A stretch of DNA of 64,000 nucleotides from Amphirosellinia nigrospora (Eukaryota > Ascomycota > Sordariomycetes > Xylariales > Xylariaceae). The notes under the pieces were generated by a model that was not told where the DNA came from, searched no databases, and saw only the letters and a program-made list of their open reading frames with translations. The stretch spans positions 9,248,193 through 9,312,192 of the forward strand of contig SCHM01000001.1 of assembly GCA_004123355.1 (NCBI GenBank), given 5' to 3'. Within the stretch, counting starts at the first letter, position 1, and each line of letters starts with the position of its first letter. Below, in pieces: positions 1-64,000 of the stretch. The position numbers and the translations under genes were made by a program.

Positions 1-880
1 TGGAACTCATGAAATGACGATCATCAATAATATGATGAATTGAAACCTGTTTCTTATCGGGTTGAATGGTGATATATTGATTATATCATCTTACCATTAT
101 AGCATCGCAAGTCAATTTGTAGTGAACCATTGCTCTTCAGTTTAGCCATAAATAAATAAACATGTTATTGGCGCCCCAGGTTACCTCATAGTGTGGCTGA
201 TTTCACCCACGTGTGTTACAGCGTAATCAAACTACGCGTTTGGGTGCTCGAAAACGTGTGTTCGTAAATGCACTTAGCTTGGGGGCTACGCTACCCGCGA
301 TTGTGGACATGACTGTGATGCACATTCATTATTTACTCCGGGAAAGTGTCTATCTACCACGCGAGGGACACTCTCGGTGGGTAAGGTAATTGGTGGGCAT
401 GGTGTACAAGCCTCAACAACAGTAACATTTCATTGTCGTGTTGACGTTTATTTGTGTGTTTAGAGATACGTTCTCTATACCTGCATAGTCCTCTTCGTAT
501 ATTTTGTTGAGAAATGGAGATGTTGAATTTGAAGATTCTGTGGACGAAGAAAACCAGGGGGTTACGGGTCTCTCCCTTGTTTGCAACGCTTTGACAGGTC
601 ATTAGATTGACTGTGTTATACGAAAATTCTGCATCATAATTTGGGGGCGAAACTACGAATATATAATGACGCTTCTCTCAATACTAGATCCATTATCCCT
701 CAAAACGACAGCTTGAAATCATAACTATACCTATACCTATACTTAGACCAATAGGTCCAACACCAAGTCTTACCAACAACACCTCATCATCGCCCTCACT
801 AGCAGTTACCACTACATACACACAATCAATTTGCCTCAGCATTAAACCAAACATCTACTCTTAGCCGTCACATCTCAGAA
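1..880. other. Intergenic DNA and leader of the first gene
   Basis: I see no supportable gene in most of this stretch. The last 150 bases (about 730-880) are C/A-rich and T-poor on the + strand, with a short CTATAC tandem at about 725-745, which is the usual look of a fungal promoter and 5' leader. They lead into the start codon at 881. Confidence 0.5.
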
Positions 881-1114
881 ATGTCTGGATACCAACCACA
901 AGGCAGCGCCTGGAGCTCCAAAGGCGGCTCCTCCAGCGGCAAAAACAACGGGGGCGGAAAGCAAGGCGGCAAAAACGGCGGCAGTGGCGGCAAGGGAAGT
1001 AGCGGAGGTGGCTCCAGCAAGGGCGGCTCCGGCTCTCGCGGAGGGAAGAAAGGTGGTAGTTCGGGAAAGGATGCGTGGGAGGAAGCTGCGTATGAACGAG
1101 AGACGCGACCTTGA
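881..1114 (+). CDS. Small Gly/Ser/Lys-rich low-complexity protein
   Basis: This is a 77-residue protein. Residues 12-63 are almost only Gly, Ser and Lys in runs such as GGK, GGS and SSGG, and the tail is acidic/aromatic (KDAWEEAAYERETRP). It has no signal peptide or membrane segment. The start is favoured because it follows a C/A-rich fungal-type leader and has an A at -3 (cagaaATGTCT). I do not recognise a family. The basic glycine-rich body could bind nucleic acid or stay disordered, but that is inference. An antisense frame over the same bases is just the mirror of the low-complexity tract. It is probably a real gene, and its function is unknown. Confidence 0.55.
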   Translation: MSGYQPQGSAWSSKGGSSSGKNNGGGKQGGKNGGSGGKGSSGGGSSKGGSGSRGGKKGGSSGKDAWEEAAYERETRP

Positions 1115-1586
1115 TTTCATTGTTCTAGAAGCATATAACTGAGTCTCGTGGATATTAAGTGGGCAACCGGGGAATGCACTGATTGTCGTGGAGGTCATGG
1201 GGTGAAGGGTTGGCCTTGAGAAACGTTGGAGTCGTTCGTTACTTATAATGTGGAACCTGGGGAGTAGATTGACGCTCCTTTTCTTTTTAGAATTAACGTA
1301 GCTTGATGGTTTATGTGTTGTGACAACCGGCTAGGTATCTAACCATGATGGTTGAGTTAAAAATAAATTCAACACAAGTTCTACTATCAAAGTGGGAAAT
1401 TATTGAATATATACCTAGGTTGTTGAAAGAGAGCTAGTTTACATGTATACTAGTCATAGGTTGAGGTCGCTCAATCGTTTTTCAACCAACGTGGTGTTGA
1501 ACCTGATAAAAACAGAAACTTCAACATCCCCTATCCTCTTAGTAAACCTGTATTTCAACACAATTAACTGTATCTTATCGCTCATC
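1115..1586. other. Intergenic, convergent 3' ends
   Basis: AT-rich spacer between two convergent genes. No coding signal was seen. It presumably carries both 3' untranslated regions. Confidence 0.5.
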
Positions 1587-2464
1587 TTACAGATCATATA
1601 CAGTGAACTCAAGCCCGCCAGAGTATGGCAGTACCAGTGTGCGGTAAGCATTTCGATGTGTTTCGATATAATCGTGAAAATCTCGGTATTCATACGAGGA
1701 TGACCTGACGTTATCCGAAACGATCACTGCACCCTTTTTGAGATTGGGCTCCAGCAGGCGAAGAGTCGGCAAGACCATTGGAGTCCAGACTGTTTATAAT
1801 CCATGTAAATATGTGCCAGCGGCGCTGAAGGATACACGAGAGCCCAAATAAAGGGGGAAAACTCACTATCGAACAGCACAAAGTCGATTTCTTTAGGTAG
1901 ATCAGAGGCCAATCTCTCTCGCAGGTCGCCTTCGCGCAATTCGATCCACGGCTCCACCTCGTCTCCTGCTTCTTTCCAGTGCTGACGCGCGAGGGCGATC
2001 TTGCTGGGCTCGTACTCCGTTGCGATGACCTTGGCGGCCTTTCTCTGCTCCGGGTCCAACCTCGACGCATTCTGTCCGACCGCGAGGGCTAGATAGATGG
2101 TGCTGAGGCCGAAACTGGTGCCTGCCTCGACGATGCGCGTAGCTGAAGCGGCAAAGATGGTAAAAAGAGCCTTGTCTTCTTCGAGGGCTATCATCTTATC
2201 CCGCATCAAGTCGAATTGACGCTGGTAGTCCGCCAGTGCGGCGGTGTCGTCTGCGGCGCACTTTCTCCTCAAGGCATTGAGCTCTGTCAGTTTTCCGCCG
2301 GGTTTGTTCAGCTCTTCCTCTTGGGCGAGAGAGTTGGTGTGCAGACGAAGAAGTAATGCTTTGACTCGCTCCGACGCGTCAAGCGTGGAGGAGGCATTGG
2401 CCGGTGTTGGTGCCATTTTCGACTTTTGGGTCTTTTGTCCGTGTATCAAAGTTGCCCTAGTCAT
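1587..2464 (-). CDS. SAM-dependent class I O-methyltransferase
   Basis: Predicted small-molecule O-methyltransferase of the fungal group with a Rossmann SAM-binding fold. After a helical N-terminal third, motif I reads IVEAGTSFGLSTIYLALA (about residues 110-128). It is followed by the acidic ATEYEPSKI strand and then DFVLFD-IWTPMVLPTL and GAVIVSDN, the usual post-I and strand-5 blocks. One intron at 1790-1866 (donor GTGAGT, acceptor ACAG) splits the DIWTP block; splicing restores an unbroken frame of about 265 residues. A second ATG at 2416 (MAPTPANAS) has a strong context (aaaATGG) and may be the true start. No biosynthetic cluster partners are nearby, so the substrate cannot be inferred. 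The gene appears intact. Confidence 0.85.
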
Positions 2465-4468
2465 GGTGATATTTCTTTGCCGGTCTATTTGCTTCTATTT
2501 ATAAAAATATTAGCTTCACCTCGTAGAGGGCATTGTCTTTACTTGCGTGTTCGGAGAGAATGAGTCACATCCAACCGTCCAGAGAGCTCAATAAAGGTTT
2601 CTCCGCGGAGGCTACCTTAGAACCATTAAGTCAAGCCAGCTCGCTTCGTGACGCGTAGACGCGACCGCATGTTCCCCGCAATCATGCTGTAACGCAGGGT
2701 CAAAGTATACACGACCATACTAGCTAATCCGCGGGTCATAGAAAAATGGTGCTACTTGCCGAGATAAAAATTACGTTATATCCTTCTGCTGATCGAGCGG
2801 GATCTGGCCCCGTAATAGAATACTCCTAGTATGTCGGACATGAACATTCAGATGTAGGCCAGATCTTGGCTCCTCCGGTGCGGACACCTCACGAGTATAA
2901 TATTACTTGGATGCAAGGTGGTGTGGCCTGACAAAAAGCGGTAGCATTGCGAATCGCTATATTACGGATATCCGTATATCCGGCGATTCCCACCGTCTAC
3001 CTACGGAGCTCGATTTAGCTCTTAGATGTCAGATACGAACCATAATGGAATAATATTAATTATAATCACTTCCACTAAAACAAGGTAATTATGTTGTTTA
3101 GCAAGGGGAAGGAAAAGGGGCGGGAATGGGTGTTCGGCCCCCATTTCGGTATCCCTCACTTCCCATAAGCCACAAAGTCATGACGAAAAATTTTCGAAAT
3201 TTTCAAGCAAACAACAAGATACCTGATAATTAATTCTGACGTATGTCTACACTAATAGCATTTCTTCGGCGATACTATTGCTAATTACCTCTGTGGATCG
3301 CTAGTTCTGCCTCGCTAAAACCGTCGGAAAGACGAAGGGATGTAGGTCTGTATTTATAACTTAGAGTAGATATTAGGGGTATTAGGATCTTTGCATAACA
3401 ATATGTGCCATACTATACTTGTACGCTACGGTTGGCTCATACAGAGGTCCTGACATGGCGCAACTTGACTGTGGCCACCACTCTAGTATTTTTAGGCGTC
3501 AATTCAATTGTCCTGCCTTAGAAATTCTAACCTTCATCTTATCCACGGGCTTGGATGTTACTTATCGTGTCTATGCAGACTCAAATTAGCAATTCGAAGA
3601 TTTTGGAACACACTTCTCAAACGACGAGTTGGATGCCGCCAAACTTCTTACGGTGACGTCCTATACAGGACCTCCTGGCGCCATTGATAATATTCGCATT
3701 TCGTTGCACTGTTTCCTATTCTTAGATAGTAAGCTGTGAAGTTAAACATCATCACCTCCCTTATCAATTCCTCTGACTGAGCTTTTGTGGTTCTATAGAA
3801 TTTCATACGCTCTAGTCTAATAGCTGGGTTTAATTCCCCTTGTTACGGTACTTTTAACATCAACTCTAGCGATGTGGCTCGTATAGACATAGCAAAATCA
3901 TCTAGTTGAAATAATAGTCAAATTGAGTGATTAGTAAATTACAAGCTAGCACGCCAGGTATCTGTAATCTGGACTATTACAAATTATACAGTATATGTGC
4001 TGGAAAGGGAACAGTCCGACTGGGAGGTGTAGGCCCAAGTGTAATAAGGCTTGTGTAAGGGCTTAAGATGATGATCGAACCATCTATGTGCTCAAGGGCA
4101 CCATGACGGTCGTCTCCTTCGAAGCAAGACAATTCAGTCTGCATACCGAAAGACCTCGTCTCTTATTTCCTATTCCTCTCTCGGAGGGCAGGACGGGAGT
4201 TACACTCGGATACTCTCACAGACTCCGAGACCGAGACCTCTGCCTATATGGGTGCCACTACCTGTGCAGATACGGGTGACACCAATTCACGCACTCCCAC
4301 TTCGATAATGACTGCCTAGGTATGTAATTAAAAGGCAACAGTTGTCAATCATCCATCCGAGGTTTCACTGCACATGCACCAAGACATACTAAGTGTTTTA
4401 CTTCTTAAATTGCATCGTGTATTGCGGACTTCGATATCTATCAAAGCGGCCAAGTTGCCCGTGAAAGA
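2465..4468. other. AT-rich intergenic tract with a possible fossil exon
   Basis: About 2 kb without a supportable gene. Base composition is AT-rich and stops are frequent in all frames. One stretch (about 3538-3738, + strand) reads like an old exon and is listed separately. The rest shows nothing I can name. Confidence 0.5.
3538..3738 (+). pseudogene. Possible fossil exon, unknown family
   Basis: One + frame runs about 65 codons with a protein-like composition (LDVTYRVYADSN, then FGTHFSNDELDAAKLLTVT, then TGPPGAIDNIRISLH), interrupted once by an in-frame TAG just before a CAA codon and closed by TGA. The block ending in DNIRISLH looks like the last strand of a beta-rich domain. I cannot name the family, there is no start codon or partner exon in view, and the surrounding DNA is AT-rich. 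It may be a decayed gene piece or chance. Confidence 0.25.
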
Positions 4469-5773
4469 CTATTGAACTTGGTAAAGCTGACTGACAGCTC
4501 CAAGGCCATCTTTGGAGTACAAAGCCAGGAAGTGGTTACCGTCTCGAGTGAATAGACCTGGCCAATGTGAAGCAACATTGCCCGTCACTACGCTGCCACC
4601 CCATGAACGTCCACCATCTGTGCTGGTAACAACTTTCATCTGGGCGCCGTCGGCACCGTGGGCTCCGGTACTCTCGTCCGTCATGAATGAAGCCACAAGA
4701 GTGCCACCAACGTTAATAATCTGTGGCGCAATTGCTTGGCCACCGTTCGAGGCTGTGTACAACCGTCCTCGCTCGCCCCAGGTATGTCCATCGTCGTGCG
4801 ATCGGACGTAGTCGATAGAAAAGCGGCCGTTATCTTCAGTATTCTCAAATACAGCCCTATGGTAGCAATCTTAGTATGCTTTGTATTTAGGTATAACACG
4901 TCGGTCTGGTAAAGGACTTACATTAGGTTGCCATTTCCGTCGACAGGGGCAACGCCAATCATTCCATCCCTGGATGTTACGCCGGAGCCGGAGACGGTCA
5001 TTGGAGTTGCGCCGAACCACTATAACATGGCGTGTCAGTAATTTTCATCACGTATCATTCAACGAGAATTGTAAATATAGACCATAATGCTGCAACCCAA
5101 GGCATACAAATAACCATCTGATACAGCCTCTGCCTCACAGGAGAAACAACTAAGGGGTAATAGTTGATATTAAGTACTCACACTCGCTCCTCCGTCGTTT
5201 GAAAACATCACGAAGCCATCTTGGTCGGGGGCACCGTCCTCGGCCGAGTAGTAGCATTGCAGAGTTCCATCGTTGGCCACGCGTAGGAAAGGCTCCATAG
5301 CCCATTGTAGCCATTAGCCGCACGCTGAGCTACTGTAGATAGGTACTGGAAGGTTACACCGTTGTCGTCAGAGTAAGCGACGGTGATCCGATAGTATGAG
5401 TAAACTCCATTGGGGCGTCGTGGTTTCGATAAGCGTAGAGAATCCGGCCACCTGGATCTGCAATGGAAAGGCATTGTCGATGTCGAAGTTATTTGAGTTT
5501 GCCGGTAGACTTCGCCCTGGTGTTGCACGAGTTGCACCGTCACGTGTGGACCTCGCCGTCCTTAAGACATGCTGGCTTCCATCCTGTGCTGCGTAGCCGG
5601 CGATGAGACTGCCGTCTCTAGCAGATGTAACGCGGATGTATACGCCGGCCATCGATGACGTTGTCACCGCTTTGTTGGATGACCTGACCTCCTAAGCGTT
5701 TGCCTAGAACGGCAGCAGCCGCGAATGGCTGGGCAGCGAAGGCGGAAACGATAGCAAAGACCGAGAATAACAT
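4469..5773 (-). CDS. Secreted GH93-like exo-arabinanase / BNR sialidase-fold glycosidase
   Basis: The start is ATG at 5773, followed by a signal peptide (MLFSVFAIVSAFAAQPFAAA). The body is a six-bladed propeller type protein with Asp-box repeats (SDDNGVTF, SNDGGASW, SHDDGHTWG, STDGGRSWG). Landmarks are NNFDIDNAFPLQIQ, ILYAYRNHDAP, EPFLRVANDGTLQCYYSAED and ENTEDNGRFSIDYVRSHDDG. The two candidate catalytic Glu residues (in WEPFL and VFENTE) lie about 74 residues apart by my count, close to the spacing I recall for GH93 exo-1,5-alpha-L-arabinanases, so that family is preferred over true sialidases. Introns lie at 5020-5181 and 4857-4921. The first exon changes frame at least four times, three of them at short G/C runs (near 5294, 5412 and 5451), which fits sequencing error or a recent pseudogene. 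Predicted role: trimming arabinan from plant pectin outside the cell. Confidence 0.7.
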
Positions 5774-7014
5774 CTTGACGATGATGATTCAACAAGACAG
5801 GAATCCTTGGATGAGTATATTGCTAACGTCGGTCTTGACAGAGAGGCATAACTGCAGCCTTTATATAACCAACTCAACACTGACCAACAGTTTACCTACG
5901 CTAAAGTCCAATGTCGTGCCACGGCGATGCAGACGTCGTCGCACCGCGTGACCTCATACTTCTCGTCACCAAGCATGATCTAGGAGATAAGATACCGATT
6001 CGAGAAGGTCAAGTTGTTCCTAACAATACATGATACGTCGAGAGGGTCAGATACGAAGGTCACCGGATAACCCATTAGAGCATGTCCCGGTACCAGTTCA
6101 TACAAGTTGGGCAGCGGAACTTAGATTCTTGGCGTAAGAGATGCATCCAATCAAAATAGTGTCGAATGCTACATCCAGTAAGAGACAGTTGACCAATACC
6201 CACACACACACATGATGCCATAGCCATCCTAAACTCGACTACCTATTTTAACCATCAACACTACAACTTAGTAGGATTTAAAATATGTATACGCGCATGT
6301 ATACGTACAGATATAGATAGATGGAGAGACAAGAAATGTGAGCTATAGATGGGACCAAGCCCGAATCTTCTAGCTTACCATCTTGTTTTAAGACTTGAAT
6401 TGGCTGTTCCATTTAGCTTTAAAGCACCTTGGTAGAAAGGAGGGATCATAGGTAGTAGATGTGGTTTTTTTGGACAGGAGCCTTGATATTGGATGTAGCA
6501 AGCCACGTGCGAAATGGATGTATACCCGATTCCTGGTGCGAGGCGATCTCTAAAGGGATAGCACTGCGTCAAAGCTACACCTAGTCAAATCGTGCATTTC
6601 CATCGCCAAGCCTGACTTAACCTTGTTGCGAAATTGAGGCAATTCCTTGCGCGGCCAAGTTCTGGCACTAGAAGTTTCTAGACCCCAAAATGGACTCCTG
6701 CATACAGTACCTGCCTCCATATCACTGCCGACCCGCAGCCTGCACGACAAGCTTAATTCTTCACATGACCCTTATAACCCTTAGCTCACGAAGGTGAAGC
6801 AAGATAATTGATTAACTTGTTGACGGAGGCTATACCACGTCCCAAGCTAATATTACAAGCAAGGAGATTTCAAATTATGTAGCACCCTGAAAGTCCAGAC
6901 CGATATCCCCAGACGGGTTCTTGTCGATCGTGTTAGTTATGGTCTAATGTTCAGTTTAGGAAGCTAGCAGTACTAGTATACCTCTATAGTCGGTACTAAT
7001 AGCCGTGAAGCCGG

Positions 7015-7145
7015 ACTGTCAACTGCCAGGAACAACAATGGTTAGATAGACAGCCTCAACATCAGACTGGAAAGTGCCGCCAAAAACGGATATGCGGCCC
7101 TGAAATCGTACTGGTAAGTGCCGGATCAACAACGGTTAGATAGGG
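7015..7145 (+). repeat. Imperfect direct repeat pair
   Basis: Two copies of a unit of about 30 bases, built on TGCC-GG--CAACAA-GGTTAGATAG, lie about 90 bases apart (around 7023-7052 and 7113-7142). A weaker third partial match (AAGTGCCG) lies between them. This could be a decayed minisatellite or subterminal repeats of a DNA transposon. No element ends were found. Confidence 0.4.
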
Positions 7146-10100
7146 TTTTGTGACAGCTAACGCACGCTAACTCTCTCTTAATTTAGCTAGCCTTCCTCTA
7201 GCTTATATCTTATCATTTCTAGATACCATACAGTAAGCCAACATGCGTCTCTGTGACATACATTTCTCCTGTTTTGATGATTTGCCATGGTGCCGGACGC
7301 GGCCTTATAAAGAACCAAACACTATCTATAAAGCCTTAGCAAACTTTTGCGGACAGAAGAAGCAACGGAAGATACCGAATTTCCCAAATTAGTAGGTGTG
7401 TCTTAAGAGGGGGCGGCTAGACCTTAGTTAGGCACACAGATGAGGTCGCTCACACGCTTGTGCGGCTAAGCACGATCCTTTAAGTAAACGCATGGGGAAA
7501 TTCAAGATCGGAGGTGGCGGGATGACTATGAATTCAACCAACTTGGAGGATTACTTATGTAGCGAAGTGGTTGAAGATGGACGTATTCCAACCCCTGCCA
7601 TCTCTAATCTATAGAAATCTCTTATCTTCTAAAGTAAACTTTCCATATATGAAAACGTCACCCCTTACTCTACCACAAATCCTAGATGTTATTTGCACTG
7701 CTTCGATGTGTTTTAAAAATGTAGCCAGAAGCGCATAGAATACCTTTAGGAACTCACAAACAACCTCGACCTTCTACCTCATATATAATCCCTGCAATTC
7801 TCGACACAACCATGTTTCTAAGTAATAGAGCTACTTTTACTAGCAACGTTACAACTTTCCGTTCGAAGTATACTCTGAGTTTCAGATGCATCGGGTTCGG
7901 ATTAGAGATCCGTTGTCCGACATAGATGCCTTAACCTACGCCACAGACTAATGCATAAGACCACGGAGGGTAGGTCCTTCGGCCGAAATATTCATTTGCG
8001 CCGTACTCGCAGTCTCCCAGCTGTGTGTGTCACCGAGCTCACTAAATATGCGGTTCCGTCTAGGGCCGACGTCCGGACCCATTCGGAGCTCTGGTGTAAT
8101 TACAGCCACTATACACTATATGTGATTCTACAGAAGTGATTTTGCTCACTCTCCTTTCTACAAACAACGCTGAGACAAAAAGATCTATTACACGGATCAC
8201 TACAGGTAATAGGAAAAGGTATTTTTCCCCCTGCGAGCAGAAGACCATGTAGCTTATTTTTACCACCATCAAATACATACCATGAGCTCACAAATCTTGT
8301 CTCAGTTCCTCAGATCATTGAAATGGGAAAGTAGAGCACGACAACTCACACGCAGGCCACAAGAGATGTGGTGTATTTCAAACGCACATGGCTCCCCGCT
8401 CGTAAGCTTCACTGGAACTCGGCTTGTGCTTGAAAAGTAGCGTTCGTACGTAAGATCCAGATACTTCGACGCTCGCATTGAATAGAGTGGTGGTGTCACG
8501 TAATAGAACCGCAGGCCTGTACCACAATACTATCAAAAGGTAGAACGTTGTCAAGTTGGAGAATTGGTCGTTTGTAGTTGGTTATACTTGATGAATGCGT
8601 TCACAAGAAGCTTGATGATTTAATTTTAAGAGCTTTCTGTATAAATCGGTGGCGATTATACTTTGTTGAGTTGCCGGATGACCAAGTAATTTAAGTAGCT
8701 TTCTTTATCTCAAGCTCTAGGACGACATTACTTACGCTCAGAATCACACTACTTGACGCAAAATCGCATGCAAGGAACGGAGTTCGAAACGGCTTCGTAT
8801 TGGTAGTACAAGAGTCAATTTTTAAGCGAATCTGTCTCTCAAAACGACTAGCCTTCCTAACAGCCCCCAACCTCCGTATCCTTCTCTTTTTAGAGACAAT
8901 AGAACGACCAAGGAGCGCATACTCGCGAACGAGATGACAAGTGCAGATGAAAAGAAAGAACCCAGTATTGTATGTAGCATACAAATATGTACATATATAC
9001 GCGAATAAGACCACGGGTTACTAACCATCTTGAGATAGACTTTAACATCTATCAACTGACTAATGAAGCGATAACTACCCAAACGTAACTCAATCTTGCC
9101 GTCAAAAGACATATACATTATCGTGTACCCAGGCGAGGCCTATAATGAGCGATTTAAGGTTGTCTGTTGGGCGCCTTGTTTTCCTTCAGCCGAGTTAGCC
9201 GCCGAGGAGAATTATGTCTTTACCTATTAGGAGATATGCTGCGAATGTCGATCTCATGCGAGATGCCCTCATTTTCGACTCCTTATATGAGGTCATGGGT
9301 AGTATAGTGTCATCCTACCCAGCCGAGCGGAAACCCAATTTCTGTTACATAAGTCCTGGGGGTGGGTGCGGGGCATACCGTAAATTCGGGAACACGTGTA
9401 GTCCCACGTGAGACTGCCGGCGGCCAGGGCCTCAACGCTGACATATTGCCGGTGGCCTTCAATAGTAGCATTCTATATCGGCAAGCCTTACGGAGATTGT
9501 AAATACGCTTCGCATGCATCTACGTCTAATCTCATTTCGGGTAGGAACTTCCAATATGAGGATCGTGCGGTAGACTTAGCTTATTTCAAAAACTAATCAA
9601 TTTGGGTAATTTAACTGAGACGAAGTAGCTAGCTATCACTCGACATCTTTGTCGTCCAGGATTTCATAACGAAAGTATGGCAACAGTAGCCTTATGCGTG
9701 CTTATTCCTCTCGTGATACTTTTGTTTGGACCTAATGTGCCCACGTGGAGTGCAGACCTCCAACCTTGGCATTTGCAATGTGCTGTCAATCTCACTCACT
9801 ATTTACCACCGTCTTACCAACTACCCGGGATCCCGCATCTCAATTAACTTGAAACCGAAAAAAAAAACGCTGATTTTCCAGAAGTTCAAGGCGATATCTG
9901 CCTACATAGTGTTATTATAACAGCTTACAGCATAAAGTCATTCAGCGCCATGAAGATTTCGCTAAGACCATCTATGGGCATCGAAACAATATGAGACCCA
10001 AGCAAAAGCCCGAGTATCTTTCAGGATTCTATGCCATGGCATAAAAGTCCCTACATATGACAAGGGAGGTCACCGGGACGAAAAGGTAGCCAGAGTTTCT

Positions 10101-10904
10101 AGGTACATGGGCAGCCCGCATTTGATCAAGGCGATCTTTACTTGTTTAGACACAATAAGCCGTTGATCGTAGTATCCGCGCCAAGATGTGCCGAATGTAA
10201 CTCCAACAAGAATTGTTCGTTCCAACAATGAGATACTAACCTTAAAGAACAAAAGAGCTTCATCAATTAGTCATGGTATGAAGGTTCTAGTTAGTAGAGG
10301 TAGTAACTTATAAAATCATTCTCACTAATTATATGAACTACCACAACCAGTCCAACGCTACTGAAACTTGAGCGATATTGTAGTAGTAAGTCAGATATTC
10401 TGCATAATTGTAACATCATCACCAAAAAACGCAGCATTGTCCTAAAAGGGACAGCTATGTCCCAAGATGAAATATCGCCGAGCTGATAATTTGTTTGCTG
10501 TTGATTGAAATGCGATAAGGAATTACAATGATTCAGCATGATCCAAGTATAATAACGGGATCTAATGTCTGAGCTCTCGCTTCTAGTAGTTTCAGTATTG
10601 ACTTATTATTGTTGTAGGAGGTAAACCTTATCTACATATTTAGTTAGGATTTGTTGCTGGTATATATACACGCGAGCTTCTAACCCGTATTTACTGCTCC
10701 TAGTTTCCAGAGTTGTTCCGTAGCATTCCATGGCATGCAACTATAACTAAAAACGAAAAGGAAAAACGGACCTGTAACCACTATAAGAGTTAGAGCGTAT
10801 ATGTGAAGAGAACCAAGCTCCATCCCGGAATAGTACCGAAATACAAGTTTTTAGAGCTTATGCAGAAACTTTCAATATATTGTATACCGATATGTATAAG
10901 CACC

Positions 10905-11035
10905 CGTCATTGCCTCGCAAGTAAGGGTATAAGGTTGACGTTGATATCTGGAGTTGCACGGAGAGTCTAGGAGTCTTCGAGGACTAGTCCCTAACTATAT
11001 GTACACAGGTTTTTATCTCCAGGTTTCTATAGCTT
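10905..11035 (+). repeat. Possible decayed relative of the solo-LTR family
   Basis: A stretch containing CCTCGCAAG, then a GGGTATAAGG block, then GTTGCACGGAGAG follows the order of the first 60 bases of the nearby LTR copies, with many differences. Ends and target duplication could not be seen. Old fragment, weakly supported. Confidence 0.25.
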
Positions 11036-11182
11036 AGAAAGTGAAGCAAATTGGGGTTCAGGTGAAGTATCGTAAAATTAAGTTGTGCCTTGTGACACAG
11101 CCTGTAGGTATAGTCGTGAGTCTCGTTACCTCTAATTTCTTCTTACATATTTCCAAGTGGTGAGCCAACACCTTTACCGGAC

Positions 11183-11338
11183 TGTCACGAACCTCGCAAG
11201 GGGTAGGGTGTAAACATCTGTTGTTGCACAGAGGACCAGTGAAGTCATCTCCGTGGGCTTTATGTGACTACTTGACTATATACAGAGAGTCTCTTTGTTC
11301 CGGTCAGATCCGCGTGCCTAGATCCCGATTTCCTGGCA
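11183..11338 (+). mobile_element. Solo LTR, short copy, with 5-bp target duplication
   Basis: The element begins TGTCACGAACC and ends TTTCCTGGCA (TG...CA ends) and is flanked on both sides by the same five bases, CGGAC (11178-11182 and 11339-11343). Its two halves match the outer parts of the longer inverted copy at 12432-12949. No internal retrotransposon region adjoins it, so it is a solo LTR left after recombination. It is a fossil of an LTR retrotransposon; the superfamily (gypsy or copia) cannot be told from the LTR alone. The intact target duplication argues against great age. Confidence 0.85.
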
Positions 11339-12431
11339 CGGACTTTACTATTGCACAACGACACCATTAGCGATAAAGCTAAAATGTTATAATCGATTGC
11401 TATGTTGCCTCATACATCTTAGATGTATCGATCGACTGTCCCACACCCCTGGAAGTTCGTGCTATTTATAACATCCTAACACATGTAACATACCCCTTTA
11501 ATGTGACAGCAACATCTCAGAACGAACTATAATCAGGGCCCATGCTCAAGGGCTCGGAAGTACATTTAAATTACAATAATCATCCAGGAGTCAAGGAGGC
11601 TATGAAAGTCTGTCCCCTCGCTCCCCAAAGGAGAAGATCTCCAGCCTACATGTCGAAACGGCCTTGCTTAAAATTGCCTCTACGCTTTCGCTCACTATCA
11701 TACAGCATATCTTCAAGGTCAGGAAACACACGGGCAGCTGAATAGCTGACGCCTTATACAGAAGGCCACACATGTATAACAACGTATATGATAGGTAGTT
11801 TCCCGGTCTCAGTTTCGCGACCCAGTCAACTAATATGTAACGCCAATACTATGTATAGTTCTTAGTCCATAACCGTTCATACAAAGTGCCTTTGACCTCC
11901 TCGGCAGAGTGCATTAATTACAAAGTTTGTATTCTAAACATCCCATAAAAGGCAGTATTATAGTTGTATGATCTCCTTGAAACCGTAGATAAGTTCCCTA
12001 TTCATGGTTTACGTATGTCTACTATCCTTCCTTTTAACGTAACAATGAAGGAGCGCCATTAAGGAAAGAACACCTCGACCTCTCCGCATAGGCCAATTTT
12101 AGTGTTGATGTCTCGCTTAGCAGCATCTCAACTCACAACGTGATGATTGCGTGTATAGACGAGTGCGTAACCATCTCAAAAAATCAGCCGGAAGCTTCTA
12201 ACTAAATAGGTTGAGTTGATTCTACTGCAATTAGGGCTCATTGCTGCGCGAGGGCCTCTAAAACTCCTTTCATAGATTGATCTAATTAGATAAAAACACG
12301 TCATTGCTGTGCAATCACGGCTGTACCTTGTGCCTTCTGCCTTGTGATGGGCTTCATCAGCTTGACAACTACGAGGGTATCGATTATCAACATCCATTAT
12401 CAGGACCCTGTACTACATAAGGCAGACCGTC

Positions 12432-12949
12432 TGTTAGGAAACAGGGATCTAGACACACGGATCAAACCGAGAGAAAGAGACTCTGTGTATATAGTCAAGT
12501 AGTCACATAGTGTCACACGGACCTTGGCAGAGTGCGCAATACAGTGACACACAGGGTTATATACGGAGTTCGCTAGATACTACCCTACGAGGCTGAGGCA
12601 GTCGTACGAAGTTATCGTAAGTCTTAGAAGCAGATACCGAGCTGAACTCGAACACCGAGACACTCGCTTCTCCGGCTACACAGGTCTCCAGATCTCGGTC
12701 CCGTAAAGGACCGCGACTGTAGGAAAGAAGGAGAATTCTGAGCATAAAAGGGCACGAATCCTCCCTTCGAGAAAATAAGGAACTTGGATCTATATGGCCC
12801 CTTTGGCACCATAGTTGCTTATTACTCAATTGAACCTATTCCAAGCCTCAATCAGAGCCCTTGTGACACATAGAGCCCACGGAGGTGATTTCACTGGTTC
12901 TCCGTGCAACAACAGATGTCTACACCCTACCCTTGCAAGGTTCGTGACA
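12432..12949 (-). mobile_element. Solo LTR, 518 bp, with 5-bp target duplication
   Basis: In the minus orientation it starts TGTCACGAACC and ends TTTCCTAACA. It is flanked by an exact CCGTC duplication (12427-12431 and 12950-12954). A TATA-like GTATATAACC lies near the middle-to-end on the minus strand, which suggests transcription in that direction. It is the longest copy of the family here. It carries about 360 bases more than the copy at 11183, and the extra segment has short inverted GTGTCAC-type ends, so it could be either original LTR sequence or a nested insertion. Solo LTR fossil, no internal region. Confidence 0.85.
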
Positions 12950-14186
12950 CCGTCAGTACTTGCAGCTGCACGAATATATTTGAAATCACCTTCGGAGATA
13001 TTTGACTAGCTAGGTATATACAAACGATTTTTGTCTACGTCGATATGCGTTTGGGTGCTTCAAACATTCATAACTACCTATCCAAGCCAAGCAGGTGCCC
13101 AGTTTATCGAGTCCAACAAATGTTTGATTGTGTAAGAAGTACCTCGAACCAACGTTAGTTTTTGTAGTAGTAACTGAGCTTCAACTAATGTCGCACCCTT
13201 GGGGAAGATGTCATCGGCATCTTTTCATCGCCAACACAACATTACAATTATATCATGCCGGTCTCACTCCATTCTTTGATGCGCTGTACACAATCACTAT
13301 CTATAACATTAATAAATCATTCGACTAAGACCCATCCACAACCGTAGCGTGCTACAATCTAACGCACACCTCCAAACCAAACATTTGTGGTGCCAGGGGC
13401 CGTGCACTTTAAGTAGATAATATGCATTTGTTGTTGCCCAAAGGTCTCTAGAACTGTCTTCGTAGATTGTATCATGCTATCAAAATATATTGTAGGGAGT
13501 ACTGTTGTCTATGTTGTGAGCTTGTGTGCCTCATGACAGCTGAATTTTTACCACACCTAGCTTAAGCTCTAATCAGGCAGCTTTGAGACAGACATCACAC
13601 ATGAAACAATAAGAAGAAAGAATTATGAACGCGGGGGCATCACCACCAGCGATCATAGCCATATAAGATATAAGAAATGGACTTGGATAAAGATAAAAGT
13701 TGCCAATTTTCCGTGTAAACTTCAGCGTTGAGAGTCATGTTCACGGCTGGCCCTCTATTTGAGCCTTTGTAACAATGGCCTTAAACTTATACGATCAGTG
13801 AGGGTGACAATGCTAAAATATACCAGCAACGTCCTGACCCGAACTATAGTGCTGCGTCCGGGCAGGAGAATTTAGTCAAATGTTACGCTAATAAGTATAG
13901 CTTCAGGCCTAAACGAATTCGGGTTCATCTGGTCGACTTCTCCTCACTGAACCCGTAGAGGGTTATTTGCGACTTGAGATTCCGTCTAACGAGACCTCGA
14001 TGGCAATACCACTAAACAACAAAACCTCTGGGGCCTCTGTCTCCGAGTGCCACGGGACGCTCCGGAATAACTCTCTGAAACCGGGATATTGGACGTGGGC
14101 CCTTAGCCCGTGTATATATATATGTATACACTAACAGTAAATCTCCGATATATAGATAGTAGCTTCCTTCAGCTAGTATAACCGTC

Positions 14187-14522
14187 GTGCCTAGTCTCCG
14201 ATTATCGTATGCGCCTTCACCCTCCAACCTCGGCGAAGGCCAATCGTCTGATAAGCCAAGCTCTCGTATACGTAACACTTCTTTCCAAACACTCACCGAC
14301 AATCCTGTAGACTGGTGCCTTCCACCATGTGATAGTTATGATGACGACGACAGCGACGATGATGTACACGCCCACGCGCGATTTTCTGACGACAAACGGA
14401 CTCTTTTGACTAATGTGGGAGTGGTGATAGACTCCTCACCACTCATCTACGTATTTAGTTACATGCCGCCAAGCCCGTCTCACTGCCTTCAACGATCGTG
14501 CGTAGTTATGGATGAGGAGTAG
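14187..14522 (+). other. Weak open frame with an Asp-rich core, probably not a gene
   Basis: A 111-codon frame with a short acidic run (DSYDDDDSDDD) created by a GATGAC-type simple repeat at about 14338-14362. There is no domain, no fungal-type leader and no partner exon. It is reported only because it is one of the longest frames in the desert. Confidence 0.15.
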
Positions 14523-17500
14523 CGTTGACTGTGATCATCCGTGCATATAAACTAATAGTGTACATACAAGGCCGTTTTCGCGACGATAGTAAACACGTTA
14601 GACATAGCGCCCTCCGTTACAGTTAAGGTCTACGTACAACCGTTGATGATCACCTGATCGGAAGTTTTCTTGTGCCAGCGCTGTTCCTACATGGGTCGTC
14701 ATATCCAAGGCCAGGTCAGCTCGTGCTCCACACCCGCTACGTGGGAAGAAACTCACTCCATTCTTGCATGTTCTCGAGGGCCGGGAGCGAGCAAGAGAAG
14801 GTTTTCCTATCCACCCTGCCTAGTTCGCGGCTGGGGGTAATACACTTCTCGCAACACCCCAAGGCAGCGGCATGTACCAGATTCGAGCCCACTCACAAAA
14901 CAAAAATGCCTTGATTATTGATCGTGAGTTTCTAGTTCTATAAAAAAACGGAATCTCGAATCTTTGAGAAGAATCCTCTCATTATAAACTATTCTATTCT
15001 AGTCTAGCTGAACAGTGTAAGCAAGGAAGCAAGCAACCCGGCCCGCCCACCAGAACCAAACTTCGCCCGTCGCTAGTCGACGCCATATTTCCGTCCCCGC
15101 GGGAATGACTAGGTAAGATAATATAAGCAGGGTCCGTCCGCGATGACGAGGCCTTATGAGACAGACGACCAAAAAATAAAAAAAAAACCGATCCTAGAAA
15201 AAGCCGAGATTGCACCAAGCCAGCCAGCCAGCCAGCCGGCCCTAGCTCAACTCACCGCAGGATCTTGCCGGGCAAACATCGGTTCGTTAAACCAAGATGC
15301 CAAAATCCCAAGAGACCAACGCACGCAAGCCCGACCAACCATCCATCATCGTCATCTGTAACCTGATAATATGACTCCGTCTTGGCCTGGACATGTGTGG
15401 TAGAGCTTACGTGGTTCGGTGCGCCCACGGCTCCTTTGGCGGTAAAGGAAGAGGCAACGACATGCTTACCTAGCCACCTACCGGAAGAGCCCGGATTATC
15501 ATCAACTCGGACGCCCTTCGCGAAAGAACCGACGAGACCCGCGGAGATAGATTATGAGCCGTCAGTCGAAAGGGATATGTCGCCCTGCGCTACGTGGGGA
15601 CCATCGTGTATGTAGTCCTAATGCAGGAGCGGGTAGTAGCTTTGATACATTTGCTCACATTACTCGACCCTAATTGTTTTTTTCCCCACGCGATCCGCAA
15701 TCTGACCTTGAAGTGACTGATGCTGCTTTTCAGTGAAAACCGCCTAGTCTGTGCGTGACGATGTAGTTTAACGCTTCCTGTACAGACGCACATGTGCATA
15801 CACTATATTCATTCAATCAAATAGGGCCTAGGCATTTTCCTAGGCTCCCTTACATGATACATCAATATCGTCTATTGCAGTCATTGTTATTAGACGCCCC
15901 CACTCTGGGCTCGCTTAGGCGTCCAATATAACGAGCATCAACTTCTAGGGCTCACCGTGATTTCTTCGCTAAGTATATGGCGAACCGGGTTTTCTTCAAA
16001 GTGTGACCAGATTACATACCTAGGTGGGTGCACTTGCGTCCCAAGCGACATTAAAGCATGTACGGTACCTCTATTGACAGGGCCGTTTTCATTCATACCG
16101 TTGTGTCAGCCTTGTCACATACCTATTTAAACATTTAGGTAGTACACGTGGACTAAGATTGGCACCCCCTCGGCATGGTCAGTGCGCATGGTGACGCAGC
16201 GATATTCCCTATAAGGCAATGAGATGCGCAAGGCTCATCTTCATCGTCTACAAGAAAGGGACCTCCAATGTTGAGAATAGAGCGCGGTATAGAAATATGG
16301 ACAATTGGAAAAAGTAGGCAGCGTGGCGCGAATCTCCGGACCTGGAATCCTTGAACTGGGTCGACCGGATTGCGCCACAAGGGGAATCCTGGAAACGCCT
16401 GGTGGTATAGTTCGGCAATGTTGGTATTTAGAGATCTCACCCATTAATCATCAGTGAATCCTCCTGATGAAAGTGAGAGTAGGGCCATGATGAGGGGACT
16501 CGTCAGTAGTAATACTCAGCACTTTCATTGGCGACTCTGATCAGCACTTAGATGGCGTAGTGTGACCACCATGTGGCGATTCTCAGTTAAATGATAGCTC
16601 ATATAAGTAAATATAATAGAAAAAGCATAGACCAATAACTAGCGATACCACCATCAGCCTTTGAGTTGACGTTGAGATATGCGGGCAACGTAGCAAAGGG
16701 CCTTGATGGATTGAGTGGGCTCGGCGTCCCATTGGCTAGACCGAGACAACTCTGGATCGATTCTGCTCATCCGGGATGGGGGACGCGTCATGGGCAATTT
16801 TTCGGCCATCTCTGAAGGGCCACACGCCTCGCTAGTTAGCAAGCCGGGCCAAAACCACGTGACATATAAGTCATACCGCGTAATCACCCAAGACAGGGTG
16901 CAGAAATACCCCGACATGGGGTGCTGGATTTGGCTAGATTGTCTGCTTTTTCTGTTCCGAGATTGTTGGGCTCAGCTGCCAGTGTACCACTATGAGCGAG
17001 TGTATTTAAAGTATTGCAATGCTACTTGATTTCCTCAGAAAGACAGATGGACAGAGAAATTGACGCTATTTGGTTCGGATAGTTTAAGTTGAGGCTCTGT
17101 AGTTAGAATTTAGTGGTACACGACAGCAGCGCAAGGAATTGTCTGACAGGTATGTAATCGGGCCGGTGGAAAGCGTAGATGTATGCGTAGACTACCTAGC
17201 AATCGTCAGCTCAACTTGCTAATTGCAATGTGATGTGCGTCGTCGTGTTACAGCCTCGGTGTCGTGTGGAATCTTACAAAACTTTAGACGAATTGGGCTG
17301 GTTTACAGATCGGCACTCTTTATCGTTTCGTATATGGTAGCTGCCTAGTACATAGTAAGAAAGGGGCCTGATAAACCCCAGGCCTGCCCGGGGTCACATG
17401 CGATCCGATAAGTTCTGAAAAACGCGCTGCTTCACCGAGATAGCAAGACTGCAAGACGGCCTTCATGGAATCTACACACGTGAGACGGCAGCATCTTCCT

Positions 17501-18487
17501 AATATGTTGCCATGATTGACAGATAAGTAGACTGAGATTCGCATTTGCTCGTGGCATGGCATCGATAGCACGGGCCTGAGTACGGCGCAGTTGTAGGCAA
17601 AATAGTAACAGGGGGCAGATAGAGTGGAGGGATAGTCTTGGCTGTTTCCGCTTGGAGCTTTCGGTAAGGGGCTATGCCATTCTGTGAATATTTGCGGACG
17701 GCTCAGCCACTGGCGTTGCATTCACCGCCTCACCTCGCCACGAGGACTATCACGAATTGCATAGACAGGCATGGCGAACATCGAGCTATGCATGTTAACG
17801 ATTACTTGAAAAGATTAGGACTGCCACTAGACCAACCAGATGGGCATCTCTTGTTCCTATCTCAGAAGACATGCGTTGTGACAAATTGCTTGTGGAACTG
17901 TTCGCCTACCTAAGGTATCTACCGTTTGTACAGTAGTCAGTGTATGTTGTAAGTTTGGTGGCGTTGTGGCGCCTCATACATATAGTGTGCTTGTAGGTAT
18001 GCTAGAGTGGATGGGTAAGCTCTCGTCGTCGTCGTTCTTGACGATGCGTATTGATGCTGACGCGCGGGCTCTCGTCCTTAGGCCCTCGTCCTTGGGTATA
18101 TACGTATCAATACCGCGATAACGGCGTCCTATGTGTAGGTAGTATGTGAAACAGACCAGGAACAGGATATACGTACATGCGCATAGTCGTAGTTCGAGAT
18201 ACCGACCAAGAAGAGAACAAAGTGGATGTAGATGGCAATGATTGGACAAAGTGTCCAAGAGAGACGCGCGTCACCCAGATCAAGCCGAAAGGGGAGGGGG
18301 GCATGTGGAGGCTTTCCGCACATGCTAGCGTAGTGTGTTATAGTGGCGAGTGCACTCACTTAGTTAGGTAGGGTCTGAGTTATGGCGCAGGAGGTTACAG
18401 CAGGCCTACGACAGCAAGGCCCATCACTGTCCATCGCATGCGCACACCACTTGCGCAGACCAGCGGCCAACGTAGCCCGCCCCATAT

Positions 18488-18560
18488 TTCAGAGTAAGGT
18501 AGGTACCTAAGGTAGCGTAGCGTACGTACTGGCACTACCTGGTACGTAATCTTAGGTACC
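18488..18560. repeat. Cluster of TACCTAAGGTA-type palindromes
   Basis: The run contains AGGTAGGTACCTAAGGTAG, then CTACCTGGTACG, then CTTAGGTACCTG, overlapping self-complementary words built on TACCTAGGTA/CCTAAGGTA. The same words recur in other intergenic spots of the window (about 23100-23145, 46150-46180, 48405-48425 and 55335-55375). Such motifs are common in intergenic DNA of some Sordariomycetes, as I recall; their origin is unclear. Confidence 0.5.
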
Positions 18561-19047
18561 TGTTTTACCGCGTATACTCAGTATTGGCCTTGGCTTTGGT
18601 GCCTGGCGCTGCGATTACCACTGTATGTAGCCTGAAGGCCGGTGCAGATAGACGAGATAGTCGGTACATTGCGACACCTGCACGACGCTCGAGACCCTGT
18701 CCTGTGCCGTTTCCCCACCGGCGTCGTCCACCCAGAACGCCAGATCAAGAGATCAAGGCCCCATCCCCGTCCGTCTCGACATCTCGATTGTCCATTATCT
18801 CGTCAAAACTCGCCATTTACCATCTACCATCTTACACTATTCTCGCTCCCCCTGTAAGACTACCTGACGCTGGACTGAGTCCTGACTGAGTACTCTCGTC
18901 CCCTCTCCGTTCCGCCGCCCCATCTTTCTCGACACTACCCTCCCCTACCCTTCCCAACCCTGACTGACTGGAGTCCGCCTTGTCCTTGTCCTAGTCCCAG
19001 TCCCAATCCCAACCCATTGCAGTCACCCTCATTGCCGACTCTTCGAT

Positions 19048-19092
19048 GTCGTCGTTGTCGTTGTCGTTGTCGTTGTCATAGTCATAGTCGTT
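19048..19092 (+). repeat. GTCGTT hexanucleotide repeat in the PNG1 upstream region
   Basis: A run of GTCGTT/GTCATA units lies inside a pyrimidine-rich tract (about 18700-19200) some 0.5 kb before the PNG1 start codon. It is likely promoter or untranslated leader sequence. No transcription-factor site can be assigned with confidence. Confidence 0.6.
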
Positions 19093-19606
19093 CGCAATCG
19101 CAGTCGTAGTCTTAGTCGCCGCCTATCCGCGCCGCCTATCCACACCCGCCTGCCTAGACCTAAATACGCTTTACGCTTTACGCTTAATCTGACTATACCC
19201 TCGACTCTCATCTACGAGTGGCTACGGCTTTATATCCACAATTACGACCTCTCCCACTTACCAGCCTTCCTTTTCGACCGACCAATTGATTGATTCTCTC
19301 CCCGAAGCGAGACGACTACTTGACAACGAGCGAGAAAACAACAGGTCCATAATCCCGAAGCGAAGAAGAGAAAGAACCCACGCCAACGGATGTCGTCGCG
19401 CGCCCGTCCTGAGTGGTAGGGGTGACTGGCTGGCTGCCTCGGGCAATCCACGCAGTTGAACAAGCAGACATCTTCGCCTGACGACGACGCCTGCTCTCTA
19501 CTGCGCAACCACAAGTCATATCGCCTCTCGATTATTTGCCCAACCCCCTCCCGACCGTTGCACCCGCGTCCGGCTCGCTCTCGATCGAGTCCGTAAGCTA
19601 CCTATC

Positions 19607-21108
<1,502 letters not shown>

Positions 21109-24100
21109 AAGGCGATCAGTAAAGAGTAACTCGCCTTTTGCTGCTATACTGACACCGGGCATTAAGGAAGCCGAGGATATTTTTTTGGGTGCCCCAAACA
21201 GATCGATTGCAGGTCTCGAATTTGTACCCCGCCCTCAATTAACATCACGCTTTTAAAGAACTCTACCACCCGAGCCAAATATGGTCCCATCAGAGCTCGG
21301 CAGCGGTGTGTGCGCCAGCATGAACATCTTCTCAAGCTGGTGGAGTAGCAATGCGCGATGGTCCCCGCCTAGGCTATACTAATCGACACACAGCAGCTCC
21401 GTCGCTGAATCTGCACCCAGTTGAGCCAAAAGCAACTATGGTTGGGCCTATCTCGAACATCTTCTCACGGTACATCCCGTCACAATTACCTCGCTTTTTG
21501 AGGGCTCTGTTCCCGAGCTCCTCGGCACATGAACTTAACGACCCAGCCACGGCCTTATTACCGAATTACCTATCACGAAACCTCTTATTCTCGTTTGTTT
21601 TATAGTCAAGCGCATCCTGTTGTCCGGGTACTGCAACCTCGCGCACTATTTGTACCTTCTACTACGATACCTACTTTTTACCGCTTTTTACCTGTTTCAT
21701 TTGTCATAGCCATTAATGTTATGGCATAACACTCGACACTATATATGCATTGAACAAAATCAACGGCGTCATGGAGAAGGAATCCTGGGCGAGGCAGCAT
21801 CGTACATATTGTCTTTCTGATTTTGGGGGCTTGGGTAGGATGGAGGAGAAAGTGGGATCTCCTGGCCATCCTGGCGTTCCGGATATCTGCATGGGGCGGA
21901 AAATATGGACGGACTGATGACGTTCATGGACGACGTCTGCTACCGGCGGGGGTGGGTGTTTTTGCATATTATGGTGTAACATTATTAAAAGGATCGAAGG
22001 TCACTTCGAACACAACTACGCCGGCAGGTAGTTGTTCGTGTCTTGGGGGTGATTTCCCGAGATAACTCTAACTTGCGATTCATTCATCGCTGTCGCACGA
22101 TATCAGAATTAGACCAGTATATTGATTCACGTTCTGTTTACCACCTTGCAGGTGTCCAATTCTGCGGCATGCCTGACATAATACGGCGTGTGTGAGACCG
22201 GGTTAGTGACGGGATGGGAGAATGATGGGGGTATTGCTAGGATACTAGATCCAAGCCTACCGGCTACGCCGGTTGTAACACACTCCAACGGCAGCATCAT
22301 ATAACCAGTTCGTGGGGGGTTTCGTGGGCTTATCTGCGATAGTTCCGCAGGAGGCTCATTTGGATATATCAAGTGCAGCAATCTACGAGATAACGGAACG
22401 TGTTCTTATTTATTTATTTTTGACATCGTCTAGATACGTGGTGACCTTGTTGTTCAGTCTCTTATCTCGTGGGGAGGAGTGTGTGCGTTGATTTACATGA
22501 ACACACCGGTAAATTAACTTTTCAACGTCGTGTTCATGGCGTTTGGGGTGATTTGTTTCATTGTTACTGTCATATCGAGACACACAGAATCCGTAAGTGA
22601 AGCTGTGTGGTAGGTAGGTAGTGTCCAGGCTCACATTCTTGGGGAACAAGCACATTACACAGGACCGCGTGTCTCTCTCTCTCTCTCTCTCTCTCTTGCC
22701 ACGCTTCCCTGAACAAGAGCACGACTGGTAGCTCTCCTTCTCGATTGCGCCCAAGTGTAGCAAGGGATGCTGATATCATACATCGCGCTGTTGGAGTACG
22801 TGGGCAACCAACTTCGTCGTGTACATACGTATTCGTCCTACTTGAATGCGGGAAGGAGGTCTATCTATCTGTCTGTCTGTCTGTACATAAAGTATGCATT
22901 CATGGATGGTGCCAAGGAAGTCCCGGTGTGCCGGGATCGTGCGAGGCGTTCTAGACGTACGTCCATTTCTGCACAGATACGAATCTGTCAACGTCACCAC
23001 TTTAGGTTTCTAGCTAGTGTAGATGCATAGGTCAAGACGCGGCTCAGATGGTGTGCCGGACCCCGATGTTTGGGTTACTGGATGGGATGGGGTGAGATGG
23101 GATATCTATCTACCTTAGGTAGATATTTACTATACATTTAGGTATAGGTAGTGGGGATTTTGGGCGGATAGAGATACCGACGTTGTTGTGCTGGGTGTTA
23201 GAGTTGCGTAGCCGCGCTTGGCGGGCTGTTGCTACTTTGCGTGATATGGGGACTGAATATCGGGTGGTAAGCCAGTAGGAGGTGATGTTCCTGCCGAGGG
23301 GAGGCGGTTGGGTTGCAAGGATATCGTGGTTTTGATGCCTGTGCTAAGGTATGGGCTTTATTCCGCGTAGGAAGACGTCGTCCAGTACCTGTACGTAAGC
23401 ATATTCAGTACACGTAACAGCTCCTCATATGAAAGTTCATAATGGCATATGCAATGTTAGGTTTGTTAAATCACTCGATATACGGGAAGCACACCTATGA
23501 ACCGTAGATCCAGGAAAGTCGAATAGGTAGAAACCAGACTAATTACGCTGTTCAGGGTCATACTATTGTAGGACACCAAGGAGGGATGAGGTTATCAGGT
23601 GAGTAATTGGTCGAGAGATGGATCCTGATTCTCTGGTAGTTTCGATACCGACCATCTTCGGTGATGTGACAGGTAACGGCCAAGCGTGGTACGTGAGTGG
23701 ATTACGAGCTTAAGGTAAGTTTAAAGAAACACCACTGTGTAAGGGGTTCCAAGCAATCAGATTGGTCTGGCCAGTCTATATAGGTACTCGTAATCGTCTA
23801 CCAAGACAGCAGTATAAACGTGGGTCATTCCATTACGAAAAGGGCGAGAACGCGTTGTGAGTCTCTTGATTTAAAAGGTTAGAGCCCAGTAATCAACATA
23901 CATCGGTGACGTATGGCAACTTATTCCTGTTAGGGTCTCTGCATACGCGTATAATATCTATGGCACTTGTTATGGCAAGGATATAGAACCCTTGCGTCGT
24001 AGGCTAGGCTGCTACGTACACTCATATGCTTTGTCTCAGGGGAGGCTATCACAGTACGTATATAAGTGACTGCAGATAGTCCTCCGGACTTGACCACGTA

Positions 24101-24238
24101 TCCTTTGATAGTGTCGTGGTATAGTGCTGCAGTTCTGTTCCGTGACAGAGCCTGGGGGATGAGACGGCATCGTAACAACTCCTATCTGATCTTATTCTGT
24201 CTTCCTAATCCCATTTCCATGAAGTACCTTGGACACCT
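21109..24238. other. Intergenic, 3.1 kb, simple repeats only
   Basis: No gene is supported. It contains a (CT)n run at about 22671-22696, a CTGT tetranucleotide run at about 22865-22882, and a palindromic TATCTATCTACC/GGTAGATATT at about 23101-23130. The first few hundred bases are likely the PNG1 3' region. Remaining frames have no domain character. Confidence 0.5.
22671..22696 (+). repeat. (CT)n microsatellite
   Basis: An uninterrupted CT dinucleotide run of about 13 units. Confidence 0.9.
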
Positions 24239-26457
24239 TCAGTAGGGTGTCCAATTCTCACACTGATCTTTGCCCACCCATCTCTCAAGTTGCTGGCCCG
24301 CTCGCGCGTCGATCTGCTCCTTGGACGCCAGGTCAATTTCCTCGTCGACGCTTAGCTTGCGCCACTCGACATATCGATATCCGTTAGTCTGCTGTCTGAT
24401 TAACAGGCGATGGAACTCCCAACCGACACTCTGCATGGGATCTCCATCCTCGTCGAGTGCGTCGGCATTCTCCAGGCGCAAGATCCACTCATCGACCACT
24501 CGGTGCGTCTCCCGCATCATGACGCCGGCTCTGTCCGCGATATCCTTGAATCTGTAGATGTCCTTGTAGAGCTCCCACGCGGCTGATGGTTCTCGGAATA
24601 GCCATCGAACCTCTCGGCGCTTCCAGCCCACCGCAGTAAAGATCCAGTCGACGGGATCAGCGTCCTCGAGGGGCAGGTAAACGTCCAGCAGGGCTCTTTC
24701 TTCCGCCGTGAGCTCCAGTGCTTGCTTAAATCGATCGACCCAATCCGGGTCGCACTTGATTCGTTCGGCCCAATCCGGGTTGCACCTCGTGCACGGGGAT
24801 GCGTTGAGAAGCTTGTCGAATATGTCGGTATGGAGCGTGATCATAGTCGCGAAAGGGTTATTCGACTGGGCCTTGAGAAGTGGCGACAAGTTGCTAACCA
24901 TCTGGCGAATACCTACGGAGGTTTCATCTGTGGGGTTGGTAGCCTATGCCAAAGTGTTAGTGACTTGCGGTTTTTACATTGTTATTCTGACTCACCTGGA
25001 TACGATCAAATTTCAAATCGATCTCTTGCGAAATCTGATTGTCGCGATAAGGAAGCACGTGGAAAGTAACCTTGGTAGTGCGTAGCGCTTGAGGATGAAA
25101 CGCTTGAATAGGTCTCGCACGTAATAGAACATCATGCCATAGAGGTCATTGAGGGCGTCACCTGTTCCTCGAAACTTGAGGATTTCCGCGAGCTCCCACC
25201 CCCGAATTGGATCTGCGCCATGCTTCAAGGGCCATGGGCCCCAATCGATGAAGCCCCTTGAGTGTATTAGTATTAATAAAATAATCATACGCAAGACACA
25301 AAGGTAAAATCTTACGCGTTGTAATCAAGCGGCTGACTAGTCGGGGCATGATGGTTGTGGAAAGGAGTGACCTGAGTAGTGTCGTCGTAAAGGCGTTTCG
25401 AAAGTTGTAGCATCGTAGGTAAAGCCATCATCGCCTTCTCATCATAATCCCGATTCGCGCAGTCTTCCTGCTATTTGAAGCGAAGATGCTTGGTTTTAAT
25501 ATGCGAGTTACTCAAGACCGTGCGTGGATCAATAATGGCTCTAGCGCGGCCCAACATAGCTTGAGTCATGAGGACTTCGAGTGATGCTTGGCCAAATGAC
25601 CACTGTCTCATGATTCCAGCTTGAAGGTTATCCGCCCAATTTTGATCTTTAGGGTAGCAGTCTTGGAAAAACCGCCCAATGAGTTCTCGGATCGCTGGGA
25701 GACACCACTTGGGGACGAAAGCTGCGTACCAGAAAGGAACGGCGCACTCGGCCGTGATATCTGGGTTTTGGGATTCGAGGGCTATGAAAAGTAGTACGAG
25801 ATTACGTACGGTTCTTACGCTATTAGAGTCGGTAATAACTACGTTGAGGGAGCAGATATGTTCTCAGGCAAGTCAACGAGGGTTTTGATCACATCTCTAA
25901 GGTCCGCAGGTTCTTCGGCGGACGATTAGTCAAGTTCCAGACTATATATACTGAACGGCATTTACTTACGCACGAAAAGAATATCGATGGGTTGTTCCCA
26001 TTGACACCCCCTCATTCTTAACTAGTTGGAGAACATCGATAGCTGGATAGCTACCGAATAGTTCAACTTTACTGGTAGGAGGATCGTCTTCAAGGTAATT
26101 GAGACGATCCTGAGGCCCAATCGGAGGTTCGGCCTCAGGTTCAATGTTGCGATGTTTCTTCATTAGATCAGCGTAAAGGGTCTTTGGAGCCCATGTAGGC
26201 AGACGTTTCTCGCTCTCAAAAGATGCTATAAGGATCCAGACATGACACTTTTTCTCGTGATTGACCCGATCCATCTCTTTGCAAACGCTGGAGCAGTACT
26301 AAAAGCATACCAAAGCTCATCAGCTAAAGTCATATCAGTTAACTAGGGAACGACTAACCATTGAAATGTAGCATCCTTCGCAAGGAAATAAACCATCCTT
26401 GTTGCAAATGTAGTTGTTGACACACTTCTGTTCCGTGATCACTACTTGCGATGCCAT
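24239..26457 (-). CDS. MYND-type zinc finger protein with DUF4470 domain
   Basis: Starts at ATG 26457. The N-terminus is a MYND-like zinc finger (CVNNYIC, PCEGC, YCSSVC, H-EKKC) split by an intron at 26299-26358; the first Cys pair is spaced more widely than in a standard MYND finger. Then follows the DUF4470 region: LFGSYPAIDVLQL, then DLRDVIKTLVDLP, VVITDSNSVRTVRNLVLLF, and later GFIDWGPWPLKHGADPI. The C-terminal third (24239-24901) is one clean helical exon. Further introns lie near 25265-25318 and 24943-24995. The function of this fungal family is not known; MYND fingers usually bind proline-rich partners. The frame slips by one base near 25875 and 25085, and an in-frame TAG stands before CAG GAA GAC near 25470. 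It is either a young pseudogene or a mis-sequenced gene. Confidence 0.7.
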
Positions 26458-27567
26458 GGTTGGAGCTGCTCGCCCTGGAACCGATCAGTCAGGTGTTCCA
26501 AAGAGCAGAGTAAGGAGCGGGTGGAAAAGTGTGGTCAGAGAGTAGGAATTTAGGGCGGGCAATTTTTAAGATATAAGAAATCAAATTGCCATAGGGCATA
26601 GCCACGCAGACATGGACAAAGAGATTTCCTATATATAGTTACCTTCGTGCAACGAGAAGGGTCCATTGGCTACTACAAGAGAATACGGGGTTCCTAACAT
26701 AAACAGACAAGCTCAATCCTCGAGAAAGTATGAACAAGCCTTAGCAATTCATCTGTATAACGGGTCGGCTCTATTGTATAGGTGATGGTGAATGTGTAAA
26801 GCGAATTCCGATCTACAGCTCATTCTTTATGGGCGGTGAATACTTTCACATCCAAGTATAGAAATTAGCAATCAACTACATGCCTTAATATACACAAGCT
26901 ACACTGTACTAGTGGTCAAATGAGTCTCGGTAATGAATAGGGGTTTATAATAAACAATTAGAAGTTCATTGGCAAACATGCATGCAAGTTGTCACAAGGC
27001 ACCACCTGATCTCACGATGCCTCGCCTGGACCACAATAGGCCTCATTGCCTAAGCTTCACCTAGGCACTTTCAAGATCTCCATATACGGGTGTAATATGA
27101 TACTTGTTGCTACGCAAAGGCTCTAAAATCCCTTGTGCCGTAGATTAGTCTCCCATCTCTAGCTATATACACACTCCTTTGTGAGGAGCAGCATAGTGAC
27201 CTATCCCATGGAACCCTGGACCCCATGGAAAAATGGGCCTCAATTAAACATAGCCAGTGACTAGTCCTTGGAGACTGCTAGACCCTCCGCGCATTAATAG
27301 ATGTCCACATAGACCCTACACCCTGGCTTGCGAAGTTCTGACACAAGCGAAGTGTCCATAGGATGGGAGATGCTGCTTCTATATGGTATAATGATAGTAG
27401 TTGGTAAATATCGATCGGGTATTAACCCGGAGGAGCTTAACATTCGGGGGCACCGGGGCGATGAGATTTGCTAGCACGAAGCGCTGTGTTTTACAACAGC
27501 AGACACATAATAGTAGACAAGGCAGTTAGAATATTAGACTTATATTGACAACTTCAACTTATGGCTG
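26458..27567. other. Intergenic with one solo LTR
   Basis: No gene. The only recognised element is the solo LTR at 26990-27343. The rest is AT-rich and without domain-like frames. Confidence 0.5.
26990..27343 (-). mobile_element. Solo LTR, 354 bp, older related family
   Basis: In the minus orientation it begins TGTCAGAACTTCGCAAG with GGTGTAGG and GACATCT blocks like the LTRs at 11-13 kb, and ends CCTTGTGACA (TG...CA). The flanking five bases are CAAGT (26985-26989) and CAAGC (27344-27348), a target duplication with one difference. A TATA-like GTGTGTATATAG lies inside on the minus strand. The rest of the element is unlike the other two copies, so it is a sister family or an old member. No internal region is present; solo LTR fossil. 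Confidence 0.65.
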
Positions 27568-30386
27568 TCAATGATCAAATTCGCCTTCCCCAGAATACCT
27601 GTCAGGCAATTCTACTTCGAAAAGTGGCCGTTCCACAAGAGCGACTTCCAGTGCCTTTGGTCTGGCAGCGTGCAATGTGACCTGCATATTATTTCCATTT
27701 TGCTCCTCTGTCTCATCACCTAAAGGTACGATACCTAGAATCGGCCGATATTTAAACGTGTACCAGAACGCAGGACCCTGCCTTGGTTGAGACTCCTGAT
27801 CAGACTTGCCCTGGAGACCCCGAAGAATTGCTAATTCACCTAGGACTTCGTCGTCTGACTCGTCGCTTTCGCTGTCTCCCGCGTGACTCGCCTCATCCTC
27901 ATCCATCGGATCGAAGACGGGCCCGTCAATTGGAAGTTCTTCTATTTCTTCTCCCTGGATGTGGCGGAGCACCTTGGTTGGGCCTGCAGCCCCAGTTGTC
28001 ATCTTATTGCCGGCGCCGCTGTCAGGGCCTCGTTTTCGTTTTCTTCCTTGCACCGCTAATTCGCTCCCTGTTACCGGGCTGGCGGCAGTGGGTTCCGCTA
28101 AATCTTGTGTTGTATCGATCATGAAGAGATACGTATTTCCGTACAGCCACACCTTGTCGCCAGACCAGAGTGCCCCTTTAACGAGATCCCGAATGTCTCG
28201 GAATTCCGGAGGGAATCTAGAGATAGGGTTACGCCTAGACCATGAGGTGAGAGATCCGAAAGTGGGGTGTATCAGGATAATCTGGGGTTTAGAGGTAACT
28301 GCTAGCAAGGTATAGTCTTCTATCCCGTCTTTCTCTGCTGTTGTGGTTGTGGGGGGGATATGGTTAGAGAATGACAGAACCGTGGGGGCAGCGTGTAGTT
28401 TTGGTATCAGTGAGGTATTGGGATTTCGCCTCCATCGAATACCGCTTGTCTCTGTATCATCTTCATTTTCACTGTCTGAGCTATCATCTGAAGCTTCGTT
28501 CTCATTAGTATGAGATGCGCCGTTTTCCTTGTCCTGTAACTTGTGGGGCTCTTGACCAAGAACCCAAGTGTCAATGTAACCAGCTAGATCCGCAACGGCT
28601 AACATCCGGCTGTCTGGAGAGAAAGCTGCTTGTGTGATTGTCCTATCGTACTGTCTAAGGCCGCCCATAGTATGGTGTTTAGGTGTCTGACGTCGAAGGC
28701 GTTGTAACCGAACGGACTTCGGATGAACTGTGAGCTTCTCTGACGAATCGGAAGGCTGTTGGACACGCAAGAGTGACACGGTGTTCCCAATCTGCACCAA
28801 ACACACCCACTGACCATCCGGAGATATCAGGACTCGCGTAGCGCCGAGGGCTGCGATTGCTCCCTCCAACTCCACTTTCGATATCTTGAGTTCATCCCAC
28901 CGAGCGCCATCGCGAGGTTTTAAATGAAATGCTTTGATGTCGGACGTGGTAGAAACTACAAGCAAAGACCCATCGGCACTAATGGATGCCGCCGTGGATA
29001 TTTGCTTCGCCTTTTATCAAGACACGGGCCAGAAGCTTCCGGTTCTTGGCTACATCGTGGTCGTCATTCGACTTATTCGCTAGTTCTGCTAATGAATTTG
29101 GAAGTCGCCAAATGGATACTTCGCGATCCCACCAACTAATGATTAGTCGGCTCTTGTATGCGCTCTGTAGAGGAGGATCTTGAGGTAGCGAGGATAAAGC
29201 TCGATGGTTCTCCAGGCCGGCCTTTTCGAGGGCATCACAATAGGAGTGGCGTCGGGGCCTGAATGCTAGTTAGTGACATGCCCGTTAATGCTAAAAGGAA
29301 AGTTACGCACCTCCTGAAACTACGATACTCATACCATGGCCTTCAAACGAGGCCATCGTTTTAACATCGTGATGGTGAAGTCTCCTGTGAAATATCTTGG
29401 CCCATCTTGACCCAGACCCTGCGGTTTTTCTGTACACGGCAGTTCGACGGTCCATACCTCCAGTCACAATGGTTGAACCATCAGCGTTTGTGACGAGAGA
29501 GAGAACATCGGAGCTATGTGCTTTGAGCCTCTGAGCTTGTGTGTAAGTACTTCCATCCCATATGCGAAGTTCTCCGGTTGAATCACCAGAGACTATATCT
29601 CCTCCATCGAGGCACTTCACACACCAGGTAATTATTTCCTTGGCACCGCCAGCAAGATCCGATCCCAATGTCATCTTAGCGAGTGGTGTACCGTTTCGCA
29701 TGTCATACACGAGAATACAGCTTTGGGAAGTGCCGACCACAACGGTATTGCGATCTTTGAATGCAATGCTCACCATCTTGGTCTTTTTGGAAGAAGCCCT
29801 TGCAAGAACACGATCGTAACGGAGTTCACCGTCATCAATGTCATACAGAACTAAGCTCCCATCCATAGTGCCAGCGACAAGCTTCTTACCGGTGTAATAG
29901 GTCTTGGTTTTAGACTTGTCGCCGCCCTTTGCTGGCGCCACAAATGGTTGGACTCCGAGACACCATATATCGCCATGAGTGCCACTTGATTGATGTTTTG
30001 GGCGGCCTTTCTCGAGATCCCACTCGTGATGGTGCTTGAGTAGCCGAAGCTAAACAGCCTCAGACAGCCGGGGATCTTTTTACCATCTTGAAGCGTTTGT
30101 TCAGGCTCTGTCACCCAGACCAGTCCATCTGTTTTGGTATTAGTCGGGCATGGACGTTTCAGCAGGAACCGGATGACTTGCCGACAGTACGGTCTTTCCC
30201 TCCACGTATTATCGTTTCTTGGTGCCATGACCCGCCGAGGGGACTCCAGATCTCAATGTCGCCGGAAGCACGGCCAATAGCTAAGCGGATAGGCGTAGAC
30301 TTCTTGGAAGCGACAGACTGGGAGAAGGCGACGCAGTTGATAGGCGCTGGGTTGTAAGGTACATATCTGATGCGATGAATATCCAT
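27568..30386 (-). CDS. UTP4: U3 snoRNA-associated protein 4 (WD40, small-subunit processome)
   Basis: A subunit of t-UTP/UTP-A, which binds nascent pre-rRNA in the nucleolus and starts 40S assembly. It begins MDIHRIRYVPYNPAPINCV, as in Utp4/cirhin, and carries WD40 blades through to a conserved tail (ALEVALVERPLFEVELPDRYSGEGEF). An acidic insert with DDSSDSENEDD and DEDEASHAGDSESDESDDE patches and a KRKR basic site lies in the C-terminal half. Introns: 30129-30181, a GC-AG intron (donor GCAAGT, branch-like GACTAAT, acceptor CAG), and 29259-29310 (GTGCGT...CAG). Both restore the frame exactly. The frame slips once near 30025, 29223-29226 and 29001-29003, each at a homopolymer one base short, so the gene spans several open frames. 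Expected length is about 900 residues, normal for fungi. Confidence 0.92.
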
Positions 30387-31759
30387 TGTCGCGACTGAAC
30401 CAGGCGCGCCGCCACCTCGACGGTGAGACGGTATTGTAAAATCGAAGTAAATCCTCAACCAACCATAGATATATTCGACTCAAAAGGATATAGCGTTTTA
30501 ACAGGATATTCGTCGCTCGATTATGAGGTATACCACCAAATCGAGTTCAGGTGAGCGGATCTTCAAAGCATCAACTTTTTTTAATTCTGCCAGCTAGATG
30601 AGAGCTGGGAGCCCCTGTATCCCCATCGCCCCACCTAGTTTGTCCTCACCGCCTTCCAGAAACAAATTAGTGCCTCTCCGACCCATAGTGACAGATTTTA
30701 CTGGGTCCCGCACGCGAACAGTTCAGTACAACTGCGTTAACTTCGCAGCCATCACTGCTTAGGTGCAGTATACTATAGTAACTCTTGGCGATTGTTAGCT
30801 TGTCCCTCCCATTAATGATAGGTAAGATAGACGAGGAAACAAAACGTGCGACAGCTAACTTTCTAATTTCCAATGCTCAGACGCTATACTTCGTATAGAT
30901 CTTGACGTTTGTAAGGCTGGCTGACAGCAGTGGGCCCGTTCGTCGTTCCCACTACTTGGAAGCGAAGTCAATAAGACGCCGTGAGAATTGTGGGATGGGA
31001 TTTACAGATTCCATCGATCAGCCATATATGGGTAATAATCACTCCTACCAAAGCACCATCTTTTTTCTCTCCTTCCAAATCATCACCTGGGATTTGCAGC
31101 ATCGCATCTTTCTCAGATTATACAATCAACAGTTGCAGCGCAATATTCACCCTACTACATCCATCACAACACCGCGTGTAGATGTTGCTGTTTTCAAGGC
31201 GAAATGCATCCCAACGTTGTCACTGGATGTGTAGTATTTGCCATGATAATTTGAAAATGTGTTATTTTAGGAAATAAAGTCAGCTATCAGGATTCAACTT
31301 ATTCGAGTCTTGGCGCGCAATGCTGCCGCGATCATATGCAAAACATGCCAGATCGCCGGCAACTAGGAGACTAGACCTAGGTTGAAGGCTTCTAGAAATT
31401 TAGCAATTTCAGACATTACTAATAATAATAAAATGCTATACCCTTCATGGGAACAGGTTAGTCGGGTTTGCACCAATTCGGACACTATAGTGCTGATTTA
31501 GTATACCCTAAGCTTACTTCTCATGCCCTTTTGGTCTACGTGAAACCAAACGGTCGCGAATAGTGGCAAATGAAGTCAATCCATCGCGAGGCCATCATGA
31601 CATACGCATAACTGCCAATCTTACTTTCACAGGTTTTGGGGACTTAAAGGGCACGATGTCGCCCAGCGCACAGTCTTGGGAATTGATATCTTGGCTGCCA
31701 AACACATCAACTGATCTTCACGTATCCTGACAATTTAGTGTTCTCACTAGCGCTCGAAG
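30387..31759. other. Intergenic, no gene seen
   Basis: About 1.4 kb of mixed composition between divergent neighbours. It presumably holds the UTP4 promoter near 30390-30600. No frame has domain character. Confidence 0.45.
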
Positions 31760-31996
31760 ATGCCATCCACGACGACGACACCCAGGCGCGCCTCTGTGAG
31801 CTCTATCGCAAGCGCAAAGACACTCGTCGAAGAAGAGTACCACCAGGAACCCCAACGAGAACCCGAACGACCAACACCACGAACTCATAAGCGAAACAAA
31901 GCCAGCCAGAGCATTGCGCGAATCGGAAAACGCATGTCTTGGCATAGCGTAGACTCCAGTACCCTTACGAAGATATTCGGCGGCTTCCCTTGCTAG
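31760..31996 (+). CDS. Small basic hypothetical protein
   Basis: A 78-codon frame (MPSTTTTPRRASVSSIASAK...) rich in Ser, Thr, Arg and Lys, with a Glu-rich middle and ending TLTKIFGGFPC. It sits in a locally GC-richer patch, and the start has acceptable context (aagATGCC). There is no signal peptide, membrane segment or known domain. It resembles small Ser/Arg-rich fungal proteins of unknown role; a chance frame is nearly as likely. Confidence 0.35.
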   Translation: MPSTTTTPRRASVSSIASAKTLVEEEYHQEPQREPERPTPRTHKRNKASQSIARIGKRMSWHSVDSSTLTKIFGGFPC

Positions 31997-33488
31997 GCAG
32001 ATGCCCAGACGCGATGAGACTTTTCGTCTTACCAGATCACGCGCGTTGGTTCACCGCTCTCTGCCTACGCCGTACACTAGCAGGGTGGCCTTCGTCGTGC
32101 CAGTTACTGGTTGGTAGGAGCGCAGGAAGCCCCGATCCTTTGGACCCGAAGCCGAAGCGCTCGGCTCGAGGTGGGGATTAGGTGTGGGCGGAGGACGGTG
32201 AAATACTTCGGCAGTGGTCTCCTACTTCCGTCACATCTTCATGACGTCAACAAAGGATCTGGATCTAGATCAAGCATGGAAACACGGCATGTCTCGTTAC
32301 GCCTTGGCCTGCAGCTCATGGTTACTTATACGTCTTATTCGGCCTTACTGTCTGTCAAAGTGTGCTGCTGCCGCTGTTGCCATTCGGAGGCATCACGGCA
32401 AAACTGGCCAACAATTCAACATAGAAGATGACGCGGCTGTAGGGAAAAAGCGTGATGATCACCGTCCGTTTTGATTCGGAAATGTTCCTATACGCTGATT
32501 ATGGGGGTCATTGATACGAGTACGAGATAATGAGTTACGAGACCACGCAGAGGACCTTCTCTTCAAGTTTTAGCGTTCAACGCCTCTGGGAGGAGCTAAG
32601 CCCCCACCAAATGAACGTGGGGGTTTCATGTTAAAATATTCAAGTTATGTCAAGCCACGTGGCTAGGCATTCGGAAATAATACTAAGATTATTCTCAAGT
32701 CTATGGCGACTATGTAGCATCAATCAATCTATTTCGAGTGGTAGTATCGTGTCTTAGGATATCTTGTCGCTTGTTGCAACATCTCACGCTCAGCCTACTA
32801 AATACTACGACGAGCTGGCGCAGGATCGCTGCTACGAGAGTGTATAATTATCTTCTTGCTTGAGGTAGCATATTCCTTACTCGTAACGAATAGAGTGGTA
32901 GTGTAGTAAAATTGAAGGATCAGGGGTAAAGGGGCTCGCGCCATCGATACTATGAGCTTAGCCCCAAGCGTCACATGAGACCCCAATGTAGTATGTCTCT
33001 AGTTGGAATCCTTTCAAGTTTTTGAAACAAATTGATAGAGATAGAATCATCTCATTTACGAGTTTGCCTTGCCACGAGGACATCGTGGTAGGAGAGGGTT
33101 GGCTGACTAGCCTTGCCGATCTTAACTTGTTTCAAATCACAATCCGCCGAGGGTCTCCCGCTGAGCTTCCCCATGGGGTTATGTAGTGTTGATTTCTGCC
33201 GATGCTAATACATGATGTAGGCAATAAAGGGATTGGGCTGCTACGCACCTGTATGAATAGCCTCGAATTACATAGTTTGGTGTCATTGAATACCTTGTCT
33301 AACTCCGTTCAGCCTTGGAGGAATCGAGAATACACGAGACGGTTCCTGAGTTGATCCTCAAAATGGCCTATTAGGTTGAAGGATATAAACTTCGCGATTG
33401 AATTGCTCTTTTGGTTCTCGGTAGTTCGTCACGACGCAGTGAGATAACATCTTTCCTTCGGCGACACGACCGCAAGTAGGTAGTTACC
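31997..33488. other. Intergenic with a strong hairpin
   Basis: No gene. At about 32600-32627 a CCCCCAC / GTGGGGG stem with a 9-base loop is followed by a T-containing stretch. The final few hundred bases are the GH71 promoter. Confidence 0.45.
32600..32627. repeat. GC hairpin
   Basis: An inverted repeat CCCCCAC...GTGGGGG, perfect over 7 bp with a loop of 9 bases. It is isolated in a non-coding region, and its function is unknown. Confidence 0.5.
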
Positions 33489-35041
33489 ATGCATAACGCC
33501 TTGAAATCTGCCCTCGCGGTGCTAGCCGCGAGCTCTGGTCTATTCGGCACTGGAGCGGAAGCTAAACTAGTCTTCGCCCATTACTTGGTAATTGCTTGCC
33601 GTCCAAATCGTCCACTTCTTGTGAATCCCCGCTAATCGACATCCAGGTCGGAGGTATCGATCCCAACTCCAACCATGCCCAGCAAGACATCCAGCAAGCG
33701 GTCGCGGCGGGCTTCGATGCCTTCGCGCTCAACGTCGGCGCGCCCGGCGCAGACTGGCTTCAGAGCGCAGTGAAGCAGCTCTTCGACTATGCCGACTCAA
33801 GGGCGACTTCAAGCTATTCTTCAGCTTCGACTTCTACCAAAACGGCGACATCAACCAGCACCAGACGCTATACCAGCAGTACGCAGGTCGCTCGTCCTAC
33901 TTGCACTACGGTAACAACAACCAGCCAGTCGTGTCTTCCTATAGCGGCGGTAGTCTTGGCCCGGACACCTGGAGGAACTTCAAGACGACGAATAACGTCT
34001 ACCTTATCCCAACCCCGAATCGGATGGCAATTACTATAACAATCCTACAGCGTTCTTCCAGAACTGGGGTAATTCTATCGACGGCGTGCTCAGCTGGGAG
34101 ACGAGCTGGCCCGATGTGTCAGACTCGCCTGCAGGCAACGTGTCATCGTCGCGCGACACGGCGGTCAAAAACGCTGCCTCCGCTGCAGGCAAGAGCTATG
34201 TTATGGGTATGTGAAAGCCAGCGTTGCTCTTGATGCTATTCTGAACATATGTGATTGATATGTCTTAGGTTTGTCTGCACTTCAATACAAGCATTGCTGC
34301 GGCGACTCGTGGTACCGCGACGGCGAGACAACTCTGCTGGAGCGCATGGATCAGATCCTGAAACTACAGCCAGAGTTCACTGAGGTGATCACCTGGGTAA
34401 GCAAACCACCATCATCATTCATCGCCCCCTCCCTCTTCACGAATTCCATCTACCCAGTCCAAGACCCAATCTGTGGTCTAACCCGCTGCTAGAACGATGC
34501 CGGAGAAAGCCATAACGTCGGCCCCTCTTGGCCCGAAACCGTGACGCCGGAAATCCTCCAATACGGAGATACCGACCAGATCCCTCACTCGGCTTGGCAG
34601 CCACTGATCACGTCCTTCATCAAAGCCTACAAGGACGGCGCGTCGGACACGAGCGCAATGGTCCCCGCCAATGGAGCATCTTTCGCTGGTGCCATGTGGT
34701 ACCACACCGTTACGAAGTCATGTCTCAACAATGGTGGCGACGGCACGCCTCGTGGAAATGGCGGTGCCCGCGACACCTTCGTCTATGCCGTCATTCTTCC
34801 TTCTGGCAGCTCGGGTTACCAGGTTCGCATCACTAGTGGAGGGCAAGTCCTCGCGACCCAGTCCGTGCCGGGCGGGTTGAGTTACAACTCGATTGAGGGT
34901 CTGAGGACGGGCTCGCAGCTGCTCGAACTGCTTAACGGGAACGGCCAGGTCGTTGCAAAGGCTGTCAGCAGCAAGGATGTTACGGACCAGCCCTCGAACA
35001 ACTTCTGCAACTTCAATTATTATGTTGCTGGTTTGCAATAG
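33489..35041 (+). CDS. GH71 alpha-1,3-glucanase (mutanase)
   Basis: Secreted enzyme cleaving alpha-1,3-glucan of fungal cell walls. A signal peptide (MHNALKSALAVLAASSGLFG) is followed directly by the GH71 start block AKLVFAHYLVGGIDPNSNHA. Further blocks are DIQQAVAAGFDAFALN, KLFFSFD, GVLSWETSWP, GLSALQYKHCCGDSWYRDG and ITWNDAGESHNVGP. Introns at 33588-33646, 34207-34268 and 34397-34492 all have GT-AG ends and restore the frame. Total is about 445 residues, the size of a single catalytic domain plus a beta-rich C-terminus; no carbohydrate-binding module is visible. The frame slips at 33799-33803 and 34011-34012, each one base short in an A/G or A run, probably sequence errors. Likely roles are wall remodelling or attack on other fungi. 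Confidence 0.9.
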
Positions 35042-35256
35042 GGACCTAACGAACTTACATTGCACCAGACACATCATAGTGATCCATAGCAATGAATATC
35101 CGCTGTCAAGAGTGAGGCTCTTAGACAGCACCGTTGAAACAAAATCATGATACTCGCGGAATGCCTAAAATATTAGAAATTCCCTTGTCACATCTAAGTA
35201 GCTTATGAGTTGATATCCTGTGTTGTAAGAGGGACGAGCTAGTTGTGTTAGCTGAT

Positions 35257-36905
35257 TCAAGACAGTGCTCCGCCGTCGTGTTGACAAAAGTCTAAGAAAT
35301 CAGCAGAAAAGTCCCCCAGGTCCATTGAATATGAATTAATGTCAGACAATACTTCTAGCCCAGTCATATTGGCCTCATGACTCTCTGGGATGGTGGAGAT
35401 AGGCGTTGAAATTGTAGCGCGATATGGCTGGAAGATCGGCGCGCCTTCGGTTATGCTAGAGATCAAAGCATGGCTGGAGAACTCCGGAAAGTTCGAGTTT
35501 CGTCCCGAAAGTTGACGTGATGATTCAATCGACTCTTGTTCATCGGCCAAGTAATTACTGAGAGTCTGACTGTGGCCTCGATATCATCCGTAACATTAAA
35601 GATGCTGTGATCACCGGACCGAGCCACGAAACCTATAAAGTGGCGCAAGAGGTATTCCAACGGGTCAGTGCACCAGGGTAGGGGCGTTGGCGTGGAATCC
35701 CCGACAATTATCTTGTATATGTCGACCCATTTCTCGCACTGCGTCTTCGAGCGAGTAGTTGAAACAGATTTTATCTCTTCCCATCTCTCGGTCGTTATAG
35801 CACACAATCCGGGGTTTCGTTTTGGGCATCGCTGTTCTCGGAGATGAGTGTTACGACCGCTCAGCGTGTCGAAATTGATGCCGCAAATCGGGCAATCACA
35901 CTTCACGTTCTCATAGTGTTGTCTCTCCAAGTGCTGCGCAACATGGCTGATCCTCTTAAAGCTACTAGACCCACACCTAAAGTGTTTATGCGGACTACGC
36001 ATGAAAAAAGGGCAAGCTAATCTGGGAGTCGCACTAGGAGTATCGCACATCTCCTTCTTCGACAGCTTTTCGGGAGGCTCTGGCGCATCGTCGGAGTCGG
36101 AGATGGGTTCACTTTTCTGCGGCCTCTCACGTTTCCCCTTGCCACGGGTGTATCTCCCGGATGTCTTTGAGCTTTGTTCTAGGCCTGTGGAAGTGTACTC
36201 AGTTGCTGCAGGCGTGGACCGGGCCGTTTGATTGCCGGCATTTGGCGATGACTTCAGGGTCATTGGCCATGGTGGGCGAGGTGCAAGCGGAGGCTTCCCT
36301 GTCTACTCAACCGCGTTAGTATGCTAGCTAACTCAGGTGTTACGACACCTGTTATTACTTACACTTTTAATGCCAGGAAGGCATTCAGACACAAGTCCCG
36401 AACTAGTACATTGCAGTTGTATAGCACTCGCTTTAACAGTTGGCAATACAGTTGGTTCCTCTTTAAACTGACGGGATTGGCCTCCACGAACACTAGCATC
36501 GATAGCATTAGCCATAGAGCTTGAGGTTCCGGATACAGGAGAGGCTGCACCCCTATCGCAGTATAGCTTGATATGAGGCAATGAAGATTCGGCGGACTGG
36601 GCGTTATCGTCATGGCAATGCCGGTTCTGGGCACGTCCGGAATGAAGAGAGTCGTCGGGGAGGGTAGAATTGAACTCTCTTCCGGGGGAGGCAACTTGAG
36701 CAGAGATTGATCGCCGTGGGATAGGAACTCGACTCTGGAGGTCTTCTCCGTGGGTTGGTATAGCTTCCACCGCGACCGCTGCCATCAAGTCGTCTCTGCC
36801 GCCAGTGATGCAGTTGTCAAGATAGTGCCTCAGGAAGAAAGTGGTGAAAGAAAGATAATCCCTTGTCCAATCTGATAGGTCTCGACACTTCAGATTGTGG
36901 CACAT
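35257..36905 (-). CDS. Cys/His-rich zinc-module protein (fungal C2H2-like family)
   Basis: Residues from ATG 36905 form a disordered Ser-rich N-terminus (exon 36362-36905). An intron near 36296-36360 leads to a basic linker (RYTRGKGKRERPQ) and then the recognised module: ACPFFMRSPHKHFRCG, SFKRISHVAQHLERQH, CDCPICGINFDTLSGRNTHLREQRC. This combines a CPF...C/H pair, a H...H C2H2-like helix and a CPxC pair. The downstream TERWEEIKSV and KWVDIYKIIVGD parts are also typical of the family. The tail (35257-35550) is acidic with LGDFSADFLDF, which looks like an activation-type motif. The frame slips once near 35545. The module recurs in the HET gene at 38.4-39.7 kb. These fungal proteins are annotated as C2H2-type but have no settled function. 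Confidence 0.65.
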
Positions 36906-38411
36906 CTTAGTCGGCCGGTCCCAGTGTGAGAGCCAGACCAGGCTGAGCTGTACCCTCTCTCATGGCACAATTGTGCCCATATCAGTATCGCAAAGCTACG
37001 AAATGCGCGTCCATGTAGAGTGAGGGGTTACCTGCGGCCAGTTACGGTATCCCGACAACGCCGACCGCCCCCTGCGGGCATGATTCGTCGAATTCACACA
37101 GATCCTTGAAGTAAGATGAGATAGCGCCCAGGTGTGTTGCCTAACCCACGATATAGGCATTACCAAGACAATGCGCACAGCTACACATACAATACTTATT
37201 GACTATTTTAACTTAACCTTAGCATCATAGTAGCACGGACCAGCTCCATAAAGGAGCAGTATAAAGACCACGACACATTTGTGACTGACTGTTGGGGAAA
37301 CGCTCTACTGGGGTGATCGTCACAATTGTAGCTTGTCGCAACCCGCTGTACCAAGTGTATTCGTGTGAGGTTGTGTTATTAAATATGCCAATTCCCATAC
37401 AATGGGCTACCAGAAGATGTCTTCCTCTACTAAGAAAATGAGCATTGATGTTCGCTAGTGCTTTGTTTCCATTTGAATCTCCAGATGCACCCACGACATT
37501 TCTATATGACTACTTTATTCTTTTCTAAAGAAAAACCTTGAAGCTCCGACACGCAAGGAAAATTAAACGGTATGCAACCTAAACCAAGCAAACCGGAAAC
37601 GCCTGCTTGCAGGGTGTATGACCATAAACGGTAAAGCTTCTCATCTATACGCATTTGGGTACTGTGAACGTCACTGACCCCACGAAAGTTCTCAGTTCTC
37701 TGAAAACAATCGAGAAACCAAGACAAATCAAATAGAGTCTTGGAGAAAACATCCCGATTCGCCAATTACCACTCACTTACACGGGGCGTCGTCGGATTCA
37801 CGCGTTTCTAAAGGAGTGGATAGGGCAAATATTGCCATTGAAGAATTCAATCGGAAATGGTGTGGATAGAGTAGCAGGGGATGGATGTGTTACGTCTGGT
37901 CGCTTGCAGTGATGATACTGTATCACTACGATTCTAAAGAGCTATTTCAATGTTTATGTTCATGTAATAGGATAAATTCGATGGTATGACAATTGGTATA
38001 AGTTGGGGCTAGATCGATCGGGGTTTACACAGCCTAGATATTACCCCGCATAGACACACCAAGCAACTCGCAGAAATGAAAATACAAAACGGAAATGTCT
38101 GTTATTTATCATACATAATTTCCGTACATGGCTCTAAAGAGAGACTTTCTCTAAAGAGATTATAGGCCTCGAAGCTAGGACATAAGATTGTTGTCAGCAG
38201 TTGGGGCTGATGCGACGTTGTTTTAATGAAGGCCTAATTCCTTTGGTCAGCGGCCCCAACGCCACGTGGGTAAACCCATTTCTTGGGCACAAATGTGCTC
38301 GGATATCAAGAACGTGAGTTCTGCCGGTGAAGTAGCTAACCAAACCGGGGGAAAAAAAAAAAAGTCCTGCCCCGGCTGCTGGAATGGCTCTCAGAGTCCC
38401 CGCGCGGCTTT
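36906..38411. other. Intergenic between divergent zinc-module genes
   Basis: No gene is supported. Two weak antisense frames (near 37225-37494 and 37502-37765) show no family. An A12 run lies at about 38352-38363, just before the HET gene. Confidence 0.45.
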
Positions 38412-39706
38412 ATGATACGATTGCTCAACGTGCAAACCCTAGCCATCAAATATTTCGATTGCGCTCCCTTTCCACCCTACGCAATACTATCTCATACCTG
38501 GGGCGAAGAAGGGATTACTTTCACACATGGCCTACAAAAAGCCTCTCTAAAAGCCAGGTTCACGAAGTTTAACCTCATATGTCGGATGACCGCTTTCCAA
38601 CAGCTCCAGTATGTGTGGATTGATACCTGCTGTATCGATAAATCATCCAGCGCAAAGCTATCAGAAGCAACCAGCTCGATGTATCAGTGGTATCAGTCAT
38701 CGACCAAGTGCCTGGTCTATCTCCAGGATCTCCCTTCATCGGTAACGGTGGATAGCCTAACTGGACTCCTTGAAAACTGTCGATGGTTCAGCAGAGGCTG
38801 GACGCTGCAAGAACTGGTAGCTGCGCGAACTGTGGTGTTCGATAACCAAGGACGGGATTCCATTGGAGAGAAGAAATCCACTGCTTTGCTGTCAAGAATA
38901 TCCGTTACTGGGATAAATCAAGACATTCTACTCGCAGACAACTCAGCCACTTTCAACCGTGTGGAGGGCCGCCCAGTAGTTTGGATGGTAGCAAACACCA
39001 TCAAGACAACCAATCGAAGCCGTTCGCTTCATTCCGTCACATGATTTTTGGCATCGCATCAAAATGTTTCGAGGTGTATAAACCTTACTGGCTGTCAGAA
39101 TTCTCTAATGAAAATGGACTCTTGAGCCAGGGAGCGTCGCCGGTTGCCTCGTTCGCCTGTCCTTTTCTGAAGATGAATGCCTACAAATACCACAGTTGTA
39201 TGAGAAAACCTGGAATAAGGACAAATATTGAGCTAATGGAGCACCTAAATTCAATACACAGACAACCACTTTACTGTCCAATCTGCTCAATTCCATTCCA
39301 GAATATTTGGACCAGGAATAACCACATTCGAGACCGGTCTTGTACAAAGGCAGAATTGGTTCCACCCCCTGGAATTTCGATTGAGGAGAGTAATCAGCTG
39401 CATATCCTCCTCGGGGGATCTTCAATGAAGCCTTTAAAAGATGAAGACTGGTACGAAGTTTGGGATGTACTATTTCCAGAGCGGGCTCGGCCCGAATCTC
39501 CCTTGGTCGATAGAGAGACTGAGATCACAATGTCGGCACTGGAAAGTTTCTGGATGGACCATGGATCAAATTTGATTGTCGAGTTTTTGGCATCCCGAGG
39601 CGAACTAGAATGGCGAATTCCAAACGAAGAACATGGCCTAGCCAATCTTCATTCAGCGGTGCTGTCCGACCTTATGGATCGGTACCTATTTGCTGTCACG
39701 GGGTAA
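38412..39706 (+). CDS. HET-domain protein joined to a C2H2-like zinc module
   Basis: From ATG 38412 the HET domain shows its three signature blocks: YAILSHTWGEEGITF, QYVWIDTCCIDKSSSAKLSEA and RWFSRGWTLQELVAARTVVF. HET domains drive allorecognition cell death in filamentous fungi. The usual end of the domain (SWAA..TT..ED) is only faintly present as WMVANTIKTTNR before a stop at 39044. An overlapping frame from about 39000 carries the zinc module: FACPFLKMNAYKYHSC, MEHLNSIH, LYCPICSIPF, NNHIRDRSC, then EDWYEVWDVLFP. The two frames overlap by one-base displacement, so I read one gene with a frame slip or an unseen intron. Two abutting genes remain possible. The module matches the neighbour at 35.3-36.9 kb. 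Confidence 0.7.
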
Positions 39707-40812
39707 ACCTAACGCTGTTAATAACCCGTGGGTAGTAACGGCGTTTGTGCTTCAACGCTTTACCTCCCCAGATTAACTATGAATGTGTTCTTGGACGCTG
39801 AAATATACAGCGTACTCTCTATTTAACTAAATAAGTTTTTCTCCTTTACATGTAATGATATTTCTTAAATTACGATCCAACCTTTTTTCCTTTCACAATT
39901 TGGCGCCAAAGACGATAGAATTCCCTTAACTATGATATCTTAAAACGAAAGAAGCGCTGGTCACTTTAGGGCTTGGTTGGTTTGCATTTTATTGATCAGC
40001 ACACGTTGAGGATAGGGAGTTATTTTGGCACTGGTCTGCCTCAGTGAACATATTCAGGACTAGTTCAATTAGTCTCCCACTCTTTAGATATGCTCATTTA
40101 ATACACTCATTTGATACTGGCAATTAGAAATCGTATACGTGTGATAGGTAATAGACACTTGTTGTACCTTGTGACACTTATGAATTTCTTGTCATATGCC
40201 TAATTGAGTAAACTTATTGGTTCTTGTATGAAATCGTTTTCTCCACGTTACATTTCTCATTATTGTTACGAGATCATTGTCCATTATCGACCTTGATGGA
40301 GGCAGTTTTTAATTTTTTATTCAGCTTTTAAAAAATAATAGAAAAATAGAAAAATTAATACTACATGGCCACTGAAGGTTCCAATTAGGTACACACATGC
40401 AGGTAATGTTACTTCGATAGTTGGGAGTATGGCTTTTAAGCATAATTAGACAGCAAAATATGCAAGTTACCAAATAGCGGGGCAATTTCGGGCTGGGTGG
40501 CGGTATGGCATGGGTGCGTACGTACACCAACTCATCAGGCGACTTCTATAAGTCGGGTGGCTTACGCGTTGGCAGCATGGCCAGATTCCATCTGTTTCGA
40601 GAGCGATGAGCTAGTTAACCAGACTCGCCTTCTCACTTTTATTCACTTTTCTGCCCAACATTTACTTCGACCTCCCCGGCGATCTGGTCCTCCAGATCCC
40701 TGGTGTCCCCCTTCATGCAATTACAGTTTCTTGATAAATGGTGACGGAAGGCGCAAATTGACAGTACTTTCTTTACTCTTACTACTTGTGAACCGCCGGA
40801 TACGCTTTGAGA
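39707..40812. other. Intergenic, AT-rich
   Basis: About 1.1 kb, AT-rich around 39770-40460 with an A/T run near 40320-40360. No coding signal. The last 300 bases are the WSS1 promoter side. Confidence 0.5.
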
Positions 40813-42094
40813 ATGCCTGAAGTCGATCCCCTAATATTTTCATACTCCCATCTCGCGGACTTCCCACGTGCTGCTGATGCATTGCATACACTCAAGAAAG
40901 TAGCTTCGTTGGTGAAGCCGCTCATGCGCGCACGGGGGTGGAAGGTTGGCCAACTTACCGAGTTCTACCCTGGCCAGCAAAATCTGCTAGGTAGGACGCC
41001 TATATGAGCCTCGAAGAAGTAAAGACGTCTAAATAAGTATTGGCAGGACTCAATGTAGATCGCGGAAAGAGGATCTGTCTACGGCTCCGGTATCCCGGGG
41101 ACCGGAACCAGTTTCTCCCTCTTGAGCAGATCGCCGACACCATGCTGCACGAGCTTGCTCACAACGTCCACGGCCCTCACGACGCTAAATTTCATGCACT
41201 GTGGAATCAACTTCGGGACGAGCATTTGTCACTGACCTTGAAGGGTTACACTGGGAGGGCTTCTTGTCCGAGGGTCACCGGCTTGGCGGTGGAACCATGC
41301 CGATGGACGAAGCTCGAAGGTTAGCTCGAATAGCCGCTGAGAGGCGACGCACTTTAGGTGCCGGGTCGGGACAGCGACTTGGTGGCGCCGCCCCTCGACC
41401 TGGACAAGATATCCGAAAGGTTATCGGCGACACGGTTGAGCAACGCAATCGGACGCTACGGGGCTGCGCCAACGACAACCAAACGCGAGACGAAATTGTC
41501 GAGATTGCGGATACGGCGACGAGGAACGGTTTCAGGACCAAGGCCGAAGAAGACGCCGCAAATGATGCCGCGATTGCGCAGGCGCTATGGGAGATCGTAC
41601 AGGAAGAAGAAATGACGAAGAAAGGGAATACTTACGTGCCACCCGGCGGTACCAGCAGCACTAGTAGGGATAATCTCGATTCGAAAGGAAGGGGCCAGAG
41701 TTTGAGAGTTGCATCACAGCCATCGACATCTCGGCGCGGCCCCCAAAGAGATAAGGGAGCTAGTAATAATACATGGACATGCCGTGTATGCACTCTGAAC
41801 AACCCAGGAAATTATCTATGCTGTGACGCATGCGGCACAGAAAAGGGCGAGACATCGGCACCAAAACAGCGAGCGGTAATCGATCTGACCGGACCAGATA
41901 GGCGCGGCATGAACAACGGGGCACAATCTACCTCCGTACCATCATCATCTAAGACGAAGGAGTCAAAGCAAGGTCCTTCTCAGTCTAAGTCTTCTACATC
42001 GCCGACTTGGACGTGCCACTTCTGCGGCAGGGTACGCGAAAGCCAATGGTGGTCCTGTGACATGTGCGGTACTGTTAAGCTTTCGTCTAACTAG
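40813..42094 (+). CDS. WSS1: WSS1-like SUMO-directed DNA-dependent metalloprotease
   Basis: Predicted repair protease that digests DNA-protein crosslinks in the nucleus (WLM family, relative of SPRTN). The WLM domain ends in the zinc-protease site HELAHNVHGPHDAKF: two His and the catalytic Glu, with the third His in GPHD. Later features are a SUMO-interacting motif (AVIDLTGPD) and two RanBP2-type zinc fingers (WTCRVCTLNNPGNYLCCDAC and WTCHFCGRVRESQWWSCDMC). Yeast Wss1 carries SUMO-binding and Cdc48-binding motifs but, as far as I recall, no pair of RanBP2 fingers. The start is ATG 40813 (MPEVDPLIF). One intron at 40991-41046. The frame slips at GGG 41253-41255 where the family sequence expects one more G (GYTGEGFLSEGHRLGG). 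Length is about 405 residues. Confidence 0.9.
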
Positions 42095-42830
42095 CACATA
42101 ACCATTCTGTACATAAGTTCTCTTGCATGAGATCGAGATACCCCGATTTATACAATAGGCATTGCTATGCGCAGAGAATATACCACGACCTAGTGTGTAT
42201 ACTTCTTGGCGCTTAATTACACATAAGCTATTGCATCCTTTAAGAGAGATGTTTGTGGGGTTTATAGTGCACCTACTTATCACTTCTACCCGAGACAGAG
42301 CTAGTAGACGTGTTCGAGGGAGTTTACGGAAACTATTCATCTCTCCCACTACGAAGCTCGGTCTTTTAATTGTAGGCGACGCGGTACATATAACTCATAA
42401 GGCCGATGTCGTTCGAGGTATACCATGCTAATCAAAGGGCTTACATTCTTGTTTCTTTCGCATCTCCTGAACCATGTTACTGAGCCCTATGTTGTGTTAC
42501 TCCGTGGCAATGAAGCTATTCTAGACCCGAGACATTTCTAGATACGGCACAACTCGAGTTATATTTACGTAGAATAACAGCTCGTGATATTGATCGGAGG
42601 GAGTAAAATGATGATAGCATAGTGGTAGGGACGGAGTCCTCGATGCACTACTTTCATAAACTATATTTGTCCCATCATAATCCTCACAATAATCTCCCCG
42701 CTAAACTTGGCGTCCCTACTTAATAGAAAAGCTCAATGGCATCGAAGATCTAAAAACGAGTTTATTAGCATAAAGTAAGTCTAACAAGTCATAAGTCAAG
42801 TCACATACCACATTGGGGCTCAAGTAAGTG
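42095..42830. other. Intergenic between convergent genes
   Basis: Convergent 3' ends of WSS1 and the PL4 lyase. No coding signal. Confidence 0.5.
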
Positions 42831-44508
42831 TCACCGCTGGAACCAGAGATGACATTGATAGTGATAGTTGCTACCGCTCACGAGGTTTCCTGCGGGGATA
42901 CTGCACTCATAGATCTCTCCGTATCCGCGGTACGCGCCGCGGGTGACGCCACGGCTGTCAATCTTGGTGGGTGCAGCGGGGGCGGAGCAAGTATACGAGT
43001 TGACGATGGCTTGTGGGCGTCCGCCGGCGAAGGACAGTGTTGTGGCGATGCGAAGCGTGGCGGTGGAGCTCACGGCGCTCGAGAGCGAGAAGCTGATCTT
43101 CTGCCCGTTGTTGACACTCTGGAAAATGGCCATCGGCCACGAAGATGCAGCTGTGCTTGCCACAGTACCTGGCGACCAGTTTGACATTCTCATGGGAGCG
43201 TTAGCTAAAGATTGCGGATGTACTTTAGTGGAAAGCTCTTACCGGCTGTCTGATGGATGCATACGCAGCTGGTTTGCGGCGTTTAGGAAACCGGTTGGCT
43301 GTCCGTCGTAGTCTCCTAGTTTGAAGATGGTGGTCCGAGACTGCGTTAGAGCCGCGGCTGTGGCGGCGATGTTCGATGTCACGGTTGAGCCAGCTGAGAC
43401 GGTGACGGACTGGGTTGCGGCCAGGAACTCGTCTTGGTATAGCTTCATAGTGTAGGAGCCGGCAGGCATCGGGGGCGATGTGTAAGCGTTGGAGCTGGCA
43501 TATACCCAGAATTGGTAGTTACTGTTATACCAGTGAACCACGACGGGAAAGCTGGAAGACACGCCACTCGCGGTACCCTTGACATACCCACGCTGTCCGG
43601 AGACAGGCACGTAATTCTTCAGGCCCAGAGTGTCGAAGAATGATACGTCGATGGAACTAGCAGAAGGAATACCGCTGCGGCTCATGGCGAACACATAAGG
43701 GCCGTAGAAACCCGTGCGGTAGGACTCAGTCTGGACGTGGCCAGAGTTCATATAGTAGGTGACGGAATGGTAGTCGCCACCATAATTGAGGCTGATGTCA
43801 CGGAAGAAGGGACCGCCAGAGCTCTTCTCGGTAGCTTGGTGGTTCGGTCGCAAGAAGCAAGCGTGGACGGTTGCGCCGGAATCAGTGGCGCAGTACACCT
43901 TCTCGTCAATGAAGCGCTCGGACGAGTAGAACTTGCTGCGTGTCTGGCCGTTGACAGTGTAGACATCGGATCCCTCGATCGCGGTGCCGCCGGCCGTTGC
44001 CGAGACATCTCCGTAAGGGTAGGCAGAGGTCAGACCGGTCAAGCGGAAGATGTACCGTAGCTCGCCGACTGACGGCTCGGAGTTGATGCTAGTGCCCATC
44101 CAGATGTTGGCAGCGCCATCGCGGAAGACCATATAGTGCGTCAAGTCGAACGAGCTGCTAGACTGGGTGCAAGCAAAGATAACTGTATCGCCTGATGGAC
44201 TGGTTGTATAGGAGACCTTTGTAATTGCGTTAGATTTGCTTTCAAGAGACTTGGCATACGACTTGTCGACTTACAGACGTGCCGCTGCCAAGGCCTGAGG
44301 CGATATGACTTTTGGTGCCTGAGTACTGATATTCCGTGCCATAAAACTTTAGCGACGTGATATCACATGTGGAGCTATCGATTGTCACGATGAAGTTGTA
44401 TGAGCTGGCAGTGTCAATAACATAAGACGAGCTTGATGAAGTGACGGTGATGCCGCGAACGACGCCGGCCCAAGCGAAGAGGAAGCTGAAAAGTGTCGGC
44501 CACAGCAT
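42831..44508 (-). CDS. Rhamnogalacturonan lyase, polysaccharide lyase family 4
   Basis: Secreted pectinolytic enzyme that cleaves the rhamnogalacturonan-I backbone by beta-elimination. The start is ATG 44508, with signal peptide [19 protein letters not shown]; an in-frame upstream ATG at 44574 would bury it. The catalytic beta-sandwich includes [55 protein letters not shown] and [17 protein letters not shown] fibronectin-III-like part ([44 protein letters not shown]) and the carbohydrate-binding-like C-terminus ([27 protein letters not shown]) follow in family order. Introns at 44217-44274 and 43189-43242. Length is about 520 residues, normal for PL4. Unlike most neighbours, it reads without a frame slip. 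Confidence 0.9.
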
Positions 44509-45493
44509 GACGGGCAGGTCTAGAGATAGAATCTGCTCACTCTCATCGAAGTTCGTTGAGATGCAAATCCTCACGAGATCTTCGAATCGGTACCTTACGC
44601 ATTATGTATACTGAACCACGGGAGGAGGCCCCTGCTGCCATTTTGTGGTGGGAGGTTATCCTCCGAATGAAAATCGGGCCTAGATTGCCGATTTCGAATT
44701 CTGAGCCGGGTACACGGAGATGGAGTGTAGAAACAGTAATTGGATAAGGTATATCACCAATTTTAAGATGCGAGTGACTCGTCATCACTCTGTTTCGCAT
44801 AGAGCTATCCCGACACCGAGCTGCCTGGGATTAAAACTGAGGCACGCAGATCATTGATGGACTGGTTTGTGAGCTGGAACTACGTTGACCAGGGTTGATC
44901 AAGTTGTCCATTGCACTGTTAAAAAAAGAGGAAGAGACAACGAATCTGGTCAGTCGAAAGGGGAAATTTCCATGTTAGGCTGGTGCGTACAGCGCTGGCA
45001 ACTTTCCACCAATCCCCAGCCCTCAGCCCAACCAAATTGATTTCCCGATAGGTCGCGTTGTAGAGTTCCGGATTTGAATAGTTCTAGGCCCTTTTCAATT
45101 GCAACAATGGCTTGCATTCTGGGCTTGTTCCTGTGCAGTTAGGTTGGAAGAAGGGTAACATCTCATGATTATTCTTGCATGCAACGGGGTTTCATTGCCC
45201 AGCGTTATAGGGCGTCGCAAAAGCATTAGTCATAAAATAGTATGTTGGGTCGTATTTTGCCTCGTCTTTCTTGGCGTCTCCGTCCGTATCTGGAGAAGGC
45301 ATCTGGCTTGTAGAAGGTTTGTTTGAAGAGGTTTATCTAAGACAAATTGCTGTGATAGATAGGACCAGTCGATTGCCTCTTTCTTTGAGCACACCACTCT
45401 CAACTCTCATTTTGGCGGGAAATATTCCGAAATTCTGTCTGACAGACGGCAACAACTCACTCCCACATTCCATAAAACAACAATATTACATAT
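44509..45493. other. Intergenic, promoter of the PL4 lyase
   Basis: No gene seen. The first 300 bases are the likely PL4 promoter. Confidence 0.5.
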
Positions 45494-45925
45494 TCATTGA
45501 TCGAGGAATTGGATCCCAAACTTCTGGCAAACTAGCTGCACGTTGGCCCTCATTGGATACCCCTCAGGGGCTATGGCGATAACCTTGCCGAAATTATACG
45601 TAGCAAGACCGAAATCGAGCAGAGTCATCAGGGCGAGAGTAGCAGGATGGAAATAAACAACAACAAGATTGCCTATCTCTTGACGGTCGAGTTTCCACAA
45701 AACCTGCTCATGAAACAGATCAAAAGTGATGTTTTCACGCCATGTACTATCCCAGCCTGAGCGGGATGGGTTGAAGATCGTGATTGAATACTTGGAGAGA
45801 GAGGTAGATAGTTTTTGGCGCCAGCCAACATTGCCGATTACAGTAGCTGTGCCAGCGAGGAACATGGATTTGATGCCTTTGATAGCCTCGTCCGAAGGAG
45901 CGTAGATAACCTAGATGAAAGCCAT
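45494..45925 (-). CDS. Nucleoside 2-deoxyribosyltransferase-like protein
   Basis: About 140 residues matching the fungal Nuc_deoxyrib_tr_2 type: IYAPSDEAIKGIKSMFLAGTATV, then ITIFNPSRSGWDSTW, FHEQVLWKLDRQEIGNLVVVYFHP, TLLDFG and VIAIAPEGYPMRANVQLVC. Family members usually have LLELG where this one has LLDFG, so a key acid may be shifted or changed. ATG 45925 would give MAFI, then an in-frame TAG, then VIYAPSDE. Either this codon is a nonsense change or the TAG is the end of an intron, with a first exon upstream (for example ATG ACG CTA near 45985). True substrates of this fungal family are not known. It stands alone here. Confidence 0.65.
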
Positions 45926-46339
45926 TTGGCCAAGAGCGTAGTGATGGAATACTAGACTACTAAGATAGTAGAATACTAGCGTCATATTCTACGATGACGA
46001 AGCAAGTCTTCTGGGGGATCTAGTTGTAAATGGCATTGAGCCTACTAAGTAGACTGAAGAGGAGTTTGTGATTGAGGAACTGCTCGGTAATACATGTTCA
46101 CGACGCTGTTAGTCGTGCTGCATGCACAACCTGCAGGGCCAACCAGATTAACTAGGTGCCTGTGTGCCTTAGGTACCATTGAGCGCTGAACCAGGCGGCG
46201 CTGATGCCGTGCACAAGCTACAGCCGCTGCTCCACTTAGGCTCCGCTGGCCTAGACGGATCCGTGCCCAGCCAGAAACCTTTTTTCTTCGTCCACCATCC
46301 TTGAATCTTTAATGTCACTTCCTGGGACCTACATCAAGA
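45926..46339. other. Intergenic, promoter region of URI
   Basis: Shared upstream region of two divergent genes. It contains a CCTTAGGTACC word at about 46168. No gene. Confidence 0.5.
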
Positions 46340-48096
46340 ATGACACAAGTTAGAGATCCCTCCGACGATCTCGAGAGGCGTCTCGAGCAACTCGGAAAAC
46401 AGGTCGACAATCTTGTACTAGCGCTTGACGAGTGGCGACAATGGAAACAAGAATATGAGGCCTTGCAAACAGAGGTGCATGCGCTATCGCCGACAGCCAC
46501 ACGCGCAGCTCTTATCGAGACGCGACAGGCCTTTAAGGGCGAGTTAGTGGATGAGAAAGAACTCGTCGAGATATTCGGCCGGAATGATTCCAGAAAACGC
46601 GATCAGATCATCAGCACTGTCACTAACCGACTAGATTACGTGTCAAGGAATATAACGACCCTCAGTAAACAACTCGAAGCAGCCGAGAACAAACTTGCGG
46701 CTACGCGAGTTGTGAGCTTTCCCGAAGCCGCCGACGATGACGGTTTACCCATCACCGAGATAAGTGAAGAGCTAGACGATGACGGTAATGTCATCTCGTA
46801 CAGCCTACGTCGACCAGGGACAGCCAACCCCAACTTATGGAGGCGCTAGAGAAGGCTGGTATCAAGGAACTACCCTCCGCTTCCCATGAATCGGCACCTG
46901 CAACAACGTCCGATACACCGAAACACACTTCTGATTCACCATCCGCTAATCCCACCGAAATAAAACAACTACAATCAAAAGAAGGAAAAGTAGCCGGCGT
47001 TTCTAAAACTAAACAAGCGTCAAAAAGGAAAAGTGTCACGTTCACAGAAGACACGAAACAGGCCGATGAAAAGAAGCCGCTTCATATGACCCAAAGACTG
47101 GAAGAGTTGTATCGTCAGGCGAAGGACCAAGAACAGGTCATATCAGACCCTGTCATGCCAGCAGACGAATCACCAGAGGATGCTGAGTTGCGCGAGGACA
47201 TGATACGGTACAATAAAGAAACGATGATGTACGAGATGGCGCCTATCGTCGCTGAGTTGCAACTCGAAGAAGGGTCGGCCGACGACGATGACTGGGATTA
47301 CGATAGCGAAGAGGACGATGACGATGAAGATCAATGGGGAAAGTCAACGTCTGGAGTTGTAGATGATGAATACAGACGCCAGCTGAGAGCGCCTCAGCAG
47401 CAGACGTTTGGCGAACAGAAAACGTCCGGCGACGACGAAGATGAGGAACTTTCCGAAGGCATAGGTCGCATCACAGTCAAGAGTGAGAATCTTGACTCGG
47501 CCCAGGACGCCTTAGAGTCTCCTACGGCCAGCGGAGTCGCCGCTGACTCTATATCAAAAGATGAAGCGAAGAAGAGTGTCAAATTTGCTCCTAGTCTCGA
47601 CATTGCTGAGTCGTCACCATCAACTGCTCAGCTAGGGTCTGAGCAACGCCACCAACCCGACGTTGATCCATTATCCGATGTGGTTGAGCGCAGCTCCTCA
47701 CGGGCAACCAAAATAGTTTCAACATCTGGACGAAAACCGTCTAAGTTCCGGATGGAGCGAGCGAATGGTGGGCCGGCGCCGCAAACACTACCAATCGCAC
47801 CAGAAAAGCCTACCGATAACACGAGATATGCGCCCTCGGGCCCGGAGGGCAAGACTCTGGCGTCCGATATCCTAGAACACGAGCCATCCGGCGATGTCAA
47901 AGAACCAGACGAGCTGGACGCCAACCTCTTGCACCAGCAAGTGACAGAGGAGTACTATAAGATGCGTAACCGGATGATCGGGCAGAACGGCGGGTTTCTT
48001 AAGGAGAATACGGATCCCATTCAGCCGCTGGAAGAGGAGGAAGGTGGCCCTAAGCGAGTCAGTCGCTTCAAGGCCGCAAGGTTGGCCAAATCGTAG
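46340..48096 (+). CDS. URI/Bud27-like unconventional prefoldin
   Basis: Predicted co-chaperone that binds RPB5 and helps assemble RNA polymerases; its yeast relative Bud27 also affects translation and TOR signalling. The N-terminal 120 residues are a prefoldin-type helical hairpin (DDLERRLEQLGKQVDNLV, DYVSRNITTLSKQLEAAENK). Long acidic and disordered parts follow (DDDDWDYDSEEDDDDEDQWG), with two KSV-F-type repeats (KRKSVTFTEDTK and KKSVKFAPSLD). The conserved DUF3835 end is YYKMRNRMIGQNGGFL and EEEEGGPKRVSRFKAARL. There is no intron. Two overlapping frames belong together: the slip is at CCCC 46828-46831, one C short. Length is about 585 residues. Confidence 0.85.
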
Positions 48097-48920
48097 ATTC
48101 GACGAGTGGTAGTAGCTCAATTATGTTGAGTTTACTATTCCGAACTTGGTGCTGTCTGTGAACTTCGCGTGTATTGCTGACGGTGCATTCGTGAATTTCA
48201 TTCATATGGTACCACACCAAACCACGTACAAGGTTCGCAATCCATGGTTGCCAACCAAAGCATAAATCTGCCATCAACTTTGGCTTCATGCTAAGTAAGC
48301 TAAACCAGGCACCAACCAAAAGGTGAGTCTAATCAAGTGTGCATGTCCGTATGGGTGAGGCTCTCCTATTATGTTCAGGCTTGCCTGTTCATACATGTGT
48401 AGGCATACCTAAGTAGGTACATATATATATACACGATGGCGAAATCGACCCAGAACGGAACGCTTGATTGTCTGACAATTGATGCACAGCAGCCGTTCAT
48501 CTGCTATGACATTACTCGCGATTCCAAAAGCAATTCAAAATCAGGGCTCTCTGATGCCTCTACCCTTGACAAATTGTCGTCCATGGGAGTGGGCTATTCG
48601 TTTCACCCTGGACATTATCGCAGCACCCGCTTCTCTTGGTCTGGGAGTTTACCTTATGTAGCTTTTCGGTCTCATACATAAGTAATTACTATTCGTCCTC
48701 TATTTTGAATGCCTCGCCCACTGCTAGCTCATATTGACGACAACGTGTGATTAGTGCCTCGCCATAGTACGACATATCTGCTTATCATGTTATGTAGCTT
48801 CATAGCATTTTCTCCTCTGGCGTCTCATCTCATTTGCATCCCCATTTTACTTCACTTATTCTCTCTACATTCCATAAGGGGTATCATTTTCTTCTTGCTT
48901 TCTCTACTATTCAAGCCGGA
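48097..48920. other. Intergenic between convergent genes
   Basis: Convergent 3' ends of URI and NudC, with an (AT)n patch at about 48420-48432 after a CCTAAGTAGGTA word. One open frame (48436-48681) has no family likeness. Confidence 0.5.
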
Positions 48921-49687
48921 CTAGTTCATCTTGACGTTGCTAAAGTCCATGTCGGGGTTCTGGGCGGCGAATTTCTTGGATGTCGCCTTGCGCTGGTCCT
49001 CCGAGCTGGGGAGCCCCATCTCCTTCTGGCGCTGGTCGTACATCATCTTCTCGACCATGCCGCGTGTCTCACGTCCAGGTCGGACAACTTGGATTTCTCG
49101 GGCTGGATCTTGGTCACGTCGATTTTGGCGCCGTCGTCACTACGTGCGCCCACCACTCCATCTTGTTCGCCTTGTCCAGGTGGATCTCGATCGTCTTGGT
49201 CCGTCCGGCGCGCTCGTCAGCGTCCAGGTCGACTCCTCGGTGTGGATGGCGTGCGGAGTCGCCCTGTTTTATTCAGGATGTGTATTTAGATGGAGCTTAT
49301 TCATATTCATGACGCTGCAGTATCTCTGGCTACATACCTCGATGATAGGCTCCTGCCCTGATCCCCGCCTTGATCTTCTGCTTCTTGAGCTCGACGACTA
49401 GATCCCGGCCCTTTAGGTTTCCCGGGATGGAAGTTATGAGGATTTCGAGCTCGGCAATGGTCTGGGTCCATTTGTACGGTAAAGCAGCTTGCTCGGCCGC
49501 TTCTTTCGCACGGGCCGCTGCCTCTTGCTCGGGTGTGGGATCTGGGCATCACGACATATTAGCTTCATGGTGGGGTTATAGCTCATCAAGCATGAGGTGG
49601 GGGTATTGTTGTTGCTGATAAAGAGTAATTTAGGCAAATATAAAGTGAACCTGGTATGTGATGAGTAATATTACCTTTGTCTACCAT
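48921..49687 (-). CDS. nudC: Nuclear distribution protein C (CS domain)
   Basis: Co-chaperone with a CS (p23-like) domain, needed for dynein-dependent nuclear movement. It begins MVDK, then an intron (49542-49674), then [18 protein letters not shown], the CS start [15 protein letters not shown], and [17 protein letters not shown]. After a second intron (49264-49337) come [72 protein letters not shown] and the exact family tail [12 protein letters not shown]. Length is about 190 residues, as expected. The frame slips at least five times in this short gene, at GG/CC runs near 49072, 49127 and 49201 and at two less clear points (near 49347 and in the start of exon 3). NudC is highly conserved and usually essential, so sequence error is the better reading. 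Confidence 0.85.
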
Positions 49688-50169
49688 GGTTATGGGTTGC
49701 TAGCTGTGTTCTGGTACTGTTGCTTGCTGTGTATTGCAATGGAAAAGTCGAGAAGGCTGACGAACGAAGGCGTCGAAGTTCGATGGAGGGGCAAGCTGCA
49801 GCTGCCACCCCTGCCTGCATTGATACCTATCCAATAGCCCTGTCGGCACCCTATCCTTGTATGACCTTAGCGTACTCTAGAGAGGGTCTGTGCCTATCAA
49901 GCTTTGGACCAATCACTATTCAAGACCTTTACCGTGCTTGACTTGACCTTTATATGGAACAACGACTTCTCATACTCATTCCGCTCCCATCACACATTGC
50001 AACCGCCATCTCGCCTCCTGCGAGTCCGGTGCTCTCAAATGCGCCACTCCGGTCTCCCATCCCAAACTACAAAGACCTGAAGCTTTTGCACGCAGTGTCT
50101 CTCCCATCACCATCAAGGACATAGACATACCGGCCTCATAAGTCACGAGATTACACCACCACGACCACC
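49688..50169. other. Bidirectional promoter of nudC and TFB3
   Basis: Divergent genes with 482 bases between the start codons. The TFB3 side (about 49980-50169) is C-rich and T/C-biased, typical of a fungal leader. No gene. Confidence 0.5.
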
Positions 50170-51308
50170 ATGTCTCGAAAGCCTATCACCAACGGCTCGA
50201 CCGTCGTGAGGCTCCCCACGGGCCCGACAACCGCGCTCCCGTCCGATATCTGCCCCGTATGCAAGCGTGTGCGCTACCTCAACACCGACATGGAGTTTCT
50301 GATCAACCCGGAGTGCTACCACCCCATGTGCAGCAACTGCGTGACCAACATCTTCAAGTCGGGGCCGCGCAGTGCCCCTACGCTACTTGCATCAAGACAT
50401 TACGGCACCGAGGCTTCCGGTCCGCCTTCTTTGGCGACCTGGCCGTGGAACGCGAGGTTGACATCCGCCGCCGGGTGGCCGCTGCCTACAATATGGTCGA
50501 GGACGACTTCGAGACCCTGCGCGACTACAACAACTATCTACAGAATGTCGAAGACCTGACATTCGACCTGATCTCTGGTGCCGACGATGACCGACGCGCT
50601 GCCGAGCAGAAGCTGCTAAATCGTGAGCAGGAGTTCCGCGACGAGATCGAGCGAAACAAGCGTCGTGGCCGCGAGGCCGAGCTCTCCCGCCAGAAGCGCG
50701 ACGCAGCGGAAGCCGAGGCCGCCCGGCAACGCCGACTGGAGGAGCAGCGGGAGGATGCCCGCGCCCGTGCCGAGGAGGCTAGTATCAACGCCGAAGTCAT
50801 GGAGGCCCTAGCACGCGGAGAGCAGGGGTCAGCCGCCGAGATCCAAGCGCGCATCGTAGCGCAGAACCGGGCGCGCGTTGCGGCCATCTCTGGTGCGCAC
50901 TTCACAAGTCTTCTAGACTCTGGAGCGCCCAGCGGGAACAGCAACACGCTGTCGATCCGCGGGCTCAAGACCAAGAAGATCTCGGAGGAAGAGGAGGACC
51001 TCAGCAAACCATACGATCCCTTCGCGGGACTCGGACCAGCCCTGCAACCCTCGCGCTACGAGCTCCGCGAGCCGTATCCGAACCCCTGGCTTGATGCCGC
51101 TCGCACCAATGATGACCATCGCGTCCCTGGATATAGCATTTCCGAGTACGTCACGCGCGCCATGTTCGATGCGTTTGCTGGTCTGGGCGTCAATATCGCC
51201 GATGAGCGGAAGGATTCTGCACGCGGCCCTGGCACGTTGGTGGCGGCTGAGGCGGCCGCTGCCAATCGTACATCGGGACGTGTGAATGTTGACGATGTAT
51301 TTGGATGA
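50170..51308 (+). CDS. TFB3: TFIIH/CAK assembly factor (MAT1 homologue)
   Basis: RING-finger subunit that joins the CDK-activating kinase to core TFIIH in transcription and repair. The RING reads CPVCKRVRYLNTDMEFLINP, CYHPMCSNCVTNIFKSGP and CPYATC, with the following LRHRGFR; GDLAVEREVDIRRRVAAAYN is the conserved helix after it. A long charged coiled coil (about residues 135-245) and the CAK-binding C-terminus (YDPFAGLG, PNPWLDAAR, YSISEYVTRAMFDAFAGLGVNI) follow. There is no intron. The frame slips inside the RING at 50361-50366 (one C short in GGGGCC), so the two overlapping frames are one gene of about 378 residues. Confidence 0.9.
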
Positions 51309-52433
51309 AAGCTGCTGAGGCATCCATTCTACTATCAGCAACTTACAATATGTGGCGGCATTCTTCGCTGTTGTCAAGGCTTATGATCCGGCGTACGGCA
51401 GAAAAGCTCACAGGCCTTATTCAGTATAACGATTCTATGAACACCACCAACAGCCATCAACATACCATCTTGTTCACGGAGACAAGTATGTAATCAGAAC
51501 TAAAATAATGCGTGGAAAGAACAGCTTACACCTCTCACTTGGCCACCGACGCCTTCATCACCGCGACCATCAATGCATAGCGCCGGCGTTTCATGTTTAT
51601 TTTTTTGCTCTTTCTCCCAAGCACAGACCGACGCTCTAGGATTAGAGGACAGGAGCAGGACTACTCTCTCTGGGTGACACGAACGGGAATATAAAGGATT
51701 CATTTTATGGCGCGGGGCATCGGAAAACTATACTAAAGCATAGAATCACCAAGTCACGGAGATGTACAAAATCATGTATCAGACCTGAATAGGCAAAAGA
51801 TAGCTAGACACGAACTGTTACGTTCGTTAGGGAGGTGGATACATGAATGATATATTGGTGAAAGACGGAAAGAGAGAATCCAGGCTGGTTTCATCTAATC
51901 TATAAATACCGAGTTAACGAAACGAAATAAAATGAAATGAGAATCAAGACAATTACATAATGTATCCATTCATTCATTTGCTGATTTACCATCTTACAAA
52001 ACACACCATGAAGCACATGAACCCACAGTCCAATCAAATCAGAGGATCGATTCCGTTCATTTATATCTACCGCGAACGCCTGCTCGCGACGTTTTCGTAG
52101 CAAAGCAGTAGCGCAGGTATTGCATCTATTTACCTGACCTGGCCCGACTTGATTCGGCCAAAAGCCCTCGACGACTATAGAGTTACATGTGGCCGAGCGT
52201 GACTGAGCAGCAAAAAAAGAAAACGCCACGCATCCTAGGAGGAAGAAAGCCACAAGAGGGCAAGAAAAAAAAGACCAATTCCTCCCATGAGCAGAAACTG
52301 CCTTCAAGAATGACACGAGAAATAAACGCCCTTCCATGCTTGCATCTTACAAGACGTCGTGATTCCTACAACGGTTCTTATCCTCTAGTTGAAAAGTTCT
52401 CGAGCGTGAGACGGAGTAGTGACCAGCTGGTCG
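51309..52433. other. Intergenic between convergent genes
   Basis: 3' regions of TFB3 and the AP180-like gene. No coding signal. A-rich runs lie near 52206-52275. Confidence 0.5.
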
Positions 52434-54581
52434 CTACTGCTGTTGCTGCCACGGCGTTTGTTGTGTTGGCCTGGGGAAGATGGGTTGTGTTGGCAGCTGG
52501 TCCAGGCCGCCACCGATAGGCATCTGGTTATGCTGCCATCCCATCCCGTTTGGTGGTTGACGAAGGCGCCCTGTCGGAACGGGTTGGTAGCCCCGGTGGC
52601 TTGTGGTGCGATACCCCACTCGTCTGCGGCTGTTGCTGCTGTGTTTGGGCGCCCGCAGGTGGAAAGTTTTTGGCGAACGGGTTAGTACCGGTCGGCGCAG
52701 GCTGTAGCGCTGCTGGTGACTGAGTGGGCGGTGGCGACTGGAAGGGCGAATTAGATTGGGGCTGGCAAATGGCGGCGCAGCTTGTGGCGATGATCTGGCA
52801 AAAGGATTTGTAGGTTGACGGGTGAGAGCACTCGGCGGCTGGATCTGAGGGCTCGTTGGCGTGGGAAATGTGTTTGGACCGGCCCCATTAGCAGGCATAC
52901 CGGTCTGGTTGGCCATCATCATCGATGCCCTGAATGGGTTTGTCGTCTGTTGGCCTGTTTGCATGGGGGGCGAGAGAGTCCCTGTAGGGAAAGTTGCAAC
53001 AGCATCTTGTGGTATTGAGCCTAGGCCATTAGGATTAAAGCTTAGCTGTGGCGTATAACCACCAAAGCCGCCAGCGCCTGTAAAGTTAGGCTGCATTTGG
53101 ATGGGCATTTGAATGGGCATTTGGGGGCCATTTGTTGTGGAACTGGAAACCCAGTAGATTTGGTTGTTGGAATGAGTTATTATTCGGATACCCTGTGGCC
53201 TGGGGTACGAAACCATTGCTTTGAAGTTGGGCAGGTTGTTGCATTCCGATGGCCAGGGTTACCAGTATTCATCAACGGCATTTGGACTTGTTGCTGAGGT
53301 GGCTGAGGATTGGGCTGGGTGCTCATCGTGGTCTGATTCTGCTCTATCGAATCGAAGAAATCGATGAGATCGGGGTCGGGACCCTTGGTGGCCTGAGGTT
53401 GCTTCGGAGCGGATGTAGACGATACATTCGGTGCAGAGAAAAGCCTGACGGCTTCTGCTTTGGCCTCTGACATGCCCGTACTCTTTTCTCCTTTCGAAAG
53501 ACCACCCTTCTTTTTTGCTTGCTGCTCAGCAATATACTGCCTCCTATTTATCTCAAAATCGGGATCGTTAAGATAATCTTCGAGCTGCCGCCGTAGATTG
53601 ACCGGGGCGTGTTTCAACTTAGGAACCTCGACCCTCGTATGAGGTTCCCATTGTCGCGCCACAGTCAGATACTGTACAACGGCATCTGTAGTTTTAGTGA
53701 AGTGACGGTAGATGTCCATAGCCCGCTCCGCATCCACCTTTGACATCTCGAAGAAGTGTCCTGGGAATTATCAGTCTCGATATAAGAAAGGGGCACGACA
53801 GCTGTCAGGCTTACCTAGCATATTAATCATGCCTTGGTTGAGTACCTGGAATAAGCTTAGGAGATCAAGAACCAGAAGCCTAAATACGGTAATAGTAATC
53901 TCGTTTTCAGGTTCGTCCAAGACCTTTCTGCAGATTAGTCATTTCGTCGTGTCAAAAACCTGCGCCGTATGCACATACATCACATTTCAGTAAAGCACTT
54001 AGTTGACGCTGAACTGATTCGGTTTCGCGCAGGAGCCCTTTTCGACCGAGAGACTCTCAAGCCGTGTCTCCTTCGCACGCACCCAGTCTATCTTAGTATC
54101 TTTGTAAGCGCGTACTCGCTCAGCCAGGTAGGAGGCATAGTGCCGTATATTCCGACCCTGTATCTGCGCTACAGTAGAAAAACATCAGCCCAAGATGTTT
54201 CGTGGTTAAAGGAGGACGGACGGACCATCGGTGAAGGAGCTAATGGCCAACTGGTTACGGTTTCTAGCCAGGTACGATAATGTGGCATCGGGTGAGCCCT
54301 CTCGGATCATCAAGTGCACTGTGATCAAACTCTTGAAGACGACGGTCCATGTCGAGTCTCGAAGCCGGTTTTGCAATGCGCGAAAAACTTCACCAACACC
54401 AGCTTCGCCCGCGTGCGTAGCTACCAGGATGTGCTCGATATACTTCGTCTTCGGGGGGGCAGCCTACAGTAGCCAGTTCGGTCAGTGCTGATAACGGATC
54501 TAACGGGATTGCAATATCACCATTCCGACTTGCCTTGATCTTGGTTGCGCCCTTAACGGACTTCTCAAAGGAGCTCGACAT
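52434..54581 (-). CDS. AP180/CALM-type clathrin adaptor with ANTH domain
   Basis: Endocytic adaptor that binds PI(4,5)P2 through its ANTH domain and clathrin/EH proteins through its tail, like yeast Yap1801/1802. It starts MSSSFEKSVKGATKIK; a GC-AG intron (54464-54533, donor GCAAGT) then joins to AAPPKTKYIEHILVATHAG, VVFKSLITVHLMIREGSPD and, after an intron at 54169-54225, GRNIRHYASYLAERV. Further introns lie near 53917-53967 and 53762-53817. The ANTH end includes MLGHFFEMSKVDAERAMDIY and YLNDPDFEINRRQYI. The C-terminus is Gln/Pro-rich with NPF motifs for EH-domain proteins (TTNPFRAS, PTNPFARS and a third NPFAKNF near 52670). Frame slips occur in the Pro/Gln-rich tail (near 53225 and in 52600-52790) and possibly at the intron near 53960. 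Confidence 0.85.
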
Positions 54582-56246
54582 CTCTTCTCACAAGTTGGGT
54601 GAGAAGGCTTGGATCGGGCGCAAGCGTACGGAAGAGGCAATCAAGGTGATCGGTAATCGGTGATCGGTGTCGTCGGCCGGGTTTCTTCTCACGTGTTACG
54701 CAGACCAGTAATGGCTGGTTGGAGCGATGCGACGTCGTTACGGTAGGACAAGGGGCTACAAGCCACGACTGCGAGAGTGCGACGTTACAGCAACAGGCTC
54801 TCGATAGCCGAGGACAGCGTGCGAATCGTAGTGGATGCCCTGTAAGCCTGAGAGCGATGGTGGGCATCAACGTTAGTCGAGAGGACAAGAGGACGGAGCG
54901 GGAGATTCAGCGCCGTTCCATGGCCGTGTCGGTGATCGTGTCTGGTGGCGCGCGGTGGTCAGGAAGGTGATATGGGCTGCATTAACAATACAATTAATAC
55001 AATTATCTATTCACATGGGCCAGTGAGAATCGGTCGGCGGCACACGGGGGTATCTCGACGAGAGGCCGTCGGTGGTGGTTGTCCGTGTTCGTCGTGACGA
55101 GCGGCGGCCGGCAGGTTTTGGGGAAATTGGGTTGATAGCACGTCGGGCAGATACGTCGTCGGTGGGGCCACTGTGCAGTAGTCCTGTTGCTTGCTGGTAC
55201 ACTGCGATGTACACTACGATTTACACTACGATTTACGGGGGGCCTGTAAGCCGGGGCTAGCCTGAACGGGAAGCTGACGCCATCATCATTGGCTCCTGAC
55301 AATCCAGATGTCTCACAGGGGTAGGACTCTCAACTGGAACTACCTAGGTACCTAATTACCTATAACTACCTCTCAACTCAACTGTCAATGATCTCCAAGC
55401 TCATGTCATAGATTCATAACATAAAACAAGCCCTATCAATCATGTCTTTCTACACGTAAACATCCATAGCAGCCCTGAGGCAGCTGAATAGCCACGTCAA
55501 GCTGTAATCTCTTATGAGCTACACTTGGTACAACTTCTCTTCTCTTAGTCTGTTTTAGGACACGAACCGATGACTCAGCCCCTTCATTCGTACATCTAGA
55601 AATTTCCCTGCTGTTTGGGCCTATCAATGTCCCCCCTTTTGTTGCCATCTAAAGTTCATGAAAGGTCTTATGCAGGGTCATCGATAACGTTTACACACTT
55701 GATCCCTTACTAGAGGGCCTGCTTGTAGCTAAGATGACTTCAAAGGCATAATGTCTCCTCCTCCTAGCTGCTTACCTAATGCCATATGATGCGAATGAGC
55801 GCCTGCCACCCAAATTGCCAATATTCGAAAATCGATCTCTCGCCTAATATTTCGCGTTCTAAAATCGTACATATTCCAGATCTCACACATCAAAGGGACC
55901 ACTATTACCCTGGCGTTATCCTTGTTCTTTGTGGGATGTCTCAAGAGGCAGAGAAATAGTTGAGGCGTAAAGCATTATAGTGGTTAATGATGTCTTCCTT
56001 GTAGATATATTCTACGAAAAGAAGCTAATGACGCGAGGAGGACTGGCTCATGCTCAGGGCGCAGTGTTCAGACTCTCGCATCACACGTCGGAGGCGATCA
56101 AGTTCCGCTATGGCATCATAACGAGTGACGGTCCGTAACCACTAAGGCGATAGAACGGGGCATTCGACGAGAATAGCTTGCTATTTAGGGATTAATATCA
56201 TAGCGACGAAACCCAGTACTTCAGGGCTTGAGGCGACCATCTTAAG
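54582..56246. other. Intergenic, 1.7 kb
   Basis: No gene seen. The first 400 bases are GC-rich and include a direct repeat ACACTACGATTTACACTACGA at about 55208-55231. TACCTAGGTACCTAATTACC lies at about 55345-55364. Confidence 0.45.
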
Positions 56247-56950
56247 ATGTCTCCAACTTTCCCTAGTGAGGAACTTTCCCCGGAAGCCGAAATGCCGCGC
56301 AAATTCCTGGATTTACTTTGGTCTGAACTAGTTGGATTGGTTCTTGATCATCTATCAAAATTAAGGGTCAAAGACTCCGGCGACTGGATATTCGCGCCTC
56401 CCGCATCCAAGAGGTGGTGCGAGCCAGCTATTAATTATACCTACGATATTGGGAGATGGAGAAATAGTTTATTGCTACTGGGAAATCTAGGCGCTGGTAA
56501 AACAGTGTTGGTGTGAGATACACACCAACAGAACAGTAGAGCTACCGAATCCTGACTTCTGGGCTGGAGTAAATATTAATATTCAAGATAATGGAGGCAT
56601 GTCGCCGCTTCACCATGCTGCCCCCGGCTGCCATACGAATGTCGTGAAATATGATATTTTAAGATATTCAGTCCCAACCATCTTGACAAAGTTGGGCAGA
56701 TTCCATTTTACTGCGCATGCGAAAGCGGTAGCGATACAATTGCCTCGCTGCTCTATCCCATGCGGCAGCTGGGGGCCATGTGAATTGTTGTGGCTGCTCC
56801 CCTGATCCACGGCGGAGTAGACCACAATATTCAAGATGTTGAAGGGAAGACAACCCTTATCTATGCTGCAGAGCGCGGCCATAATAGTTTAGTGGTGGTG
56901 CTCGCTTCCCTAGATAGTCATAGTTCGGCAATAGCACCGCAGCCGTTTTC
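56247..56950 (+). pseudogene. NACHT-ankyrin (fungal NLR-like) remnant
   Basis: A first frame (ATG 56247, 89 codons) ends in a P-loop context, RNSLLLLGNLGAGKTVLV, preceded by DHLSKLRVKDSGDWIF and SKRWCEPA, the typical lead-in to the NTPase of fungal STAND/NLR proteins. It stops at once after the P-loop. Within 100 bases another frame gives ankyrin-type sequence (NIQDNGGMSPLHHAAPGCH), and a third gives NIQDVEGKTTLIYAAERGHNSLVVVLA. The rest of the NTPase domain is absent, so most of the gene is lost and what remains is split over frames. This is a decayed member of the NLR-like family used in fungal self/non-self recognition, not a simple sequencing-error case. Confidence 0.7.
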
Positions 56951-57464
56951 TAGTGAGCTATATTAGCGATTCTATAGGCAAACCGAGAATCTCGATGTCG
57001 AGAACCGATATACTATTCGGAGCAAAATAGGAGTTCGGACGCGATGGAGTGAATTCTAGCATCAAGACTCAACCTAAGACCAACTGTCAACATCGAATCA
57101 GCGAGAATATTTCAGACGGGAGAGCGTCAGGCCGAGGAGAAACTTCATCATTAATCTAGAGGCCGTGCGTTCTCACCGCAATCTTTTCCCATTCACCAAT
57201 TCGCCCTTAAAACTTTTGGGGGGGGGGGGGGGGGGGGGAGCTAAAGCGAGAAGACCCAGGGGGTACATATCTACAGATGCCAATGATTCAGTACCTTCGT
57301 TGTCTTGAAGTTGAGTTAGATTCTTCGTTCACACGGACGCCTTACAGTTGCAGGGCTGAATACGGTTTAAGCTACATGGTGCTGGTTGCTAGAACTGGAC
57401 AGTCCCCAGAATTCTAAACTATCTCTCTGTATAGATAATAATTCTTGCCAAACAGATCCGTCGA
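56951..57464. other. Intergenic with a 21-base G run
   Basis: No gene. It holds an uninterrupted poly-G of 21 bases (57218-57238). The zone may include further decayed NLR sequence, but none can be read. Confidence 0.45.
57218..57238 (+). repeat. Poly-G homopolymer (21 bases)
   Basis: Twenty-one consecutive G, directly visible. It could form a G-quadruplex, or its length may be an assembly estimate. Confidence 0.9.
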
Positions 57465-57809
57465 TTAAACGGCGAAGTGCTCCGGGTCTTCCCTCAGCGT
57501 GGCCAGCGTCCACTCGAGCGGGATATGTAACCCGTCGTCACTACTATTCCGTACGTAGATTCTGCCGTCGTAAAACGTCAGGAATCCCTTGCTGGGTGCC
57601 TTGAGCGTCACCGTTGATTGGCTGCCGCATAGCTTGTCCGCTTCTAGCATCGATAGCAAGTGCTCCGGTGGGAGCTGAGGCTTTTCATCGTGATCTTGAA
57701 AGATTCTGTCGACGAAATCGAGTGGGTGGCCTAGTGCTTTTGGCTCCGGCTTACTGCCAAGAAGGGGGGAGGGGGAGGCGAGTGAGGCTAACAAAACTTG
57801 AGTTTTCAT
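57465..57809 (-). CDS. Small hypothetical protein, possibly secreted
   Basis: 114 residues. The first 20 (MKTQVLLASLASPSPLLGSK) could be a weak signal peptide; the rest is mixed alpha/beta in composition (LDFVDRIFQDHDEKPQ, GFLTFYDGRIYVRNSSDDG, LEWTLATLREDPEHF). There is one Cys, so it is not a classic Cys-rich effector. Codon use and composition look coding. The tail pattern (FLTFYDGRIYVRN...PLEWTLATLREDP) could belong to a family I do not recognise. It lies in an accessory stretch next to the NLR remnant. Confidence 0.5.
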   Translation of the reverse strand: MKTQVLLASLASPSPLLGSKPEPKALGHPLDFVDRIFQDHDEKPQLPPEHLLSMLEADKLCGSQSTVTLKAPSKGFLTFYDGRIYVRNSSDDGLHIPLEWTLATLREDPEHFAV

Positions 57810-59872
57810 CTTAGAACGAGTGAATCACTGAACTTAAGGTTGAGTCCAGCCGATTAAAGTTGAGGCATCTAAGGAAAGAAACGTGACTTTTATATCTCCC
57901 ATACACCAGTCGATGTGATAGTCTAGCTCCCTCGTCTCATCCACGCTACTAGGGCATGACAATTCCTCACTCTCGAAAAGAAGAGTGTTCCTCTCCGATG
58001 CATTTCCTATAACTTCAAATAGTTAGGCTAACGTACTCTGATGTGTATATTTTCGCAACCATGGCAATACTGGCATGCCGTAGCAGACTACTAACATGGA
58101 AATTCAGCATATTGACTCGTCAATGGCTAACATTTGATAAAACACCATTGATGATCAGCAGCGAGAAACGCCAGCCGCAAGTTGCGATACCTACCCACGT
58201 CGTCCTGTACCCACCCAGGCCTCGAGACGGGTTACTGCAGCACAACCATATTCTAGGCTGTTACCAAATTAGCAAACTACGCTACTATCTTTCTCCCATA
58301 CGTGCCAGTTTATGCTGTCATCTTGCCGGATATGGACGCATCGCAGACTCCACTTGCTTAGGTAGTTTGGCGCATTAGTGGAGATACCAAACTTCTGAGC
58401 TTGGACTACCGAACAAACGATGACGCGCATCTTACCTTTGCAGTTGTAACTACCTATTTAGTACGGTAGAATTTAAGGAGACAGCATTCACATATAATGT
58501 TATTAGTAGGAATTCATAGGTAATCAAGAAATCAGAAAGACACCAATTTGCGCAGCGCCAAAGACATGCACGCCTAAACAACTAGATACATTTACAAGAC
58601 TCATCTAAAGTGAGTCTCTAACGGATAGCTATAGATACTAGTACAATAGTCATACTATACCAACAATTAGTGAGAAGAGCATTGTTGCCTCTATCTACCC
58701 AACCTAAGATATACTTCATCCGGCGAGAGGCAAGCTGATGTGCCACACTTGAGGCTTTAGCTAGTTGCCAAGATGGTGATCATATCATGTGCCGATACCT
58801 TGGATGAGAATTAGCGACCGTCGCATACCACCACCAAATGTCGATCGTCTATCCCCATAGCTGATATTGGATATCGTCGTCACATCTTCCAGTGTTCAAA
58901 TGTTTTTCAGAGTTGCCTTCTCGCGTCCGATGATAAACAAGGTCCGGGTGTGTCGAACGCTTATATCATGATTCCGGCCCTCTCGTTACAGCAGAACCAC
59001 TTGAGCCTCCGAAGAGGAGAGTTCTACAGCTCCGAGAAGCGGAACACATCATACTATACACGCAGCTTTCATCATCTGCGAGATAGAGCAAGGTTAGTAA
59101 CCAATCCATTGAATTGAATAGGAAGCGGTCGGGCGGGCGGGTGTCGTTCGGGACTCACATTTATTTGAATTGGAAGGATGAAGAAGAAAGGAAAGAAAAA
59201 ATCCGAAGCCCCACCAACCAGAAGCAAAGATATACGGAGGTCTGTGCCAAAATTGACGATCATCCTTGGCAATGGTGTAAAGTGCAAATAGGGGAGCTTA
59301 TATACGGTGTGACGGCTTGGCAAGCAGTGTTTCGGGCCGGCAGTAGTCTATAAAGTCATAGACCACTAACTACGCTATACCGTTAGTACAGATGGGGCAT
59401 ATCAATCGCTAGCTAGAGCGGAGTTCAGGGCTTAGCCTAGTAGGGTAGATACCTAGCCAGCTGTCTGTTGAGACTGTCGGGCTGTAAGCGGCCCGATGAA
59501 CTGGTTGCCAAGCCGTTACACCGTATATAAGCTCCCCTATTTGCACTTTACACCATTGCCAAGGATGATCGTCAATTTTGGCACAGACCTCCGTACAAGG
59601 CATAGCTAACTAGTCTAGCAGGATAAGATAAGCGCAGCTGTGGGGCAGGTGGCTGACGGGGCGTCGACATGGACAATCGGATGTTCAACAATGATGGACT
59701 TCAATGATGGACTTTTGCATCAAACACAAACAGCGAACTTGAACACGCGGGGGTTGGGTTCTGGAACCAAAAGAAACCAAAACACACTTCACAATGTGTT
59801 TAAATTCATAGATAATCGAAATGATAAGAGCACCCATAAACCCTCTTCTGAGGGCCGCCTCGAGATCGTCAG
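57810..59872. other. Intergenic with a hairpin element
   Basis: About 2 kb without a supportable gene. The notable content is the inverted-repeat element at 59235-59593. The last 280 bases are the probable MSD1 promoter and leader. Confidence 0.5.
59235..59593. mobile_element. MITE-like hairpin element, TA-flanked
   Basis: Two 105-bp arms in inverted orientation (59235-59339 and 59489-59593). The outer 76 bases are identical and the remaining 29 differ at only about five positions. The arms start CGGAGGTCTGTGCC and each is preceded by TA (59233-59234 and 59594-59595), which fits a Tc1/mariner-type target duplication. The 149-base centre encodes nothing. Two mirrored open frames in the arms are by-products. 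It is best read as a non-autonomous DNA transposon (MITE or foldback). The near-identical arms imply a recent origin or ongoing correction. Confidence 0.75.
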
Positions 59873-62158
59873 ATGCAGCCACGCGTCACTCCGGACACTC
59901 CAACCTCAATCTCATACCTTCACCTCAAGACTAAACCCAAACCCAAAACCACCACTAGAACCGGCACCGAAACCGGAACCGGAAGATCAGGCGCCAGAGT
60001 ATACGGCGACGTCCCTATTCAAGAGCAACGACCCCTTCGATGCTTTCAAGGATTCACGTAAGCTGCAGAGCACCCGTTTCCTCTAGCATAACGAAACTGA
60101 AGAATCCTATCCATCTAGTCAAAATTTCTGATTTCAAGCCCCAATATACCTTTTTGGTAGGCCAGCACGTCGTTTTCTATGGCTTCATTGGGAAACGGCG
60201 AGACCAGGGCGCAAATCTGAGCTTTTGCCATTTCAAAACCTCTCATTACGATCCTGACCTTCAAATCGTGTCTAGTTGGAGGAGGAAAACTCGCGGGCAC
60301 ATACGGCCCACCTCAGCCTGAAGTCGGTACCGGCATACAGCCCCGTCCACGGTATTATAAGGCACACGTAAAGCCGTTACTACGATGCCTCATTTGAGGC
60401 GTAGTGAAAATGACGAACCTGACGCCGCATACGACATACGGTTGACGGCCATCCAGTGTCTAAACGCATTCCCCAAGGACATCGTTGTCTCCAAAGATGC
60501 TGTATGGCCACTCAAATCACGCCATCTGCAGATGAGATTCGATCCTTTTCTAATCGAGCGATTGAGGCTCCGCAGCGAAGTAGCCGCGGTCCTCAGGCAA
60601 GAACTGTCCAACGCTCGGCATTTCATCGAAGTGGAAACCCCGATACTATTCAAGTCGACCCCGGAAGGTGCTCGAGAGTTCTTGGTGCCAACCCGACGGA
60701 AAGGCCTTGCATACGCACTACCACAGAGTCCGCAGCAATACAAGCAGATTCTCATGGCTGGTGGCGTTAGAAGGTATTTTCAATTCGCCAAATGCTTCCG
60801 AGACGAAGACCATCGCGCTGACCGACAACCCGAATTCACCCAGGTTGGTGTTTCTTGCCTGTCTATCTCCCCGTATTATACTTACTAAGTAGGAGTAGCT
60901 CGATATCGAAATGGCTTTCGCCAATGGACGAGATGTAAGGACGATAGTTTGCTGTTTGCGCTCCGTCAGTCACTTTTTATACGATCAAGTTCTGCAGAAT
61001 AAATTCAACGCCATTAGATCCGTGGGCTGGGGACTTCCAATCCTCGAGAAAAACCCTGCGAAAATAAGCTACCGCCAGGCTATGGTTCAGTTTGGTACCG
61101 ATAAACCAGATCTCCGGATGAAAGCTCCACATGTATCAACTGTAAGTCTATTGTCTCCAACGTGTTAAGAAGGCCTGAGTTAACGAAGAGAAGATACTCC
61201 ATGTAAAGGGGCATATCTCTCCGTTTTTCAAGACCACGATCTCCAACATTCAAAACCCCATTGTAGAGGCCTGCAAATTTCGGTTTGAGTGCCCGCCTGA
61301 AGAGTCCGCCAAATTTATCAAGGAATTTTTCGATACGCTTCCGAATACCCCCACAAATCATCTGATCGTAACAGCACGCCAGGCGTCTTAATCTTTGATG
61401 AAACAAAGCCACTCCAAGGCTTATTACCCCTTGGCCAGCAAGCAGCAGGCAGTCTCGCTACATTCAACAACAGGAATTGGGCTCGATGTGTGCATGGCGA
61501 TGTGATGATTTTCTATGCACGGGAAGACAAGCAAATCACAGGAGCCGTGACGGAACTTGGCAGACTCCGAAAGTTGATATATGACGCCGCCGTAGATAGG
61601 GGTTTATTACCCCAAGATGATTCATTCAACTTCATCTGGGTGACGGACTTCCCATTATTCTCTCCGAACGAAGACGATCCAGGACAAGGCGGTTCGGCAG
61701 GTTTCTCCGCTACACACCACCCTTTTACCTCGCCTCTTTCGCCAGAGGATCTCGACCTTTGCAAAACGGACCCTCTCCGGGCTCTAAGCGACACGTACGA
61801 CCTCGTGCTCAACGGCGTTGAGATTGGCGGCGGAAGCCGACGTATCCACGTTGCCGAGGTGCAGGAGTACATCATGCGCGACGTCCTGAAGATGACCGAC
61901 GAGGGCGTCGGCCAGTTCTCTCATCTACTCGAGGCGCTCAGGGCCGGATGTCCGCCCCACGCCGGATTCGCGTTCGGCTTCGATCGGTTCATGTCTATCA
62001 TCTGTGGCGTCCCTTCCGTGAGGGACGTCATCGCGTTCCCTAAGAATAACAAAGGAGCGGATCAGCTCGTGGGCAGCCCGTCCAAGATCACAGAGGCTCA
62101 GAAGAAGACCTATCATCTCTTCACCGAGCCCGAGTCGGACACCGCCGCCCCTGCGTGA
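59873..62158 (+). CDS. MSD1: Mitochondrial aspartyl-tRNA synthetase (class II)
   Basis: Charges mitochondrial tRNA-Asp. The true start is unsure: ATG 59873 is the best placed, and the basic, Ser/Thr/Leu-rich sequence after it ([19 protein letters not shown] in an adjoining frame) resembles a mitochondrial presequence. The anticodon-binding OB fold follows ([36 protein letters not shown]). The class II core has motif 1 ([20 protein letters not shown]), motif 2 ([20 protein letters not shown]), [12 protein letters not shown] and motif 3 ([12 protein letters not shown]). Introns: 60844-60898, and one starting at 61142 (GTAAGT). Frame slips occur near 60060, 60280-60460, and at 61372 before [13 protein letters not shown]; the last exon (61373-62158) is clean. 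Length is about 690 residues, usual for fungi. Confidence 0.88.
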
Positions 62159-63032
62159 ACACTTTTGGATTAAAGACTGGTTCGATTTGTAACATATGAC
62201 TTGTATCAACGTGTTCGCCCCTATATCCATGTAGTATATGCGGAAACTAAAAGTTGGAGCTTCTATTGAACGAATAAAGATAGACTTTTGTTGTCGCATA
62301 CATGATGGCGAGTATGAAAAAGATACTTGGATATTTTTAGATTTTAGTCTAGCGTGTACGGCCATGTTTCATTGCTAATAGGAAATGGCCACTGACATCC
62401 CTCTGCTCCGGCTTTTGAGAGTAGAATAACCATAGGCGACTCACTAGAGCTTAGATGTTGGGCACATGGGAATGGTCACCCGTTCCTTATAAGTTCTACT
62501 CTCCCTTTAAAGACCGCAAAAGCCTCGGAAACCGGAGAATATAAGTCTGGGAACTAGGTTCCGCGTCGGCATCACCAACATGTCCCGATCGAAATGCAGC
62601 TTAACCAAGTTTTATAATCCCAGATCTAGACTCCGAGAAAAGTCTACAAAATAACTCGAATACTCATCAAGCAGAAAGACATAGACATCGTAACAACACG
62701 CATCGCGCAATAATAATTATGTTGCTCTCGCTACGGCCCGAGACGAAATGCGATATCGTCGACTAGCCGGATTAGAAAAAGCTACCTCAAGTATTTTCAA
62801 GACCAACTCTACAAAAAGGGGGTGTTCCCTCATATCCTCAAACGCCTAACTGCCATGCTCTGTGAGACTTTTTACTTTGTACATAGGAAGTTATATATAA
62901 TGATGACAGGGAAAACCACCATGCGCCAGGTGCGCGGCATCGCTAGCAAGGATATTCCGGACTGCTATGGTGGCGCGTCGCTGAAGGTCATGGTATCATG
63001 GAGAATCCTCGACACACAGCACCTGGCTATTT
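62159..63032. other. Intergenic between convergent genes
   Basis: 3' regions of MSD1 and PEX13. No gene seen; frames in 62822-63094 lack family likeness. Confidence 0.5.
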
Positions 63033-64000
63033 CTAGGAGTAGAACTGGGACTTCTGGAAACTCTCGGGAGAGATGTCTCCCGCCTTGCTGGTGAGAACTG
63101 GCGGCTGCGAGCTAGCGCTGGTTAAAGAGTTTGTTCGCGAAGTTGTAGGTTCGCTCGCGGCAGCCTTGATTGCCGCTACTGGTTGGCCCGGACGCCTTGC
63201 GACTTCGAGGAAAGTGGCTGGTAAATAACCCAGGCGGCCATCCCTGGCTCTGCATCGCCACCATTCGCTAGGATTACCAAGCGGGTCACTCTTGCTCAAG
63301 ACTGCGATGAAGTCGCCCTTCTTGACGGCGAGATCGACCCCCTGTGTCGCATTCCCTGCTTCGGGGGTGAAATCGTAGAGCACTCGACAGAACTCGAGCT
63401 TGCTGGGGTCCAATGACGCGCTCTGGCCCATGGCTTCCATGCGCTTACGTTCTTCTTCCTCTGCAGACGCCGCAATAGACCGGATCGCTTTGCTCATCAG
63501 GTACGGTAATCCGAAAGCCGCGAGGAGGAAAAATATCAGGGGCTTCTTGCTAGGTTTGGGTTGGCCCGGAGCGCCATTGGGGCCAGGGGATTGTCGGCCC
63601 TCGAAGAGGGCGAAAGCCGCCGGTGTTAGGGCTGTGGCATCTACCGGCGGAGGACGACCGGTAATTTTCGCGATTAACGTGCGGATCCATCGCATGAGGG
63701 TAAATATCCCTAGTACGGAACCTAAAGTATCGCGCAGATTGCCGAATTGTTCGGCCACGGATACCATGGCTGTAAGCAGTTAGCCGGGTGCAGGATTGAT
63801 GAAAAACACTTTTGCGATGATATACGTACCAAAGAAGCTCGAGTGCGTCGCCATATAAGTACTCTCGAGCATCTGAGCGAAGCCTCCAAATGCGCCGACA
63901 ACGCCCTCTAGCATCTGAAATGTTGCCTGCGTACTGTTGCCGAAGCGGCTCGTCAAGCTGTTCGGGTTGTTGGGGTCATTCTGCATCATGCCTGGCATTC
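63033..64000 (-). CDS. PEX13: Peroxin 13, SH3 domain (5' end beyond the window)
   Basis: Peroxisomal membrane docking protein for import receptors Pex5/Pex7 and Pex14. The window holds the part from MPGMMQNDPNNPNSLTSRFG onward, with FGGFAQMLESTYMATHSSFFA as the Pex13 core before an intron at 63770-63829 (GTACGT...ACAG). The second exon has the membrane-proximal LRDTLGSVLGIFTLMRWIR, the second hydrophobic segment KPLIFFLLAAFGLPYLM, and an SH3 domain (RVLYDFTPE, VKKGDFIAVLSK, EWWRCRARDGRLGYLPATFLEV) with the expected ALYDF-, WW- and GYLP-type landmarks. The tail ends SFQKSQFYS. The frame is clean. The N-terminal Gly/Tyr-rich region lies past the right edge. Confidence 0.92.

What the first reader, a model, noticed from the sequence alone, without database searches (positions are those of the whole stretch)
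5290..61372. Repeated one-base losses at homopolymers across essential genes point to consensus error
In nine or more genes the frame jumps by exactly one base, and at most points the family sequence is restored if a short run were one base longer: PNG1 (19626, 19967), UTP4 (30025, 29223, 29001), GH71 (33799, 34011), WSS1 (41253), URI (46828), TFB3 (50365), NudC (49072, 49127, 49201) and GH93 (5294, 5412, 5451). All shifts go the same way (a missing base). Loss of TFB3, UTP4, NudC and URI together is not plausible in a living fungus, while PL4, PEX13 and the O-methyltransferase are clean. The pattern matches an unpolished long-read assembly. It matters because automatic annotation would split or call these genes broken.
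Basis: partly seen in the sequence, partly recalled or inferred. Interest (0 to 1): 0.75.

Follow-up and report, generated by a model that had tools for sequence, protein, structure and literature searches.

The report
One-base assembly errors, not broken genes
Several housekeeping genes of this fungus look broken because the assembled sequence has lost single bases, about one per thousand in the part sampled, and 5S ribosomal RNA genes elsewhere in the genome show the same losses, so this is most likely a sequencing artefact and not biology.

Summary
At 5 of the 16 listed points homology on both sides leaves no room for an intron (UTP4 twice, TFB3, WSS1, GH71). By codon phase 15 of 16 points go one way (a missing base); UTP4 near 29001 goes the other way (one extra base or two missing). 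The MAT1 domain of TFB3 and the UTP4 locus each gave one match in the 48.1 Mb assembly. Two tests outside the window decide it. Among 19 5S rRNA genes of the commonest type there are 14 gap events and no insertion; all 11 one-base gaps lie in runs of three or more, which make up 22 of 120 bases. A coding-frame model finds 30 missing-base and 9 extra-base switches in 78.4 kb of coding sequence, much like synthetic genes with one deletion per kb (35 and 8), and the window is no worse than the other C1 stretches. Corrections: some frame changes are ordinary introns, and two of the three genes called clean (PL4, the O-methyltransferase) also appear to switch frame. No reads or platform data were available.

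The parts
27568..30386 (-). UTP4 (SSU processome subunit): frame switches near 30025 (-1), 29223 (-1) and 29001 (+1 or -2), plus a predicted intron near 29310-29265
   Evidence: Four pieces are colinear with Chaetomium Utp4 (5oql_D 74-119, 113-345, 355-431, 431-883); intron. The 3' piece and a 3-kb DNA query over the locus each match once in the genome.
50170..51308 (+). TFB3/MAT1 (TFIIH subunit): one -1 frame switch near 50365
   Evidence: RING half in one frame, MAT1 domain in the next; the pieces meet at yeast Tfb3 about 51|52. The MAT1 family matches once in the genome.
41037..42094 (+). WSS1-like gene with WLM domain: -1 frame switch near 41253
   Evidence: WLM profile 53-123 and 116-189 in two overlapping frames (the second piece scores 25.8 bits, just under the cut-off of 26)
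33489..35041 (+). GH71 glycoside hydrolase: -1 frame switches near 33799 and 34011
   Evidence: Glyco_hydro_71 profile 14-61, 59-132 and 230-374 in different pieces; the second point by phase and eye
46340..48096 (+). URI-like prefoldin: -1 frame switch near 46828
   Evidence: Prefoldin_3 and DUF3835 in two frames, both away from the switch; exact point by phase and eye
48921..49548 (-). NudC: -1 switches near 49201, 49127 and 49072; by eye a further +1/-2 switch near 49360 and an intron near 49330-49265
   Evidence: CS domain 2-41/78 in one piece, NudC 87-111 of 2cr0_A in another; the 3' piece gave no match and is read by eye
19609..21108 (+). PNG1 peptide:N-glycanase: -1 switch near 19967, possible -1 near 19626, predicted intron near 20147-20234
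   Evidence: Transglutaminase core and yeast Png1 106-322 downstream of the switches; intron; phases, the switches themselves by eye
4472..5788 (-).
   Evidence: Phases; family not confirmed

Best explanation
The frame jumps are residual consensus errors of a long-read-type assembly. In base calling and consensus building, short runs of the same base were recorded one base too short, at a rate of roughly one loss per kilobase of the coding sequence sampled. Each loss inside an exon shifts the apparent frame by -1; two close losses would give the apparent +1 cases. The living fungus most likely has intact genes. Shown here: the frame jumps, one match only for two of the genes, the same loss signature in 5S rRNA genes, and a similar switch density in other sampled stretches. 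Inferred: that the mechanism is base calling, which platform was used, and the double losses.
For: Non-coding control: 33 5S rRNA matches in the assembly, 30 of them fetched, with lengths 120 (11), 119 (12), 118 (3), 117 (2) and 116 (2). In the 19 copies of the commonest type there are 14 gap events and 0 insertions; all 11 one-base gaps fall in runs of 3 or more (22 of 120 positions). 20 pairs of copies differ only by one gap, 6 only by one substitution (pairs are not independent). Coding control: 30 missing-base against 9 extra-base switches in 78.4 kb over 45 of 51 stretches at a middle setting. Synthetic genes at that setting gave 2 and 3 with nothing planted, 35 and 8 with 72 planted deletions, 5 and 43 with 74 planted insertions. 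Window 7 and 2 in 19.5 kb; near the window 8 and 2 in 16.6 kb; rest of C1 14 and 4 in 35.8 kb; 5S flanks 1 and 1 in 6.5 kb. In the kinase table (143 rows, searched by hand) 7 frame switches leave no room for an intron, 5 of them -1 (phases recomputed). The MAT1 domain and the UTP4 locus match once. Published Nanopore drafts show deletions mainly after runs of 4 to 5 (passages of PMC12007338), and indels in conserved genes of ascomycete Nanopore assemblies at low coverage (passages of PMC9453082).
Against: No reads or transcripts could be examined. One listed point (29001), by eye two further ones in the window, and 2 of 7 kinase switches go +1 or -2, not -1. 5 of 16 points have no run of 3 or more within 3 bases. 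Six of the 11 one-base 5S gaps fall on one run of five C, which could be a real length variant shared by several copies; without that run, 5 of 5 still lie in runs. The three longer 5S gaps (2, 2 and 4 bases) are not wholly in runs, and the 19 copies also differ by 54 substitutions at 15 sites, so real variation exists. With cheap introns the coding model covers four listed points by putative introns and finds no switch in the four stretches beside the window. At the loosest of six settings the ratio falls to 78 against 42 (not simulated). The simulation uses the model's own statistics, so its sensitivity is optimistic. A/T run lengths show no shortage of long runs.
Confidence: 0.95

Rival explanations
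1. The frame jumps are ordinary short introns misread as frameshifts.
For: Some frame changes in these genes are predicted introns: PNG1 near 20147, UTP4 near 29310, PEX13 near 63829. With cheap introns the coding model also covers 19967, 29001, 46828 and 49072.
Against: At UTP4 30025 and 29001, TFB3, WSS1 and GH71 33799 the homologous pieces abut or overlap, leaving no room for an intron. 5S rRNA genes have no reading frame and show one-base gaps too.
Confidence: 0.02
2. The locus is a decayed duplicate: real pseudogenes in a degenerating region.
For: AT-rich stretches lie beside the window (L005-L007, GC 0.30-0.40), as in genomes affected by repeat-induced point mutation (recalled).
Against: The MAT1 domain and UTP4 have no other match in the assembly (the other listed genes were not searched). 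Switch density is like that of other C1 stretches, and 5S genes on other contigs show gaps.
Confidence: 0.01
3. The losses are real DNA of a mutator lineage without mismatch repair.
For: Many losses are one-base and run-associated, as slippage would be.
Against: In the 5S genes the runs are only 3 to 5 long and long A/T runs persist. Housekeeping genes are hit, UTP4 three times. That a living haploid fungus could carry this is judged implausible (inference).
Confidence: 0.01
4. The genome is right and the cell recodes: programmed ribosomal frameshifting restores the proteins.
For: Only that family sequence resumes in another frame at the five two-sided points.
Against: 5S rRNA genes, which are not translated, show one-base gaps too. 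No shared slippery site was obvious by eye among the 16 contexts; this was not tested formally.
Confidence: 0.003

Closest known systems
Homopolymer deletion errors in Nanopore draft assemblies (Kastor study, PMC12007338; passages seen)
   Same: Deletion errors associated with homopolymers of two to eight, most after four to five, fragmenting genes by frameshift
   Different: Small bacterial genomes compared with references; here no reads, reference or platform information
Indels in filamentous ascomycete Nanopore assemblies (PMC9453082; passages seen)
   Same: Filamentous ascomycete assemblies in few contigs; indels in three conserved genes at low coverage, in and outside homopolymers, falling as depth rises
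   Different: That study names its fungi and coverage; this assembly is unnamed

Membership tests
Long-read consensus (homopolymer) error | One-base length changes with losses dominating | tested here: met
   15 of 16 listed points -1 by phase; 5S: 14 gap events (11 of one base), 0 insertions in 19 copies; 30 against 9 in coding at the middle setting
Long-read consensus (homopolymer) error | Association with runs of one base | tested here: met
   5S: 11 of 11 one-base gaps in runs of 3 or more; window points 11 of 16 against 0.34 expected, a biased choice of points
Long-read consensus (homopolymer) error | Spread over the assembly, coding or not | tested here: met
   One-base 5S gaps on C1, C4, C5, C6 and C10; kinases on C1 and C4; C1 stretches. 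C2, C3, C7, C8, C9 and C11 not shown either way.
Long-read consensus (homopolymer) error | Reads or transcripts disagree with the consensus | not testable with these tools
   No reads held
Pseudogene cluster | An intact functional copy elsewhere | tested here: not met
   One match each for the MAT1 domain and UTP4; the other six genes were not searched
Misread introns | At least about 40 bases with splice signals between the frames | tested here: not met
   Pieces abut or overlap at 5 of 16 points; predicted introns explain some other frame changes in the same genes

The most novel reading that the evidence does not exclude
The DNA is correct and nuclear transcripts, 5S rRNA included, have single bases inserted at short runs after transcription (insertional RNA editing).
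Probability: 0.003. Interest if true: 0.95.

Novelty: not a real feature. Interest (0 to 1): 0.08.

Why it matters
Annotation or pseudogene counts made on this assembly would wrongly split or discard essential genes. Any other finding in the window that rests on an exact frame, stop codon or run length should be read with an error of roughly one base per kilobase in mind. Comparing dispersed 5S genes is a cheap way to spot such assemblies without reads.

Tried and rejected
Coding-frame Viterbi with cheap introns explained four listed points as introns; it was not trusted alone. Six settings were run on the real data and three of them on synthetic genes. A kinase table and an MFS table (only 9 of 415 candidates scored) were tried as genome-wide controls; only the kinase one was usable, searched by hand. 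A tRNA family search (63 of 1644 candidates scored) listed well-scoring genes and says nothing on broken ones. Run lengths: A/T runs look normal; G/C runs of 5 to 7 become rarer, but five runs of 13 or more exist, so this was left as inconclusive. PDB searches with one piece called GH93 and one NudC piece found nothing. An 18S rRNA comparison failed twice (no usable answer) and was given up.

Rows left out: six of 51 stretches with GC at or below 0.44 (L005, L006, L007, L013, L021, L029) were excluded. In one search, 19 of the 30 fetched 5S copies (of 33 found) were used; the other 11 are divergent types whose gaps were not counted.

Full report
What was claimed. The window lies on contig C1 (9,248,193-9,312,192) of an unnamed 48.1 Mb genome in 11 contigs.

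Are the jumps there? Yes. Translating the frames shows family sequence passing from one frame to another. By codon phase, 15 of the 16 listed points are -1 changes (a base short); UTP4 near 29001 is +1, which could be one extra base or two missing ones. Homology fixes five points on both sides. The UTP4 pieces match Chaetomium Utp4 74-119 and 113-345, and then 355-431 and 431-883, so the jumps near 30025 and 29001 have no space for an intron. The TFB3 RING half and MAT1 half sit in two frames and meet at yeast Tfb3 residue 51 or 52. The WSS1 WLM domain is split with overlapping pieces, and the GH71 domain likewise at 33799. The remaining 11 points rest on one-sided homology or on reading by eye. 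The pieces called GH93 gave no firm family match.

Corrections to the observation. Not every frame change is an error: predicted introns account for one each in PNG1 (near 20147), UTP4 (near 29310) and PEX13 (60 bases near 63829), and by eye one in NudC (near 49330-49265). The 'clean' genes are not all clean: PL4 domain III stops at profile 136 of 160 in its frame and the O-methyltransferase domain at 77 of 105, and by eye both go on in another frame. A class II tRNA-synthetase gene at 59.6-62.2 kb and an ANTH-domain gene at 52.4-53.8 kb also look broken. Association with runs is real but not complete: 11 of 16 points have a run of 3 or more within 3 bases against 0.34 of coding positions, and 7 of 16 against 0.08 for runs of 4 or more; these points were chosen with runs in mind.

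Is it the locus or the assembly? The MAT1 domain and the 3' piece of UTP4 each match once in the genome, and the UTP4 locus has no DNA duplicate found, so a spare copy of these two is not the answer; the other six genes were not searched. Two tests outside the window point to the assembly. First, 5S rRNA genes: 33 matches, 30 fetched, lengths 116 to 120. In 19 copies of the commonest type there are 14 gap events and no insertion. All 11 one-base gaps lie in runs of 3 or more, which cover 22 of 120 positions; the three longer gaps do not lie wholly in runs. Twenty pairs of copies differ by one gap alone, against six by one substitution alone; over all 19 copies there are 54 substitutions at 15 sites. 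Six of the 11 one-base gaps fall on one run of five C, which could in part be a real variant; the other five are also all in runs. These genes are not translated, so reading frames, introns and ribosomal frameshifting do not bear on them.

Second, a coding-frame Viterbi model on 45 of 51 stretches (311 kb) at a middle setting missing-base and 9 extra-base switches in 78.4 kb coding. Synthetic genes gave 2 and 3 in 72.4 kb without planted errors, 35 and 8 with 72 planted deletions, and 5 and 43 with 74 planted insertions. At the strictest setting the real data gave 9 and 1 in 79.1 kb, the synthetic genes 0 and 0 without errors and 8 and 1 with deletions. At the loose setting that was also simulated the real data gave 42 and 19 in 78.8 kb, the synthetic genes 6 and 9 without errors and 42 and 14 with deletions. 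At the loosest, not simulated, the real ratio was 78 to 42. Scaling the first two settings, the genome looks like one deletion per about 1.0-1.3 kb of coding sequence with few insertions, and the window (7 and 2 in 19.5 kb) is like the rest of C1 (14 and 4 in 35.8 kb) and the stretches beside it (8 and 2 in 16.6 kb); the 5S flanks gave 1 and 1 in 6.5 kb. The model was trained on the same genome, so the true rate may be higher. In the kinase search (143 rows, searched by hand, phases recomputed) seven switches leave no room for an intron, five of them -1, on C1 and C4.

Explanation. The simplest cause is shortening of short runs in base calling and consensus, known from Nanopore drafts: deletions mainly after runs of four to five (PMC12007338, passages), and homopolymer and other indels in conserved genes of ascomycete assemblies at low coverage (PMC9453082, passages). 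Platform and polishing state cannot be seen here. Close pairs of losses would explain the +1 cases; this is inferred.

Verdict. The finding is an artefact: useful as a warning for every other frame-based reading of this window, of little biological interest.

Noticed in passing
L005-L007 (three 10-kb stretches within C1:9312193-9362192) and L013 (C1:5500001-5510000): AT-rich stretches (GC 0.25-0.40) beside the window and elsewhere on C1, against 0.46-0.50 in the other 16 stretches.
   Followed up: no
59619-62158 (+): Class II tRNA synthetase of the D/K/N group (tRNA-synt_2 profile 6-119 and 185-307 in two frames) that looks broken; introns were not excluded.
   Followed up: partly
52434-53767 (-): ANTH-domain gene whose frame appears to switch.
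   Followed up: partly
L021-L050: Dispersed 5S rRNA genes fall into at least two sequence types; in the commonest type changes at positions 17/19 and 58/60 occur in equal numbers (six copies each), as if paired in a helix.
   Followed up: no
window 57218; L001 4781; L010 1498; L016 7016; L032 1273: Five very long G or C runs (21, 16, 19, 13 and 58 bases) although G or C runs of 8 to 12 are absent from the 358 kb held; possibly artefacts too.
   Followed up: no
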